This document shows, one piece after another, positions 1 through 64,000 of a DNA stretch of 64,000 nt. The position numbers were made by a program, and so were the translations under genes. Below the pieces are notes generated by a model. It did not search any database. It saw only the letters and a program-made list of their open reading frames with translations, and had not been told where the DNA came from. Source of the DNA: Edaphobacter aggregans. GTDB lineage: Bacteria > Acidobacteriota > Terriglobia > Terriglobales > Acidobacteriaceae. The DNA lies in NCBI GenBank assembly GCA_022736715.1, contig DZDJ01000012.1, forward strand, positions 1-64,000, in the 5' to 3' direction. Positions within the stretch are counted from its first letter, which is position 1, and each line of letters opens with the position of its first letter.

Positions 1-28
1 GCTCCTGGCCCCCATGGGGGCCAGGAGC
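1..28. terminator. Perfect 28-bp palindrome GCTCCTGGCCCCCATGGGGGCCAGGAGC; probable terminator hairpin of a gene outside the window
   Basis: Self-complementary by reading; followed by AAAAC on the + strand; left flank not visible. Confidence 0.5.
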
Positions 29-216
29 AAAACAACCCAAACCCAACAACCTTCCAGAGTAAGACGGAAGATCTAAAGTGCGAAAAACTCTGGACAGTAC
101 CCTGGACACTACCGCCGCTTTTGCTGCAGTTGAGTCAAATCCCATCCGCTGCTAAACTGGATCAAGTACGTCCCATCCGCGCTATGTTTTTACCGGGTAG
201 CGCAGCCACGCAGAGT

Positions 217-292
217 GGGGATATAGCTCAGTTGGGAGAGCGCATCGTTCGCAACGATGAGGTCGTCGGTTCGATCCCGACTATCTCCACCA
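217..292 (+). tRNA. tRNA-Ala (anticodon CGC), CCA encoded
   Basis: GGGGATA acceptor, GCTCAGTTGGGAGAGC D arm, CATCG-TTCGCAA-CGATG anticodon arm, GTCGGTTCGATCCCGAC T arm, TATCTCC-A-CCA. Confidence 0.95.
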
Positions 293-358
293 AATTCACT
301 CCAGATTTTCACGCAAAGCTTGCTGTCAATTGCACGGTTTTCCGTGCAACTGCAGGGC

Positions 359-781
359 CTACACCCCTGCCTGTACCGGCGCTGCTGCGGAATTTTCCGT
401 GGCAATGGTTATTTTAGGCGGATGCATCAGGGTGTGATGAACCAGGCACTGGTGAGCGGCCGTCTGCATGCCGTCCAGATGCTCCTGCGGAAGGTCGACC
501 GGGGAGGTGATGACGATCTGAAAGTTTTCCAGCCGTGCCGGACCCTTCACTTTTTCCGCCTGCACACGGACGGACAGCCCTTCCTGAGCCAGGCCACGGC
601 GATGCAGATACTGTGCCGCATAAAACGCTGCGCAAGAGCCGAGCGAGGCCAGCAGCAACTCCGGCGGGGTCATGCCTTCGTCAAAGCCCCCGGCATTTTC
701 CGGCTGGTCGCTGATGATGGCGTGCTGTCGCGCTTTGATCTCAAACTGTACATCGCCCAGGTGCCGGACGGTGATTTCCAT
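359..781 (-). CDS. OsmC family protein
   Basis: ORF with start re-set to MEITVRHLGDVQFEIKARQHAIISDQP; TPPELLLASLGSCAAFYAAQYL is OsmC/Ohr-like. Confidence 0.85.
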   Translation of the reverse strand: MEITVRHLGDVQFEIKARQHAIISDQPENAGGFDEGMTPPELLLASLGSCAAFYAAQYLHRRGLAQEGLSVRVQAEKVKGPARLENFQIVITSPVDLPQEHLDGMQTAAHQCLVHHTLMHPPKITIATENSAAAPVQAGV

Positions 782-892
782 GCAATTTCCTCCCGGCGGC
801 AGAACTCGCCTGGCTGCTGCCACTGTACTGAGTATATAGCTTTGCCGGCAGCAGTTACGTCCCCGCGCCAAAGCCGTGTCAAAGTCGGCGCC

Positions 893-2257
893 TCAGCCGA
901 TGACGACGGTCTTTGTGTTCAGGAATTCGCGGATGCCGATGGCGCTCAACTCGCGCCCGTAGCCGGAGGCCTTGATACCGCCAAAGGGCAGGCGCGCGTC
1001 GGAGGCGACCATGCGGTTCAGGAAGACGGAGCCGGCCTCAATTTCGTCGATCAGCCGTTTCTGCTCGGCGGGTTCGCGCGTCCAGGCGGAAGCGCCCAGA
1101 CCAAAGGGTGTATCGTTGGCCAGCGCAATGGCCTCGTCCAGATCCTTTGCGCGAAACAGCATGGCTACCGGGCCGAACAGCTCTTCGTAGAAGACCTTGG
1201 AGCTGCGTGGGACTTCTGCCAGCACGGTGGGTGTGTAAAAATTTCCGGGCCTGTCGATGCGCGAGCCGCCGGTCAGCAGTTTTGCGCCTGCCTGCACCGC
1301 CGCCTTCACCTGCGCGTCCAGCTTGTCCAGAATAGCGGGCGTGGCCAGCGGGCCAATGTCCGTGGATTCGTGCATGGGATCTCCAACGGTGAGCGCGGCC
1401 ATGGCGGCGGCAAATTTCTGCTCGAACTCGGCGTAGACTTCTTCGGCAACGATGAAACGCTTGGCGGCTATGCAGGACTGGCCGTTGTTGATGCAGCGGG
1501 CCTTCACGGCGGTCTGCACGGCGGCGTCCAGATCGGCGCTGGGCAGCACCAGAAAAGGATCGCTGCCGCCCAGTTCCAGCACGGATTTTTTGAGGAGAGA
1601 GCCCGCCTGCGCCCCTACGGCCCGGCCCGCCGGTTCGCTGCCCGTCAGGGTGACGGCGGCAATGGCCGGATGCTCCAGCACCTGCTCCACCTGGCCGGAC
1701 CCGATGAGGAGTGTCTGGAAAATGCCGCGCGGGAAGCCGGCGCGACGCACGAGTTCCTCAATCACCAGGGCGCACTGCGGCACATTGGACGCATGCTTCA
1801 GCAGGCCAACATTGCCCGCCATCAGCGCCGGGGCCAGAAAGCGAAAGACCTGCCAGAAAGGGAAGTTCCACGGCATGACGGCCAGCACCACACCCAGCGG
1901 CTGGTAGCGGACAAAGCTGCGCCTGGCCTCGGTGCGTACAGGCTCATCGGCCAGCATTTTAGCGGCGTGGTCGGCGTAGTAGCGGCAAACGGTGGCACAC
2001 TTCAGCGCTTCCTGCTGTGCTGCCTTGTAGGGCTTGCCCATCTCCAGCGTCATCAGGCGGGCCAGATCGGCGCTTTCATACTCCAGAATTCCGGCCAGCT
2101 TGCGCATCCAGCGGGCACGGTCCTCCATGGAGATGCTGCGGTAGCTGCGGAAGCTGTCGGCTGCCAGCGCGATCTTCTGCCCCAGCGCCTGCGCATCCAG
2201 CGGCTCGTAACTGCGGAGCAGTTCGCCATTTGCGGGATTGATGGATTGTATGGCCAT
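893..2257 (-). CDS. NAD(P)-dependent aldehyde dehydrogenase, succinate-semialdehyde dehydrogenase type
   Basis: 454 aa; LELGGSDPFLVL, NNGQSCIAAKRFIV catalytic Cys motif, PFGGIKASGYGRE. Confidence 0.9.
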   Translation of the reverse strand: MAIQSINPANGELLRSYEPLDAQALGQKIALAADSFRSYRSISMEDRARWMRKLAGILEYESADLARLMTLEMGKPYKAAQQEALKCATVCRYYADHAAKMLADEPVRTEARRSFVRYQPLGVVLAVMPWNFPFWQVFRFLAPALMAGNVGLLKHASNVPQCALVIEELVRRAGFPRGIFQTLLIGSGQVEQVLEHPAIAAVTLTGSEPAGRAVGAQAGSLLKKSVLELGGSDPFLVLPSADLDAAVQTAVKARCINNGQSCIAAKRFIVAEEVYAEFEQKFAAAMAALTVGDPMHESTDIGPLATPAILDKLDAQVKAAVQAGAKLLTGGSRIDRPGNFYTPTVLAEVPRSSKVFYEELFGPVAMLFRAKDLDEAIALANDTPFGLGASAWTREPAEQKRLIDEIEAGSVFLNRMVASDARLPFGGIKASGYGRELSAIGIREFLNTKTVVIG

Positions 2258-2506
2258 GGATACGTTGGTGGTCCGTGATGCGCTGTGTCCTGAAAATTCT
2301 ACCCCGGCACGGTACTATCAGAATGATAGCGAAATCAGACAACTGAGGACTGCCGGTGGCGCTGAAAGAGGTCGCCGCTGGCTGAATCGAAGAACGAGAT
2401 CGCTAGCAAATCTTAAAATGGACACTGGAAATGGACAGACGGCGAACTTCTCTTCTTCAGAATAGTACGCTGATTCGGAAGTAAGGGCTCCGTTTGTGAA
2501 TGGATT

Positions 2507-3850
2507 ATGCCTCGTACAAAGACTGTGAAAAAGACAACCTCCTCGAAGTCGGCTGGCCGTGCGGCGCAGTCGTTGCCTGCCTCCTCACCCGTAAAAGTGG
2601 CCCTGCTGGGCTTTGGCACGGTGGGCAGTTCTGTTGCCAAGGTGCTGGCCACGATGAAGTACTCCGGCCTGGAGCTGACGCATATTTACAACCGCGACGT
2701 GGAGCGCAAAAGGGCCTCCACCGCGGCCAAGGTGGTGCCGCCCACGGTGCAGTGGACGGAGAATATCCAGGATGTACTGCGGTCGGATGTGGATATTGTG
2801 GTGGAGCTGATGGGCGGGCTCGACCCGGCGGAGGGATGGCTGCGCAAGGTGTTGTCCTCCGGCAAGTCTGTGGTGACGGCCAATAAGCAACTGATTGCCT
2901 ATCGCGGAGCCAAGCTGGCACGCGTGGCCAGACAGAACCATGCGCAATTGCTCTACGGGGCTGCGGTGGCCGGCGGCGTGCCGGTGATTCCGGGCACGCA
3001 GCAGGGGTTGGGCGGCGATCGCATCACGCGGTTGAGCGGCATTGTGAACGGCACCTGCAACTACATCCTGAGCCGTATGGAGAGTGGAGCCGATTACGCA
3101 GAGGCGCTGGCCGATGCGCAGAAGCTGGGCTATGCTGAGGCGAATCCTTCGTCCGATGTGGATGGTTATGATGCTCGCGCCAAGCTGGTGATTCTGTCGC
3201 GCATTGCTCTGCATGCCGAGATTGACCCGGACGAGGTGAGTACGCAGAGCATCTCCAGTATTTCCGCGATTGACTTTGCCTACGCGCGCGAGCTGAACTG
3301 CACCATCCGGCAAATTTCCCGTGCACAGGTAGAAGGCAGCACGGTGCGGGCGCGGGTGGCTCCCATGCTGGTACCCAAAACATCGCCGATGGCATGGTCG
3401 CATGGCACGCAGAACATGGTGGTGACCAGCGGCGAGTTTGGCGGCGACGTGGTCTTCTCTGGCCATGGCGCGGGCGGACATCCTACGGCGGTGGCGGTTG
3501 TTTCAGACATTCTGGCCGTGGCGCAGCGCTGCCACGCGGTGGAGTTGCCGGTGCGCCGCCGCACGGTGACCAGCGAAGTGGTGGCGCCGCATTATCTGCG
3601 CTTTGTGGTGCACGATCAGCCGGGCATCATTATGGGCATTGCTGGTGCGCTGGCCAGGGTCGGCATCAATATAGACTCCATTTTGCAACACGCGGGACAC
3701 CCCAAGAACCGGCTGCCCTTTGTGGTCACCGTGGAGCCGTGTCTGAATACCACGCTGGAAAAGGCGCTGCGCGCGATTGCCAAGATGGACTTTATTCTGG
3801 AGAAGCCGGTCAGCCTGCAGATTCTGGCGCCAGATGAGAAGGACGAATAA
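2507..3850 (+). CDS. hom: Homoserine dehydrogenase with C-terminal ACT domain
   Basis: 447 aa; GFGTVGSSVAKVL, VVELMGG, GIVNGTCNYILSRM, C-terminal VVHDQPGIIMGIAGALARVGINIDSILQ. Confidence 0.95.
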   Translation: MPRTKTVKKTTSSKSAGRAAQSLPASSPVKVALLGFGTVGSSVAKVLATMKYSGLELTHIYNRDVERKRASTAAKVVPPTVQWTENIQDVLRSDVDIVVELMGGLDPAEGWLRKVLSSGKSVVTANKQLIAYRGAKLARVARQNHAQLLYGAAVAGGVPVIPGTQQGLGGDRITRLSGIVNGTCNYILSRMESGADYAEALADAQKLGYAEANPSSDVDGYDARAKLVILSRIALHAEIDPDEVSTQSISSISAIDFAYARELNCTIRQISRAQVEGSTVRARVAPMLVPKTSPMAWSHGTQNMVVTSGEFGGDVVFSGHGAGGHPTAVAVVSDILAVAQRCHAVELPVRRRTVTSEVVAPHYLRFVVHDQPGIIMGIAGALARVGINIDSILQHAGHPKNRLPFVVTVEPCLNTTLEKALRAIAKMDFILEKPVSLQILAPDEKDE

Positions 3851-3873
3851 GAGCAGCCAGAAAGCGACTTCGT

Positions 3874-3991
3874 TATAGCGGTTTTCCAGTTGGTGTAGAG
3901 GGAACGTGATGCCTTGAAATGGCTTTTTTCTCAAGAAAAAGCCATCCTGCATATTTCTGGAAACTCCACGAAAACTGGAGAACCGCTATAG
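3874..3991. repeat. Dispersed nested-palindromic repeat, family 1, copy A
   Basis: Starts TATAGCGGTTTTCCAGTT, ends AACTGGAGAACCGCTATA, central GGCTTTTTTCTCAAGAAAAAGCC hairpin; matches copies at 7453 and 30878. Confidence 0.9.
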
Positions 3992-4073
3992 AAGTCCCCC
4001 AAACCGCAGGTGCTTCCACGTCTGAAACAGATGGCACGAATACAGCGGGAATTATTGGCAGCGATATAGAGAA

Positions 4074-4119
4074 AAGCCAATGCCCTGCGGCGGTGGCCCC
4101 CACTGCAGGGCATTGGCTT
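4074..4119 (-). terminator. Hairpin terminator of the 4121-4954 gene
   Basis: AAGCCAATGCCCTGC....GCAGGGCATTGGCTT inverted repeat directly after the stop. Confidence 0.75.
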
Positions 4120-4120
4120 G

Positions 4121-4954
4121 TTATTGCTGGTTCCAGAAGGCGGGAGCGGCGGCCTTCCATTGGTCAGAGACGTAGCTCATCTTCGGATTGAAGGCAAAGA
4201 GGTTAGTCTGGGTGGACTCAAGGCAGGCCGCAGCCAGATCTGCTGCGGCTTTCCGGTCGCTCTCGCTCATTACTGCCTTAAGATGCTCCGAATCGCCCAT
4301 GCTCCGGTCCACTTCGGCCAGAGATTTCATGGGCGTGATGATGATGTAGACTCCACCGTTGTTCGCTCCATACATGCTCTCAAAGGTGGCCCAGTGCGCT
4401 GTGGGAGAGGCCTTTTCATAGGCGCTCTGGTAGATCTTGACGAGCGCATCCCAGTCCTTCTGGTGGCCGGGGCGAACCACGACCATGGAGATTTCAAAGT
4501 ATCGCATTTCGGCAATTTTCACGGCAGCGCGCAGGCTGTAGTCCTTCCGGTAGACAAAAGCACTGGTCCCATATTTGCTGAGCAGTTCTCCGTCCGCGGC
4601 ACTGGCGCTGTCCAACGCCGCAGACAAGGTTGCATCCTTGTGCATGGCCAGGTTGTCCTTCTCCCAGGCCTCAAAGGAATCGTAGGCAATGAAAAACAGC
4701 GAGCGCGCCGGGCCGGTCAGCGAGTCTGCTGCAAAGTAGTGCGTTGGCCATTTGGCGTTTGTCAGGGCCTGCACAAAGACGCTTTCCGTTTTTTCGTGCA
4801 TGCTGGCGGTTTTACCCGGCTTCAGATACTCGCGGACGATGACCATTACCTTGGGCGGTGGCGTTGTTCCGGTGGGTGCTTCCTGTGCGGATGCGTTGGG
4901 GGTAGCTGCGCAGATGCTGCACAGCACCAGAGAAAGAGCAATCAGGTTTTTCAT
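4121..4954 (-). CDS. Secreted hypothetical protein
   Basis: Start re-set to MKNLIALSLVLCSICAATPNASAQ (signal peptide); no family recognised. Confidence 0.75.
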   Translation of the reverse strand: MKNLIALSLVLCSICAATPNASAQEAPTGTTPPPKVMVIVREYLKPGKTASMHEKTESVFVQALTNAKWPTHYFAADSLTGPARSLFFIAYDSFEAWEKDNLAMHKDATLSAALDSASAADGELLSKYGTSAFVYRKDYSLRAAVKIAEMRYFEISMVVVRPGHQKDWDALVKIYQSAYEKASPTAHWATFESMYGANNGGVYIIITPMKSLAEVDRSMGDSEHLKAVMSESDRKAAADLAAACLESTQTNLFAFNPKMSYVSDQWKAAAPAFWNQQ

Positions 4955-5319
4955 GGCTGCTTTGCCTCCTGGGCAAACGGGATGAAGCCGGTTTCTGCAA
5001 AGAAACGTAGCGGAAAGAAGCATCAGGAAGATGGCAGGCCAATATCGGCAGGGACTGGGGAAACGGGCGCAGGGCAACACCAGTGCAGACTTTCATTCTC
5101 GACACCTTCTGCTTTTCCGGGAGAGCAGGGGTACCGCCATTCCCGGAATCAGGAGAACGTCCTCCTGACCACCAGGGATTGAATTGGCGCAAAACTGAAA
5201 AAGCTCCGTGCGGGATGCAAGCATGAGCCAAAAACGGCTAATTATACAATATAAGTAAAGTATACTTTAACTAAATTTGCATTTTAGTTCGTTTTTGAGT
5301 TTCTCCCGTCTATTTCGCG

Positions 5320-6669
5320 CTACCCTTTCGCCAGATACACAAAGCGCAGCGCAAACAGGATCGCCAGCAGATACAGCATCCAGTCCTGTTTGCGGAAGCG
5401 GCCGCTCAGGACTTGCAGCAGTGCATACGACGTCATGCCAAAGCTGAGGCCGTTGGCAATGGAGTAGGTCAGCGGAATGGTGACCAGCGTAAGAAAGGCA
5501 GGAATCGCCACCAGCGGATTGCTCCATTCAATGTCGCTGACCGAGGCCAGCATCAGGCCGCCCACAATGATCAGTGCCGGAGAGGTGGCAGCCGAAGGAA
5601 TAGCGCCCACCAGCGGAGCCACAAACAGCGCGCACAGAAAGAGGAAGCCCGTCACAATCGCCGTCACTCCCGTGCGTCCGCCCGCCGCTACGCCCGCGCT
5701 GGACTCCACATAGCTGCACACCGTGCTGGTGCCCACCAGTGACCCGGCAATGGTGGCCGTGGCATCGGCAAAAAAGATGCGGCTCAGGCGCGGAATCGTG
5801 TGGTCCGCCTCAATCAGCCCGGCCTTCTGCGTGACGGCAACCAGCGTGCCGATATTGTCGAACAGATCGACAAAAAGAAATACGAAGATGATCTCAAAAA
5901 GACCCACATGGACAGCGCTGCGCAGATCCAGCTTGAAGGTGGTGGCCGTAATCTCCACCAGGCGATAGCTCTCTGGATGCCAGTGCACCTGGCCCAAAAT
6001 GTATCCCGTCAGCGTGGTGCCCAGAATGCCGATCAGCATGGAGGCGCGCACGCGAAAGACCTGCAACACCGCAATCAGCATCAGCCCGAAAAGCGCCAGT
6101 GCCGTCTGTGGATTGCGCAGGTTGCCCAGCCCCACCAGCGTCGCCGGATTGGCCACGATAATGCCCGCGTTGCGCAGCCCTATGAACGCGATAAACAGCC
6201 CCACCCCGCCCGCCAGCGCTGCGTGCAACTGATGCGGAATGGCGCCGACCAGCATCTGCCGGATGCCACCAAAGGTGAGCAGCAGAAAAATCACGCCGGA
6301 GATGAAAACCGCACCCAGCGCCGTCTGCCACGGCACTCCCATCCCCTGCACCACGGAATAGGTGAAGTACGCATTCAGCCCCATGCCCGGAGCCATGGCA
6401 ATGGGATACTTCGCCAGGGCGCCCATCAAAAAACTGCCCAGCGCGGCGGAAAAACACGTGGCCGCCGTCACCGCGGCAATCGGCATTCCGGTTTCGTGCA
6501 GGATGGAGGGGTTCACGAAGACGATGTACGCCATCGTGATGAAGGTCGTCAGCCCGGCCAGCACCTCCGTGCGCCAGGTGGTGCCAAGAGCGGCAAATTC
6601 AAAGTACTGCTCCAGGGCAGCAACAAGGCCGCTCTGTTTTTTTCGGGTCATCGTGGCATTGGTCGGCAT
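5320..6669 (-). CDS. NCS2 family permease (AzgA-like purine/guanine/hypoxanthine transporter)
   Basis: 449 aa; AGLTTFITMAYIVFVNPSIL, APGMGLNAYFTYSVV, DNIGTLVAVTQKAGL. Confidence 0.92.
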   Translation of the reverse strand: MPTNATMTRKKQSGLVAALEQYFEFAALGTTWRTEVLAGLTTFITMAYIVFVNPSILHETGMPIAAVTAATCFSAALGSFLMGALAKYPIAMAPGMGLNAYFTYSVVQGMGVPWQTALGAVFISGVIFLLLTFGGIRQMLVGAIPHQLHAALAGGVGLFIAFIGLRNAGIIVANPATLVGLGNLRNPQTALALFGLMLIAVLQVFRVRASMLIGILGTTLTGYILGQVHWHPESYRLVEITATTFKLDLRSAVHVGLFEIIFVFLFVDLFDNIGTLVAVTQKAGLIEADHTIPRLSRIFFADATATIAGSLVGTSTVCSYVESSAGVAAGGRTGVTAIVTGFLFLCALFVAPLVGAIPSAATSPALIIVGGLMLASVSDIEWSNPLVAIPAFLTLVTIPLTYSIANGLSFGMTSYALLQVLSGRFRKQDWMLYLLAILFALRFVYLAKG

Positions 6670-6777
6670 TGGTTATGGGTGCGTTGAATGTTATGTTGAA
6701 AGCAAGGGCCGTGATGGCTAGTCTACACAGGGCACGGCGGAATTGCCGACAGAAAATCCAACCAGTCTGGAAGAAAT

Positions 6778-7314
6778 ATGCAGCCAAACCCGGAGTCCAC
6801 AGTGAAATCTGCCCTGACGGCCGGCCAGATCAAGGAACTGCTTCATCTTGTGCCCCATCCGTGCGAAGGCGGCTGGTTCGTGCGCACCTATGAGTCAGGC
6901 GAAATGCTTGCGCCAGCCGCACTTGATGCGCGCTACAACGGTCCGCGCAGAACAGGCACCGCAATCTATTACCTGCTGGAGCCGGACACCTTCTCCGAAA
7001 TGCACCTGCTGCAGTCCGATGAGATTTTCCACTTCTACCTGGGCGACCCGGTGGAACTGGTGCAACTGCTGCCCGACGGCAGCGGAACCATCACACTGCT
7101 GGGCAACGATCTGGCAGCCGGTCAAACGCCGCAGGCGGTAGTGCCCCGGCAGGTGTGGCAAGGATCCCGGCTGGTTCGCGGCGGCCGTTTTGCTCTGCTG
7201 GGCTGCACCGTGGCTCCCGGTTTTGAGTTTGCCGACTACGCCAGCGGCACCCGCGACGAACTTTGCGCCCGCTGGCCTGCATACCGGGAGCAGATTCTTC
7301 AATTGACCCGGTAA
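6778..7314 (+). CDS. Cupin domain protein (DUF985-like)
   Basis: HPCEGGWFVRTYESG, TAIYYLLEPDTFSEMHLLQSDEIFHFYLGDPVELVQLLPDG. Confidence 0.88.
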   Translation: MQPNPESTVKSALTAGQIKELLHLVPHPCEGGWFVRTYESGEMLAPAALDARYNGPRRTGTAIYYLLEPDTFSEMHLLQSDEIFHFYLGDPVELVQLLPDGSGTITLLGNDLAAGQTPQAVVPRQVWQGSRLVRGGRFALLGCTVAPGFEFADYASGTRDELCARWPAYREQILQLTR

Positions 7315-7452
7315 GCTGCGCAGCTCATCTTATAAGACCAACGGGGCCGACAAGCTCTTCCTCAGAGCCTGTTCACGATCTTCTGAGTAGAAGAACCAGG
7401 AAGGCAAGGTGGTTGCGTCCTTGGTTGGATCGGGCCTCGCCAACCGATTTTT

Positions 7453-7569
7453 TATAGCGGTTCTCCAGTTTTCGTGGAGTTTCCAGGAATATGCAGGACG
7501 GCTTTTTCTTGAGAAAAAAGCCGGTTCAGGGCATCACGTTCCCTCTACACCAACTGGAAAACCGCTATA
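7453..7569. repeat. Dispersed nested-palindromic repeat, family 1, copy B (inverted relative to copy A)
   Basis: TATAGCGGTTCTCCAGTT ... GGCTTTTTCTTGAGAAAAAAGCC ... AACTGGAAAACCGCTATA. Confidence 0.9.
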
Positions 7570-7741
7570 AGGCCCGCTCCAGAACGCTGATACCGTCCGA
7601 ACCGGACCCGCTCCACCTGGCAAAGTACGAATGCACCATGCGCCACTTGGGAAATCCATCGGGAAGCATACGCCACTGGCAGCCGCTCTTGAGCAGGTAC
7701 GACACTGCATTGAATACTTTGAGAATATAGAGCACTACGGC

Positions 7742-9010
7742 CTACTTCAGCAGCATCACCAGGATGCGGCCGTCGGAATGAAAGCTGCCGCCGGTGGCGG
7801 TTTTGCCGGAGGAGAACGGGTCGGCGGGCAGCACGTAGGCGGCGCTGACGATGTTGCCGGCGGACTGGAAGCTGTGCAGGATGAAGTCGCGCTCCTGGTC
7901 CACGTCCGGATCAATGTGGTGGGTGATGCCGTCATTCCTCTGGTCGCGCTCAAAGCCGTTGTCGTGCGTGGAAGAGCCGACCCAGAGCGGCCTGCCATCG
8001 ATCACCTGGCTGGTCTTCCAGATGCGCAGATGATGGCGGATGGCGGCCACCTCCAGCGCATTGCCGCGGGCAAAGGCGTAGTCCTGCGGGCGTCCGAAGA
8101 GGTAGAGCGTGCTCATGGGCATGTCCAGATAGGTCTTGTGCTGCAGCACATCCATCAGGCCATGCAGAACAGCGTCCTGCGTGGTCTTGTCCGTCTGCTG
8201 GTAGCCGGCATTGTCAAGGGCCTGCAGTACCTGCTCCTGCATGCCGATCAGCGCAAAGTTCACCATGTCGCCGGGGTGGCCCTGCTCATCGCTGACGCGC
8301 CGGGGAATATCGGCAAAGGTCTGCGCGCTGACGAGCGTGCTGACCCCGGTTGGCGGCGCGGTGAGGATTTTGGCGTCGGCTTTGGCGGTGAATTTCAGCT
8401 TGAGTTTGTAACTGCCGGTGCAGCTTTCACCTGTTCCCAGATTGATGTGCAGAAAGAGATGGCCATCGGTGGGCACGGTCAGGTTGCTCTTGTCGCCGAT
8501 GAGGAAGGGAACTGCTGCGGCGCTGTCTCCGATGCGGCCCACCAGAGCGCCGCTGTTGGCGTTATTCAGGATGAACTGGCGCAGCAGGTCTTTCCATCCC
8601 AGGGCAAGCCCGGCAGGACCGGTTTTACGGCCGTCGGCCAGGGAGATGGTGCCGCCGGTGGAGAAGCTGAGCTTGTCGCCGACGAAAAGGGAGACACCGG
8701 TGTCCATCCAGTCATCGCCTTCCACTTTGAAGCTGTAGGAGGATTTGCGGTTCTTGAGGACAGACGGAGTGATGGCAGGGCCGGAAGACGGGATGGCCTC
8801 CACCTGTGGCGTCCGGCCCTCTGGTGTGACAGTGGTCGCCGGAGTTGCAGTTGACGGGGCTGTGGCAGGCATCTGCAGAGCCGCCGCAGGGTGGATGGAA
8901 AGCGCAAGCGCAACGAGTGGCACCATCCACAGGCATCGCCAGGGCCGCCGGGTGACCTTCTGGAGACGTACCACAAAAGTGTAGGCGAAGTCGTTCACGT
9001 TAGAACCCAT
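7742..9010 (-). CDS. Secreted protein with PA-IL/LecA-like beta domain and LssY C-terminal-like domain
   Basis: Start re-set to MGSNVNDFAYT; YSFKVEGDDWMDTGVSLFVGDKLSFSTGGTI; HHLRIWKTSQVIDGRPLWVGSSTHDNGFERDQRNDGITHHIDPDVDQERDF. Confidence 0.75.
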   Translation of the reverse strand: MGSNVNDFAYTFVVRLQKVTRRPWRCLWMVPLVALALSIHPAAALQMPATAPSTATPATTVTPEGRTPQVEAIPSSGPAITPSVLKNRKSSYSFKVEGDDWMDTGVSLFVGDKLSFSTGGTISLADGRKTGPAGLALGWKDLLRQFILNNANSGALVGRIGDSAAAVPFLIGDKSNLTVPTDGHLFLHINLGTGESCTGSYKLKLKFTAKADAKILTAPPTGVSTLVSAQTFADIPRRVSDEQGHPGDMVNFALIGMQEQVLQALDNAGYQQTDKTTQDAVLHGLMDVLQHKTYLDMPMSTLYLFGRPQDYAFARGNALEVAAIRHHLRIWKTSQVIDGRPLWVGSSTHDNGFERDQRNDGITHHIDPDVDQERDFILHSFQSAGNIVSAAYVLPADPFSSGKTATGGSFHSDGRILVMLLK

Positions 9011-9116
9011 TTTGCATGATTCGTTAGTATGATGCTTATGTATCCCACTTGTTGGACGTAAACGCACGGCAGGCAGCTTCAGGGGAGCATTGTGGTTCTG
9101 GCAGCACATAAAACCG

Positions 9117-9857
9117 ATGGTACAGATCTTCAACAAAACGAAGCAGGTACTGGCAGCCGCGGCCGCGGTTGCTCTTTGCGGGCTGGTATCGGGCTGTACG
9201 AACATTACCGGAAGCAGAAGCCTGTCGCAGGTGCGGATCATCAACGCCTCTCCGGATGCGCCGGGCATGGACGTTTATGAAGGCTCCGATGTGATTGCCT
9301 ACAACCTGGGCTTTGGCACGGTTACGTCCTATGTGCCGATTATGCCGGGAACCAAGACAGTCTCAATGGACACGGCAGGCACCAGACAGCAACTGGTGAG
9401 TGCGACGGCGCTGTTTGGCACGTCCAGGCAGTACACCGTGCTGGTTTCCAATGTTGCCGCCGATATACAGGAGCAGATCCTGACGGACCAGAGCTCGGCC
9501 GCGCCCACCGGTGAGATTGCGGTGCGCTTTATTGATGAAGCCACGCAGATTGGCGGAGTGGACATTTACATGGTCCCCAGTGGTTCCAGGCTGGCCGATG
9601 CCAATCCGGTGCTGACCGATGTGACCTTCCCCACCATTGGCGGCTATCTGGATGTGCCGACGGGGAGCTACTCCATTGTGGTGACGGCGACCGGCACTTC
9701 CACGGCGCTCTACACCGGCAACACGGTGAGCTATGCGGCGGGGGCAGCGCGCACCTTTGTGCTGCTGGATCAGCAGATTCTGAATAAGCCTGCGGTGAAT
9801 GTGATCACGGCAGACGATTATGACTCGCCTACGGTAGCGCAATCCTCCGCACAATAA
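9117..9857 (+). CDS. DUF4397 domain lipoprotein
   Basis: Lipobox LVSGC; VRIINASPDAPGMDVYEGSDVIAYNLGFGTVTSYVPIMPGTKTV. Confidence 0.85.
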   Translation: MVQIFNKTKQVLAAAAAVALCGLVSGCTNITGSRSLSQVRIINASPDAPGMDVYEGSDVIAYNLGFGTVTSYVPIMPGTKTVSMDTAGTRQQLVSATALFGTSRQYTVLVSNVAADIQEQILTDQSSAAPTGEIAVRFIDEATQIGGVDIYMVPSGSRLADANPVLTDVTFPTIGGYLDVPTGSYSIVVTATGTSTALYTGNTVSYAAGAARTFVLLDQQILNKPAVNVITADDYDSPTVAQSSAQ

Positions 9858-10010
9858 ATCAGCATTCTGACTGACCCGCGTTGCGTTGCAGGGTTGCGGA
9901 TGTGGGCTGAAATTTATTTTGCGCTCATTGCGCAACCTTCCCGTCTATGTCAGGGTTCATCTCGCTGTACCCGGCCTGGAACAGGCCGCGGTACCAGAGG
10001 GGAACGAACT

Positions 10011-10358
10011 ATGAACGTTGCACGTTTTGCATTGACCGCAATTTTTTCTCTCGGAAGCACGGCCCTTTATGCGCAGAGCGTTGCACCCGCTGCTCCGGCT
10101 GCTCCTCAGGCAACGATCCAGCAGCGCAAAGGGGACCAGCAGCAGCGCATTGGGCAGGGGGTCCGCAGCGGCCAGCTGACAGCTGGGGAAACGCATCATC
10201 TGGAGCACCGGGAACGGGCGATCAATCACGAAGAGCACAATATGCGGGCCCGGAACAATGGGCAACTGACCAAACATGACCGCCACACCATTCGCCGCCA
10301 GCAGAATCGGGAATCGCACCGCATTTATCGCGACAAGCACAACGCCAGGGTGCGGTAG
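10011..10358 (+). CDS. Small secreted Arg/His/Gln-rich protein with internal repeat
   Basis: Signal peptide MNVARFALTAIFSLGSTALYAQ; two GQLT-x-x-(E/D)-x-H modules. Confidence 0.75.
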   Translation: MNVARFALTAIFSLGSTALYAQSVAPAAPAAPQATIQQRKGDQQQRIGQGVRSGQLTAGETHHLEHRERAINHEEHNMRARNNGQLTKHDRHTIRRQQNRESHRIYRDKHNARVR

Positions 10359-10382
10359 CTGAGTCGTTCCGCTGTTAAACAG

Positions 10383-10418
10383 AAACGACCCTCACCAGAG
10401 GACTGGTGAGGGTCGTTT
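10383..10418. terminator. Bidirectional terminator between convergent genes
   Basis: AAACGACCCTCACCAG-AGGA-CTGGTGAGGGTCGTTT, perfect 16-bp stem. Confidence 0.9.
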
Positions 10419-10431
10419 GCAATGCGCGGCT

Positions 10432-11859
10432 CTAGTAGCGGTAATGCTCTGATTTGAAGGGGCCTTCCACATCTACGCCGAGATATTCGGCTTGCTTTGG
10501 AGAAAGTGTCGTCAGTCTGACGCCGATCTTTGCCAGATGCAGGCGGGCGACCTCCTCGTCCAGTTTTTTCGGCAGCGTGTAGACGTCGATGGAGTAGACG
10601 TCCTTGTTCTTCCACAGATCAATCTGCGCCAGTGTCTGGTTGGCGAAGCTGTTGCTCATCACAAAGCTGGGATGCCCGGTGGCGCAACCCAGATTCACCA
10701 GGCGGCCTTCGGCCAGCACAAAGATGCTGCGGCCGCCGGCGAAGGTGTATTGGTCCACCTGCGGCTTGATGTTGATCCGGGTGGCCGTCCTGTCTTCATT
10801 CAGGCGGTCCATCTGGATTTCATTGTCGAAGTGGCCAATGTTGCACACAATGGCCTGGTCCTTCATGGCCTTCATGTGCTCCAGCGTGATGATGTCCACG
10901 TTGCCGGTGCAGGTGACGTAGATGTCGCCACGGCCCAGCGTCTCTTCGATTGTGGTCACCTCAAAGCCTTCCATGGCGGCCTGCAGCGCGTTGATGGGGT
11001 CAATCTCCGTCACAATGACGCGAGCGCCCATGCCGCGCAGCGAATGGGCAGATCCTTTGCCCACATCGCCATAGCCGCAGATGACGGCCACTTTGCCGGC
11101 CACCATCACGTCAGTTGCGCGCTTGATGCCGTCGGCCAGCGACTCGCGGCAGCCGTAGAGGTTGTCGAACTTGGACTTGGTGACGGAGTCGTTCACGTTG
11201 ATGGCCGGAACCAGCAGCTTGCCCTGCTCCTTCATCTTGTACAGGCGATGCACGCCGGTTGTGGTTTCTTCGGAAACGCCGCGCCACTCCTTCACCACGT
11301 TGTGCCAGTGCTGCGGATTTTCCGCGTGCACCTTCTTCAGCAGGTCCTTGATGACCTGCTCTTCCTGGTTCGAGGAAGGCGTGTTCACCCAGTTGTCGCC
11401 ATCTTCCAGCTCATGGCCCTTGTGGATGAGCAGAGTCACGTCGCCGCCATCGTCCACCACCAGCTGCGGGCCCTTGCCGTTGTGGTTCAGCGCCTGGTAA
11501 GTGCACCACCAGTATTCCTCCAGCGTTTCGCCCTTCCAGGCAAAAACGGGCACGCCCGCAGCGGCAATGGCGGCGGCGGCGTGGTCCTGCGTGGAGAAGA
11601 TGTTGCAGCTGGCCCAGCGAACGTCTGCACCCAGGGCAATCAGCGTTTCAATCAGCACAGCGGTCTGGATCGTCATGTGCAGCGAACCGGTGACGCGGAC
11701 GCCCGCCAGAGGCTTTTCTGCCGCGTACTTGTTGCGGATCGCCATCAGGCCGGGCATTTCATGCTCAGCAATGCCGATCTCCTTGCGTCCCCAGTCGGCG
11801 AGCGACAGGTCGGCTACCTTGTTGTCTGTTGCGATGCGGTCCAGTGCTGCTGTTGCCAT
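10432..11859 (-). CDS. ahcY: Adenosylhomocysteinase
   Basis: Start re-set to [62 protein letters not shown]-terminal KSEHYRY. Confidence 0.97.
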
Positions 11860-12132
11860 GTGGATTGACCTCGTTATGCGTGGTTTGCCCCGGCGGCGCT
11901 TCTGGTCGAAGCGGCCAGCGGAGCTTTGCTCAACGTTCAGGATACCACTCAAAACACGCGGTTTTACGCCAACTTTTGCAGGTGCATCCAGCGGCTTTTG
12001 CGGACATTGAAGCGCAGATTTTCGCGGTTAAATGGTCCGCAGAAATTGTCTTCGGGCACAAAAGACAGGTCGAACCGATGGCTGGCAATGATGCTGGAGC
12101 CAGCGCAACGGTAGTGGTCGTTTCGAAGCCCT

Positions 12133-12945
12133 TCAGCTCAATTTGGCGTGGACCCGATCGCCCTTGGCGGCCCGTTCTGCAATGCGCTTGGTTGCGTAGT
12201 CGTTCCATTGTTCGTAGGTCTGCTCATAGGTGCCGTCTTGTTCGGCAAAGCGACGAGAGCGCACCCGCTCGACGAGAATCTCTCCGCTGGGTGGCGGATT
12301 CTTGAGAAGCGCCATGGTCTCGCTGATGAAGTCGGCCAGTGGCATCGCATTCGGATCTTCGGCCTGAAAGCGTCCGGTGAGCTCGGTTTGAACGTAGGGT
12401 GGAGCAATCTCCAGTACTTCTACCGACGTGTCGCGCAGCTGGTATCGCAGAGATTGGGACCAGGAGTGAATAGCAGCCTTGGTAGCACAATAGGACGGAT
12501 TGGGATAAATGGGCATGAAGGCGAGACCGGAAGACACGGTCATGATGGTCGCTTTCGGTTGGGCGAGCAGCCGCGGCATGAGGGCCGCGGTGATACGAAA
12601 GGTACCGAGAAGGTTGATGGCCACGGTCTGCTCGGCGAGCGCCAGGTCCTGAGCGCCTGTCTTCAAGTCTTCGGATTTCATGATGCCGGCATTGTTAATC
12701 AGAACGTTGAGGGTGGGGAATTCTGTCTTAACCTGAGCGCCAAAGCGCTGCGTGTCGTCAAGGTTTTCGACATCGACCAGGAGAAAGCGCATGCCCGGAT
12801 TAGCGCGGGCGGTGTCTTCCAGGACTGATTGACGGCGCCCGGCAAGGATGACCTGATTGCCATCCCGATGAAAAGCCTCCGCCAGGCCGCGGCCGATTCC
12901 AGTGCCGCCACCGGTAATGAGAATGGTATTGCCAGTCGGGTTCAT
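12133..12945 (-). CDS. SDR family oxidoreductase (DltE-like)
   Basis: LITGGGTGIGRGLAEAF; NVLINNAGIM; YCATKAAIHS. Confidence 0.9.
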   Translation of the reverse strand: MNPTGNTILITGGGTGIGRGLAEAFHRDGNQVILAGRRQSVLEDTARANPGMRFLLVDVENLDDTQRFGAQVKTEFPTLNVLINNAGIMKSEDLKTGAQDLALAEQTVAINLLGTFRITAALMPRLLAQPKATIMTVSSGLAFMPIYPNPSYCATKAAIHSWSQSLRYQLRDTSVEVLEIAPPYVQTELTGRFQAEDPNAMPLADFISETMALLKNPPPSGEILVERVRSRRFAEQDGTYEQTYEQWNDYATKRIAERAAKGDRVHAKLS

Positions 12946-13079
12946 GGAATGCTCCTCTGCATAACTTTGATTTGGCACTGTATGGGATGACGTGTGCCGG
13001 GGTCAGGATGCAGATTGTCGCCAGCAGCTTCCTTGAGGAACCGGTCCAGTCAGTTGTTATAGAGGATGGAGAAGAATAT

Positions 13080-13154
13080 TGGAGGCGCGGGTCGGGATCG
13101 AACCGACGCATAAAGGTTTTGCAGACCTCTCCCTTACCACTTGGGTACCGCGCC
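13080..13154 (-). tRNA. tRNA-Cys (anticodon GCA), CCA encoded
   Basis: GGCGCGG acceptor, AGGT-CTGCAAA-ACCT anticodon arm, GTCGGTTCGATCCCGAC, discriminator U. Confidence 0.95.
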
Positions 13155-13248
13155 TGACGGGATGGAACCGGATGATACGGTCTTTGCAGCACCACCTGTT
13201 GAAAGCCCGGTTCTTGAGTGGAAAGTGTACCGCAGACGGGCCTTCGTT

Positions 13249-13323
13249 TGGAGCGGGAGACGGGACTTGAACCCGCGACCCTCGCCTTGGCAAGGCGATG
13301 CTCTACCACTGAGCTACTCCCGC
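13249..13323 (-). tRNA. tRNA-Gly (anticodon GCC), CCA encoded
   Basis: GCGGGAG acceptor, CGCCT-TGCCA-AGGCG region with GCC anticodon, GCGGGTTCAAGTCCCGT, CTCCCGC. Confidence 0.95.
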
Positions 13324-13472
13324 GCGGTACTTTTTGAGTATATCGGTAGCTGGTACATTCGGTCAACGCGCGGGAACGCGCCCGGCGTTGGTTGATCGTG
13401 AACTGTATCTTCCAGAAGATTGGGCTGCCGATGCTCAACGCCCCGGCCAGTCTTCTATCTACAACTGTAGTA

Positions 13473-14852
13473 CTAGGCCTGGGCTGCCAGTTTGGCGACG
13501 TGATCGTCGGCAAGGGCGAGCGCGGCATCCAGCGCAGCCACGCCGGTGTCGATCTCTTCCCTGGTGACGATCAGCGGCGGAGCAATCACAAAGTGGCTGA
13601 TCCAGGCCTGTACGGTGACACCGCGTTTGGTCATGTCGGCGGCCACCTGGTCGACCACGAGCGGCTTGCCTTCCACCTTGTCGCGCATGGTGTTCAGCGG
13701 GGCCTTGGTCTTCTGATCCTGCACCAGCTCCACGGCCCAGAAGAGGCCCATGCCGCGGACGTCTCCGATGGAAGGGTGTCTGGCTTTGAGCGCAGTCAGC
13801 TTTTCTCCCAGATATTTGCCCATCTCGCGGGAGCGGTTCACGAGGTCGAGCCGCTGCATTTCGCGGATGGTGGCAATGGCCGGACCGAGCGTCATGGGAT
13901 GCGCTTCGTAGGTGTGACCGTGGGCAAAATAGTGGTCGTTGAAGAAGTCGCCGATTTTAGTGGAGGTGGCGCAGAGGCCCAGCGGCACATAGGCCGAGGT
14001 GATGCCCTTGGCGGTGACCAGAATGTCTGGCTTCAGGTTCCAGTGATTGATGGAGAACCACTCGCCGGCGCGTCCCCAGCCTGCCATCACCTCATCGGCA
14101 ATCAGCAGCACGCCGTGGCGGTCGCAGATTTCGCGCAGACGCGGAAAGTACTCCGGTGGCGGCACCAGCACGCCGTTGGTGCCGACGATCGGCTCCACGA
14201 TGACGGCGGCCACGTCGCTTTCATTGGCGATCATGTGCTCCAGGTAATCGGCGCAGGCAATGTTGCAGCCGGGATAGGTGTGCTGGATGGGGCACTTATA
14301 GCAGTTCACCTCTGGGGCAAAAACAAAGCCCTGGCCTTTGCCGCCCGGCTCCATGGCCCAGCGGCGCGGGTCTCCGGTGGCGGCGATGGAGGCCGTGGTG
14401 GAACCATGATAGGAGCGGTAGCGGGCGATGATCTTGGTCTTGCCGGTGTACATGCGCGCGATCTTGAAGGCGGCCTCGTTGGCCTCTGTGCCGGAGGTGG
14501 TGAAGAAGAACTTCGTCAGGCCTTCGGGGAGCACTTCCAGCAGCAGCCTGCTCAGCTCGGCGCGGGCGTTGGTGGCATAGGTGGGCATGGCGTAGGCCAG
14601 CTCCTGTGCCTGCGCGGCAATGGAGTCGATGACGGCCTTGTTCTTGTGGCCGAGGTTCATGCAGATGAGCTGCGAAGAAAAATCCAGATAGCGCTTGCCA
14701 TTGCCGTCGATGATGTAACAGCCCTCGGCATCGGTGACGTGCATGGGGTTCCAGGTCTTCTGGTGCCGCCAGGTGCCGTAGTTCAGTTTTTTGGTCCATT
14801 CCACCACTTCGGCGGAGGTCATGGGAGTGGGTGCGGTGAGTGTGTCGCTCAT
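13473..14852 (-). CDS. Class III pyridoxal-phosphate aminotransferase
   Basis: 459 aa; TSGTEANEAAFKIARMYTGKTKIIARYRSYHGST, LLIADEVMAGWGRAGEWF, DILVTAKGITSAYVPLG. Confidence 0.9.
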   Translation of the reverse strand: MSDTLTAPTPMTSAEVVEWTKKLNYGTWRHQKTWNPMHVTDAEGCYIIDGNGKRYLDFSSQLICMNLGHKNKAVIDSIAAQAQELAYAMPTYATNARAELSRLLLEVLPEGLTKFFFTTSGTEANEAAFKIARMYTGKTKIIARYRSYHGSTTASIAATGDPRRWAMEPGGKGQGFVFAPEVNCYKCPIQHTYPGCNIACADYLEHMIANESDVAAVIVEPIVGTNGVLVPPPEYFPRLREICDRHGVLLIADEVMAGWGRAGEWFSINHWNLKPDILVTAKGITSAYVPLGLCATSTKIGDFFNDHYFAHGHTYEAHPMTLGPAIATIREMQRLDLVNRSREMGKYLGEKLTALKARHPSIGDVRGMGLFWAVELVQDQKTKAPLNTMRDKVEGKPLVVDQVAADMTKRGVTVQAWISHFVIAPPLIVTREEIDTGVAALDAALALADDHVAKLAAQA

Positions 14853-14883
14853 AATGATTAACCTGCCTTAATAAAGCATTTTC

Positions 14884-14996
14884 ACGGATGCTGTGGTCTG
14901 CCCGACGAGCGTTCGGGGCCGTTTTCATTGAAGGAGAACGGCGTCAGCGACCGTGGCTGCTTACACCTTCAGTGAAAAATGCTCGGGCGCGCAATG
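14884..14996 (-). promoter_or_regulatory. Candidate structured 5' leader of the class III aminotransferase
   Basis: Minus strand TTTTTCACTGAAGG...CCTTCAATGAAAA and outer GCCCGAGC...GCTCGTCGGGC complementary blocks. Confidence 0.35.
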
Positions 14997-15068
14997 CGAT
15001 TGAGCTAAAGCTATCAACATAGCAGCCGCTGGGGAAGTTGTAAATCAGCGGAAGCGTAGCGCAATTGA

Positions 15069-16112
15069 CTAAATGTGATTGGCAGAAACAGGCTGCCAAT
15101 TGGGGGCAAGTTGCAACTCCGCGGCACGCTGTTCATACCCAGGGGGCGTTCGTGATGGTACAGATGCAAAATGATGCACGATCCGTTCCAGATACTGCTG
15201 GAGCGGTGTGTAGCTCATGCCCAGCTCTGCTCTGCTGCGGGTGTTGTCAAGAGCGGACATCCACTGGCTGCTGAAAGGCGAGCAGGATGGCAAGAGTCCG
15301 GCGGCTTCCAATATCGCCCGCGGGACTTTTACTGATTGCAGAGGGCGCTGCGCGATGCGTGCCAGAAGCGTGAGAAATGCTTCGATGGTGGCGGTCTCTT
15401 CCTGAGAAATATTATAGGCGCGGCCAGCGGCGGCGGGTGATTGCGCGGCCAGCAGAAGTGCGTCCACTACGTCTTCTCCATAGACGTGGCGCAAGGGGAG
15501 GTGCGGCACGTCGGCAGTGCTTGCAGGAACCAGAATCGGGCCGCCATCCTGTAGCCGTGCCAGATAGTTGAGGATGCGGTCGTGGTGGTCGCGCTCGCTG
15601 TTGACGCCGGGCAGGCGCAGCACGGTGAGTGGAAACCCCGTTGCCGCTGCGCGGAAGAGCGCATCCTCTGCTGCGCGCTTGTCCATGCCGTAGAGCCAGT
15701 TCTCGTAGTCATGGCGCTGGGCGAGTGGGGGTGCGGGAATGGTTGCGCCAGCGTAATCCTCTTCGCGGAATGGCCGCTGCAGGCCGTCGCGGACGAGATA
15801 GACCTGTCCTGTGCTGAGGAAGAGATAGCGGCCGATGCGGCCCTGCAACAGTTGCGCGGTGGTTGTGGCATCGGCGCCGGTGTAGAGCGTTGTGTCGACG
15901 ACAAGATCAAAGTTGCGGCGGGCCAGCGCAGCGGCAAACTGGTCTGGCTGGCTGCGGTCGGCAAAAAGCTCTTCCACCTGCGACGGGAATGGGTAATTTG
16001 TTTTTCCGCGATGCAGCAGTGTGACCTGATCGCCGCGATCGAGCAGCTTTTGGACAAGTGCGGGGCCAAGATTGCGGGTTCCACCAATCACCAGTGCGCG
16101 GGAGTGCGGCAT
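15069..16112 (-). CDS. NAD-dependent epimerase/dehydratase family protein
   Basis: VIGGTRNLGPALVQKLLDRGDQVTLLHRG; YLFLSTGQVYLV. Confidence 0.85.
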   Translation of the reverse strand: MPHSRALVIGGTRNLGPALVQKLLDRGDQVTLLHRGKTNYPFPSQVEELFADRSQPDQFAAALARRNFDLVVDTTLYTGADATTTAQLLQGRIGRYLFLSTGQVYLVRDGLQRPFREEDYAGATIPAPPLAQRHDYENWLYGMDKRAAEDALFRAAATGFPLTVLRLPGVNSERDHHDRILNYLARLQDGGPILVPASTADVPHLPLRHVYGEDVVDALLLAAQSPAAAGRAYNISQEETATIEAFLTLLARIAQRPLQSVKVPRAILEAAGLLPSCSPFSSQWMSALDNTRSRAELGMSYTPLQQYLERIVHHFASVPSRTPPGYEQRAAELQLAPNWQPVSANHI

Positions 16113-16177
16113 ACCACTAACTTACGCTACAAATGCTGGCGCGCAGGACGCAATTGTGTATGCTGGTCTGAAAGAAA

Positions 16178-16300
16178 GTGAAGAGGAATCCTGTGGCAAC
16201 AGTCACCCCGTTTCATATTGTATTTCCGGTGGACGATCTGGAGGCAAAGCTGCTCTTTGGGCGTTTGCAGGGACATAGTATGGCGCAGCGCGGGCGACAG
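16178..16300 (+). pseudogene. 5' remnant of a VOC/glyoxalase family gene
   Basis: VTPFHIVFPVDDLEAKLLFGRLQGHSM resembles the N-terminus of VOC proteins (TPFHxAFPVDDLxAARxFYxxxLG), then degenerates. Confidence 0.55.
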
Positions 16301-16303
16301 ATG

Positions 16304-16339
16304 GTTTTGCCGGTGGAGCCGGTTTTGCCGGTGGAGCCG
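16304..16339. repeat. Perfect 18-bp tandem duplication (GTTTTGCCGGTGGAGCCG x2)
   Basis: Read directly. Confidence 0.95.
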
Positions 16340-16432
16340 GTGGTGCGTGGCTCCTGCAGATGCAGGCCACGTTTTCCAGGCTGGTCTCCTGTCCTGAGAT
16401 TCGTTAGTCCATTTTTTGAAGAGGTGAGGAGT

Positions 16433-17944
16433 ATGCGTTTGTATCGGAACTTTCTGCTGTTGTTTGGCGCGCTGCTTTTAGTATCGGCGCCATCCTTTGC
16501 TGCCGTGACTTTGCCAGCACTTTTTACCAGCCACATGGTGCTGCAACGCAACCGTCCGGTTCATATCTGGGGCATGGCCGACCCGCAGGAAAAGGTCACG
16601 GTGAGCTTTCGCGGTGAAGTGAAGAGCACCAACGCGGATGCGCTGGGACGGTGGAGCCTCTACCTGGCTCCGGGCAGCGCAGGCGGGCCGTTTCCGTTGA
16701 CGGTAAAGGCGAGCAATACGATCCAGTTGGACGATGTGCTGGTGGGTGATGTGTGGGTGGCGTCGGGCCAGTCAAACATGGAGTTTCCGATGACATGGCT
16801 GCGCAACGCCAAGGCGGAGATTGCTGCGGCGAATGCTCCGCAGATTCGCCTGCTGCGCGTGGAGCGTGCGTACTCGGATTATCCACTGAGCAATGTGAAG
16901 GCGGCTCCGTGGGCGGCCTGCACGCCGGATTCGGTGGCCGACTTTTCTGCCGTGGCGTACTTCTTTGCGCGCGATGTGCAGCAGAAGGAGCATGTGCCGA
17001 TTGGATTGATTGACTCGTCGTGGGGTGGAACGGTGGCAGAGGCATGGACCAGCATGGACGGCTTGTCGCGCGATGCCAGCCTGATGCCGGTGTTTGCTTC
17101 ATGGGCCAGAATGTCGGACGCAGCGGTGAGCGTGCAACTGCTGCGGCAGGCAGTGGACCGGGACAAGGCGGAAGGCAGGCCCGCGCCGAATCTTCCCTGG
17201 CTGCCGGAGCTGCAAAGCTGGGCGCCGGCACAGCTCTACAACGGTATGATTGCGCCGCTGACGCCGTTCGCCATTCGCGGGGTCATCTGGTATCAGGGGG
17301 AAAGCAACAGCGCACTGGATCGCGCACCGATGTATTCGCGGCTGTTCCCGGCGATGATTCAGGACTGGCGGCGTCATTGGGCACAGGGCGATTTTCCGTT
17401 CCTCTTTGTGCAGATTTCCAGTTTCACGTTGGCCCCGCAGGATGATTGGGCGACCATTCGCGAGGCGCAGCGGCAGACGCTGGCTCTGCGCAACACTGCG
17501 ATGGCGGTGACGATCGACATTGGCAATCCTGACAATATACATCCAAAGGACAAGCAGGATGTGGGCGAGCGTCTGGCGCTTGCGGCCAGAGCAATTGCGT
17601 ATGGCGAGCATGATCTGGAGTATTCCGGGCCGCTGTTTCAACAGGTGACGCAGGAGCCTGGTGTGCTGCGCGTCTGGTTCACGCATGCGGAGAGTGGTCT
17701 GACCGCGAAGGGCGGTGCGCTGGAAGGATTTGAAGTGGCCGGAACGGATGGGAAGTTTGTGCCCGCAACGGCAAAAATCGACGGCGCAACAGTCATTGTT
17801 GGCAGCCCGCAGGTGACTGCTCCGAAGTTTGTGCGCTATGGGTGGGCCAACAGCCCGAAGTGCAATCTGTATAATCAGCAGAATTTGCCTGCGTCACCGT
17901 TTACATCGGTAGATGATTCGTCGCATTTCGACGATACTGAATGA
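16433..17944 (+). CDS. Sialate O-acetylesterase (SGNH-type esterase)
   Basis: Start re-set to MRLYRNFLLLFGALLLVSAPSFA with GAGGTGAGGAGT RBS; VASGQSNMEFPM, GLIDSSWGGTVAEAWTS, IWYQGESNS. Confidence 0.92.
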   Translation: MRLYRNFLLLFGALLLVSAPSFAAVTLPALFTSHMVLQRNRPVHIWGMADPQEKVTVSFRGEVKSTNADALGRWSLYLAPGSAGGPFPLTVKASNTIQLDDVLVGDVWVASGQSNMEFPMTWLRNAKAEIAAANAPQIRLLRVERAYSDYPLSNVKAAPWAACTPDSVADFSAVAYFFARDVQQKEHVPIGLIDSSWGGTVAEAWTSMDGLSRDASLMPVFASWARMSDAAVSVQLLRQAVDRDKAEGRPAPNLPWLPELQSWAPAQLYNGMIAPLTPFAIRGVIWYQGESNSALDRAPMYSRLFPAMIQDWRRHWAQGDFPFLFVQISSFTLAPQDDWATIREAQRQTLALRNTAMAVTIDIGNPDNIHPKDKQDVGERLALAARAIAYGEHDLEYSGPLFQQVTQEPGVLRVWFTHAESGLTAKGGALEGFEVAGTDGKFVPATAKIDGATVIVGSPQVTAPKFVRYGWANSPKCNLYNQQNLPASPFTSVDDSSHFDDTE

Positions 17945-18057
17945 GGCCATTTACCGGAATGGCCTCATGGCCGTTTCCGGCCATGTCCAGGAGCAGGCGT
18001 GCTGGCTGTGCCAGCGCGCCGGTTGTGAGAAAAATCTAAGAGTGGATCGTGTAACGG

Positions 18058-19392
18058 ATGGCCAATCCTGTAGTTTCGAATTTTCCGGAATCTTCAACCT
18101 TTGACGCACCGCAGTCCAGCAACCACCGGGCCATGGCCATGGTGACAACCTTGTTCTTCATCTGGGGTTTTCTTACCTCGCTGAATGACATTCTGGTTCC
18201 GCATCTCAAATCCATCTTCAATCTGAATTATGTGCAGGCGATGCTGGTGCAGTTCAGCTTTTTCTCTTCCTATTTTGTTTTCGCCATGCCGGCGGGCAAG
18301 CTGGTGGAGTGGATTGGCTACAAGCGCACCATGGTTGTCTCGCTGTTGGTGATGGCTGCGGGCGCAGTGCTGTTTGTTCCGGCGGCCAGCGTGCCGTCGT
18401 TTCCGCTGTTTCTGGGAGCGCTGATTGTGCTGGCCGCAGGCATTACCGGATTGCAGGTGGCGGCGAACCCCTATGTCACTGTGCTCGGCCCGGCGCGCAC
18501 GGCCTCCAGCCGGTTGAACCTGACGCAGGCCTTCAACTCGCTGGGGACCACGGTGGCGCCGTACTTTGGCAGCCTGCTGATTTTGAGTGCCGCGCCACTG
18601 ACTTTGGAAGCAATGAAGAAACTTTCGGCGCCCGCGCTGCTGGCGTATCAGCAGGAGCAGGCCTCTTCGGTAAAGCTGCCATATATTGGCATCGCCATCA
18701 CGATTGTTCTGCTGGCACTGGCCATCGGCGTCTTCAAACTGCCCCGGCTGGATGTGACGCGCGAGTTCAGGCCGATGGGCGAGTTGGAAAAGGCCAGCAT
18801 CTGGAACTGGGAGCACCGTCAACTGTTGCTGGGGGCGATCGGCATCTTTGTGTACGTGGGTGCTGAGGTTTCCATCGGCAGCTTTCTGGTGAATTATTTC
18901 AGCCTGCCAGAGATCGGACACCTGACAGAAAAAGTGGCGGCCACTTACGTGTCGCTCTACTGGGGAGGCGCCATGATTGGCCGCTTTCTGGGTTCGGTGG
19001 CATTGCAACGGCTGCGCACCAACGTGGTGCTGGGCGTGGCGGCGGTGATTGCCGGCCTGCTGGTCATCACCTCCATGGCCACCTTTGGTCATGTCGCCAT
19101 GTGGACGATGCTGGCGGTCGGCTTCTTCAACTCCATCATGTTCCCCAGCATCTTTACGCTGGGCATTGAAGGACTGGGGCCGCTGACGGGACAGGGTTCC
19201 GGCCTGCTGGTGATGGCGATTGTGGGGGGCGCTGTGATTCCGCTGGTGCAGGGTGCGTTTGCCGATCACATTGGTCTGCACCGGGCGTTCATCCTGCCCG
19301 TGCTTTGCTACCTCTACATTGCGTACTACGGATTTTTTGGTGTGCGCAGAACAAAAGGCTCCGCGCAGGCCGGAGCCGTGGCCGCACATTGA
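18058..19392 (+). CDS. fucP: Sugar MFS transporter (FucP/GluP-like)
   Basis: FFIWGFLTSLNDILVPHLKSIFNLNYVQAMLVQFSFF; GLQVAANPYVTVLGP; MFPSIFTLGIEGLGPLTGQGSG. Confidence 0.93.
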   Translation: MANPVVSNFPESSTFDAPQSSNHRAMAMVTTLFFIWGFLTSLNDILVPHLKSIFNLNYVQAMLVQFSFFSSYFVFAMPAGKLVEWIGYKRTMVVSLLVMAAGAVLFVPAASVPSFPLFLGALIVLAAGITGLQVAANPYVTVLGPARTASSRLNLTQAFNSLGTTVAPYFGSLLILSAAPLTLEAMKKLSAPALLAYQQEQASSVKLPYIGIAITIVLLALAIGVFKLPRLDVTREFRPMGELEKASIWNWEHRQLLLGAIGIFVYVGAEVSIGSFLVNYFSLPEIGHLTEKVAATYVSLYWGGAMIGRFLGSVALQRLRTNVVLGVAAVIAGLLVITSMATFGHVAMWTMLAVGFFNSIMFPSIFTLGIEGLGPLTGQGSGLLVMAIVGGAVIPLVQGAFADHIGLHRAFILPVLCYLYIAYYGFFGVRRTKGSAQAGAVAAH

Positions 19393-19419
19393 TTGAGCAA
19401 TTGATTGAGCAATAGAAAA

Positions 19420-19456
19420 GCCCTGCATCCGGCGGAAATTTTGACGGCTGCAGGGC
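19420..19456. terminator. Hairpin terminator between convergent fucP and RND genes
   Basis: GCCCTGCA...TGCAGGGC followed by a T-rich tract. Confidence 0.7.
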
Positions 19457-19475
19457 ATTTGTTTTCTGTGCGGGA

Positions 19476-20957
19476 TTACAAGGTTGGCAGTTGTGCGGTG
19501 CTCCAGCCCCCGCCGAGTGCTTTGATGAGCAGTACGCTGGCCTCCAGCCTGCGACGCTCGATGTCAATGTCGTTGCGCTGGTAGATGAGCAGAGCGGTCT
19601 GCCAGGTGATGACCTGCAGATAGTCGTCCACGCCGCCTTCGTAGCGGGTGTTGGAGAGGTTGAGCGATTGCGCAGCCGAGGCGGTGGCCTGGTGCTGCTG
19701 CCGGGCCTCGGTTTCCAGCACGCGCAGCCCGGACAGGTTGTCTTCCACCTGCTGGAAGGCGGTCAGCACGGTCTGGCGATAGTCGGCCACGGTGGCGTCG
19801 TAGTTGGCGCGGGCAATGTCTGTAGTGGCGCGCCGGCGGCCTGCATCAAAGAGCGTTTCTGAGAGCATTGGTCCGACGGCCCAAAAGCGGCTGGGCCAGT
19901 TGAACCAGTTCAGTGCGGAAGAGCCTTCCAGTCCGGCTGCTGCGCCCAGGCCCAGCGTGGGGTACCAGGCAGATTCGGCAATGCCGATCTGTTCGTTGGC
20001 GGCTGCGACGGTGCGTTCTTTGGAGGCGATGTCTGGTCTTCGCTCCAGAAGCTGCGATGGCAGCAGGCCGGGAATGCCGGGCAAGACTGGCGGACGCGTA
20101 TTCAGCGGCGTTGCGGGAATGGTGAGCCCGGCCGGCGGCTTGCCGATGAGCACGGCAATAGCGTGTTCATATTGCTGGCGCTGCACCTGGATGTCCGTCT
20201 CCTGCACGCGCACGGCTGCCAGCTGCGTCTGCGCCTGCGAGACGTCGGACTCCGGAGCAATGCCGCCCTCGTACCGTGTCTGCGTGAGTTGCAGGGAATC
20301 GGCATAGGCTTTTTCACTATCGCGGAGTAGCTGCTCCTGCGCATCGGCGCTGCGCAGTTCAATGTAGTCCATCGCCAGTTCCGCATGCAGGCTCAGCCGC
20401 GCGGTTTCCATGTCGGCTGCGCTGGCCTGCGCCTGTTCGCGCGCCGCGGTCACGGTGCGGCGGATGCGGCCCCAGAGATCGACTTCGTACGAGAGGTCAA
20501 ACGGCAGCGTGAAGTCGCCGGCGCTGCCCGTATTGTTGAACTGCAGCGCGTAGGGCCGGTTTGCCGACAAATGTTCTGAGCTGATGGAGGGCGAAGTGCC
20601 AATCGTTGGAGCTTCGGCAGCGCGGCTGTAGCGGACGGCATCGCGGGCGGCGCGGAAGTTGGCAGCGGCAATTTTCAGCGTCTGGTTGGCGGAGTCAATC
20701 TGCTCTTCCAGCGCGTTCAACTGCGCATCGTGGAACATCTCCCACCATTTGCCGCGGGGCAGTGCGGCCTGGGGTTGCGCGGTCTTCCAGCCACCCACTG
20801 CTTTGAAAGCGGCAGGTGGGGCCTCTTTGAAGGATGGCGCCAGCGGCGCGGCGGGGCGAACATATTTAGGGCCAACCATGCAGCCTGCCAGCAACAGCAG
20901 GGCAGACGATGCCAGCAGGCCATTCTGTGCCGATCTTCCCGATGTTGCCAGCTTCAT
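19476..20957 (-). CDS. RND efflux outer-membrane lipoprotein (NodT/OprM family)
   Basis: LLLLAGCMVGPKYVRP; WWEMFHDAQLNALEEQ; LLERRPDIASKERTVAAANEQIGIAESAWYPTL. Confidence 0.95.
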   Translation of the reverse strand: MKLATSGRSAQNGLLASSALLLLAGCMVGPKYVRPAAPLAPSFKEAPPAAFKAVGGWKTAQPQAALPRGKWWEMFHDAQLNALEEQIDSANQTLKIAAANFRAARDAVRYSRAAEAPTIGTSPSISSEHLSANRPYALQFNNTGSAGDFTLPFDLSYEVDLWGRIRRTVTAAREQAQASAADMETARLSLHAELAMDYIELRSADAQEQLLRDSEKAYADSLQLTQTRYEGGIAPESDVSQAQTQLAAVRVQETDIQVQRQQYEHAIAVLIGKPPAGLTIPATPLNTRPPVLPGIPGLLPSQLLERRPDIASKERTVAAANEQIGIAESAWYPTLGLGAAAGLEGSSALNWFNWPSRFWAVGPMLSETLFDAGRRRATTDIARANYDATVADYRQTVLTAFQQVEDNLSGLRVLETEARQQHQATASAAQSLNLSNTRYEGGVDDYLQVITWQTALLIYQRNDIDIERRRLEASVLLIKALGGGWSTAQLPTL

Positions 20958-22183
20958 TGTGCAACTCCTGATTTCGCGGCCGCAGCACTGGCCGGGGATG
21001 CGACCTGCACCTGGGCTCCGTTAGCGAGAGAGTCCGACGGGTCCTGCACCAGCGAATCCTGCGGCGTCAGCCCCTGGATGACTTCGATGGAGTCGCCATA
21101 ATCGCGGCCGACGGTGATGGGCGTCAGCACAACGTGGTTGTTGTAGACCAGTGCGACGCGCAGTCCTTCTTTGCGGAAGAGCAGGGTGCTGGCGGGAATG
21201 GTGACGGAGTTGTTGGCGCCCGGGAATCCGAAGTGCACGGTGACATAGGCTCCCGGCATCAACTGCCCGCCGCGATTGTCCACATCGACTTCGACATTCA
21301 GGGTCCGGGAGTTCTGGTTGATCGCATTGGCATTGCGCACCACGGTGCCAGAAATCAGCAGGTCCGGCTGTGCGTCCAGCGTGACGCGGACGCGCATGCC
21401 GTTCTTAATGTCGCCGGCGTAGGCCTCCGGCACGGCAACGAAGACGCGCAATGTACGGATCTGGGCCAGGTGGAACATTTCCTGTGGTGGTGTATTGGCT
21501 CCAGCGGCCACCAGATCGCCGATGTCGATGTTGCGTACGGTGATGACGCCATCGAAGGGAGAGGTCACGCGTTCAAAGGAGACGAGCTGCTGCAGGCGGC
21601 GCACATTGGCTTCGTTGGCAGCAACCGTTGCCTGGCTTGCCAGCAGCGTGCTGCGGGCCTGGTCCGTCTGTTGCGCGGAGACGGCGTTTTTGGCCAGCAT
21701 TTTTTCCCAGCGCGTCGCGGTAATCTGCGCAATCTGCCGGTTGGCCTGTGACGTCTTCAGGTCTGCCTCCGCCTGTTGCAACTGCTGGTCGAGTTCGGGC
21801 GTTTCGATCACCGCCAGCAGTTGGCCGCGACGGACGCGCGTGCCGATGTCGGTGTACCACTTCTTGATGTAGCCGCTGGTGCGCGCATAAATCGGCGTGT
21901 CGATATACGCCTCAGCATTGCCCGGTAAAGTCAGCTCTTCCGTTCCGGAGCCGGGCGTGGGGTGGATGACGCGGACACTCTGGATGGCGGCCTCATGCGT
22001 GCTGGTTGTAAGTTCGCTGGCGCTCACCAGCCGCGAACGGATGCCGGCTGTAATGGCGGCCCCGAGCACAACCGCGCACACGATGAGGAGCAGCAGCAGG
22101 CCCTTCCGGTCGGGCCCCTTCTGCTGGTCCAGTTCGGCTCTGTGCGCAGCCACTGCAACTTCTTCTTTTGCGATGTCGTCCAT
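20954..22183 (-). CDS. RND efflux periplasmic adaptor subunit (membrane fusion protein)
   Basis: GYIKKWYTDIGTRVRRGQLLAVIETPELDQQLQQAEADL; GGAGG before MDDIAKEE. Confidence 0.93.
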   Translation of the reverse strand: MDDIAKEEVAVAAHRAELDQQKGPDRKGLLLLLIVCAVVLGAAITAGIRSRLVSASELTTSTHEAAIQSVRVIHPTPGSGTEELTLPGNAEAYIDTPIYARTSGYIKKWYTDIGTRVRRGQLLAVIETPELDQQLQQAEADLKTSQANRQIAQITATRWEKMLAKNAVSAQQTDQARSTLLASQATVAANEANVRRLQQLVSFERVTSPFDGVITVRNIDIGDLVAAGANTPPQEMFHLAQIRTLRVFVAVPEAYAGDIKNGMRVRVTLDAQPDLLISGTVVRNANAINQNSRTLNVEVDVDNRGGQLMPGAYVTVHFGFPGANNSVTIPASTLLFRKEGLRVALVYNNHVVLTPITVGRDYGDSIEVIQGLTPQDSLVQDPSDSLANGAQVQVASPASAAAAKSGVAQ

Positions 22184-22202
22184 GGAACTTTTTCCTCCGT
22201 AG

Positions 22203-25200
22203 TTACGCATGCTGTGGACCTGCCTCGTCCGGGGACGCAGTTGCGGACTGTGTGTGCTTGCGTCCGTGAATCAATCCAAAGACCGAAGGCACAAAAACCA
22301 GGGTGGCGACGGTGGCGCACAGCAGGCCACCGATGACGGCGCGGCCCAGCGGCGCGTTCTGCTCGCCGCCATCGCCAAGGCCAAGCGCCATGGGAATCAT
22401 ACCGATGATCATGGCCAGCGCCGTCATGACGACCGGGCGGAAGCGGGTCGCACCGGCCTCTATTGCGGCCTTCACTGCATCGCCGTGCTGCTCCAGCCGG
22501 ATCTTGGCAAAGGAGACCACCAGAATACTGTTGGCTGTGGCCACGCCCATGCACATGATGGCGCCCATTAGTGCTGGAACGCTGAGCGCCGTGTGCGTGA
22601 GGAACAGGAACAGCACAATGCCTGCCAGTGCCGCGGGCAATGCTGTGATGATGATGAAGGGATCAACCCAGGACTGGAAGTTGACCACGATCAGCAGGTA
22701 CACCAGTACGATGGCAAAGAGCAGGCCGCCCAGCAGACCGAGATACGAGGTGCGCATGGTGGCCAGCTGTCCGCGAATGGAGACGAAGGTGCCGCGCGGC
22801 AGCAGGTGTTTGTCTGCATCCACAATGCGCTGTACGTCGCGGCCCACGCCGCCCAGGTCACGCCCCTGCACTGCGCCGTAGATGTCGACGACGCGACGGA
22901 TGTTGTAGTGCGAAACCACGGCCATCTCTTCGGAGCGGCCAATGGTGGCCAGGTTCGCCAGAATGCCCGGCGATTTGGCATTGGCGGAATTGATGGGGAT
23001 GTTCTGAATGTCGCTGATGGATTGCATCTTGTACTGTGGTGTCTGCACCGTCATGGGGTAGTTGACGCCGTTCCGCCAGTTGAGGAAGAACATGGGACTG
23101 GTCTGGAAGCTGCTGCTGAGCGTATTCAGAACGCTGGTGGTGACGTCCTTTTCGGTATAGCCGGCCTGCGAGGCTTTGGTGCGGTTCACGTCAATGTTGA
23201 ACGTGGGGTAGTTGAAGGGCTGCTGGATGCGCAGGTCGGTCAGACCTGGCACCTGGCGCAACTGCGCCAGCATCTTCACGGCCAGAGCGTGGCTGGCGAC
23301 CGCGTTGTTGCCTTCAAGCTGGATGTCGATCGGCGCAGGCAGTCCAAAGTTCAGAATTTGCGTGGTGATGTCGGCTGGCAGAAAGTAGAACGTGGTTCCG
23401 GGAAACTTCCGCGGCAGTTCCTCGCGCAGAATGCGGATGTAGTCAGCTGTAGGGTGATGGTCGGGCTGCAGCGAGACCATGATGTCCGCATCGGCGGCGC
23501 CAATGGTGCCGTCGGTGCTGTGCATGGTGTTCATCGGGCTGTAGGGCAGGCCAATGTTGTCCAGAATATTGTGCAGTTCGTTGGCGGGAATCTTCTGACG
23601 GATGACCTGCTCCACCAGATCGCTGAGGCGCGCGGTCTCTTCAATGCGCAGGCCGGTGGCTCCGCGCACGTGCAGGATGAACTCTCCGCTGTCGGTCTTG
23701 GGAAAAAAGTCCTGCCCTAGCCACGGAGCCAGCAGAAAAGCGCAGAGGCAGACCAGAAGAAAGAGTGGAACGAATGTCTTCCGCCGGAGCACGAGTTTCT
23801 CCAGCAAGCCTTCATAGCTGCCGCGTGTGCGCTCAAAACCGCGCTCAAAGGAGCGCTGCATGCGGCCGAAGATGTTGGCAGGCGCTTTGTGGTGCTCCTT
23901 GACGCGCAGCAGATACATGGCCAGCGTAGGCACCAGCGTCCGCGAGAACACGTACGAGGCCAGCATGGCGAAGACTACCGCCTCTGCCAGCGGCACAAAC
24001 AGGTAGCGGGCGACGCCGTTGAGGAAAAACATGGGCAGAAACACAATACAGATGCAGAGGGTGGAGACCAGTGCCGGAACGGCAATCTGCGCCGCGCCTT
24101 CCAGTATGGCATCGTACAGCGGATAGCCCTCTTCCAGAAAACGCTCGATGTTTTCGATGGTCACGGTTGCGTCGTCCACCAGAATACCGACCGCCAGCGC
24201 TAGGCCGCCGAGCGTCATGATGTTGATGGTCTCGCCCAGGAAACTCAGGATGATGACCGAAGTGAGAATAGAGAGCGGAATGGAGACGGCAATGATGAGC
24301 GTACTGCGCCAACTGCCCAGGAAGAGCAGAATCATCAGTGCCGTCAGCCCAGCGGCCAGTACGGCCTCGCGGATTACACCGGTAATGGCTCCGCGTACAA
24401 AGACGGACTGGTCATTGAGCGGAACAATTTTGAGCGCCGGCGGAACAATGGAGGACACGCGCGGCAGCATCTTGCGGATGCCGCTGACAACATCCAGCGT
24501 GGAAGCGTTGCCGGCCTTCAAAATACTGACCAGCACACCGCGCTGCCCGTTCTGGCGCACAATATTGGTCTGGAACTGGAAACCGTTGCTGACGGTGGCG
24601 ATGTCGCGCACATAAACCGTAGCGCCATTCACCTGCTTTACCGGAATACTGCCCACCTTATCCAGCGTGCGCGGCGCACCGTTGGTCAATACGTCGTATT
24701 CGCTCTCGCCGATCTTGATGGTTCCCGAAGGCTGCACCAAATATTGGTTGTTCAGGGCAGACAACAGGTCCGATGGCGCAATGCCCTTGGACTGCATGCG
24801 CCTGGGCATGACGCTGATGCTGATCTGCCGCTGCTTGCCGCCATATGGATACGGAACGACTGCGCCCGGAACAGTGACCAGTTGGGGACGGACGAAGTTC
24901 ATGCCGTAGTCGTTCAATTGCGCTTCGGACAGGCCCTTGCCGGAGAGCGAAAGTTGCAGAATTGGAACGCTCGATGCGCTGAAGTTGATGATTTCCGGCG
25001 GCAGCGTTCCTTGTGGTAACTGGCGCAGCATGAACTGCGATGTGGCCGTGACCTGCGCATTGGCCGTGTCCAGGCTGGCGCCGGGCTGCAGGAAGATCTT
25101 AATGACGACGACGCCGTTGTAGGTGGTGGACTCAATGTGCTGGATGTTGTCGACCAGCGTCGTCAGCGCCTTTTCATACGGCGTGGTCAGGCGGCCTTCA

Positions 25201-25376
25201 AGCTCTTCGGGATTCAGCCCGGTGTACGTCCAGGCCACGGAGACGACAGGGATGTTGATGTTCGGAAAGATGTCTGTTGGCGTGCGGCTGATGACCACCG
25301 GACTGAGCAGCAGAATGAGCAGCGCCAGAACGATGAAGGTGTATGGACGGGTGAGTGCGACTTTGACAATCCACAT
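22203..25376 (-). CDS. RND efflux permease (AcrB/MdtB-type)
   Basis: 1057 aa; RTPTDIFPNINIPVVSVAWTYTGLNPEELEGR, GGLALAVGILVDDATVTIENI. Confidence 0.96.
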   Translation of the reverse strand: MWIVKVALTRPYTFIVLALLILLLSPVVISRTPTDIFPNINIPVVSVAWTYTGLNPEELEGRLTTPYEKALTTLVDNIQHIESTTYNGVVVIKIFLQPGASLDTANAQVTATSQFMLRQLPQGTLPPEIINFSASSVPILQLSLSGKGLSEAQLNDYGMNFVRPQLVTVPGAVVPYPYGGKQRQISISVMPRRMQSKGIAPSDLLSALNNQYLVQPSGTIKIGESEYDVLTNGAPRTLDKVGSIPVKQVNGATVYVRDIATVSNGFQFQTNIVRQNGQRGVLVSILKAGNASTLDVVSGIRKMLPRVSSIVPPALKIVPLNDQSVFVRGAITGVIREAVLAAGLTALMILLFLGSWRSTLIIAVSIPLSILTSVIILSFLGETINIMTLGGLALAVGILVDDATVTIENIERFLEEGYPLYDAILEGAAQIAVPALVSTLCICIVFLPMFFLNGVARYLFVPLAEAVVFAMLASYVFSRTLVPTLAMYLLRVKEHHKAPANIFGRMQRSFERGFERTRGSYEGLLEKLVLRRKTFVPLFLLVCLCAFLLAPWLGQDFFPKTDSGEFILHVRGATGLRIEETARLSDLVEQVIRQKIPANELHNILDNIGLPYSPMNTMHSTDGTIGAADADIMVSLQPDHHPTADYIRILREELPRKFPGTTFYFLPADITTQILNFGLPAPIDIQLEGNNAVASHALAVKMLAQLRQVPGLTDLRIQQPFNYPTFNIDVNRTKASQAGYTEKDVTTSVLNTLSSSFQTSPMFFLNWRNGVNYPMTVQTPQYKMQSISDIQNIPINSANAKSPGILANLATIGRSEEMAVVSHYNIRRVVDIYGAVQGRDLGGVGRDVQRIVDADKHLLPRGTFVSIRGQLATMRTSYLGLLGGLLFAIVLVYLLIVVNFQSWVDPFIIITALPAALAGIVLFLFLTHTALSVPALMGAIMCMGVATANSILVVSFAKIRLEQHGDAVKAAIEAGATRFRPVVMTALAMIIGMIPMALGLGDGGEQNAPLGRAVIGGLLCATVATLVFVPSVFGLIHGRKHTQSATASPDEAGPQHA

Positions 25377-25504
25377 GCTGGGATTACAACCTCCACCTGC
25401 TCTTAAGCTGTGTTGAGAATGGATCTATATCGTAAGGACGAAGTCCCATAAACAATAGATTCAGTATTTCAGCTAAAGGTAGCGCAGTTTGATGTGATGA
25501 TTTA

Positions 25505-25521
25505 TATCGGAAAAACCGATA
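25505..25521. promoter_or_regulatory. Candidate LysR operator (palindromic T-N11-A)
   Basis: TATCGG-AAAAA-CCGATA between divergent lysR and RND operon. Confidence 0.6.
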
Positions 25522-25553
25522 GAATGCCGTCATAGATGTTTTGAGGTACCAGT

Positions 25554-26450
25554 ATGGAACTACGCCACCTCCGTTATTTCTGTGCTGTGGCCGATCAACA
25601 GGGCTTCAGTCGGGCGGCACGGGCGCTGCATGTGTCGCAATCGGCCATCAGCGAGCAGATTGCCGACCTGGAAGACGAGATCGGAGTCCCATTGCTGACG
25701 CGGCAGCAGCACAAGGTCGGACTCACCCCTCATGGCCGGATTTTTCTGACAGAGGCCAGAAACGTTCTGGAGAATGCGCAACAGGCAGTCACCATGGCTC
25801 AACGGTCCTTGCGCGGCGAGGTGGGTGAGCTGACCATTGCGTTTTTTACCGGAGGGATGGGAACCGCTCTTCCCAGGCTTATCCGAAATTTTCGGCAGAA
25901 ACATCCCGAAGTCCGCGTTTCACTGCTGGAGATGACCTCAACCATGCAATCGCGCGCCTTGCTGGAAGGCACCATCGACGTGGCCTTTACCCGGCCGCTG
26001 GAGCCGCATCTGGACCGCGAGATGTGCTCGGAGACGCTGCGGCTCGATCCGCTGTTTGCCGTGCTGCCGAAGGACCATCCGCTGGCTTCCGGGCCGGTGG
26101 ACATCCGGTCGCTCTCCAGCGAGCGGTTCATTCTTTGCGGGCGCGATACCTCCTCCGTACTGCATGACAAGATTTTTTCGCTCTGCACGGAGGCAGGCAT
26201 CGCGCCGGAGATTGCCTCGGTTTCGCCGGTGTGGTCCACCATTACCACGCTGGTGCAGGCGGGCGAGGGCATTGCGATTCTGCCCATCAACATGCAGCAA
26301 TTTGCCACGAATGACCTGGTCTTTTGCCCATTGACGAACGCACATGCCGTGATTGAACTGGTGATGGCCTGGTCGCCGCTGCGGGAGACCGGTATTCTGT
26401 GCAGTTTTCTGAATCTGGTGCGTGCCAGCCGCGAACGCGGTGCCGTGTAG
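25554..26450 (+). CDS. LysR family transcriptional regulator
   Basis: MELRHLRYFCAVADQQGFSRAARALHVSQSAISEQIADLEDEIGVPLL. Confidence 0.95.
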   Translation: MELRHLRYFCAVADQQGFSRAARALHVSQSAISEQIADLEDEIGVPLLTRQQHKVGLTPHGRIFLTEARNVLENAQQAVTMAQRSLRGEVGELTIAFFTGGMGTALPRLIRNFRQKHPEVRVSLLEMTSTMQSRALLEGTIDVAFTRPLEPHLDREMCSETLRLDPLFAVLPKDHPLASGPVDIRSLSSERFILCGRDTSSVLHDKIFSLCTEAGIAPEIASVSPVWSTITTLVQAGEGIAILPINMQQFATNDLVFCPLTNAHAVIELVMAWSPLRETGILCSFLNLVRASRERGAV

Positions 26451-26498
26451 CGCCGTGGTCTGCTTTTGCCATAATCGTCCGTGCGGATGAGGATTTTT

Positions 26499-26658
26499 CC
26501 GGAGATGGACGGGGTGCCGCTCCATTCCTTCCAGGCGGCCGCGGAGAGGTCTTCATGGGGTAAATTGTAGCGCAGCGGGCCATGCTGTCCTCAACCCAGC
26601 CGTGCTCCCCCGGCATGTAATGCCAGACGTGGTGATGCGCATCCATAACCACTGCCAT
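26499..26658 (-). pseudogene. Frameshifted 5' remnant of an amidohydrolase (Amidohydro_2/lactonase-like)
   Basis: MAVVMDAHHHVWHYMPGEHGWVEDSMA, then a +1 shift gives PLRYNLPHEDLSAAAWKEWSGT. Confidence 0.55.
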
Positions 26659-26696
26659 GAGTGCGAATCCCGGCGTGTGGATGTTAGCATCCTGCT

Positions 26697-27524
26697 ATGC
26701 AGTCCAGCACGCAACCTCTGGTAGAAGCACGGCATTTGGTGAAGGAGTATCCCCGCGGCAAGGGAGGATTTGCCTTGCCGGGACGCGGTGCACAGAGCGT
26801 GCGCGTGGTGGAGGACGTTTCATTTTCCATTTTTCGCGGCGAAACGCTGGGGCTGGTGGGGGAATCCGGCTCTGGCAAGAGCACGGTGGCGCGGATGGTG
26901 CTGCGCCTGATCGAGACCACTTCCGGCGAAGTACGCTTCGATGGGCAGAATTTGCTGGCTGCCAGTCCACAGCAAATGCGCCGCTTGCGGCAGCGGATGC
27001 AGATTGTCTTTCAGGACCCTTACGCGGCGCTGAATCCACGCATGCGTGTGCGCGAGATTGTTGCCGAGCCGCTGATGATTCACCGCAAAGAAATGAAGAA
27101 CGGGTTGGCTGCGAAGGATTCGCAGCGGCGCGTGGTGGAGTTGTTGCAGGCGGTGGGGCTGGACGAGTCGGCGCTGGGGCGGTATCCGCATGAGTTTTCC
27201 GGCGGACAGCGGCAGCGCATCAACATTGCAAGGGCGCTGGCGCTGCAGCCGGAGTTTCTGGTGCTGGATGAGCCGGTTTCGGCGTTGGATGTGAGCGTTG
27301 GGGCGCAGATCATCAACCTGTTGCAGCAGTTGCAGCGGCAGTTCGGGCTGACGTATCTGTTCATTTCGCATTCCATGCCGCTGGTGCGCTATTTGTGCAC
27401 GCGGGTTGCGGTGATGCAGCGCGGCCGGCTGGTGGAGATTGGCGAAAGCGAGCAGGTGTGCGGGCGCCCGCAGCAGGAGTACACCCGGCAACTGATTGCG
27501 GCCACGCCAGAGCTGGCGGTTTAG
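26697..27524 (+). CDS. Orphan oligopeptide-type ABC transporter ATPase (OppF/DppF-like)
   Basis: GESGSGKSTVARMVLRLIE, FQDPYAALNPRMRV, FSGGQRQRINIARALALQPEFLVLDEPVSALDVSV. Confidence 0.93.
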   Translation: MQSSTQPLVEARHLVKEYPRGKGGFALPGRGAQSVRVVEDVSFSIFRGETLGLVGESGSGKSTVARMVLRLIETTSGEVRFDGQNLLAASPQQMRRLRQRMQIVFQDPYAALNPRMRVREIVAEPLMIHRKEMKNGLAAKDSQRRVVELLQAVGLDESALGRYPHEFSGGQRQRINIARALALQPEFLVLDEPVSALDVSVGAQIINLLQQLQRQFGLTYLFISHSMPLVRYLCTRVAVMQRGRLVEIGESEQVCGRPQQEYTRQLIAATPELAV

Positions 27525-27650
27525 AGCATAAGCAGAACTGCTGTGTGGTGTGCGGCTTTTGCAGGGAGAGTGCCTGGTCGCCGCTCTCTGTTGGTCGCCG
27601 CCGACTCAGAGCCCGCGGCTTCGTCTTACGCCATCTCTGCTTTTGCTTTA
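27524..27650. repeat. Dispersed palindromic repeat, family 2, copy A
   Basis: GCAGGGAGAGTGCCTGGTCGCCGCTCTCTGTTGGTCGCC...TCTCTGCTTTTGCTTTAG; aligns with 30006-30131 and 35552-35678. Confidence 0.8.
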
Positions 27651-27692
27651 GCGTGCAGCCTTCCGTTCGCGGACAACGATACAATTAAGACA

Positions 27693-28472
27693 ATGCACGC
27701 CTTTCCTTTTTATGAATATCTCTGGCTGGGCTTTGCCGCATTTCTTGCCGGAATCGTGAATGCGGTCGCCGGCGGCGGAGGTTTTCTTGCCTTCCCGAGC
27801 TTGCTGCATGTGGGCGTGCCTCCGGTGGAGGCCAATGCCACCAACACGGTGGCGTTGTGGCCGGGGCAGTTCACTTCTATTTTCGCCTACTATCAGGACG
27901 TCAAGACGAATCTGCGCTTGGTGCTGCCGGTCATGGTGGCGGCCTTGATTGGTGGCGTGGCTGGCGCATGGACGCTGCTGCACACCAGCCAGAGCAGCTT
28001 TATGCGCCTGGTTCCGTGGCTGTTTCTGCTGGGGGCAACAATGTTTTCCATCAGCGGGCCGGTCTCGCGCTGGATTCGCCGCAGAAATGCGTCCAACACG
28101 GAAGAGAAGCAGATTCCGGTGCTGCCGCTGGCCTTGTGCCTGACGCTGGTCTGCTTTTACATCGGCTATTTTGGTGCGGGCGCTGGCTTCATTACCATGA
28201 CGGTGCTGTCGTTGTTTGGCGTGGCGCGCCTGGTAGAGGTGAATGCACTGAAGGTGATCACCACGACTGTGGCCAACGGGGTTGCGGTGATTACGTTCAT
28301 TCTGGACCGCGCCGTGGTATGGCACTACTGCATTGTGATGATGGTGGCCTGCGCCATTGGCGGTTACCTGGGAGCACGCTACGCGCGGGGCATGAGCGAC
28401 CGCGTGCTGCGTCCTGCCATTATTCTGTTTGGTTTTGCTGTCGCTGCATATTTCTTCTGGAAGCAGGCATAA
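27693..28472 (+). CDS. TauE/SafE family sulfite exporter-like permease
   Basis: AAFLAGIVNAVAGGGGFLAFPSLL...ANATNTVALWPGQ; YFGAGAGFITMTVLSLFG. Confidence 0.92.
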   Translation: MHAFPFYEYLWLGFAAFLAGIVNAVAGGGGFLAFPSLLHVGVPPVEANATNTVALWPGQFTSIFAYYQDVKTNLRLVLPVMVAALIGGVAGAWTLLHTSQSSFMRLVPWLFLLGATMFSISGPVSRWIRRRNASNTEEKQIPVLPLALCLTLVCFYIGYFGAGAGFITMTVLSLFGVARLVEVNALKVITTTVANGVAVITFILDRAVVWHYCIVMMVACAIGGYLGARYARGMSDRVLRPAIILFGFAVAAYFFWKQA

Positions 28473-28477
28473 CAATC

Positions 28478-28756
28478 ATGCACCTCAGTCTGGTGGAGAT
28501 GATCGGCTTCGCAGCCGCCTTCTGCACAACCGTTTCCTTTGTGCCGCAACTGGTTCGCGTGCTGCAATTGCGTTCGGCGCGTGATATTTCGCTGGGTATG
28601 TTTCTGCTGTTTTCTCTGGGGGTCTTTCTCTGGCTGGTGTATGGGCTTTCGATTCATTCCATGCCGGTGATCGTGTCCAATGCGGTAACGCTGCTGCTCT
28701 CGGTGAGCATTTTGATTTTGAAGCTGCGTTTTGACCGTGCCAATCGCAGTCGTTAG
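28478..28756 (+). CDS. SemiSWEET/PQ-loop transporter
   Basis: MIGFAAAFCTTVSFVPQLVRVLQLRSARDISLGMFLLFSLGVFLWLVYG. Confidence 0.9.
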   Translation: MHLSLVEMIGFAAAFCTTVSFVPQLVRVLQLRSARDISLGMFLLFSLGVFLWLVYGLSIHSMPVIVSNAVTLLLSVSILILKLRFDRANRSR

Positions 28757-28826
28757 CGCAGAAGAGACGAATCGGAGACAATGGAGAGCAGGAAAGACAG
28801 CCGAACCTGGCTGTGAGTGAGTTGCG

Positions 28827-29264
28827 ATGAGTCATGAGGGAATCCGTTTTGTGAACGCGGAAGAAGCGCAGAAGGAGTCTGCGACGGAGCGCGATCTTCC
28901 ACGGGAAGCAACCGAGCCGGTGAAGGTGCGTGTGCATCAGACGGAAGGCACCGGGGTGGAGATTGAGTGGCGCGATGGCCATCGCAGCAACTGGACCTTC
29001 GCCTGGCTGCGGGACGCCTGTCCATGCGCCACCTGCCATGAAGAGCGGGAAGCCACCGGACGCAAACCGGGCCAGCACAAACCGAGGCCCGCGGAATTGC
29101 TGCCGATGTACCAGGCCCCGGCGCGACCCAGCGCCGTTTCTCCGGTAGGTCGCTATGCGTTGAAGTTTTCCTGGAATGACGGACACGAGAGCGGCATCTA
29201 CTCGTGGGACTATCTGCGCCGCGTTTGCCAGTGCGAGCAGTGCCAACGGCAGAATGCTGGCTGA
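28827..29264 (+). CDS. DUF971 domain protein
   Basis: GVEIEWRDGHRSNWTFAWLRDACPCATCHEE; YALKFSWNDGHESGIYSWDYLRRVC. Confidence 0.85.
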   Translation: MSHEGIRFVNAEEAQKESATERDLPREATEPVKVRVHQTEGTGVEIEWRDGHRSNWTFAWLRDACPCATCHEEREATGRKPGQHKPRPAELLPMYQAPARPSAVSPVGRYALKFSWNDGHESGIYSWDYLRRVCQCEQCQRQNAG

Positions 29265-29746
29265 ACGGTTACCGGTGCAGACAGATAACCGCCGTCGGGG
29301 GTGTGGGGAAGTGGGAAGAGCGTAGCGATTTCCACTTCCCCACACCCCTTGTTGTTTGCGGTCAGCCACGCTGCTGGTGCGGGTGGCCTGTAGCCCAGCG
29401 ACGAGTGCGGCCTGACCGTGTTGTAGTGGACGCGCCAGCGTTCAGCCAGCACGCGCAGTTCTTTCATCGAGTAAAAGATTTCTCCGTTCAGAAACTCATC
29501 CCGCAGCTTGCTGTTGAAGCTCTCGCAGTAGCCGTTCTCCCACGGGCTACCTGGTTCGATGTACAACGTATTTGCTCCCGTACCTGCCAGCCATTTTCGC
29601 AGCTCTTTGGCCACGAACTCCGGGCCATTGTCCGAACGCAGGTGTTCCGGAATTCCTTTCATCACCATCACGTCGGCCAACGCTTCGATCACTCTGGCAC
29701 TGCACCATCGTCGTTCAGCACGGATCAGCAGGCACTCCCGCGTGTG
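29210..29746 (-). mobile_element. 3' fragment of an IS3-family orfB transposase
   Basis: VIEALADVMVMKGIPEHLRSDNGPEFVAKELRKWL...YIEPGSPWENGYCESFNSKLRDEFLNGEIFYSMKEL...HYNTVRPHSSLGYRPPAP; in frame upstream to HTRECLLIRAERRW only. Confidence 0.9.
29297..29348. repeat. 17-bp inverted repeat hairpin at the IS3 remnant end
   Basis: GGGGTGTGGGGAAGTGG...CCACTTCCCCACACCCC. Confidence 0.85.
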
Positions 29747-29805
29747 CGGGGGGGCCTTGATCGAGAGCTACAAAGTATCGACGGCCAAGGGTCTATCCCC
29801 GCGGG

Positions 29806-29829
29806 GCTCCCGTGAAGTACCTGTCCCAT
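29806..29829 (-). mobile_element. Possible first codons of an IS481-type transposase
   Basis: AGAAGGAGGCACT-ATG followed by MGQVLHGS, then diverges. Confidence 0.4.
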
Positions 29830-30005
29830 AGTGCCTCCTTCTGGCGTTCAGAAAAGTATGCACCATCTATCTCTGGGACCAAACAGCCGGGCCTGATTGC
29901 TCTTGGCCGACAGCCGCGATGGAAGCTGGCATCAGCGATCACGTTTTGGAAATCGCAGAATTGGTTGCGCTGCTTAAATTAAACTTGACCAGTTCCCGCT
30001 TGCGG

Positions 30006-30131
30006 CTAAAGCAAAAGCAGGGTTACTGTAAGGCATACACTTTTTTGCAGGGAGTGCCCGGCCGCCACTCCCTGCTGGTCGCGCCGGCTCCGGGCCTGCG
30101 GCTTCTCTTACTCTCGCTGCTTCTGTTTTAG
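30006..30131. repeat. Dispersed palindromic repeat, family 2, copy B (both termini visible)
   Basis: CTAAAGCAAAAGCAGGG...CTGCTTCTGTTTTAG terminal inverted repeat; internal GCAGGGAGTGCCCGGCCGCCACTCCCTGC. Confidence 0.85.
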
Positions 30132-30222
30132 GGCAGTTCGCAGATTAAATAGAAACAGCTTTCGCTACTTACGCCACCATTACGGCTCACAGAGCAGAAC
30201 AGGTGGAGAAAGGAACATTTGC

Positions 30223-30624
30223 ATGAAAACCAGGTTCCTGGTAACGGCCATTCTCGCTATTTCTGCTGTCCCCAATATGGCACACGCCCAGACCGCTCCG
30301 GCTGCTAACCACATTTACTCTCATTCAGAATTGATGCGCCTGATTCGCACCGCCCATACTCCGGACGAATTCAATGCGCTTGCGGACTACTTCGATCGAA
30401 AACATGAGCAAAATACCCAAAAGGCGAAGGACGAACAGACAGAGTTGAACCGCCGTCTCGCGGCCCCCTATCTTTCTCCAAAGTATCCAACTCCTGTAGA
30501 TACTGCGAGGAGACGCCTCCAGTATTACAAGGCAGAGGCGGAAGAATATGAGCATCGAGCGGATACATATCGACAAAAAGCAAAGGAAATGAGCGGCACG
30601 ACGCATTCACCGGACAGTCATTGA
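30223..30624 (+). CDS. Secreted hypothetical protein
   Basis: MKTRFLVTAILAISAVPNMAHAQ signal; coiled-coil-like rest. Confidence 0.7.
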   Translation: MKTRFLVTAILAISAVPNMAHAQTAPAANHIYSHSELMRLIRTAHTPDEFNALADYFDRKHEQNTQKAKDEQTELNRRLAAPYLSPKYPTPVDTARRRLQYYKAEAEEYEHRADTYRQKAKEMSGTTHSPDSH

Positions 30625-30877
30625 GTCTAAAGACGGGTCCCTCGTGTTTGCTATATACATAGGGTACGTGTCTTACCAGTCTCCCTGCTTTCTGCCGTGC
30701 CATCACACCAGGCCAATGGTTGCGGTGTCCTGATGGTTCTGCAGTGTGCCAGAGGCCCCGGACGGGAAGAATAAATGGTTCGCCAGTCGCGCCGTTGTTC
30801 CGCCGTCCCCATAAAACCTTTGCCAAACGTGTGTCGGAATGTGCCGGCCGACGCTGCCAGAGCTTGTGTTGTCCCGC

Positions 30878-30989
30878 TATAGCGGGACAACAGTTTTCGT
30901 GGAGTTTCCGGGGACATGCAGGACGGCTTTTTCTTGAGGAAAAGCCATTCAGGGCGTCACTTCCCTCTACACCAACTGGAAAACCGCTA
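30878..30989. repeat. Dispersed nested-palindromic repeat, family 1, copy C
   Basis: Shared TTTTCGTGGAGTTTCC..GACATGCAGGACGGCTTTTTCTTGAGGAAAAGCC..CCCTCTACACCAACTGGAAAACCGCTATA; left end lies in a 22-bp palindrome at 30869-30890. Confidence 0.88.
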
Positions 30990-31015
30990 TAGCGCAAAAG
31001 CAGAGTGAGTGTAAG
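30990..31015. repeat. Partial family 2 repeat end abutting family 1 copy C
   Basis: GCGCAAAAGCAGAGTGAGTGTAAGAC vs AAGCAAAAGCAGAGAGAGTGTAAGCC at 35553. Confidence 0.55.
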
Positions 31016-31118
31016 ACTGGACTGCCCGGCGAATCTGGCAGCAGTTGACAAGAAAAAACCGGACAAAAGTAGCTTTGGTTGCGCTTTGTGTTCATTGTTG
31101 CAAATAAATCAGTGGTGA

Positions 31119-33839
31119 TTATCCCGCCGGGTCATAGTTGAGATTTGGCCCAAGCCAGCGCTCAACTTCTTCCATGCCCATTCCTTTGCGTTGTTGATAA
31201 TCATCGACCTGGTCGCGGCCAATTTTGCCGAGACTGAAGTAGCGCGATTGTGGGTGAGCAAAGTAGATTCCGCTCACACTGGAGCCCGGCCACATCGCAA
31301 AAGACTCGGTGATCTTCATCCCTGTATTGGCCTCTACATTCAGCAGCCGCCAGATGGTCCCTTTTTCGGTGTGATCGGGAGACGCAGGATACCCCGGAGC
31401 GGGGCGGATGCCACGATATTTTTCGTGGATCAGATCTTCTCTACCGAGGTGCTCTTCGCGGCCATAGCCCCACTCTTCACGCACGCGCTTATGAAGGCAT
31501 TCTGCAAATGCTTCGGCCAGACGGTCCGCGAGTGCCTCTGCCATAATTGCGCTGTAATCGTCATACTCTGCGCGATAGCGGTCACAGAGTGCTTTTAGTC
31601 CAATGCCACTGGTGACGGCGAAGGCACCAATGTAATCCGGCAGTCCGGTTTCCTTGGGCGCGACAAAGTCTGCGAGCGAACGGCAGGGCTCATTGCCTTC
31701 ACGGTTTGCCTGCTGACGCAGGAAGTAAAAACGATCGAGTACCTTCTGCCGCGAGTTGTCTGTATACAGCTCAATATCATCGCCCACAGCATTGGCAGGG
31801 AAGAAGCCGTAGACTCCATGAGCGGTGATGGGTTGTTCCTGGATGATCTTGTCCAGCATCACGTTGGCGTCTGCAAAAATCTGTTGTGCCTGAGCGCCCT
31901 GCTTTTCATCTTCCAGAATGCGAGGGTAAATGCCTTTGAGGCCCCAGGTATGGAAGAGCGGAGACCAGTCAATAAAGTCACGAAGAACAGCAAGCGGAAA
32001 GGAGTTCAAGACGCGCACACCGGTGAATTCCGGGGCGGCGATGTCCTCTGTGCGCCATTCAACAGGTGTACGTCTGGAGCGCGCAGTTTCGATTGGAATG
32101 GTTTGTTGGCGGGGCGCGGCATGTGCTTTGCGCACCTCTGCATATTCGGCATAATGCTGCGCAACAAAGGCAGGCTTGATCTCATCGCTTAGCAAGCTGG
32201 TGGTGACTGGTACGGCGCGGCTGGCATCTGTTACATGCACGACAGGCTGGCTGTAGTGGGGCGCAATTTTGATGGCAGTGTGCGCGCGGCTGGTGGTGGC
32301 TCCGCCAATGAGCAGCGGCTGTTGAAAACCCTGCCGCTCCATTTCGCGGGCCACGTGCACCATTTCATCGAGCGATGGAGTGATCAGGCCGCTCAACCCA
32401 ATGATGTCAGCGTTCTCGGTCCGGGCGCGCTCCAGAATTTTTTCAGCTGGAACCATTACGCCCATGTCAATAACTTCGTAGTTGTTGCAGGCCAGGACGA
32501 CGCCAACGATATTTTTGCCAATGTCGTGAACATCGCCCTTGACGGTGGCAAGGACGATCTTTCCTTGCGTTCTGACCTGTTGGCCAGCCGCGGCCGCGGC
32601 CGCCTTTTCCGCTTCCATGAATGGAGTCAGATAAGCGACGGCCTTTTTCATCACGCGGGCAGACTTGACCACTTGCGGCAGGAACATTTTTCCGGCACCA
32701 AACAGATCGCCGACAACACCCATGCCCGCCATCAATGGACCTTCAATGACCAGCAGCGGGCGGACAAGTTTTGCGTGAGCTTCTTCCGTGTCAGCATCTA
32801 TATAGGCATCAATGCCTTTGACCAGGGCGTGCGTGAGGCGCTCTTCTACTGTACCGTTGCGCCACTCTTCGATCTTCTTCTCGTTTGCTGTTGTGCCCGC
32901 ACCGGCAGCCTTCAGTATTTCGCCATACTCAACCAACCGCTCAGTTGCATCCGGGCCACGGTTGAGCAAAACATCCTCGACCAGTTTCTTCAGTTCGGGT
33001 TCAATTTCCTCGTAAATTTCCAATTGGCCAGCATTGACGATGCCCATATCAAGGCCGGCCGCAATGGCATGATAAAGAAATGCGGCGTGCATGGCCTCGC
33101 GTACTTTATTGTTCCCGCGAAAGCTGAAGGAGATGTTCGAAACGCCACCGCTTACTTTTGCATGTGGAAGATTCTGTTTGATCCACCGGGTTGCGTTGAT
33201 GAAATCGACAGCATAGTTGTTGTGTTCCTCCATGCCCGTTGCCACAGTGAGGATGTTGGGATCAAAGATAATGTCTTCCGGGGGAAGGCCAATGTCCTCC
33301 ACCAGAATGCGGTAGGCGCGCCCGCAGATGCGGGTTTTATCTTCATAAGTAGCGGCCTGCCCTTGCTCGTCGAAGGCCATAACAACAACTGCAGCACCGT
33401 ATTTGTGAACAGTGGCGGCGTGCTGGCGAAATTTAGCTACGCCCTCTTTCAATGAAATTGAATTGACAATGCCTTTGCCTTGCAGACATTTGAGCCCAGC
33501 TTCGATGACTTCCCATTTGGAGGAGTCGATCATGAACGGGACTTTTGCAACCTCAGGCTCGCTCGCAAGCAGTTGTAAAAAGCGCGTCATGGCGGCGACG
33601 CCATCAATCATGCCTTCATCCATGCAGATATCGATGACGTTTGCACCGTTCTCCACCTGCTGCCGTGCGATGCTGACGGCTTCTTCGTACTTGCCTTGCT
33701 TGACCAATTTTGCGAATTTGGGGGAACCAGCCACATTGGTCCGCTCGCCAATCATGATGAAAACACCTGGCTGTTGCGTAAACGGTTGTGAGCCAGACAA
33801 ACGAAGTGGCTTTATTTCACTTGCTGTAACTAAGTTCAT
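31119..33839 (-). CDS. metH: Methionine synthase, pterin-binding/cobalamin-binding/activation modules
   Basis: [53 protein letters not shown]-type activation domain. Confidence 0.95.
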
Positions 33840-34960
33840 GCCTTGCTCTTTCCAGCGTATGACTCTGCAACGGAGACGGAACCGAATTCGCGGGGTGGTT
33901 GTCCGTCCAGTGCTTTCGCAATAGCGGCGATATGTTCTGGCGTGTTGCCGCAGCAGCCACCAGCTATATTGATCAGACCTCCATGTGCAAACTCGCTGAG
34001 ATACCGCGCCATGTCCTTTGGTTCCAGATCGAACCCAGTCGGCGAAAGCGGGTTGGGCAGTCCGGCATTGGGGTATGCGGAGATGGCCACGTTGGCCCTG
34101 CCGGAAAGCTCTTCAAGAAAGGGATACATCAGGTCCGGGCCAAGCGAACAGTTCAGGCCGACGGACAGTGGCTTCGCATGCTCGACTGCTGTCCAGAAGG
34201 CCTGCACCGTTTGAGCTGAAATCATGGTTTCGCCACCGCGGCCTACCGCAGCGGAAAGCATAATTGGCAGCTCCTTTCCATCCTGATCGAAGACCTCGCG
34301 GATGGCGACGAGGGCGGCCTTTGCGTTGAGCGAATCGAAGATGGTTTCCACCAGCAACAGATCGACGCCGCCAGCAATCAAGGCGCGCACCTGCTGCACA
34401 TAGGCTGCCTTTACCTGATCGAAGGCGACAACGCGGAATCCCGGGTCTTCCGCATCGGGCGAATTGGAAAGTGACACGGTGAGCGGGCCGATAGCGCCAG
34501 CCACGAACCGCTGCCGGGATGTTGCATTGGCCACGCGGTCTGCCCATTCGCGGCACTGCCGTGCAGACTGCTCGTTGATCTCCCATGCAAGATCGCCCAG
34601 GAAGGAATCGTCGATAATCTTCTGGTAGAACTCTGGATCTTTGCGGCCACCATGCTCTCGCGGATCGTCTACGAAGAACTCGCTTTGGGAGATGCTCGTT
34701 GCGCCGAATGTGTTTGTTTCAATGATGTCGGCGCCCGCTTCCAGAAAGCGGCGGTGAATGTCGCAGATAATATCTGGCCGGGTCAGCGAAAAAATATCAC
34801 CATTATTCAGCAGGTCTTTTGGGGCGTCCCTGAACCGCTGCCCACGGATGTCGGCTTCCGTCATGCCGTAGGTGCGGATGGTGGTGCCCATCGCGCCATC
34901 AATGATGGCAATGCGTTGTAGAAGAATTTCCTGCAGAGGATGTAGGCCGGCTCTTGTCAT
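33836..34960 (-). CDS. metH: Homocysteine S-methyltransferase module of split methionine synthase
   Basis: [47 protein letters not shown]; 4-nt overlap with the downstream ORF. Confidence 0.93.
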
Positions 34961-35551
34961 GTCTTCCCAATGGCGTTGAGAAATTTTCTGTGGTTTGGGC
35001 GAGCACAAATATGCTTGTCCTTCCCCCTCTGTTCCCGCTGCCAAATCATGTACAAGCCGCTTCTGCGCTGGACTCTGTTATCCATGGTTTGCCGGAACAG
35101 GCTGAACGCCATATCTGTCTATTATCGCATTTTGAAGCATAGCAACTTTGATTTCGTATTGCTGGATGGAGTACAGCAACTGCATGGTTGCAAGAGTGTA
35201 AATGCGCGGGAAAGAAACCACTGCCGCTTTCGCAAACAACAGAAAAAAATATACTTAGGCCAGCATATAGATGGCCATTGCCTCCGGATGAATTTGTGGC
35301 AAGCCGTGGCTGTTACGGGGCAGCGCCAGTTGCTGAAAAGGTGCTTCCAATGAATCAAGTTGATATGTGATTGGTTTGTGGCTGGCAAAAAAGGCGATCT
35401 CAATATCGAGGAGCCCATCGCGGAGCGGCAAAGATGTGATCGAGAAGTTGCAGTGCAGCGCGGTGATTGTGGCTGATGGTAACACGATGCTGCGATGGCA
35501 CCGGTTGCATTTTGCTGCCGTAGAATGCTTTGCCTTGTCATTGTCGGCGTT

Positions 35552-35678
35552 CAAGCAAAAGCAGAGAGAGTGTAAGCCGAAGCCGCACGCATTGAACCGG
35601 CGCTACCAACAGGGAGCGGCAGTTGAGCACTCCCTTCAAGAAGGCGTACACCTCTACAGTAGTGCTGCTGTTGCCTTA
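35552..35678. repeat. Dispersed palindromic repeat, family 2, copy C (inverted relative to copy A)
   Basis: AAGCAAAAGCAGAGAGAGTGTAAGCCGAAGCCGC...CTACCAACAGGGAGCGGCAGTTGAGCACTCCC. Confidence 0.7.
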
Positions 35679-35995
35679 ATCGCCTTCACGGCCAAGCCAG
35701 CCTGGATACGCCTCCAGCGTCAGCTCGCAGTTGTCCTTCCGTTCGACGATTTACCCGGCGGCGCTCAGGCCGTTGACTAGAGTCACGAAGTTGCGCAGAA
35801 ATGGCCCCGTGGTCTCCACAAACAGTCAGTGACTACGCCCCGGTTGCCACTGGATTTGCAGTTGTGTTACTACTGAGATGCTGCATTGGTGAAGGAATCC
35901 GCCATTAAATGCCTCTGGATACGGAAGGCTGATGACTCCTACAGAGGCGTAGGGGTGTTCTCGCTCCCGCGCTCTTAAACAGCAAAAGGAGCGAA

Positions 35996-36547
35996 ATGAT
36001 TGACTATCTAAGCCTGCCCATCGGAGATGAATCCCCCGAAATCGTCACGGCTGTGATCGAGATCCCCCAGGGATGCATTAATAAGTACGAGTACGATAAG
36101 AAGCTTCACGTCTTTCGGCTGGACCGCAACCTGCACTCGCCTGTGCATTATCCCGCTGACTACGGATTTATTCCTCGCACTTTGGCCGACGATGGCGATC
36201 CACTTGACATCCTGGTGCTTGGGGATGCGCCCACATTTCCCGGCTGCGTCTACACGGCTCGTCCGATCGGCCTCTTCCAGATGCTCGATCAGGGTGTGCC
36301 GGATGAGAAGATTCTGGCATACGCGACAGGCAATCCCCGCTTCAGTAGCATTCAAAACTACACCGAAGTACAGCCACATATTCTTCGCGAGGTAGAACAC
36401 TTTTTTTCGATCTACAAAGACCTTGAGGGAAAACGGACCAAAGTGCTTGGCTGGAAGGACCTTGATGCAGCACACGCCATCATACAAGCGAGTCATCAAC
36501 GATTTCCCGCAAAGGATGTTCGCCCCGCTGGCGCAGCCAGGGAGTGA
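35996..36547 (+). CDS. ppa: Inorganic pyrophosphatase (family I)
   Basis: VIEIPQGCINKYEYDKKLHVFRLDR; YPADYGFIPRTLADDGDPLDILVL. Confidence 0.95.
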   Translation: MIDYLSLPIGDESPEIVTAVIEIPQGCINKYEYDKKLHVFRLDRNLHSPVHYPADYGFIPRTLADDGDPLDILVLGDAPTFPGCVYTARPIGLFQMLDQGVPDEKILAYATGNPRFSSIQNYTEVQPHILREVEHFFSIYKDLEGKRTKVLGWKDLDAAHAIIQASHQRFPAKDVRPAGAARE

Positions 36548-37308
36548 GGTTCCGCATGGCCGTGTCCATCCTTCAGCAAACGCCAACAGCGAACTATCTG
36601 GCAGCGGTCGACAGGGTTGAAGAGATGGCGCGGTTGCAGGCGCAGGCCCAAAAGCGAAAATGCATGCTGATTTTCGGGCCTGAGACTGTGGGAAAAACAC
36701 GCCTTCTTGAGGTCTTCGTCAAGACACAACCATGGGCCCTGTATGTCAGCCATCTAAAGTCGCCTCGCGATCTTGTGCTCGCGCTGGTCGAAAAGCTTCG
36801 CAGTTTGAATAAACGAGAGGTACGACTGCCTTCAGACCCGCAAGCGCTGAGCACCTCCTCTCTCAAGGGAATTGTTCAGAGGGCCCTGGGTCTGGGACCA
36901 TTCATCCTCGTGCTCGATCATTTGTCTGGACCGTCACGCGTTCTGACCGGCATGATTAAGGAAATGAACTACTATGGGCGCACGCCCGTGTACTTTGCTG
37001 CACGCACTCCCCACATGGAAGACATTGGGACATTGCTGCCAATGTGCTCAGACCGTTCAGAACGTGTAGAGATAAAGAACTTTACTCCCGCTGTCGCGCT
37101 TGCATTTGCACAGCGGGAAGCGGAACGAACTTCCTTGTGCGCATCCAACCTTGAAAGCGCGTTGCAGTTCCTTGCTGAAGAAAGCGAAGGCAACCCGGGC
37201 GGAATCCTCCATATGATCAAAATGGCGCAACTTCCGAAATACCGGATGGACGGCCAGATCAAGGCACGCGTCCTGTACCTCGACTATCGAATGGGGCGCC
37301 GCCAATAA
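36544..37308 (+). CDS. P-loop ATPase of unassigned family
   Basis: Walker A GPETVGKT, Walker B-like FILVLDHL; GTGA overlap with ppa stop. Confidence 0.75.
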   Translation: MRFRMAVSILQQTPTANYLAAVDRVEEMARLQAQAQKRKCMLIFGPETVGKTRLLEVFVKTQPWALYVSHLKSPRDLVLALVEKLRSLNKREVRLPSDPQALSTSSLKGIVQRALGLGPFILVLDHLSGPSRVLTGMIKEMNYYGRTPVYFAARTPHMEDIGTLLPMCSDRSERVEIKNFTPAVALAFAQREAERTSLCASNLESALQFLAEESEGNPGGILHMIKMAQLPKYRMDGQIKARVLYLDYRMGRRQ

Positions 37309-37407
37309 CGCATCATTTTGAGTGGCGAAGTAAACATGCAATAGATCGCCTGCGAAACCCCTGAAAATCTTCGAGCCATGGAGTGGCTGGGCTGTTATCC
37401 CGCGCTG

Positions 37408-37500
37408 TCAATATCCCGGTTGCTGAAGTGGGAAGATGCCAACCTGCGCCTGCTTCAACACTCCTATGATCTGCTCCACGCTGAAGCGCTTCTTCTTCAT
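37408..37500 (-). mobile_element. 5' fragment of an IS3-family orfA
   Basis: MKKKRFSVEQIIGVLKQAQVG then frame loss and stop. Confidence 0.7.
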
Positions 37501-37581
37501 CAGCCAACCCTCCGCCTTTACAGGCTCAGTTCTGGCCGAAGACTATCATTGCAACTGGTTCAGGAATAACGGGGCCGGTCA

Positions 37582-37701
37582 GTCAAGGTAGTGCAGGAGT
37601 TGTTGCGCCATGCGAGTACGAAGATCACGCTGGATGTTTATGCGCAGGCCGTGACTTCGGACAAGCGAAAAGCTCAGTCGAGGGTGGCGAGAATGCTGTA
37701 G
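37582..37701 (+). pseudogene. C-terminal remnant of a tyrosine recombinase/phage integrase
   Basis: VKVVQELLRHASTKITLDVYAQAVTSDKRKAQSRVARML*, including the HxxxxxTxxxY catalytic box; no upstream coding. Confidence 0.8.
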
Positions 37702-37780
37702 GAAACGATGGGGGCGAAGGCAGGGAGAATCTTTTTGAACCCTCGGCCATTTCTGCAGAAGCTGTAAGTGATTGAATATA

Positions 37781-37857
37781 TGGTAGGCACGAGGAGACTC
37801 GAACTCCTGACCTCTACCGTGTCAAGGTAGCGCTCTAACCAACTGAGCTACGCGCCT
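37781..37857 (-). tRNA. tRNA-Val (anticodon GAC), CCA encoded
   Basis: AGGCGCG acceptor, CTACC-TTGACAC-GGTAG, AGGAGTTCGAGTCTCCT, CGTGCCT-A-CCA. Confidence 0.95.
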
Positions 37858-37969
37858 GCATAGTGCGGCAGATTCAGTGTAAATCGCCCTTCTCAAATGA
37901 GCAAATGTGGTTGCATTTCAGGCATTTAAAGGGGCAATTGCGCTAGGATGAGTCTGGGCCTGCCCGTTT

Positions 37970-38569
37970 TTGTACGCCTGGAGAAAGTTCAACGTGCTCA
38001 GTCAACTTCGTGCTGCTCCGAACCAGTTAACGCTTCTGCGCCTGTGCATCATTCCATTTCTGGTAAATGCTGTGCTGGAGCGGGATTTTCGCGTTGCCTT
38101 TGTGTTGTTTCTGCTGGCGGGGCTAAGCGACGGCCTGGATGGCCTTCTGGCGCGTTGGCTGCATCAGCGCACAGTGCTTGGCCAATATCTGGATCCAATT
38201 GCAGACAAACTGCTGCTCAGCACGCTCTTTCTGGTGCTGACAAAAGTCGGTCTGGTGCGCCGCTATATCACGGTTCTTGTCTTCAGCCGCGATCTTGGCA
38301 TTCTGCTGGTTGCCACGTTGCTGTTTGCGACGGTTGGGCTGCGGGACTTTCGTCCCAGTATTTTCGGCAAGGCAAACACGCTTGCGCAGATCGCAGCCGT
38401 TACGACGGCCCTGCTCAGTCAGTTGTATGCGCCCGCATGGGTGGTTCTGCTGCGTCGCGGAGCCATGGCCAGTACCGTTGTGCTGACAGTTGTTTCTGGT
38501 TTTCACTATGTATGGCTGGTCGGTCGCCGGCTCGCCGTGCTCAGCGCCTCTAACTCCGCTTCGCACTGA
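37970..38569 (+). CDS. CDP-alcohol phosphatidyltransferase (PgsA-like)
   Basis: LSDGLDGLLARWLHQRTVLGQYLDPIADKLLL motif; non-ATG start, exact start uncertain. Confidence 0.88.
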   Translation: MYAWRKFNVLSQLRAAPNQLTLLRLCIIPFLVNAVLERDFRVAFVLFLLAGLSDGLDGLLARWLHQRTVLGQYLDPIADKLLLSTLFLVLTKVGLVRRYITVLVFSRDLGILLVATLLFATVGLRDFRPSIFGKANTLAQIAAVTTALLSQLYAPAWVVLLRRGAMASTVVLTVVSGFHYVWLVGRRLAVLSASNSASH

Positions 38570-38581
38570 CAGCGTGGCTGT

Positions 38582-38752
38582 TCAGCTTTCATCTTTCTTG
38601 GTAGCTTCCTCAATGGCCATGTCCCGGAACTCGTCGGAGTCGAAGACCTCCCCGCATTCCAGGCACTCCACGTATTCAATGTCCTCGTCCTCATCGCGTG
38701 CCACCACGCGAATCCTGGGGTGCTTGCAATTCGAATTCATGTTCGAATTCAT
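38582..38752 (-). CDS. Small zinc-ribbon-like protein (56 aa, absent from ORF track)
   Basis: Manual translation MNSNMNSNCKHPRIRVVARDEDEDIEYVECLECGEVFDSDEFRDMAIEEATKKDES*. Confidence 0.7.
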   Translation of the reverse strand: MNSNMNSNCKHPRIRVVARDEDEDIEYVECLECGEVFDSDEFRDMAIEEATKKDES

Positions 38753-38982
38753 GAAGGATCTACCAATCAGCGGGTCTGAACCACGATGGCAGGATTTTCC
38801 TTTGTAAAGACACCCTTGTCAAATCCCAAATTGGTAAAAAACCTTCCTTCTACAAACTATTGCCAAGTGGACAGGAATCGCCGTACACTAAACGCAGACT
38901 GGAATGGTCTATTTTTCGGGGGCTCCCGTGATTTTGCGGGAAGCTGCCGGAACAGGGGAGATTCCACGTCGGGCAGGTTTAC

Positions 38983-39468
38983 ATGCTACGGCTCACCAAA
39001 AAAGCAGATTATGGATTGATGGCCGTCAAGTTTCTGGCCGAACAGGGGCGCTGGGCAGATGGCATATCCACGCGGGTCAACCCAGCCTTCAGTGCCAAGG
39101 ACATTGCAGCGGCGTACCACATCCCGTCCCAGCTACTGGCTAAGATATTGCAAACGCTGGTGAAATCCGGGATTCTGATCTCGCATGCCGGCATCAACGG
39201 TGGCTATGAACTCGCCCGTGGTCCGCATGAGGTTTCTGCGTTTGAGGTGATCCGGGCCATTGACGGGCCACTGTTTATCACCTCGTGCGTCACAGTGCAT
39301 GGAAATTGCGACCTCACCAGCAGTTGCACCATCAAAGAGCCGCTGAGCAAGGTGAATGACAGCATCCGGGACCTGCTAAGCAGCATCTACATATCAGATC
39401 TTTGTGATCCGGATATGACGGTCGCCCAAGCACCTAAAAATGCAGGACTTGTCATTTTAGCGAATTAG
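38983..39468 (+). CDS. iscR: Rrf2 family regulator (IscR-like)
   Basis: MLRLTKKADYGLMAVKFLAEQ; conserved Cys region SCVTVHGNCDLTSSCTI; directly upstream of iscS. Confidence 0.9.
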   Translation: MLRLTKKADYGLMAVKFLAEQGRWADGISTRVNPAFSAKDIAAAYHIPSQLLAKILQTLVKSGILISHAGINGGYELARGPHEVSAFEVIRAIDGPLFITSCVTVHGNCDLTSSCTIKEPLSKVNDSIRDLLSSIYISDLCDPDMTVAQAPKNAGLVILAN

Positions 39469-39499
39469 AATCAATGAGATAAGAATTTCAAGCCGTAAC

Positions 39500-39518
39500 A
39501 GTACCATGGCATGGTACT
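39500..39518. promoter_or_regulatory. Candidate Rrf2/IscR operator
   Basis: AGTACCATG-G-CATGGTACT palindrome between iscR and iscS. Confidence 0.55.
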
Positions 39519-39561
39519 CTGCGGAAAAAGAATGATAAAGTTTATCAGGAGAGAAAGTATC

Positions 39562-40815
39562 ATGAGCAGCATTGAGACCCCTCACGAGACGGCGAACGGC
39601 GTAAAGCTGCCGATTTACATGGATTACCACGCTACCACTCCCATGGATCCCCGCGTGCTCGAAGCCATGATGCCGTACTTTACCGGGAAGTTTGGCAATG
39701 CTGCCAGCCGTAACCACGCTTTTGGCTGGGAGGCAGAGCAGGCGGTGGAAGCTGCCCGCGAGCAGATTGCCAGGCTGATTGGTGCGACAGCCAAGGAGCT
39801 TATTTTCACCTCCGGCGCCACAGAGTCGAACAACCTCGCGCTCAAGGGCATCGCCGAGATGTACAAGGAGCGCGGCAATCACATTATCACCCAGGTTACC
39901 GAGCACAAGGCAGTGCTGGACACCTGTAAGCGCTTGGAGAAGTACGGTTACCGTGTCACCTATCTGCCAGTCAAGGCCGACGGTCTGATCGGTATTGAAG
40001 ATCTGAAGCGCGCCATCGACGACAAGACGGTCCTTGTTTCCATCATGTTTGCAAACAATGAAATCGGTGTAATTCAGCCGGTTGAAGAGATCGGCAAGCT
40101 CTGCCGTGAACGCGGCGTCCTCTTCCACACGGATGCAGTGCAGGCCGTGGGCAAGATTCCGGTGGATGTGAACGCGATGAACATTGATGTGCTGTCGCTT
40201 TCCGGACACAAGATTTATGGCCCAAAGGGTGTGGGTGCGCTGTATGTCCGCCGCCGCAACCCGCGCGTACAGATTTCTTCGCAGATTGATGGTGGTGGTC
40301 ATGAGCGCGGCATGCGTTCCGGCACGCTGAATGTTCCGGGCATTGTTGGCCTGGGCACGGCCTGCGAGATTGCCGGCGCGGAGATGGCGGAAGAGTCGGC
40401 CCGTCTGATCAAACTGCGCGATCACCTGCGCAACAAGCTGGAGTCGGCGCTGGATTACGTGCACATTAATGGTTCCATGGAGCACCACCTGCCCGGCAAC
40501 CTGAACATGAGCTTTGTGTATGTGGAAGGCGAGTCGCTGCTGATGGGCATCAACGATATTGCCGTGTCGAGCGGTTCGGCCTGCACATCGGCAACGCTGG
40601 AGCCCAGCTACGTGTTGAAGGCCCTTGGGCTGGGGGATGATGTGGCCCACAGTTCGATCCGGTTCGGCCTGGGCCGCTTCAATACTGAAGCGGAAGTGGA
40701 TTATGTGGCGAACAAGGTGATTGATGTAGTGCAGAAGCTGCGTGAGCTCTCGCCACTGTACGAGATGGTGAAGGAAGGCATTGACCTGTCCAAGATTGAA
40801 TGGGCAGCGCACTAA
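39562..40815 (+). CDS. iscS: Cysteine desulfurase
   Basis: [63 protein letters not shown]. Confidence 0.97.
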
Positions 40816-40851
40816 GGACCAGAAACAGGACCAGGAACAGGAGAAACAATC

Positions 40852-41271
40852 ATGGCATATAGCGACAAGGTAATAGATCACTACAACAATCCGCGCAATG
40901 TGGGCCAAATGGACAAGAGCAGCACCGAAGTTGGCACCGGGCTGGTCGGCGCGCCGGAGTGCGGAGACGTCATGCGCCTGCAGATCAAGGTGAATCCGGA
41001 GACGCAGGTGATTGAAGATGCCAGGTTCAAGACCTTTGGCTGCGGTTCCGCCATTGCCTCTTCCTCGCTGGCAACAGAGTGGGTCAAAGGCAAGACGGTG
41101 GCCGAAGCACTGGAGATCAAGAACACTGACATCGTGAAGGAGCTGGCGCTGCCGCCGGTGAAGATTCACTGCTCGGTGCTGGCCGAGGATGCCATCCGCG
41201 CGGCCATTGGCGACTGGAAGAAGAAGAACGGCGTTGCAGAAACGGCCGGGGCCGCGGTTACCGCAAACTAG
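40852..41271 (+). CDS. iscU: Fe-S cluster assembly scaffold
   Basis: YSDKVIDHYNNPRNVG; VGAPECGDVM; FKTFGCGSAIASSSLATEW; KIHCSVLAEDAI. Confidence 0.97.
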   Translation: MAYSDKVIDHYNNPRNVGQMDKSSTEVGTGLVGAPECGDVMRLQIKVNPETQVIEDARFKTFGCGSAIASSSLATEWVKGKTVAEALEIKNTDIVKELALPPVKIHCSVLAEDAIRAAIGDWKKKNGVAETAGAAVTAN

Positions 41272-41351
41272 GCCTGCTTTGGCTTTGCCGGGTGGGCCGC
41301 AGCGCCTGCCCGCGGCCGGCGGGTCTGGCTGCCGTAACAGAGGAAGAAGAG

Positions 41352-41741
41352 ATGTCCACAGTACTTGACCAGTCCGTGCTGACAGCGCAGAACCAGGCGC
41401 CGAACCAGAAGGGTGTGCAGGTGACCGCGCGTGCCCTGAAGCGCATCCGCATTGCGATGGCGAAGGAAGGCATTTCTCCAGAACAGGGTGGTTTGCGGCT
41501 GGGGATCACGGGCGGCGGCTGCTCCGGGCTTTCTTACAACATCCGTTTTGATACGCAGCCGCGCGAGCGCGATCGTGTGTATGAGTTTGAAGATGTGCGT
41601 GTCTTTATCGATCCAAAATCGTTCCTCTATCTGCATGGGATGGTGCTCGATTATGAAGAGACGTTGATGCGCCAGGGCTTCAACTTCATCAATCCGAACT
41701 CGTCAAAGTCCTGTGGGTGTGGTTCGTCCTTCTCCGCCTGA
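41352..41741 (+). CDS. iscA: Fe-S assembly protein
   Basis: LRLGITGGGCSGLSYNIRFD; NPNSSKSCGCGSSFS. Confidence 0.95.
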   Translation: MSTVLDQSVLTAQNQAPNQKGVQVTARALKRIRIAMAKEGISPEQGGLRLGITGGGCSGLSYNIRFDTQPRERDRVYEFEDVRVFIDPKSFLYLHGMVLDYEETLMRQGFNFINPNSSKSCGCGSSFSA

Positions 41742-41822
41742 CTGTTGGCAGCAGCAACACTTTTTTACATCCGGGGCACGGCAACTGCCGTGCCGCTTTT
41801 CCGTGCGGGCAATGTGTAAATC

Positions 41823-42542
41823 ATGTCGCAGACACAAACTCAATCCGTAGCAGCATGTTGGGCGTGCGGCGTTCCACAGGAACAGGCACAGCACTTTTGC
41901 ACGAACTGTGGCAAAGTGCAACCCACGCAGGCGTTGGACTATTTCAGCTTTTTCGCTCTTCCACGCAAGCTGGTGCTGGACACTGGCGCACTGGAAAAAC
42001 AGTTCTACACGCTCAGCCGCAAACTGCATCCAGACCGCTTCGCTGCTCGTCCGCAGCAGGAGCAGGAGCTTGCCCTGGCGCAAAGCTCGCTGCTCAACGA
42101 TGCCTATCGTGCGCTGAAAGGACCTGTCGCGCGCACAGAATATCTGCTGTCGCTCGAAGGCGTGGAGTTGGAAGAGCAGTCGCGCAAAGCAACGGACAGC
42201 GCGCGTGAGGCCGGCCAGCAGAAGCAACAGATTGTGCCTCCAGACCTGTTGGAGGAGGTCTTCGAGCTGAACATGCAGCTCGAAGAGATGCGCATGGCGA
42301 AAAAGATGGGCGATGACGATCCGCAATTGAAGCAGGACCTGGAGTCTGCCCGGCAGAATTTCGAGTCGCAACTGGCCGCTGCACAAAGTGAGATGGAGGA
42401 GCTTTGGACCGCATGGGACAAGGCCGTGGACAACGGCGATGCAGCAGGCAGGGAAGCCGCCAAGCAGAAAATGGTGGCACTGCTCAACCGCCGCAGTTAT
42501 GTTCGCAATCTGGTGCGTGACGTGAACGAGGTTTTGAGTTGA
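41823..42542 (+). CDS. hscB: Fe-S co-chaperone
   Basis: [37 protein letters not shown]-domain; N-terminal [22 protein letters not shown] zinc finger. Confidence 0.93.
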
Positions 42543-42582
42543 AGGCTCAGACAAAGCACTATGCTGGAAAAGGACTGTTGGA

Positions 42583-44532
42583 ATGGCAGAAGAACGCATT
42601 GTAGGTATTGACCTGGGCACGACCAATTCGCTGGTCGCTTTTATGCAGGGCGAGCAGCCGGTGGTGATTCCGGGCGAAGACGGCTCCAACCTGGTCCCCT
42701 CCGTGGTTGCGCTGACGAACAAGGGCATTGTCATTGGCAACGCCGCGCGCAACACGCTGGTGAACGCTTCGGAGCGCGCCGTTTATTCGGCCAAGCGCCT
42801 GATGGGACGCGGTGTGGAAGATGTGCAGGAAGAGCTGAAGCTCTTTCCCTTTCGCCTGGCAGAGGATCTGAAGCCCGGCGAAGTGCTGCGGCTGAAGCTG
42901 GGCGAACGCGAATTGACTCCGCCGGAGATTTCCGCCTACGTACTGCGGCAGTTGAAGCGCAATGCCGAGCGCTACTTTGGCCCAGGGGCTCCGGTAACCA
43001 AGGCCGTCATCACCGTGCCTGCGTATTTCAACGATGCGCAGCGGCAGGCCACCAAGGACGCGGGCCGCATCGCTGGGCTGGAGGTTCTACGCCTGGTGAA
43101 TGAGCCAACGGCAGCGGCATTGGCCTATGGCCTCGACAAACAGAAAGAAGGCATCATCGCCGTCTACGATTTTGGCGGCGGCACTTTTGACATCTCCATT
43201 CTCAAGCTGCATGAAGGCATCTTTGAGGTCATCGCCACCAATGGCGACACGCATCTCGGCGGCGATGACATTGACAATCTGCTGATTGCCGTTGCGCTCG
43301 ACGATATTCAAGGCGATCTTGGCGTGGATGTTCGCCATCATGGCGACGCGGTGCAGGCAATTCGCAAAGCCGTGATCGAGGCCAAGATTGCCTTGTCTTC
43401 GCAGCTCGCGGCCAAGCTCGATGTGACCCTCCCGGCAGAGTTTGGCGGCAAGCGTTATTTGCGCGAAATTACTCGCGAGCAATTCGAGCAACTCATCGAG
43501 CCGGTCCTCCAGCGCACATTGGCGCCTTGCAAGCAGGCGTTGAAAGACTCCGGCATTGCGCCAGAGCAGATTGGCGAAGTGGTGCTGGTTGGCGGCTCTA
43601 CGCGGGTCCCGCGTGTGCGCGCCCTGGTGGATGTGATCTTTCAGCTTGGCGCGCGTGGCAAAAAGCCGCATACCGAACTGAATCCGGATGAAGTGGTGGC
43701 GCTGGGAGCAGCCGTGCAGGCCAACATTCTTTCCGGCGGCTCCAGGGCAACGGAAGACATGCTGCTGCTCGATGTGACACCACTTTCGCTTGGCATTGAA
43801 GCACTGGGCGGCGTGGTTGCCAAAATCATCCATCGCAACTCCACGGTCCCGGCATCTGCCACGGAGCACTTCACCACTGGCGTCGATGGCCAGACGAATG
43901 TGGCCATCCATGTGGTGCAGGGAGAGCGCGAGCTGGCCAAAGATTGCCGCTCGCTGGCACGCTTCGATCTGAAAGGCATTCCGCCGATGACGGCCGGTCT
44001 GCCGCGCATTGAAGTGAAGTTTCTGATCGACGCCAACGGCATCCTGCATGTTTCGGCACGCGAGCAGCGCAGCGGCAAAGAGGCCGAGATTGAGGTGAAG
44101 CCCACCTACGGGCTCACGGATGATCAGGTTGAGACGATGATCCTGGAGTCGTTCGACCACGCGGAAGAGGACATTCACCATCGTCAGGTGATCGAGGCCC
44201 GCAATGAGGCGGATACGATTCTGACCGCGGTGGAAAAGGCCCCATCGGATCCGGCGTGGCAGCAGCTTACACCGGATGAAATCGCGGAGATTCAGTCGCG
44301 CAGGGCCGAGTTGGAAGTACTGAAGCAGGGCGATGATTACAAATTGATCCGCGATGGCATTGATGGACTGGACAAGGCCACGCACCGCTTTGCTGAACTG
44401 ATGATGGATGGGGCCGTTTCCACTGCGATCAAAGGCGAAACAATGCAGTCCGCCGGCGAGAAGCTGGGTGAAGGCCCATCGGCGCCGCATCCCTTTGCCC
44501 CGGCACAGATTGATACAACGCAAAAACCGTAA
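42583..44532 (+). CDS. hscA: Fe-S chaperone, Hsp70 family
   Basis: [44 protein letters not shown]. Confidence 0.95.
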
Positions 44533-44559
44533 CTTTCAACAACAGATAGGAACAGGAAA

Positions 44560-45000
44560 ATGTCTGAGCAGACACCCAAGCAGGAACAGCAAATCGATCT
44601 GAGTAGGCCGCCCGCGGCAGACATGGTGCGCGTCACCTTCTTGCCGGAGGGCCGCACTGTGGAATTCAAGTTTGGCACGATGCCCTATGATCATCACGGC
44701 AAGCCGATGTCGTTTCTGGATGTGGCGGAGAACTATGGCATCTTTCTCGACCACGCCTGCGGCGGTGTTTGTGCCTGCACCACCTGCCATCTGTGGATCA
44801 GGGAAGGTGAAAGCGGACTGGGCGAAGCCGATGACGATGAACTGGACCGCATGGAGAAGGCCGCTGATGTGCAGTTGAACTCGCGCCTCGGTTGCCAGGC
44901 CGTCATCACCAGGCCCGGCAGCTATGTGGTGGAGATTCCCAGGTGGAACCGCAATTATGTTTCCGAAGGCAAGCCGCTGGCGCTGGCCGAGAACAAGTAG
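44560..45000 (+). CDS. fdx: ISC-type 2Fe-2S ferredoxin
   Basis: DHACGGVCACTTCHLWIREGE; LNSRLGCQAVI. Confidence 0.93.
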   Translation: MSEQTPKQEQQIDLSRPPAADMVRVTFLPEGRTVEFKFGTMPYDHHGKPMSFLDVAENYGIFLDHACGGVCACTTCHLWIREGESGLGEADDDELDRMEKAADVQLNSRLGCQAVITRPGSYVVEIPRWNRNYVSEGKPLALAENK

Positions 45001-45026
45001 CCCAACCAGACTGTTAAGGAAGAATT

Positions 45027-45242
45027 ATGCCGCGCGAAATTACCTGGAATGACGCAGAAGAAATTGGAATACAGTTGCAGGAAAAATTTCCTGATCTGGA
45101 TCCGCTGACGGTGCGCTTTACCGACCTGCATCGTTACGTCATCGAATTGGCTGGCTTCAGCGACGATGCTGCCAGGTCGAATGAGTCGAAGCTGGAGGCC
45201 ATCCAGATGGCCTGGTACGAGGAATACAAAGACGCACAGTAA
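45027..45242 (+). CDS. iscX: Fe-S assembly protein
   Basis: ITWNDAEEIGIQLQEKFPDLDPLTVRFTDLHRYV. Confidence 0.93.
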   Translation: MPREITWNDAEEIGIQLQEKFPDLDPLTVRFTDLHRYVIELAGFSDDAARSNESKLEAIQMAWYEEYKDAQ

Positions 45243-45254
45243 GCGAGGTCCTGC

Positions 45255-45911
45255 ATGGAACGCATTGTCAACGGAGTGTTGAAATTTCAGCGCGAGGTGT
45301 ACCCCAACAGCAAAGCGCTTTTCCGCGAATTGTCGATGTCGCAGGCTCCGGCAGCATTGTTCATCGGTTGTGCCGACTCCCGCGTGGTGCCGGAGATGCT
45401 GACGCAGCAGGGCCCCGGCGATCTGTTTGTTGTGCGCAACGCGGGCAACATTGTTCCGCCCTACGGCCCGGAGCCCGGTGGCGTTACCGCCAGCATTGAA
45501 TATGCCGTTTCTGTGCTTGGCGTTCCGGATGTTGTCATCTGCGGCCACTCCGGCTGCGGCGCCATGACTGCACTGATGAATGGCCGTGACAAGCTGGAAA
45601 ATCTGCCGGCTGTGGCCAAGTGGCTCCACTATGCTGACAACGCGCGCAAAGTGCTGGAAGAAAATCCATCGCTGCCGCCGGAAAAGCAACTGGATGCACT
45701 GGTCCACAAGAATGTGCTGGCGCAGCTTGCCAATCTGCTTACGCATCCCGTGGTGGCCAAAGCCGTGCAGGCCAAGCAGGTGCGCGTGCATGGCTGGGTA
45801 TACGAGATCGGCACCGGCGCCGTTTCCACCTACGATGCGCAGACCTCGCAGTTTGTGCCTCTCAGCAGCGCACCTTTTGCCAGCGCCACCCCGCAAGAGT
45901 CCGTCCGCTGA
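45255..45911 (+). CDS. Beta-class carbonic anhydrase
   Basis: FIGCADSRVVPEMLTQQGPGDLFVVRNAGNIV; VICGHSGCGAMTAL. Confidence 0.95.
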   Translation: MERIVNGVLKFQREVYPNSKALFRELSMSQAPAALFIGCADSRVVPEMLTQQGPGDLFVVRNAGNIVPPYGPEPGGVTASIEYAVSVLGVPDVVICGHSGCGAMTALMNGRDKLENLPAVAKWLHYADNARKVLEENPSLPPEKQLDALVHKNVLAQLANLLTHPVVAKAVQAKQVRVHGWVYEIGTGAVSTYDAQTSQFVPLSSAPFASATPQESVR

Positions 45912-46043
45912 TTCTCAGAAGATCTGGCGCAGATGATGCCGGAGGCGGGCAATGTGGTCCTCTGCAACGAAGCCCAGCGTCAGAATTTTCCTCCTCCAAC
46001 CGCCAGGTGTGCGGCAGCGCAGTTTCTGTCGGCTCCGTATATC

Positions 46044-46505
46044 TCAATGCCATGAGAACACTCCCTGAAATAAATCGAACTCCGGCTTTTCGCTGATCAG
46101 GTAGACCGAGACGACATCAAAGCGCACCGGGATGCGGTCACGGTCTTCATAGCGCCGCAGATAGGCTTTCGCCATTCTGCGCAGCATCCTGCGCTTTTCT
46201 TCATTCACGGCAAACTCCGCGGCAATGTTGTCGCGCCGCGTGCGTGTCTTCACTTCCACAAAGCAAAGATAACCATCCTGCCAGCCAATCAGATCCAGAT
46301 CGCCACGCAGCCGGGGACTGCGCCAGTTGCGCGCCACAACGGTGTAGCCTGTACGCAGCAAATAGAAGAATGCTTCCTCTTCGCCGCGTTTGCCCACGCG
46401 AAGATGCTCAGGCAGTTCTGCATTGGCTGTGCGCCCTGACCGCGCAGAGACACGGTCAAGCTGGCGAATCAGTGTATGAACCAGGGAACGGGCAATCTTC
46501 AGCAT
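46044..46505 (-). CDS. YraN family protein (UPF0102)
   Basis: HLRVGKRGEEEAFFYLLRTGYTVVARNWRSPRLRGDLDLIGWQDGYLCFVEVKTR. Confidence 0.92.
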   Translation of the reverse strand: MLKIARSLVHTLIRQLDRVSARSGRTANAELPEHLRVGKRGEEEAFFYLLRTGYTVVARNWRSPRLRGDLDLIGWQDGYLCFVEVKTRTRRDNIAAEFAVNEEKRRMLRRMAKAYLRRYEDRDRIPVRFDVVSVYLISEKPEFDLFQGVFSWH

Positions 46506-46589
46506 AGAGTTTGATCCACACGCATCCGCATTAAAAGAATATGGCGGAACACACTGGTTCCGCCATGAGATTCTTCTGCTGCAGAAGGG

Positions 46590-47993
46590 CTACTTCCTGT
46601 TTTCCCGTTCCACAATGGCAATGCACTCTTCCAGAATATCGAGCGCAACGTCGGCTTCTTCCTGCTTCAGAATCAGCGGCGGCGCCAGACGGATCGTGGT
46701 CTCGCCGCAGCCAAGAATCAGCAGCCCGCGCTCAAAGGCCAGGTCCACCACGCGGTCCCGCCACGCACCCACAGCCTCGCGCGACTTCTGGTCCTTCACC
46801 AGCTCAACGCCTATCATCAGTCCACGGCCGCGCACATCGCCCACAATCGAATACTTCGACAGCCATGTCTTCAGACGGCCCTGGATTGCATCTCCCACCT
46901 TGGCTGCATTGGCAATGCCTTCGCGCTCCAGAATATCCATCGTCGCCAGCGCTGCCGCAATCGAAACCGGATTGCCGCCAAAGGTGGAAGCGTGCGAGCC
47001 CGGCTTCCAGTCCATGATTTCTGCTTTGGAAATGCAGATGCCCAGCGGCATGCCGCTGGCAATACCCTTTGCGCTGCAGAGGATGTCCGGCTCCACACCC
47101 GTATGTTGCACCGCCCACCATTTGCCGGTGCGGCCAGCACCCGACTGCACTTCATCCACCACCAGCAGAATGCCATGCTTGTCGCAGATACGGCGCAGTT
47201 CCTGCATGAAGACCGCCGGCGCTACAACGTAACCGCCCTCGCCCTGGATCGGCTCCACAAAAATCGCGGCAACTTCTTCCGGAGGCAGCGTTGTCTTGAA
47301 GAGTTTCTCTTCAATATAGCGGGCACATCCCAGCGCGAACGCCTCCTCTTCCTGCGGACCACCGCTGCATCCGCGATACGCATACGGGTAGCGAACATGC
47401 GTCACGCCAGGAACCAGCGGCGAGAAGCGGCGCTTTTGTTGCGGCTTGGAGGCCGTCAGGGAAAGTGCGCCCATCGTGCGGCCATGGAATGCGCCATAGA
47501 AGGCAATGATGTTCTGGCGGCCTGTGTGATAGCGCGCCAGCTTCAGTGCGCATTCCACTGCCTCCGCGCCAGAGTTGCCGTAGTAAAACTTGTGCGGCCC
47601 ACGCATGGGCGCAACCGCAGAAAGCCGCGCGGCCAGCTGTGTCATGTGCTCGTAGTAGAAGTCCGTGCCCGAGATGTGAATCAACTCAGCAGCCTGCTTC
47701 TGAATGGCGGCAACCACTTCCGGATGACAGTGCCCGGTCGACGTCACGGCAATGCCGGCAGCAAAGTCCAGAAACTCGTTGCCGTCCACATCCTCCACCC
47801 GCAGCCCGCGGCCGCGTTTGGCCACCATCGGGTAGGACCGTGTGTAGCTGGGGGAAATGTAGCGGTCGTCTTCGGCAACAGCCTTCACGGCATTGGGGCC
47901 GGGAACCGTGCCTTTCAGCCTGGGGCCAAACTGCGCATAAACTTCTTCGCTGACGGTACGAACATGGATCTGATTTTCTGTGGTGCTGCTCAT
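46590..47993 (-). CDS. Class III aminotransferase (acetylornithine/4-aminobutyrate type)
   Basis: FLDFAAGIAVTSTGHCHPEV; LVVDEVQSGAGRTGKWW; CSAKGIASGMPLG. Confidence 0.92.
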   Translation of the reverse strand: MSSTTENQIHVRTVSEEVYAQFGPRLKGTVPGPNAVKAVAEDDRYISPSYTRSYPMVAKRGRGLRVEDVDGNEFLDFAAGIAVTSTGHCHPEVVAAIQKQAAELIHISGTDFYYEHMTQLAARLSAVAPMRGPHKFYYGNSGAEAVECALKLARYHTGRQNIIAFYGAFHGRTMGALSLTASKPQQKRRFSPLVPGVTHVRYPYAYRGCSGGPQEEEAFALGCARYIEEKLFKTTLPPEEVAAIFVEPIQGEGGYVVAPAVFMQELRRICDKHGILLVVDEVQSGAGRTGKWWAVQHTGVEPDILCSAKGIASGMPLGICISKAEIMDWKPGSHASTFGGNPVSIAAALATMDILEREGIANAAKVGDAIQGRLKTWLSKYSIVGDVRGRGLMIGVELVKDQKSREAVGAWRDRVVDLAFERGLLILGCGETTIRLAPPLILKQEEADVALDILEECIAIVERENRK

Positions 47994-48395
47994 GGTATGC
48001 CTTCCTCGCAATCCTGCATGTTTTAAAGAAATGGATGGACTTGACCATGCCCGCGCTGATGCAGACTCACAGGCTGCATGGCACTCTTCCGCAGAGAAGC
48101 GGGCAAATCGATCACGTGCGCAGGAAATCTACGGCAGGAACTTAGTCTCCGCCGTAGAGGCTAGGTCGCGTCAGGCTGGGCAGCACGCACAGGTAGCGGC
48201 GCGGCATCCGAAGCGTTCTGGACGAACACCAGAGGCGGCCACGAAATCTTACCGGAATGGAAGCAGTGTGCATGCGGTCTCTTGTGGTGCAGTATAGCCG
48301 GAATTACAGAGAAAGAACAGCATGTCTGGAGTTATGTGTCCGGGAGCCGCGGGCCAACTGGTGCTGGCCGTTGCATTTACCATAGGGACAGTCGC

Positions 48396-49355
48396 ATGGC
48401 CTCTTCTCCCACCTACGCTGCTTCCCGTTTTCAGATCTGGTTTGCCTTCCTTTGCGTGTACACCTTCTGGGGGGCCACGTACACGGCGGTCAGCGTGGGC
48501 GTGCAACTGGTTCCGGCCTTTCTGCTGGCTGGCGTGCGCATGCTCATCGGCAGCAGTCTGCTACTGCTCTATTGCCGCATCCGTGGTTATCAGATGCTGT
48601 GGGACCGCCGCACCATGGTGCGCGTCGCCTTGGTGGGCGTCATGCTATTGTGCGGAGGCAACGTTGGTCTGGTATGGGCCGAGCGTTATCTTCCCAGCGG
48701 ATTCGCAGCGCTCGTGCTGGCGGTAATTCCGCTCTATGTTGCTTTGGGCGAAGCGCTGCTGCCCAACGGAGAGCGCCTGCAAATCCGCGGTATTATCGGC
48801 ATCCTCATTGGATTTGCTGGCCTTGGCGTACTGGTATGGCCCAGGATTCGCCATGGTCTGCGCGGCGAACGCATGGAGATCATCGCCATCGCTGTGCTGT
48901 TACTGGGGGCGGTCTCCTGGGCCGGCGGATCAATTCTTGCCCGGCACTCCAAATTTCCCATGCACCCGCTGGTGGCCGCCGCCTGGGAGATGGCCGCCGC
49001 GGCAACTGTGAATCTGACGCTGGGAACGCTGGCCGGCCAGTGGCGCCACGCCATTTGGAACCTGCAAAGCTGGGGCGCTATTGGCTATCTGATTCTTTTT
49101 GGCTCCCTGGGAGGATTCACCGCCTACGTCTGGCTGATTGCGCATGTTCCTGTGGCCAAAGTGGCCACCTATGCGTATGTGAATCCGATCGTGGCAGTCC
49201 TTCTGGGGGCTCTGGTGCTCCACGAGCGGTTGGAGGGGCCGGAATATATCGGCATGGTGGTGGTGCTGGTGGCCGTTGCCCTGGTCACCAGCTCGCAAAC
49301 CAGCGCAGGCAAAAGGGCCGCGGAAGCCCAGGAGCGGGCGCCCGTGGAAGCGTAG
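48396..49355 (+). CDS. DMT family transporter (EamA)
   Basis: Two EamA repeats; VYTFWGATYTAVSVGVQ; AYVNPIVAVLLGALVLHERL. Confidence 0.92.
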   Translation: MASSPTYAASRFQIWFAFLCVYTFWGATYTAVSVGVQLVPAFLLAGVRMLIGSSLLLLYCRIRGYQMLWDRRTMVRVALVGVMLLCGGNVGLVWAERYLPSGFAALVLAVIPLYVALGEALLPNGERLQIRGIIGILIGFAGLGVLVWPRIRHGLRGERMEIIAIAVLLLGAVSWAGGSILARHSKFPMHPLVAAAWEMAAAATVNLTLGTLAGQWRHAIWNLQSWGAIGYLILFGSLGGFTAYVWLIAHVPVAKVATYAYVNPIVAVLLGALVLHERLEGPEYIGMVVVLVAVALVTSSQTSAGKRAAEAQERAPVEA

Positions 49356-49358
49356 CTG

Positions 49359-50837
49359 TTACTTCCGCTTCCAGCGCACGCCGTCCTTCGAGTCTTCGAT
49401 CAGAATGCCTTTGTCCGCCAGTTCCTTGCGGATGGCATCGGCACGGGCAAAGTTGCGCTGTTTGCGTGCCAGGTTGCGCTCGGCAATCAGAGCGTCCACC
49501 TGCTCCTCGCTCAAGGAAAGCGCGGTCAGCAGTTCCGGCGCCACCTCCTGCATGCGGCCTTCCCGTTCAGCCCACTCCAAGGCAGTGCGTGTAATCGCGG
49601 CATCGCGGTCTTCCAGGACCGCAAATACGCCGTCGAATTTTGCCAGCACCGCCAGAATCTCTGTCGCGTTGTCGGCCTGTAGCCTGCCCGCATCGGCGGA
49701 GGCGTTCGCGGCGCGCACCAGCTCAAAGATGGCCGCGCGGGCCTCTGCCGTATTCAGGTCGTAGGCCAGCGCAGATGTGTAGTCTTCGGCGGCCTTTTGC
49801 GTAAGCCGGGCAATCTCTTCGTTTCTGCCTGCGGCAAAGCCGCCTTTCAGCATGCGCTGGTGGAAGGTGCGCAGACGCTCAATCGCATTGGTGCTTTCCG
49901 TCAGTCCTTCAAAGGTAAAGTTCAACTGGTGGCGATACGGGACGGAAACCAGCAGAAAGCGAATCGCCGAGGCCTTGTGTCCCTTCAGCAGCAGATCGCG
50001 CAGTGTATAGAAGTTGCCTTCCGACTTCGACATCTTGCGGCCTTCCACCAGCAGAAAGCGGACATGCATCCAGTGGTGCGCCAGCTCCTTGCCTGTCGCT
50101 GCTTCTGACTGCGCAATCTCATTCTCATGGTGCGGAAACATCAGGTCTTCGCCGCCCGCATGCAGGTCAAAGCTGTCTCCCAGATACTTCATTGCCATTG
50201 CGGAGCACTCAATGTGCCAGCCCGGCCGTCCCGGCCCCAGCGGTGTCTCCCAGCGGTGTTCGCCCGGCCTGGGTGCCTTCCACAGCGCAAAATCGCGTGC
50301 GCCGTCCTTCTCGTACTCATCTACATCAACGCGCGCGCCGTCTTCGATGCCGTCAAAGTCCTTCTTGGACAGCTTGCCGTACTCCGGAAACTTCGCAATG
50401 CGGAAATACCAGGAGCCGTCCTCCGCCTTGTAGGCGAAGCCCTTCTGCTCCAGCGTCTCCACCAGGTTCACCATCTCCGGAATATGCTCCGTGGCGCGGG
50501 CAATGTGCTCCGGATGTTCCACGCCCAGCGAGTCCAGGTCCTCAAAAAACGCCTTCTCGTACTTCCGGGTGTACTCCTGAATCGGGACATTGGCCGCAGT
50601 AGCATTGCGGATAATCTTGTCATCCACGTCGGTCACGTTCATCACGTGCTCCACGGCCATGCCCTGCTGCTGCAAAAAGCGCCGCAGCAGATCCACCTGC
50701 AAAAAGGTGCGGAAGTTGCCAATGTGGCCGTAGTCATACACTGTGGGGCCGCACGCATACAGCCGCAGGCGCTTCCCGTCGGCAGGAACCAGCGGTTCGA
50801 CGCTATTAGTAAGTGTGTTGAAAAGCTGAATGGGCAT
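49359..50837 (-). CDS. cysS: Cysteinyl-tRNA synthetase
   Basis: LYACGPTVYDYGHIGNFRTFLQVDLLRR; GRKMSKSEGNF; GWHIECSAM. Confidence 0.97.
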   Translation of the reverse strand: MPIQLFNTLTNSVEPLVPADGKRLRLYACGPTVYDYGHIGNFRTFLQVDLLRRFLQQQGMAVEHVMNVTDVDDKIIRNATAANVPIQEYTRKYEKAFFEDLDSLGVEHPEHIARATEHIPEMVNLVETLEQKGFAYKAEDGSWYFRIAKFPEYGKLSKKDFDGIEDGARVDVDEYEKDGARDFALWKAPRPGEHRWETPLGPGRPGWHIECSAMAMKYLGDSFDLHAGGEDLMFPHHENEIAQSEAATGKELAHHWMHVRFLLVEGRKMSKSEGNFYTLRDLLLKGHKASAIRFLLVSVPYRHQLNFTFEGLTESTNAIERLRTFHQRMLKGGFAAGRNEEIARLTQKAAEDYTSALAYDLNTAEARAAIFELVRAANASADAGRLQADNATEILAVLAKFDGVFAVLEDRDAAITRTALEWAEREGRMQEVAPELLTALSLSEEQVDALIAERNLARKQRNFARADAIRKELADKGILIEDSKDGVRWKRK

Positions 50838-50943
50838 TCGTTGGCTTGCTGCTTCCATCATCCGTTAATGTTTGCTGCTTGTAGGAATTGCCGCTCTTTC
50901 GTTTCGATGTCGATTCTAGCTGATTCCGGTGGATTTCTGCCTG

Positions 50944-52128
50944 TCATCCTTGTCCCAGCGCCAGTTGTGCCGTTGCGCTCAGCTCTTCCGCGGCAAACTC
51001 AGCCGCCCGCAGCCTGGGCCATGCCGCCGCGGCAATCATGGCGGCATTGTCGGTCGAAAGCGAAAGCGATGGGAAGGCAATCGGCAGGTTGCGTTCCCTG
51101 GCCTCTTTGGTAAACCGCTCCCGCAGCTCGCTGTTGGCTGCCACGCCACCGGAAACCACCAGGCTGTGCGCGCCAAAGGCCTCCGCGGCAGCAAAGGCTT
51201 TGCGCCGCAGGTCATCTACCACCGCCCTTTGGAAAGAAGCAATCAGCCCCAGCGTTTCCGCATCGCACAGCGTCAGAGCATCGGCCGGTTTGGCATGGGG
51301 AATTGCCGCCAGCGCCTGCCGCCGCTTTTCAATGCCGTCGCGCATGGCGTGCGTTTCCACATAGCGCAGTACTGCCGTCTTGATCCCGCTGAACGAGAAG
51401 TGGAAGCGCCGTCCGCCCACCTCCTGCCCGCCTGTGCGATGGGCCTTCGGTTTGATCTGCGCAAAGCTGAACTTTACCGCGTATGGATCGCCGTGTTTTG
51501 CCAGCGCATCGATCCACGGGCCGCCCGGATACCCCAGCCCCAGCAGCTTGGCCACTTTGTCATACGCCTCGCCCGCAGCGTCGTCCACCGTGCGGCCAAC
51601 ATTGCGATACTGCCATCCCGTGCCGCCCGCTTCCACATGCAGCGGCTCCGCCAGGTAAAGATGCGTATGCCCGCCAGAGACCACCAGCGCCAGCAGCGGC
51701 AATGGCAGCGCCATCCGCGTCTGCTGGCGCATTTCCAGCAGCACAGCGTGGATGTGGCCTTCCAGATGATTGATGCCGATCAGCGGCTTGCCCAGCGCAA
51801 AGGCAAGCGACTTGGCGTAGGTAATGCCCACCAGCAGCGCTCCGGCCAGCCCTGGGCCTTCGGTAACGGCAATCGCTTCCAGTTCGCAGAAGTCGACCCC
51901 TGCCTCCTGCATGGCTGCTCGCGCCACTGGCACAATATTCCGCAGATGCTCGCGCGAGGCCAGCTCTGGCACCACACCGCCATACAGGGCATGGGTCGCA
52001 ATCTGCGAAGCCACCACATTCGAAAGCACTTGCTCGCCAGCGCGCACCACTGCCGCAGCTGTTTCGTCGCAGGAGCTTTCAATGCCAAGAATCAGTCCGC
52101 TTTGTGGATTTGGCAGCATATCGGCCAT
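50944..52128 (-). CDS. tsaD: tRNA N6-adenosine threonylcarbamoyltransferase
   Basis: [40 protein letters not shown]. Confidence 0.97.
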
Positions 52129-52221
52129 CTCTTGGAACTGTGTATTCCGTTCTCTCTTTATAGTAGTTTACGGGCTGCCTTCACGGGAAAATCCTGCTCG
52201 TAGCCCATTGGTGATCCACAG

Positions 52222-53589
52222 ATGGCATCTTCTTCCAACCCGAAGTTCGCCGCCGCCGCGCAAATCGTGGCTCGCCTGCGCGCACAAGGACACCTGGCGT
52301 ACTTTGCCGGCGGTTGCGTGCGAGATCTGCTGTTGCAGCGCGAACCCAGGGACTATGACGTGGCCACCAGCGCCACGCCAGACGCGGTCATTTCACTATT
52401 TTCCAGGACCTTCGCCGTCGGCGCGCATTTTGGCGTGGTTCTGGTGGTAAGCGGGGCAGCAATCGGCGAGGAGATCGCCACCGAAGTCGCCACCTTCCGC
52501 AACGATGGCATATACAGCGACGGCCGTCATCCCGATGCCGTGCGCTTTTCCACCGATCCGCGCGAAGATGTTCTGCGCCGCGACTTCACCATCAACGGCA
52601 TGTTGCTCGATCCTGCGCTGCTGCTGCCCTCTGCCGATGTGACGCCTGCCGTGCTGGATTTCGTGGGTGGCCAGGCAGACCTGGCTGCTGGCATCGTTCG
52701 CGCCATTGGTGATCCGGAACGGCGCTTTCAGGAGGACAAGCTGCGCATGCTGCGGGCCGTCCGCTTTGCCGCGCGCTTTGGCTACGTCATCGAGCCGCAG
52801 ACCTTCGCCGCTATTCGCGTCCTGGCGGCGGAAATTGTTCAGGTCAGCCGGGAGCGCATCCGCGACGAACTGACCCGCATGCTCACCGAGGGCGCGGCGC
52901 GCAACGCATTCGAGCTGCTGGACAGCACCGGCCTGCTGCAACAGGTATTGCCAGAGGCCGTGCGCATGAAGGGCGTCGAGCAGCCACCACAGTTCCATCC
53001 GGAAGGCGATGTGTGGACACACACGCTGCTGCTGCTGGAAAAGCTGCCGCCCAGCTGCCCGCCCACGCTGGCCTGGGGAGCGCTGCTGCACGACATTGGC
53101 AAGCCGGCCACTTTTCGCCGTTCGCCGGAGCGCATTCGCTTCGATGGTCATGTCGAGGTGGGCGTGCGCATGGCCGAAGAGATATGCCGCCGCCTGCGCT
53201 TTTCCAACGATGAAACGGCCCAGATTCTGGCGCTGGTGCAGAACCACATGCGCTTTGGCGATGTGATGCACATGAAGCAGTCCACGCTGAAGCGCTTCCT
53301 GCGCCTGCCGCAGTTTGCCGAACACCTGGCGCTGCATCGCATGGACTGCCTTTCCGCCCACGGCGACCTGACACTCTACGACTTTGCTAAAACGCAGTAT
53401 GAGACCCTGCCGCAGGAGGCCGTGCAGCCCGTGTTGCTGGTGACCGGACGCGACCTGATCGCGGCTGGCTATAAGCCCGGCCCATATTTCAAGGAAATTC
53501 TGGCCTTTGCCGAAGATGCCCAGCTCGAAGGCCGCATCCACACCGCACAACAGGGGATGCAACTGGTGCGCGAGCACTTTCCGCTGTAG
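52222..53589 (+). CDS. CCA tRNA nucleotidyltransferase family protein with HD domain
   Basis: AYFAGGCVRDLLLQREPRDYDVATSATPD; RRDFTINGMLLDP; LLHDIGKPATF. Confidence 0.93.
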   Translation: MASSSNPKFAAAAQIVARLRAQGHLAYFAGGCVRDLLLQREPRDYDVATSATPDAVISLFSRTFAVGAHFGVVLVVSGAAIGEEIATEVATFRNDGIYSDGRHPDAVRFSTDPREDVLRRDFTINGMLLDPALLLPSADVTPAVLDFVGGQADLAAGIVRAIGDPERRFQEDKLRMLRAVRFAARFGYVIEPQTFAAIRVLAAEIVQVSRERIRDELTRMLTEGAARNAFELLDSTGLLQQVLPEAVRMKGVEQPPQFHPEGDVWTHTLLLLEKLPPSCPPTLAWGALLHDIGKPATFRRSPERIRFDGHVEVGVRMAEEICRRLRFSNDETAQILALVQNHMRFGDVMHMKQSTLKRFLRLPQFAEHLALHRMDCLSAHGDLTLYDFAKTQYETLPQEAVQPVLLVTGRDLIAAGYKPGPYFKEILAFAEDAQLEGRIHTAQQGMQLVREHFPL

Positions 53590-53621
53590 AAAAGCACCCG
53601 CGCAACGTGTGCAGAGGGTCT

Positions 53622-54722
53622 TTATTCCAGCCCCTTGCCGTCCTTCGCTGGCCGCCCGCCAGGATTCCACTGCGGCCTCCAGTTCGTGTTGGCCAGCCAG
53701 CGCACCGGTGCCACCATCGACGCAATGGCGTGGGTCATGTGCGTGAAGTCAATGTGGGCAATGTCATCCTCCGGCTGGTGATACTGCGGCTGCAGGCCAA
53801 AGCTGGAAACCGTGTGCGCAATGACGCCTTCCTTGGCCAGCGCATAGTTGTCTGAGCGTTGAAAGAAGTGCTGCTGCGGGTGCGGATCGGCCACCAGATG
53901 TGCACCATGCTTCACCAGTTCCGCGCCCAGCGTCGAGCGATCGAACCCCGTGAGCCACAGCGTGCCTTCGGGAACCTTCGGATCGGCCCAGCCAATCATT
54001 TCAAACTCCAGATTGGCGACGATATTCTGCAACGGCACCGGCGGATGCGCCAGAAACGCGGCATTGCCCAGCCCGCCCAGTTCCTCGGCATCGAAGAGCG
54101 CAAAAACAATCGTGCGTCTGGGCGGTTTGCCATGGGCAAGCATCCGCGCCAGCTCCAGCACGGCGATGGTGCCGGAGGCATCGTCATCCGCGCCGTTGTA
54201 AATGCTGTCCCCATTCACCGGCGTACCAATGCCCAGGTGGTCCTGGTGCGCGGTAATCAGAATCACCTGATCTTTCAGCCTGGGGTCCGTTCCGCGCAGA
54301 ATGCCAATCGTGTTCCAGGTCTCCGTGCGTGGCACTTTCTGGAAGCGCTGCCAGTAGCGCTCCATTCTGGGAGACAAGGGCAACGGATAGGCAAGAGGCG
54401 TTCTCTGAATGTAGCCGCCGCCATCGCCCTGCGAGCCGCCCGCCGGTTCCAGTCCATCTGCCTCAAAGCGCGAGGCGGTATAGAGCGCGGCCAGATGTTC
54501 ATCCCGCGTGGCGCTGCCGCGTCCCCGCAGCACATCCGAGGCCAGAAAGTTCATGTCGGCCCGGATGTTACGCTCGATGATTGACAAAGAGACGGAAGTC
54601 GCAGCGGAATGGGGGCCACTCGCGTCTAACAGTGGCTGGGCAGCTTGCGCGGTATGTACTGTTGGCAGCAGAATGCCAAGTGCCAGTGTGGCAGTGCAGA
54701 GCGCAGTGACGAAATTTTTCAT
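53622..54722 (-). CDS. M28 family metallopeptidase, secreted
   Basis: Start re-set to MKNFVTALCTATLALGILLPTVHTAQA; LITAHQDHLGIG...YNGADDDASGTIAVLELAR; FALFDAEELGGLGN. Confidence 0.92.
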   Translation of the reverse strand: MKNFVTALCTATLALGILLPTVHTAQAAQPLLDASGPHSAATSVSLSIIERNIRADMNFLASDVLRGRGSATRDEHLAALYTASRFEADGLEPAGGSQGDGGGYIQRTPLAYPLPLSPRMERYWQRFQKVPRTETWNTIGILRGTDPRLKDQVILITAHQDHLGIGTPVNGDSIYNGADDDASGTIAVLELARMLAHGKPPRRTIVFALFDAEELGGLGNAAFLAHPPVPLQNIVANLEFEMIGWADPKVPEGTLWLTGFDRSTLGAELVKHGAHLVADPHPQQHFFQRSDNYALAKEGVIAHTVSSFGLQPQYHQPEDDIAHIDFTHMTHAIASMVAPVRWLANTNWRPQWNPGGRPAKDGKGLE

Positions 54723-54795
54723 TATGGCGCAGTATAGAAGAGGAGCATGCGTAAGTGGGAGCCCCGGAAATATTCGCAGGTAAGGGCGTAGACCG

Positions 54796-55938
54796 ATGAA
54801 ATCTGTGCGGATACTGATGACCATGGCAGCGGTACTGGCTTTGACCGGCTGCCGGGAGTTTTTTGTGCCGGTCAACGGTGGCGGTGGCAGCACCACAGGT
54901 GACTATGTGTATGTGGCCAATCAGACCACCGCAACTCTGGCTGGATACTCCATCTCCACCAGCGGCAAGCTGTCTTCCGTCACCAACTCGCCCTATTCGT
55001 TGGGCTACATTCCCACCGCGCTGGCCGTCACGCCTGGCAACGCCTACCTCTATGTGGGCAGCCTGTTTGGCCTGTATGTTTACAGCATCAACAGCGATGG
55101 TTCCCTGACGGCAGCCGTTGGCGGAGCATCGCAGGCCAGCGTGCTGGCGCAGTCCATGGCCATTTCCCCCGATGGCAACTGGCTGTTCGTGCTCAATGCA
55201 TTCACGGTAATTGCCGGCGCCGCCGCGACGGGCACCATCTCTGAATTTGCGATCAACAGCACCACCGGAGCACTGACGCCGGAGGCCGGCACCTCCTTCA
55301 TCGTGTCCAGTACCAGCCCATCTGCACAGGACATCGTCGTTTCTCCGAATGGGAATTTTGTGATTGCCGCGCTGGGAACCGGCGGGGACGTAGTGTTTCC
55401 GTTCAATACGTCCACCGGGGCCTTCGGAAATACGTATCAAAACCTGTCGCCGCCTTCCAGCACCAGTGATAATGCACTGGCCGTTGGGCCCAATTCCGAT
55501 TACCTCTACATTGCGCGCAGCGGTGTTTCCGGCAGCAGCGGACTGGCCGTGTACAGCATCACCGCGTCCAACGGCGCACTCACGCAGGTGAGCGGCTCAC
55601 CCTACACCACCGGCAACGGCCCCTATTCCGTGGCCTTCGCTAACACTGGCAATTATCTCTACGTGGGCAACCGGACCGACAATACCATCAGCGGGTTTTC
55701 TGTCGCCAGTGGCAAACTGACGGCGCTTTCCGGCTCGCCCTACACCACCGGGGCACAGCCCATCGGCATTGTGAAAGACAGAACCGGCGCTTACATGCTG
55801 GTGGCCTGTGCCGGCGGTTCGCCGGACCTGCAGCTTTTCGGCTTTGACTCTTCCGTTGTCGGCAAGCTGACCAGTATCAGTTCCACGGCAACTGGAACAG
55901 ATCCCACCAACCCGATCGCCATCGCGGCGACACATTAG
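54796..55938 (+). CDS. Lactonase-family beta-propeller lipoprotein
   Basis: Lipobox LALTGC; repeated YVYVANQTT/YLYVGNRTDNTISGFSVASGKLTALSGSPY blades. Confidence 0.88.
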   Translation: MKSVRILMTMAAVLALTGCREFFVPVNGGGGSTTGDYVYVANQTTATLAGYSISTSGKLSSVTNSPYSLGYIPTALAVTPGNAYLYVGSLFGLYVYSINSDGSLTAAVGGASQASVLAQSMAISPDGNWLFVLNAFTVIAGAAATGTISEFAINSTTGALTPEAGTSFIVSSTSPSAQDIVVSPNGNFVIAALGTGGDVVFPFNTSTGAFGNTYQNLSPPSSTSDNALAVGPNSDYLYIARSGVSGSSGLAVYSITASNGALTQVSGSPYTTGNGPYSVAFANTGNYLYVGNRTDNTISGFSVASGKLTALSGSPYTTGAQPIGIVKDRTGAYMLVACAGGSPDLQLFGFDSSVVGKLTSISSTATGTDPTNPIAIAATH

Positions 55939-56091
55939 TTGTGCGGATCTTTTGCCAGGGCGCAACTTCGGGCCTCAGTAGTGGAGTTTGGCGTTGTGAT
56001 GTTGAAATCACGCATCGGAATAAAAACCGGCAACAGCAAAACGGCCTTGTGCGCGATCCAACTCTGCAATGGTGATATGCTCAGGGTGCCG

Positions 56092-57294
56092 ATGATTGTT
56101 GTCCGCCGTGCACAATCTCACTCCCATCGCCCGCCATTGCTCAATGGTTCACCACTCCCTGCGCGCTTTGCCCGTTCCGGTTTGTCCCTGGTTCTGCTGT
56201 TGCTCTCCCTCGGTTCTTTGGCTGGCTGTAAGTGGATACGCCCTGGTCCTCCGCAGGAATACGTATACGTGGTTGCACGAAAATCCAGCCTGCGCGATCG
56301 TGTGGCTCCGGTTGCGGTGAAGACGGCAACCATCGTGAATGGCGATAAATTGCTGGTGCTGGAGCGGGACGGCCGCTTCCTGCGCGTCAAAACAGACAAA
56401 GGCGAAACTGGCTGGACGGCGGATATTTTTGTGGCCACGCAGCAGGTGGCCGGTGCTTTTGCGCAGCTAAAGAATGAGCATGCCAGCGATCCAACGGTAG
56501 GTACGGCCATCCTGCGCAACGAGCTGTACATGCACTCTCTGCCTGGCCGCGACACGGACCGTTTTTACCTGCTGCCGGAGAATGCGAAGGTGCATCTGCT
56601 GGTGCGCGCTTCCGTGCCGCGGGTCACTTCCGCGGGCCAGCCTGTGTATCAAGCCCCCGTACAGCATGTGAAAGGCGCCACATTGCCGTCCGGCCCCCCG
56701 CCGGTGCGCATGGAAGACTGGTGGCTTGTGCGGGATGCGCAGGGCCGCACAGGATGGATGTTGGCGCAGCAACTGGACGTGGATGTGCCTGCCGCGCTGG
56801 TGCGCTACACGGAAAACAAGCGCATCGTGGCTGCTTATGTGTTGACGACTGTCTACGACCCGGAAGCAGATGCCGCCGACAAGAATATTCCGGAGTATGT
56901 GGCGCTGCTGCGCAGTCCCAAAGAAGGCCTGCCATACGACTTTGACCTGATGCGCGTCTTCACCTGGAACGTGAAGCGCCATCGCTACGAAACGGCCTAT
57001 CGCGACAGCAATATCGAAGGCTATCTGCCGGTCGTCATCGGTGAGGTGACCACGCCAAAAGGCAACCGCCTGCCGACTTTCAGCTACAAAGTGGCAGCGG
57101 AGGGCAGCACGCTCGTCACCGATCCGAAGACCGGCATCAGCCATGCCAGCCAGTTGATTGAGAAGAACTATCAGATGGATGGTGTCATCGTGAAACGCAT
57201 TCTGCCGCCAGGGCAGACAGTGGCTCCGAAAGAAGCACATCCGGAGCCTGTCAAAGAAAAGAGCCGCCGCGGGAAGGCCAGCCGGCGCAGATAA
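56092..57294 (+). CDS. SH3-domain lipoprotein
   Basis: LLSLGSLAGC lipobox; VVARKSSLRDRVAPVAVKTATIVNGDKLLVLERDGRFLRVKTDKGETGWT; start uncertain. Confidence 0.75.
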   Translation: MIVVRRAQSHSHRPPLLNGSPLPARFARSGLSLVLLLLSLGSLAGCKWIRPGPPQEYVYVVARKSSLRDRVAPVAVKTATIVNGDKLLVLERDGRFLRVKTDKGETGWTADIFVATQQVAGAFAQLKNEHASDPTVGTAILRNELYMHSLPGRDTDRFYLLPENAKVHLLVRASVPRVTSAGQPVYQAPVQHVKGATLPSGPPPVRMEDWWLVRDAQGRTGWMLAQQLDVDVPAALVRYTENKRIVAAYVLTTVYDPEADAADKNIPEYVALLRSPKEGLPYDFDLMRVFTWNVKRHRYETAYRDSNIEGYLPVVIGEVTTPKGNRLPTFSYKVAAEGSTLVTDPKTGISHASQLIEKNYQMDGVIVKRILPPGQTVAPKEAHPEPVKEKSRRGKASRRR

Positions 57295-57308
57295 TACGCT
57301 CGCCCGGC

Positions 57309-58508
57309 CTATTGATGGAAGCGCAGGACCGCATCCACAACACGTTCCTGCTCGTCGGCGCGCAGCTCCGGATACATCGGCAGCGCAAGCACTTCCTGCG
57401 CCGCGCGCTCACTTTCCGGAAAATCGCCCGTCTTGTAGCCAAGTGCGGCAAGGCTGGTCTGCTGGTGCAGCGAAAGCGGATAGTAAATCTCTGATCCGAT
57501 CTTCTGTTCTGCAAGCCATGCCTTCAGTTCGTCCCGCCGTGCAACACGAACCACATACTGGTGGAAGACGTGGCTGGCTTTGGGATGCGTCAACGGCAGC
57601 ACCACGCCCTCAGCAATGCTTTCTGCCGCCAGCCCTGCCATGCGGAAGAGCTGGTTGTAGTGGGCCGCGCGCTGCTGGCGCTGCTCGTTCCACTGCTGGA
57701 CATAGCGCAGTTTTACCTGCAACACCGCGGCCTGGATTGTGTCCAGGCGGCTGTTCCAGCCAACTTCATCGTGGTAGTAGCGGCGGCGCATGCCATGCGC
57801 GCGCAACATGCTGGCCCGCTCGGCAAGCGCGGCATTGTTCGTTGTCACCAGGCCTGCATCGCCATACGCGCTCAGGTTTTTGGTGGGATAAAAACTGAAG
57901 GCTGCCGCATCGCCCAGCGCTCCGGCGGCGGCTCCGTTCCATCGTGCACCAAAGGCCTGCGCGGCGTCCTCAATCAGCAGAACGCCAAACCTGTTTTTAA
58001 TGGCAGCAAAAGCGTCCCAGTCCGCGCATTGCCCATACAGATGCACCGGCATGATGGCTTTCACCTTCCTGCCTGCGGGGGACTGCAATACTTTTTCCAC
58101 CGCCGCCGGATCCAGATTGTAGCTGACGGTGTCGATATCGGCCAGCAAAGGCTGCGCGCCACAGCGGAGAATGGAGCTGACGCTGGCAAAAAAGCTAAAG
58201 GGGGTCGTAATGACCGCATCGCCCGGCCCGATCTCAGCCGCAGCCATCGCCAGCCACAACGCATCCGTGCCGGAGGCGCATCCTATTGCATGAGATGTAT
58301 TGCAATATTGCGCTGCCGCAGCCTCAAAGCTGGAGACTTCTTCTCCCAGAATATATTTCTGGCTGTCGCAGACGTGCTCGATGGCGGCAAGTACTTCTTC
58401 CCGGATCAAAGCATATTGCCGGGAAAAATCCAGCATCGGGACGGCCGCGGGCTGCGCTGTGGGGCCTGCCGGCGGCGTCAGGGAAGGAGCCAGAACAGTT
58501 TTCGACAC
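57309..58508 (-). CDS. DegT/DnrJ/EryC1/StrS family aminotransferase
   Basis: AIGCASGTDALWLAMAAAEIGPGDAVITTPFSFFAS; LIEDAAQAFGA; FSFYPTKNLSAYGDAG. Confidence 0.95.
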   Translation of the reverse strand: MSKTVLAPSLTPPAGPTAQPAAVPMLDFSRQYALIREEVLAAIEHVCDSQKYILGEEVSSFEAAAAQYCNTSHAIGCASGTDALWLAMAAAEIGPGDAVITTPFSFFASVSSILRCGAQPLLADIDTVSYNLDPAAVEKVLQSPAGRKVKAIMPVHLYGQCADWDAFAAIKNRFGVLLIEDAAQAFGARWNGAAAGALGDAAAFSFYPTKNLSAYGDAGLVTTNNAALAERASMLRAHGMRRRYYHDEVGWNSRLDTIQAAVLQVKLRYVQQWNEQRQQRAAHYNQLFRMAGLAAESIAEGVVLPLTHPKASHVFHQYVVRVARRDELKAWLAEQKIGSEIYYPLSLHQQTSLAALGYKTGDFPESERAAQEVLALPMYPELRADEQERVVDAVLRFHQ

Positions 58509-58834
58509 ATACCCATCCTACACTGCACTGTGACCTGTTTTGCACATTCTGTGCCACTTAGGCACTCGGAGTAACAAGGCAGGTAAGTTACAATCACCTG
58601 TCTTTCTTATGGATGAGCTACAATCTTCTATTCCGTAGTTAGGAAGGCCATAGGTAGAAGACTTCGTATATATGCGGGAAACAGTTGAAAAAATTCCGCC
58701 ACACTCGTATTGTGAACTCGCTCCGCAATGTACGGGGCTCGGCTTCAGTTTTTTTGGCCACAAGCGCTTACTTTGTGGGCATCGTTGTTGTATCTATAAG
58801 CATCAAACTAGCATCAAGTACAGGAGATCGGCCC

Positions 58835-59164
58835 ATGGACAACAAGCCGGCGCAGAACATTCAGGACACGTTCCTGAATACGGTTCGTAAAGATAAAAGC
58901 CCCATTACCATTTATCTGGTCAGCGGCGTGAAGCTGACCGGAAAAATTCGTTCCTTTGATAAGTACTCTGTGTTGCTGGAGAACAACAATCAGGAACAGT
59001 TGATCTTCAAGCATGCCATTTCCACAGTAGTAAGCGGCCGGGCGGGGGCGCATATCGAGTTGCGCTCTACAGAGCCCCGTGCCCATGCGGTGTCGCATGC
59101 AGCCCCTGCTGCTGTGGGTACAGCAGCAACAGCCAATGACGCTACCGGCACCTCCGGGTCGTAG
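58835..59164 (+). CDS. hfq: RNA chaperone Hfq
   Basis: [58 protein letters not shown]. Confidence 0.96.
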
Positions 59165-59170
59165 TGGCCA

Positions 59171-60640
59171 TTGCGGAACAATAGGGCAGTAAACACCGAT
59201 GCTTCACCTCCTGTTGAAGCTCAGCAGGGGCCGTCGGCGCGTCTGCGGCAGGAACCGCTCACTGGTTCTGTGGCGGAACGCGCCGTCCTTGTTTCCGTCG
59301 AATTCACAGGGCGCACCGGCAAATCACATCTGACTCCCGCGGCACGTATGGCGCGAGATGCGGTGGGGCTCTTGCGCGCCAGTGCTGAAGAGGTGCAGGG
59401 CACGGCAGACGAAGCACCTGTCCGTGCTGCTGGTTCTCCGGACCTGGATTTTGAGGCCGCGCTGGAAGAGTTTCGCGAACTGGCAATCAGCGCCGGGGCC
59501 GAGCTGGCTGCTGTGCTGGTGCAGCGCCGCTCACGGCTGGATCCTGCTACCCTGGTGGGCCAGGGCAAGGTGGAAGAGATCGCTGGTGTTGCTGCTTCCA
59601 CGCATGCCGATGTTGTCCTTTTTGATCATGACCTGACCCCATCTCAGCTCCGTAACCTGGAGCGCGCTCTGCCTTGCCGGGTCATTGACCGGACGCAGCT
59701 CATCCTGGATATTTTTGCCCGCCATGCCCGCACTCGCGAGGGCCAGTTGCAGGTGGAGCTGGCGCAGCTGGAGTACATGCTGCCGCGGCTGGCTGGCCGG
59801 GGCAAAGCCATGTCGCAGTTGGGCGGCGGCATCGGCACCCGCGGCCCCGGCGAAACCCAGTTGGAAACGGACCGCCGCAAGATCAACCGCCGCATCACCC
59901 ATGTCAAAGAGCAACTGGAGTCTGTCCGGCGCGTCCGCCGGCAGCAACGCCAGCGGCGCGAGGCGGTTCCCGTGCCCACCGTGGCGCTGGTGGGCTATAC
60001 CAATGCCGGCAAAAGCACGCTGTTCAATGCACTGACGCAGGCTGGAGTGCTGGAGTCTGCCCGCATGTTTGCCACGCTCGACCCCAAACTGCGCTCAATT
60101 GCTCTACCATCCCGCCGACGGGTACTGCTCTCGGATACGGTTGGTTTCATCCGCAATCTGCCACACACGCTGGTTACATCCTTCCGGGCAACGCTCGAAG
60201 AGGTGGAAAAGGCCGAGGTGCTGCTGCATGTCCGGGACGCTGCCAGCCCCCTGCTGGAGCAGCAAAAGGCAGAAGTCGAGAAGGTACTGAGCGAACTGGA
60301 CGCCCTGCAAAAGCCGGTCATCGAAGTCCTCAACAAGATTGACCTGTTGCCTGCTGAGGAACAGGCGGAACTGCGGCAACGCGCTGGCGTGGTGGCGATT
60401 TCTGCCCGCACAGGAGTTGGTCTGGACCGCCTTCTGCTACAGGTCGACCAGGCCCTGCAGGCAGATCCATTGATAACAATGGATCTGCGAGTGCCGCAAT
60501 CGCAGGGTGCCGTATTGGCGGCCCTGGAAGCAGGAGCCACAATCGAACAGAAGCAGTTTCAGGGGAACCTTGCGGTCCTGCGGGTCCGGGGGCCGGAATC
60601 TTTGCTGGGACGATACAGGCACCTGTGGAGCAGGGCATGA
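59171..60640 (+). CDS. hflX: GTPase HflX
   Basis: [74 protein letters not shown]. Confidence 0.96.
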
Positions 60641-60667
60641 CGGCGGTGCAAGTGCCAGACACAGGTA

Positions 60668-60733
60668 CGGGCCGAAAAGAAGGGAGCGGTGGAGAGTCCC
60701 AGCTTTACGGCCCGCATGACCCTGAACCGGGTC
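60668..60733. promoter_or_regulatory. Candidate structured RNA/leader between hflX and the atp operon
   Basis: CGGGCCG-a-AAAG...GGGA...TCCC...CTTT-a-CGGCCCG nested stem, then GACCCTGAACCGGGTC hairpin. Confidence 0.4.
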
Positions 60734-60968
60734 AAGGTGATGGTTCAAGTGTAGGCCGATCCTGCCCAAAGTCAAGCCGAATTTCGTGCAATCTGGTATA
60801 GACTGGTTAAGGTTCCAAAATACTTATTTTCCAACAAAAGTGGCGTTTTTCTGGTTTGACACTGACAATTGCGCCCTGCTACAAAAAAGAGTACCTAATC
60901 GAAATCTGAGAGAGCCTCTGAACCTTGGAACATTTCAAGGTTTCCAGCGCCGATAATACCGGTAAAAC

Positions 60969-61436
60969 ATGGACGAAATACTGAAACAGCTCGGCGGTCT
61001 TGTGCTCGGCTCAGTGCCGACGATTGTGCTTTTTCTGCTGCTGGTGATTGCCTATCGCTACCTGGTGCATGGTCCGTTGAAAAAGACCCTTGCTGAGCGT
61101 CGCGAGCACACCGTTGGCGCAATGGAGAAGGCGCAGGCGGCCATTGCTGCGGCCGAGGCAAAATCTCTGGAATATGAAACCAGCCTGCGCACTGCGCGTG
61201 GGGCCATCTTTCAGGCGCGTGAATTGCGCCTGCAGAAGTGGCAGGCCGAGCGCGATGCTGCGCTGGCAACGGCCCGTCTGGCTTCGCAGAACCGCGTGCA
61301 GATTGCCCGTCGGCAGATTGAGCAGAGCGCGGGCCAGGCCCGCCTGCAGGTGGAGTTGTCCACGGACCAGTTGGCAGAGCAGGTGCTCAGGGCCGTATTG
61401 CCGGCCCCGGTTGCCACTCCGGAGAGCTCCCGGTGA
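60969..61436 (+). CDS. ATP synthase F0 subunit b'
   Basis: Single TM near N-terminus, LAERREHTVGAMEKAQAAIAAAEAKSLEYETSLRTAR; first of two tandem b-type genes. Confidence 0.88.
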   Translation: MDEILKQLGGLVLGSVPTIVLFLLLVIAYRYLVHGPLKKTLAERREHTVGAMEKAQAAIAAAEAKSLEYETSLRTARGAIFQARELRLQKWQAERDAALATARLASQNRVQIARRQIEQSAGQARLQVELSTDQLAEQVLRAVLPAPVATPESSR

Positions 61437-62166
61437 ATTCCATAAAAAATAAAGTTCCCAGGCTGCTGCAGGCGGCGGTGCTTGTGGCCGCATTGTTGAC
61501 CGCTGCTCCCGTATTGCATGCAGAGCCGCAGGCTGCGGCGCCAGCGGCAGCCTCTGCAACAGAAGGCACGCAACATCACCACGATGTGATGCAGCGGGAA
61601 GAGTCGGGCGAAGAGATCAATATCTATCGCCACTCACCCATGGTGGCCAAAATTGGCCAGGCCTTTGGGATGAGTGCAGAGAGCACAGCCCGCCTGTTTG
61701 AGACCATCAATTTCATCATTCTGGCCAGCGTCATTCTCTGGTTTGTTTTCAAATCAGTGCCGAAGCTCTTCCGCAATCGCGCCAGTGCAATCCAGCAGCA
61801 TTTGGCGGACGCGCGCACTGCGACCGAAGATGCCGGTCTGCGGCTGGCAGGTGTGGAGCAGCGGCTGGCAAGGCTGGACGGCGAAATTGCGGCCATTCGT
61901 GCCCAGGCCGAGCAGATTACGGCCCAGGACGAATCGCGGATCAAGGCCTCGGTGGAAGAGGAAAAGAACAAGATTATCGCCGCCGCTGAGCAGGAGATTA
62001 GCACTGCGACGGCCACGGCGCAGCGTGAAATCCGTAAATACGCTGCGGAACTGGCCATCGATCAGGCCGCCCGCCGTGTGGCCATCAATGCAGAAACAGA
62101 CCGTCTGCTGGTGCAGAGCTTTGCTGGCCGCCTGATTGGCGACGAAGGCAAGGGAGGGCAGAACTG

Positions 62167-62167
<1 letters not shown>
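61433..62167 (+). CDS. atpF: ATP synthase F0 subunit b with N-terminal signal-like extension
   Basis: FETINFIILASVILWFVFKSVPKLFRNRASAIQQHLADARTATEDA. Confidence 0.92.

Positions 62168-64000
<1,833 letters not shown>

Follow-up and report, generated by a model that had tools for sequence, protein, structure and literature searches.

A TA-inserting miniature element with a conserved central hairpin and IS630-like ends in the Acidobacteriaceae

Our analysis indicates that the nested palindrome repeated between genes of the source genome is very probably a non-autonomous element (MITE) of the IS630/Tc1-mariner type, moved in trans by an IS630 transposase. In soil acidobacteria it has reached dozens or hundreds of sites. 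It has the features by which a MITE is recognised: it is short, non-coding and present in many copies, it carries terminal inverted repeats with IS630-like ends, and it inserts at TA. A MITE was among the readings offered by the initial annotation of this DNA, and it is supported here by duplication of the target TA, by paralogous empty sites and by the IS630-type ends. Unusually for a parasite of this sort, the best-kept part of the element is a small hairpin in its middle. The cores of MITEs are generally taken as passive leftovers.

Copies in the window, the genome and the family

We refer to the whole 64-kb stretch of DNA that was analysed as the window. The three repeats that the initial annotation had placed there are confirmed, with exact bounds 3874-3990 on the forward strand and 7453-7569 and 30878-30991 on the reverse strand. 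Copies 1 and 2 are full length, 117 bp each, and score 133.7 and 132.6 bits against our covariance model R1. Copy 1 has TA at both outer ends; its left terminal inverted repeat TATAGCGGTTTTCCAGTTGGTGTA (3874-3897, forward) includes the outer TA that is the target duplication, its central hairpin ATGGCTTTTTTCTCAAGAAAAAGCCAT (3919-3945, forward) includes the best conserved block of the family, and its right terminal inverted repeat reads inward as TATAGCGGTTCTCCAGTTTTCGTG (3967-3990, reverse). The earlier description of the terminal arms, the central hairpin and the asymmetric inner blocks holds, and gene calls bear out the intergenic position of all three copies, here between convergent genes. 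Copy 3, of 114 bp and 88.1 bits, has one arm rewritten from TATAGCGGTTCTCCAG to TATAGCGGGACAACAG; together with its flank, the altered arm makes up a perfect palindrome, GTTGTCCCGC-TATA-GCGGGACAAC. This 24-bp palindrome, GTTGTCCCGCTATAGCGGGACAAC, lies at about 30870-30893, and the change is what a template switch at a quasi-palindrome would be expected to produce. Folding z-scores are -6 to -7 for copies 1 and 2 and -2 to -4 for copy 3.

Two further members in the window were absent from the earlier list for this family, namely a decayed member of another subfamily, GAGCATTTTTCACTGAAGGTGTA ... ATCCGTGAAAATGCTTTA (14872-14986, reverse, E = 2.6e-6), and one assigned to a second subfamily that co-resides in the genome, TAAAGCAAAAGCAGAGATGGCGTA ... 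CAGTTCTGCTTATGCTCTA (27522-27650, reverse, E = 6.9e-5). The latter has a relative at 35553-35669 (forward), 76% identical to it and also a weak match to a second model, R2, and a partial relative at 30043-30130 (reverse), 80% identical over 94 bp. This second family, of repeats about 120-129 bp long and more diverged, shares the genome with the first and was also seen at loci L045, L054, L070 and L272. A fluoride riboswitch (RF01734, 42 bits) lies at 35879-35948 of the window.

More copies had been anticipated in the genome, a MAG of 349 contigs (G000), and there are many. Searching with the 18-bp arm at no more than 2 mismatches gave 70 forward and 76 reverse matches, 146 in all, as against 0 for the control, the same pattern reversed and uncomplemented. 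The full copies that were inspected are nearly all exactly 117 bp long and are about 97% identical, with a mean of 3.4 differences from the consensus. In the MAG JOPF013 the copies are 98% identical and 29 of 107 match the consensus exactly, while the three copies examined in genome G334 are all identical; because of these last two observations we conclude that the copies are recent and recently amplified. Several contigs of the source MAG end inside the element, which thus accounts for some of the contig breaks in MAGs. Arm matches that lacked a partner were considered as candidates for an autonomous copy in the source genome and rejected, being truncated or decayed MITEs or contig ends; at one bare arm (contig C126) no transposase adjoins. 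One copy (L054:922-1010) carries four tandem repeats of CCAGTTGGTGTAGAGGG within its left end.

The covariance-model search that the initial annotation had suggested finds the element across relatives. Model R1, built from 12 sequences and applied at a threshold of E <= 1e-4, had matches in 122 of 398 Acidobacteriaceae genomes, which belong to 21 of the 79 genera covered, and model R2, applied to a phylum-wide sample of 396 genomes, matched 19, all of them within Acidobacteriaceae; the element-bearing genomes named here are MAGs of that family. Element length is mostly 115-119 bp, with a few exceptions of 125-126 and 162-171 bp. The longer relatives of 162-171 bp were seen at L343 (genome G245), G271:C138 and G062:C36, and L343 has similar ends and a different interior. 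Acidobacteriaceae genomes thereby gain a repeat annotation that seems to have been missing so far.

Insertion at TA and gene context

That the element inserts at TA with a 2-bp duplication of the TA is well supported. Among 159 copies, 150 have the outer TA on either side, and it is kept although the adjoining dinucleotide of the repeat varies (TA followed by TAGCGG versus TA followed by CGGCGG); the target context is Y-TA-R in 153 of the 159. For the empty-site test the flanks of the element were joined with a single TA and compared against DNA of the source and its relatives. Since orthologous sites in JOPF013 are too diverged (about 65-80% in matched stretches), paralogous sites were used, and in the source genome these align to the joined flanks ungapped or nearly so. 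They comprise a duplicated gene that matches C145 (93% over 72 bp), the pair L010 and L030 (TTTTGCTTTAGG / TTTTGCTTTACC), L073 against window positions 37534-37582, and L072 against L076. In JOPF013 the joined flanks of L099 and L148 have counterparts in empty copies of other repeats, which bear one TA; those of L133 and L147 can be aligned to empty copies of a single repeat with no gap at the insertion point. Because the paralogous empty sites carry a single TA, insertion has duplicated it, and both the target-site duplication and the empty sites that had been named as checks on mobility are thus in hand.

Some landing sites are themselves repeats. The comparison of L010 with L030 places a copy of the element at the end of a second-family repeat, and JOPF013 has a further repeat, which spans about 110 bp or more around CCACCTTCGATTGAAATTGCAAAGGC and is a landing site for MITE copies (L099, L121, L132, L133, L147, L154 and L185). 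We also considered targeting of hairpin loops as a rule and rejected it, since stems around the target TA do not exceed in length those of YTAR sites close by (p = 0.17 and 0.49); a few cases (L014 and L060) are striking.

According to gene calls from a home-made caller, 25 of 46 intergenic copies in the source genome lie between convergent genes, where 18% would be expected from intergenic bases (p = 3e-8), as against a single copy between divergent genes (28% expected) and one more within a called gene. The pattern recurs in JOPF013, where 25 of 85 copies lie between convergent genes (19% expected, p = 0.014) and 8 between divergent ones (24% expected). Copies avoid genes, then, and cluster at gene 3' ends, which fits survival where promoters are not hit. 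Orientation with respect to tandem genes has no significant bias (13:7 and 19:33; p = 0.26 and 0.07), and context and orientation together make a strand-specific RNA role less likely.

A conserved hairpin at the centre

The apex of the central hairpin, TTTTC-N-N-CAAGAAAA, is near-invariant and, at 90%, more conserved than the terminal repeats. Against a pairwise identity of 0.90 at the apex, the outermost six bases reach 0.82 and 0.77, the arms about 0.65 and the inner flanks about 0.5. As a guard against selection by the model we picked 30 loci by the arm alone; the core is present in 29 of them, with an identity of 0.90 versus 0.66 in the arm. When 35 copies were aligned on one strand, 95% of the cells paired and 27 of 32 pairs had two-sided changes, with a covariation score, inflated by relatedness and taken from an alignment fitted to the structure, of 0.430 versus 0.169 when shuffled and at most 0.11 when slid. 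Both the arms and the central hairpin covary between subfamilies. Covariation of the outer arms is expected of any transposon whose two ends stay matched; the central hairpin lies outside the ends and covaries too, with U-A, G-C and A-U, for example, at one pair. Compensatory changes thus preserve the central hairpin, the inner flanks drift, and the 16-bp apex with its stem is the best conserved part over 21 genera and up to hundreds of copies per genome.

What might such a hairpin do? In the constant core, TTTTTC-NNCAA-GAAAAA, the distance from the T tract to the A tract is about one turn of the helix. We tentatively suggest that the hairpin may act as DNA, either as a phased T-tract/A-tract bend or as an extruded cruciform that lets the ends meet. 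With similar reserve, we propose a family-wide MITE lineage with a functional hairpin module that might be selected as structure more strongly than the transposase-binding ends are, and that might persist as the ends change to follow different IS630 transposases, so that the core would define the lineage. The job of a MITE core becomes testable here, whether it be to bend the DNA, to form a cruciform, to offer a site to a host factor or to work as RNA.

The mobilising enzyme, rival readings and known systems

The MITE end, TATAGCGGTTCTCCAATTGGTGTAGAG, follows the pattern TA-nAGC-N10-TTG-STGTA over about 24-27 bp. IS630 elements (DDE_3, PF13358) of the same class share this pattern and its spacing at L086, L190, L193, L203 and L206; the end in L190 is TAGAGCATTTCTCCTGTTACTGTA and that in L086, which is 1,032 bp long and has two reading frames that overlap, is TAGAGCAATTCTCCATATGCTGTATAG. 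An end matching the MITE end at >=16 of 22 positions was found at 26 of 60 IS630 loci, a count in which some loci overlap each other and L198 scores via a nearby MITE, versus 0 of 30 Y1 loci. Genome G409, with more than 200 arm matches, has IS630 remnants only, whose ends equal the MITE at 23-24 of 29 positions (TAGAGCATTTCTCCTATTGCTGTAGAGCA at 24); its fuller copy, L247, has lost the other end. In genus g63, TTCTCCTGAAGGT is common to the MITEs and an IS630. The search for a transposase with matching ends, proposed at the outset, thus brought up IS630 elements with such ends in relatives and none in the source MAG, a fragmented assembly, where the two DDE_3 matches both have unrelated ends and no end-matched IS630 was found. 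Five element-bearing genomes (G217, G297, G228, G377 and G066) have no DDE_3 match, so there the partner has been lost or another enzyme is at work; the partner IS of a MITE is often lost. For these two reasons, the source MAG and the five genomes, mobilisation in trans is something that we infer. In the mechanism that we propose, an IS630 transposase supplied in trans would recognise the ~24-27 bp ends and excise the 117-bp unit, and insertion into a Y-TA-R target would duplicate the TA. A bend or cruciform at the centre might bring the two ends of this short, stiff DNA together. Copies survive chiefly at the 3' ends of genes, above all where these converge.

The genomes that bear a recently amplified element and no detectable IS630 are also what one would expect if the mobiliser were a different DDE transposase that inserts at TA or YTAR, such as one of an IS5 subgroup, the likeness to IS630 ends being due to chance or ancestry. 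YTAR is a known IS5 target, and TA duplication is also known from some other IS groups. We nevertheless regard such an enzyme as improbable, given that IS630 elements of the same class agree with the MITE in the pattern of the ends, in spacing and in the duplication of TA, and that no further transposase with MITE-type ends was seen in a search that had IS5 outside its range. Somewhat less improbable, though still unlikely, is that the element is a structured RNA first (an sRNA, a 3'-end stabiliser or an RNase III site), mobile by accident, with selection acting on a transcribed hairpin. The strong covariation, the constant length across 21 genera and the enrichment at gene 3' ends would all suit an RNA, as would pair 47-71, which in the source copies is T-A, C-G or a T-G wobble and never C-A. 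Against it, the covariation of the outer arms is what any transposon with matched ends would show, the orientation to tandem genes is without significant bias, and Rfam had no match over the elements at the gathering score or at E <= 1. The structured intergenic RNA that the initial annotation had offered may thus be a secondary property of the element, given that the structure covaries, but neither a significant strand bias towards genes nor an Rfam match was found.

The same annotation's other alternative was a REP/BIME-like repeat, which on this reading would be moved as a single-stranded hairpin by a RAYT/TIRYT tyrosine transposase. The element is indeed palindromic, intergenic and of high copy number, and tyrosine transposases with flanking TIRs have been described from Acidobacteria (PMC3733652). 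We consider this reading most improbable: the source genome has no Y1_Tnp (PF01797) match, neither the element nor its end motif occurs at any of 30 Y1 loci of relatives, and the 117-bp unit begins TATAGCGG rather than with a 20-40 bp palindrome tagged GTAG or CGTC. The TA is duplicated in the MITE family, whereas target duplication is not normally seen after Y1 transposition.

We return to the IS630-type MITE, of which we found no mention among the papers searched on IS630 or MITEs in Acidobacteria. REP/BIME repeats and the TIRtrons of tyrosine transposases, the latter known in Acidobacteria (PMC3733652), are likewise palindromic and intergenic; the 117-bp element differs in having a TA duplication and no association with a tyrosine transposase. 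ISY100, of the IS630 family, has imperfect ends of ~24 bp, inserts at TA with TA duplication, and needs only 30 bp of each end for transposition (PMC2170065). The ends of our element fit this size and the TA duplication is alike, but ISY100-type ISs encode a transposase and the 117-bp element encodes none. Correia/NEMIS of Neisseria are TA-flanked, hairpin-forming repeats of ~105-155 bp, with TIRs and in high copy (PMC2229807). Our element resembles them in size, TA-flanked TIRs, hairpin and copy number; IHF and RNase III features are described for Correia/NEMIS. Their ends differ from those of the acidobacterial MITE. Closest in kind is RUP of pneumococcus, which is 107 bp long, has 108 copies, is intergenic and has a TA target and IS630-Spn1-like ends (PMC2229807). 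It is similar in size to our 117 bp and alike in intergenic position, TA target and IS630-family ends, while its sequence and host phylum are different, it has a named proposed partner in IS630-Spn1 where none was found in the source MAG, and we found no report for it of a core conserved across genera with covariation. The kind of element is already known, as the comparison with RUP makes clear; the lineage-wide, structure-conserved core is new.
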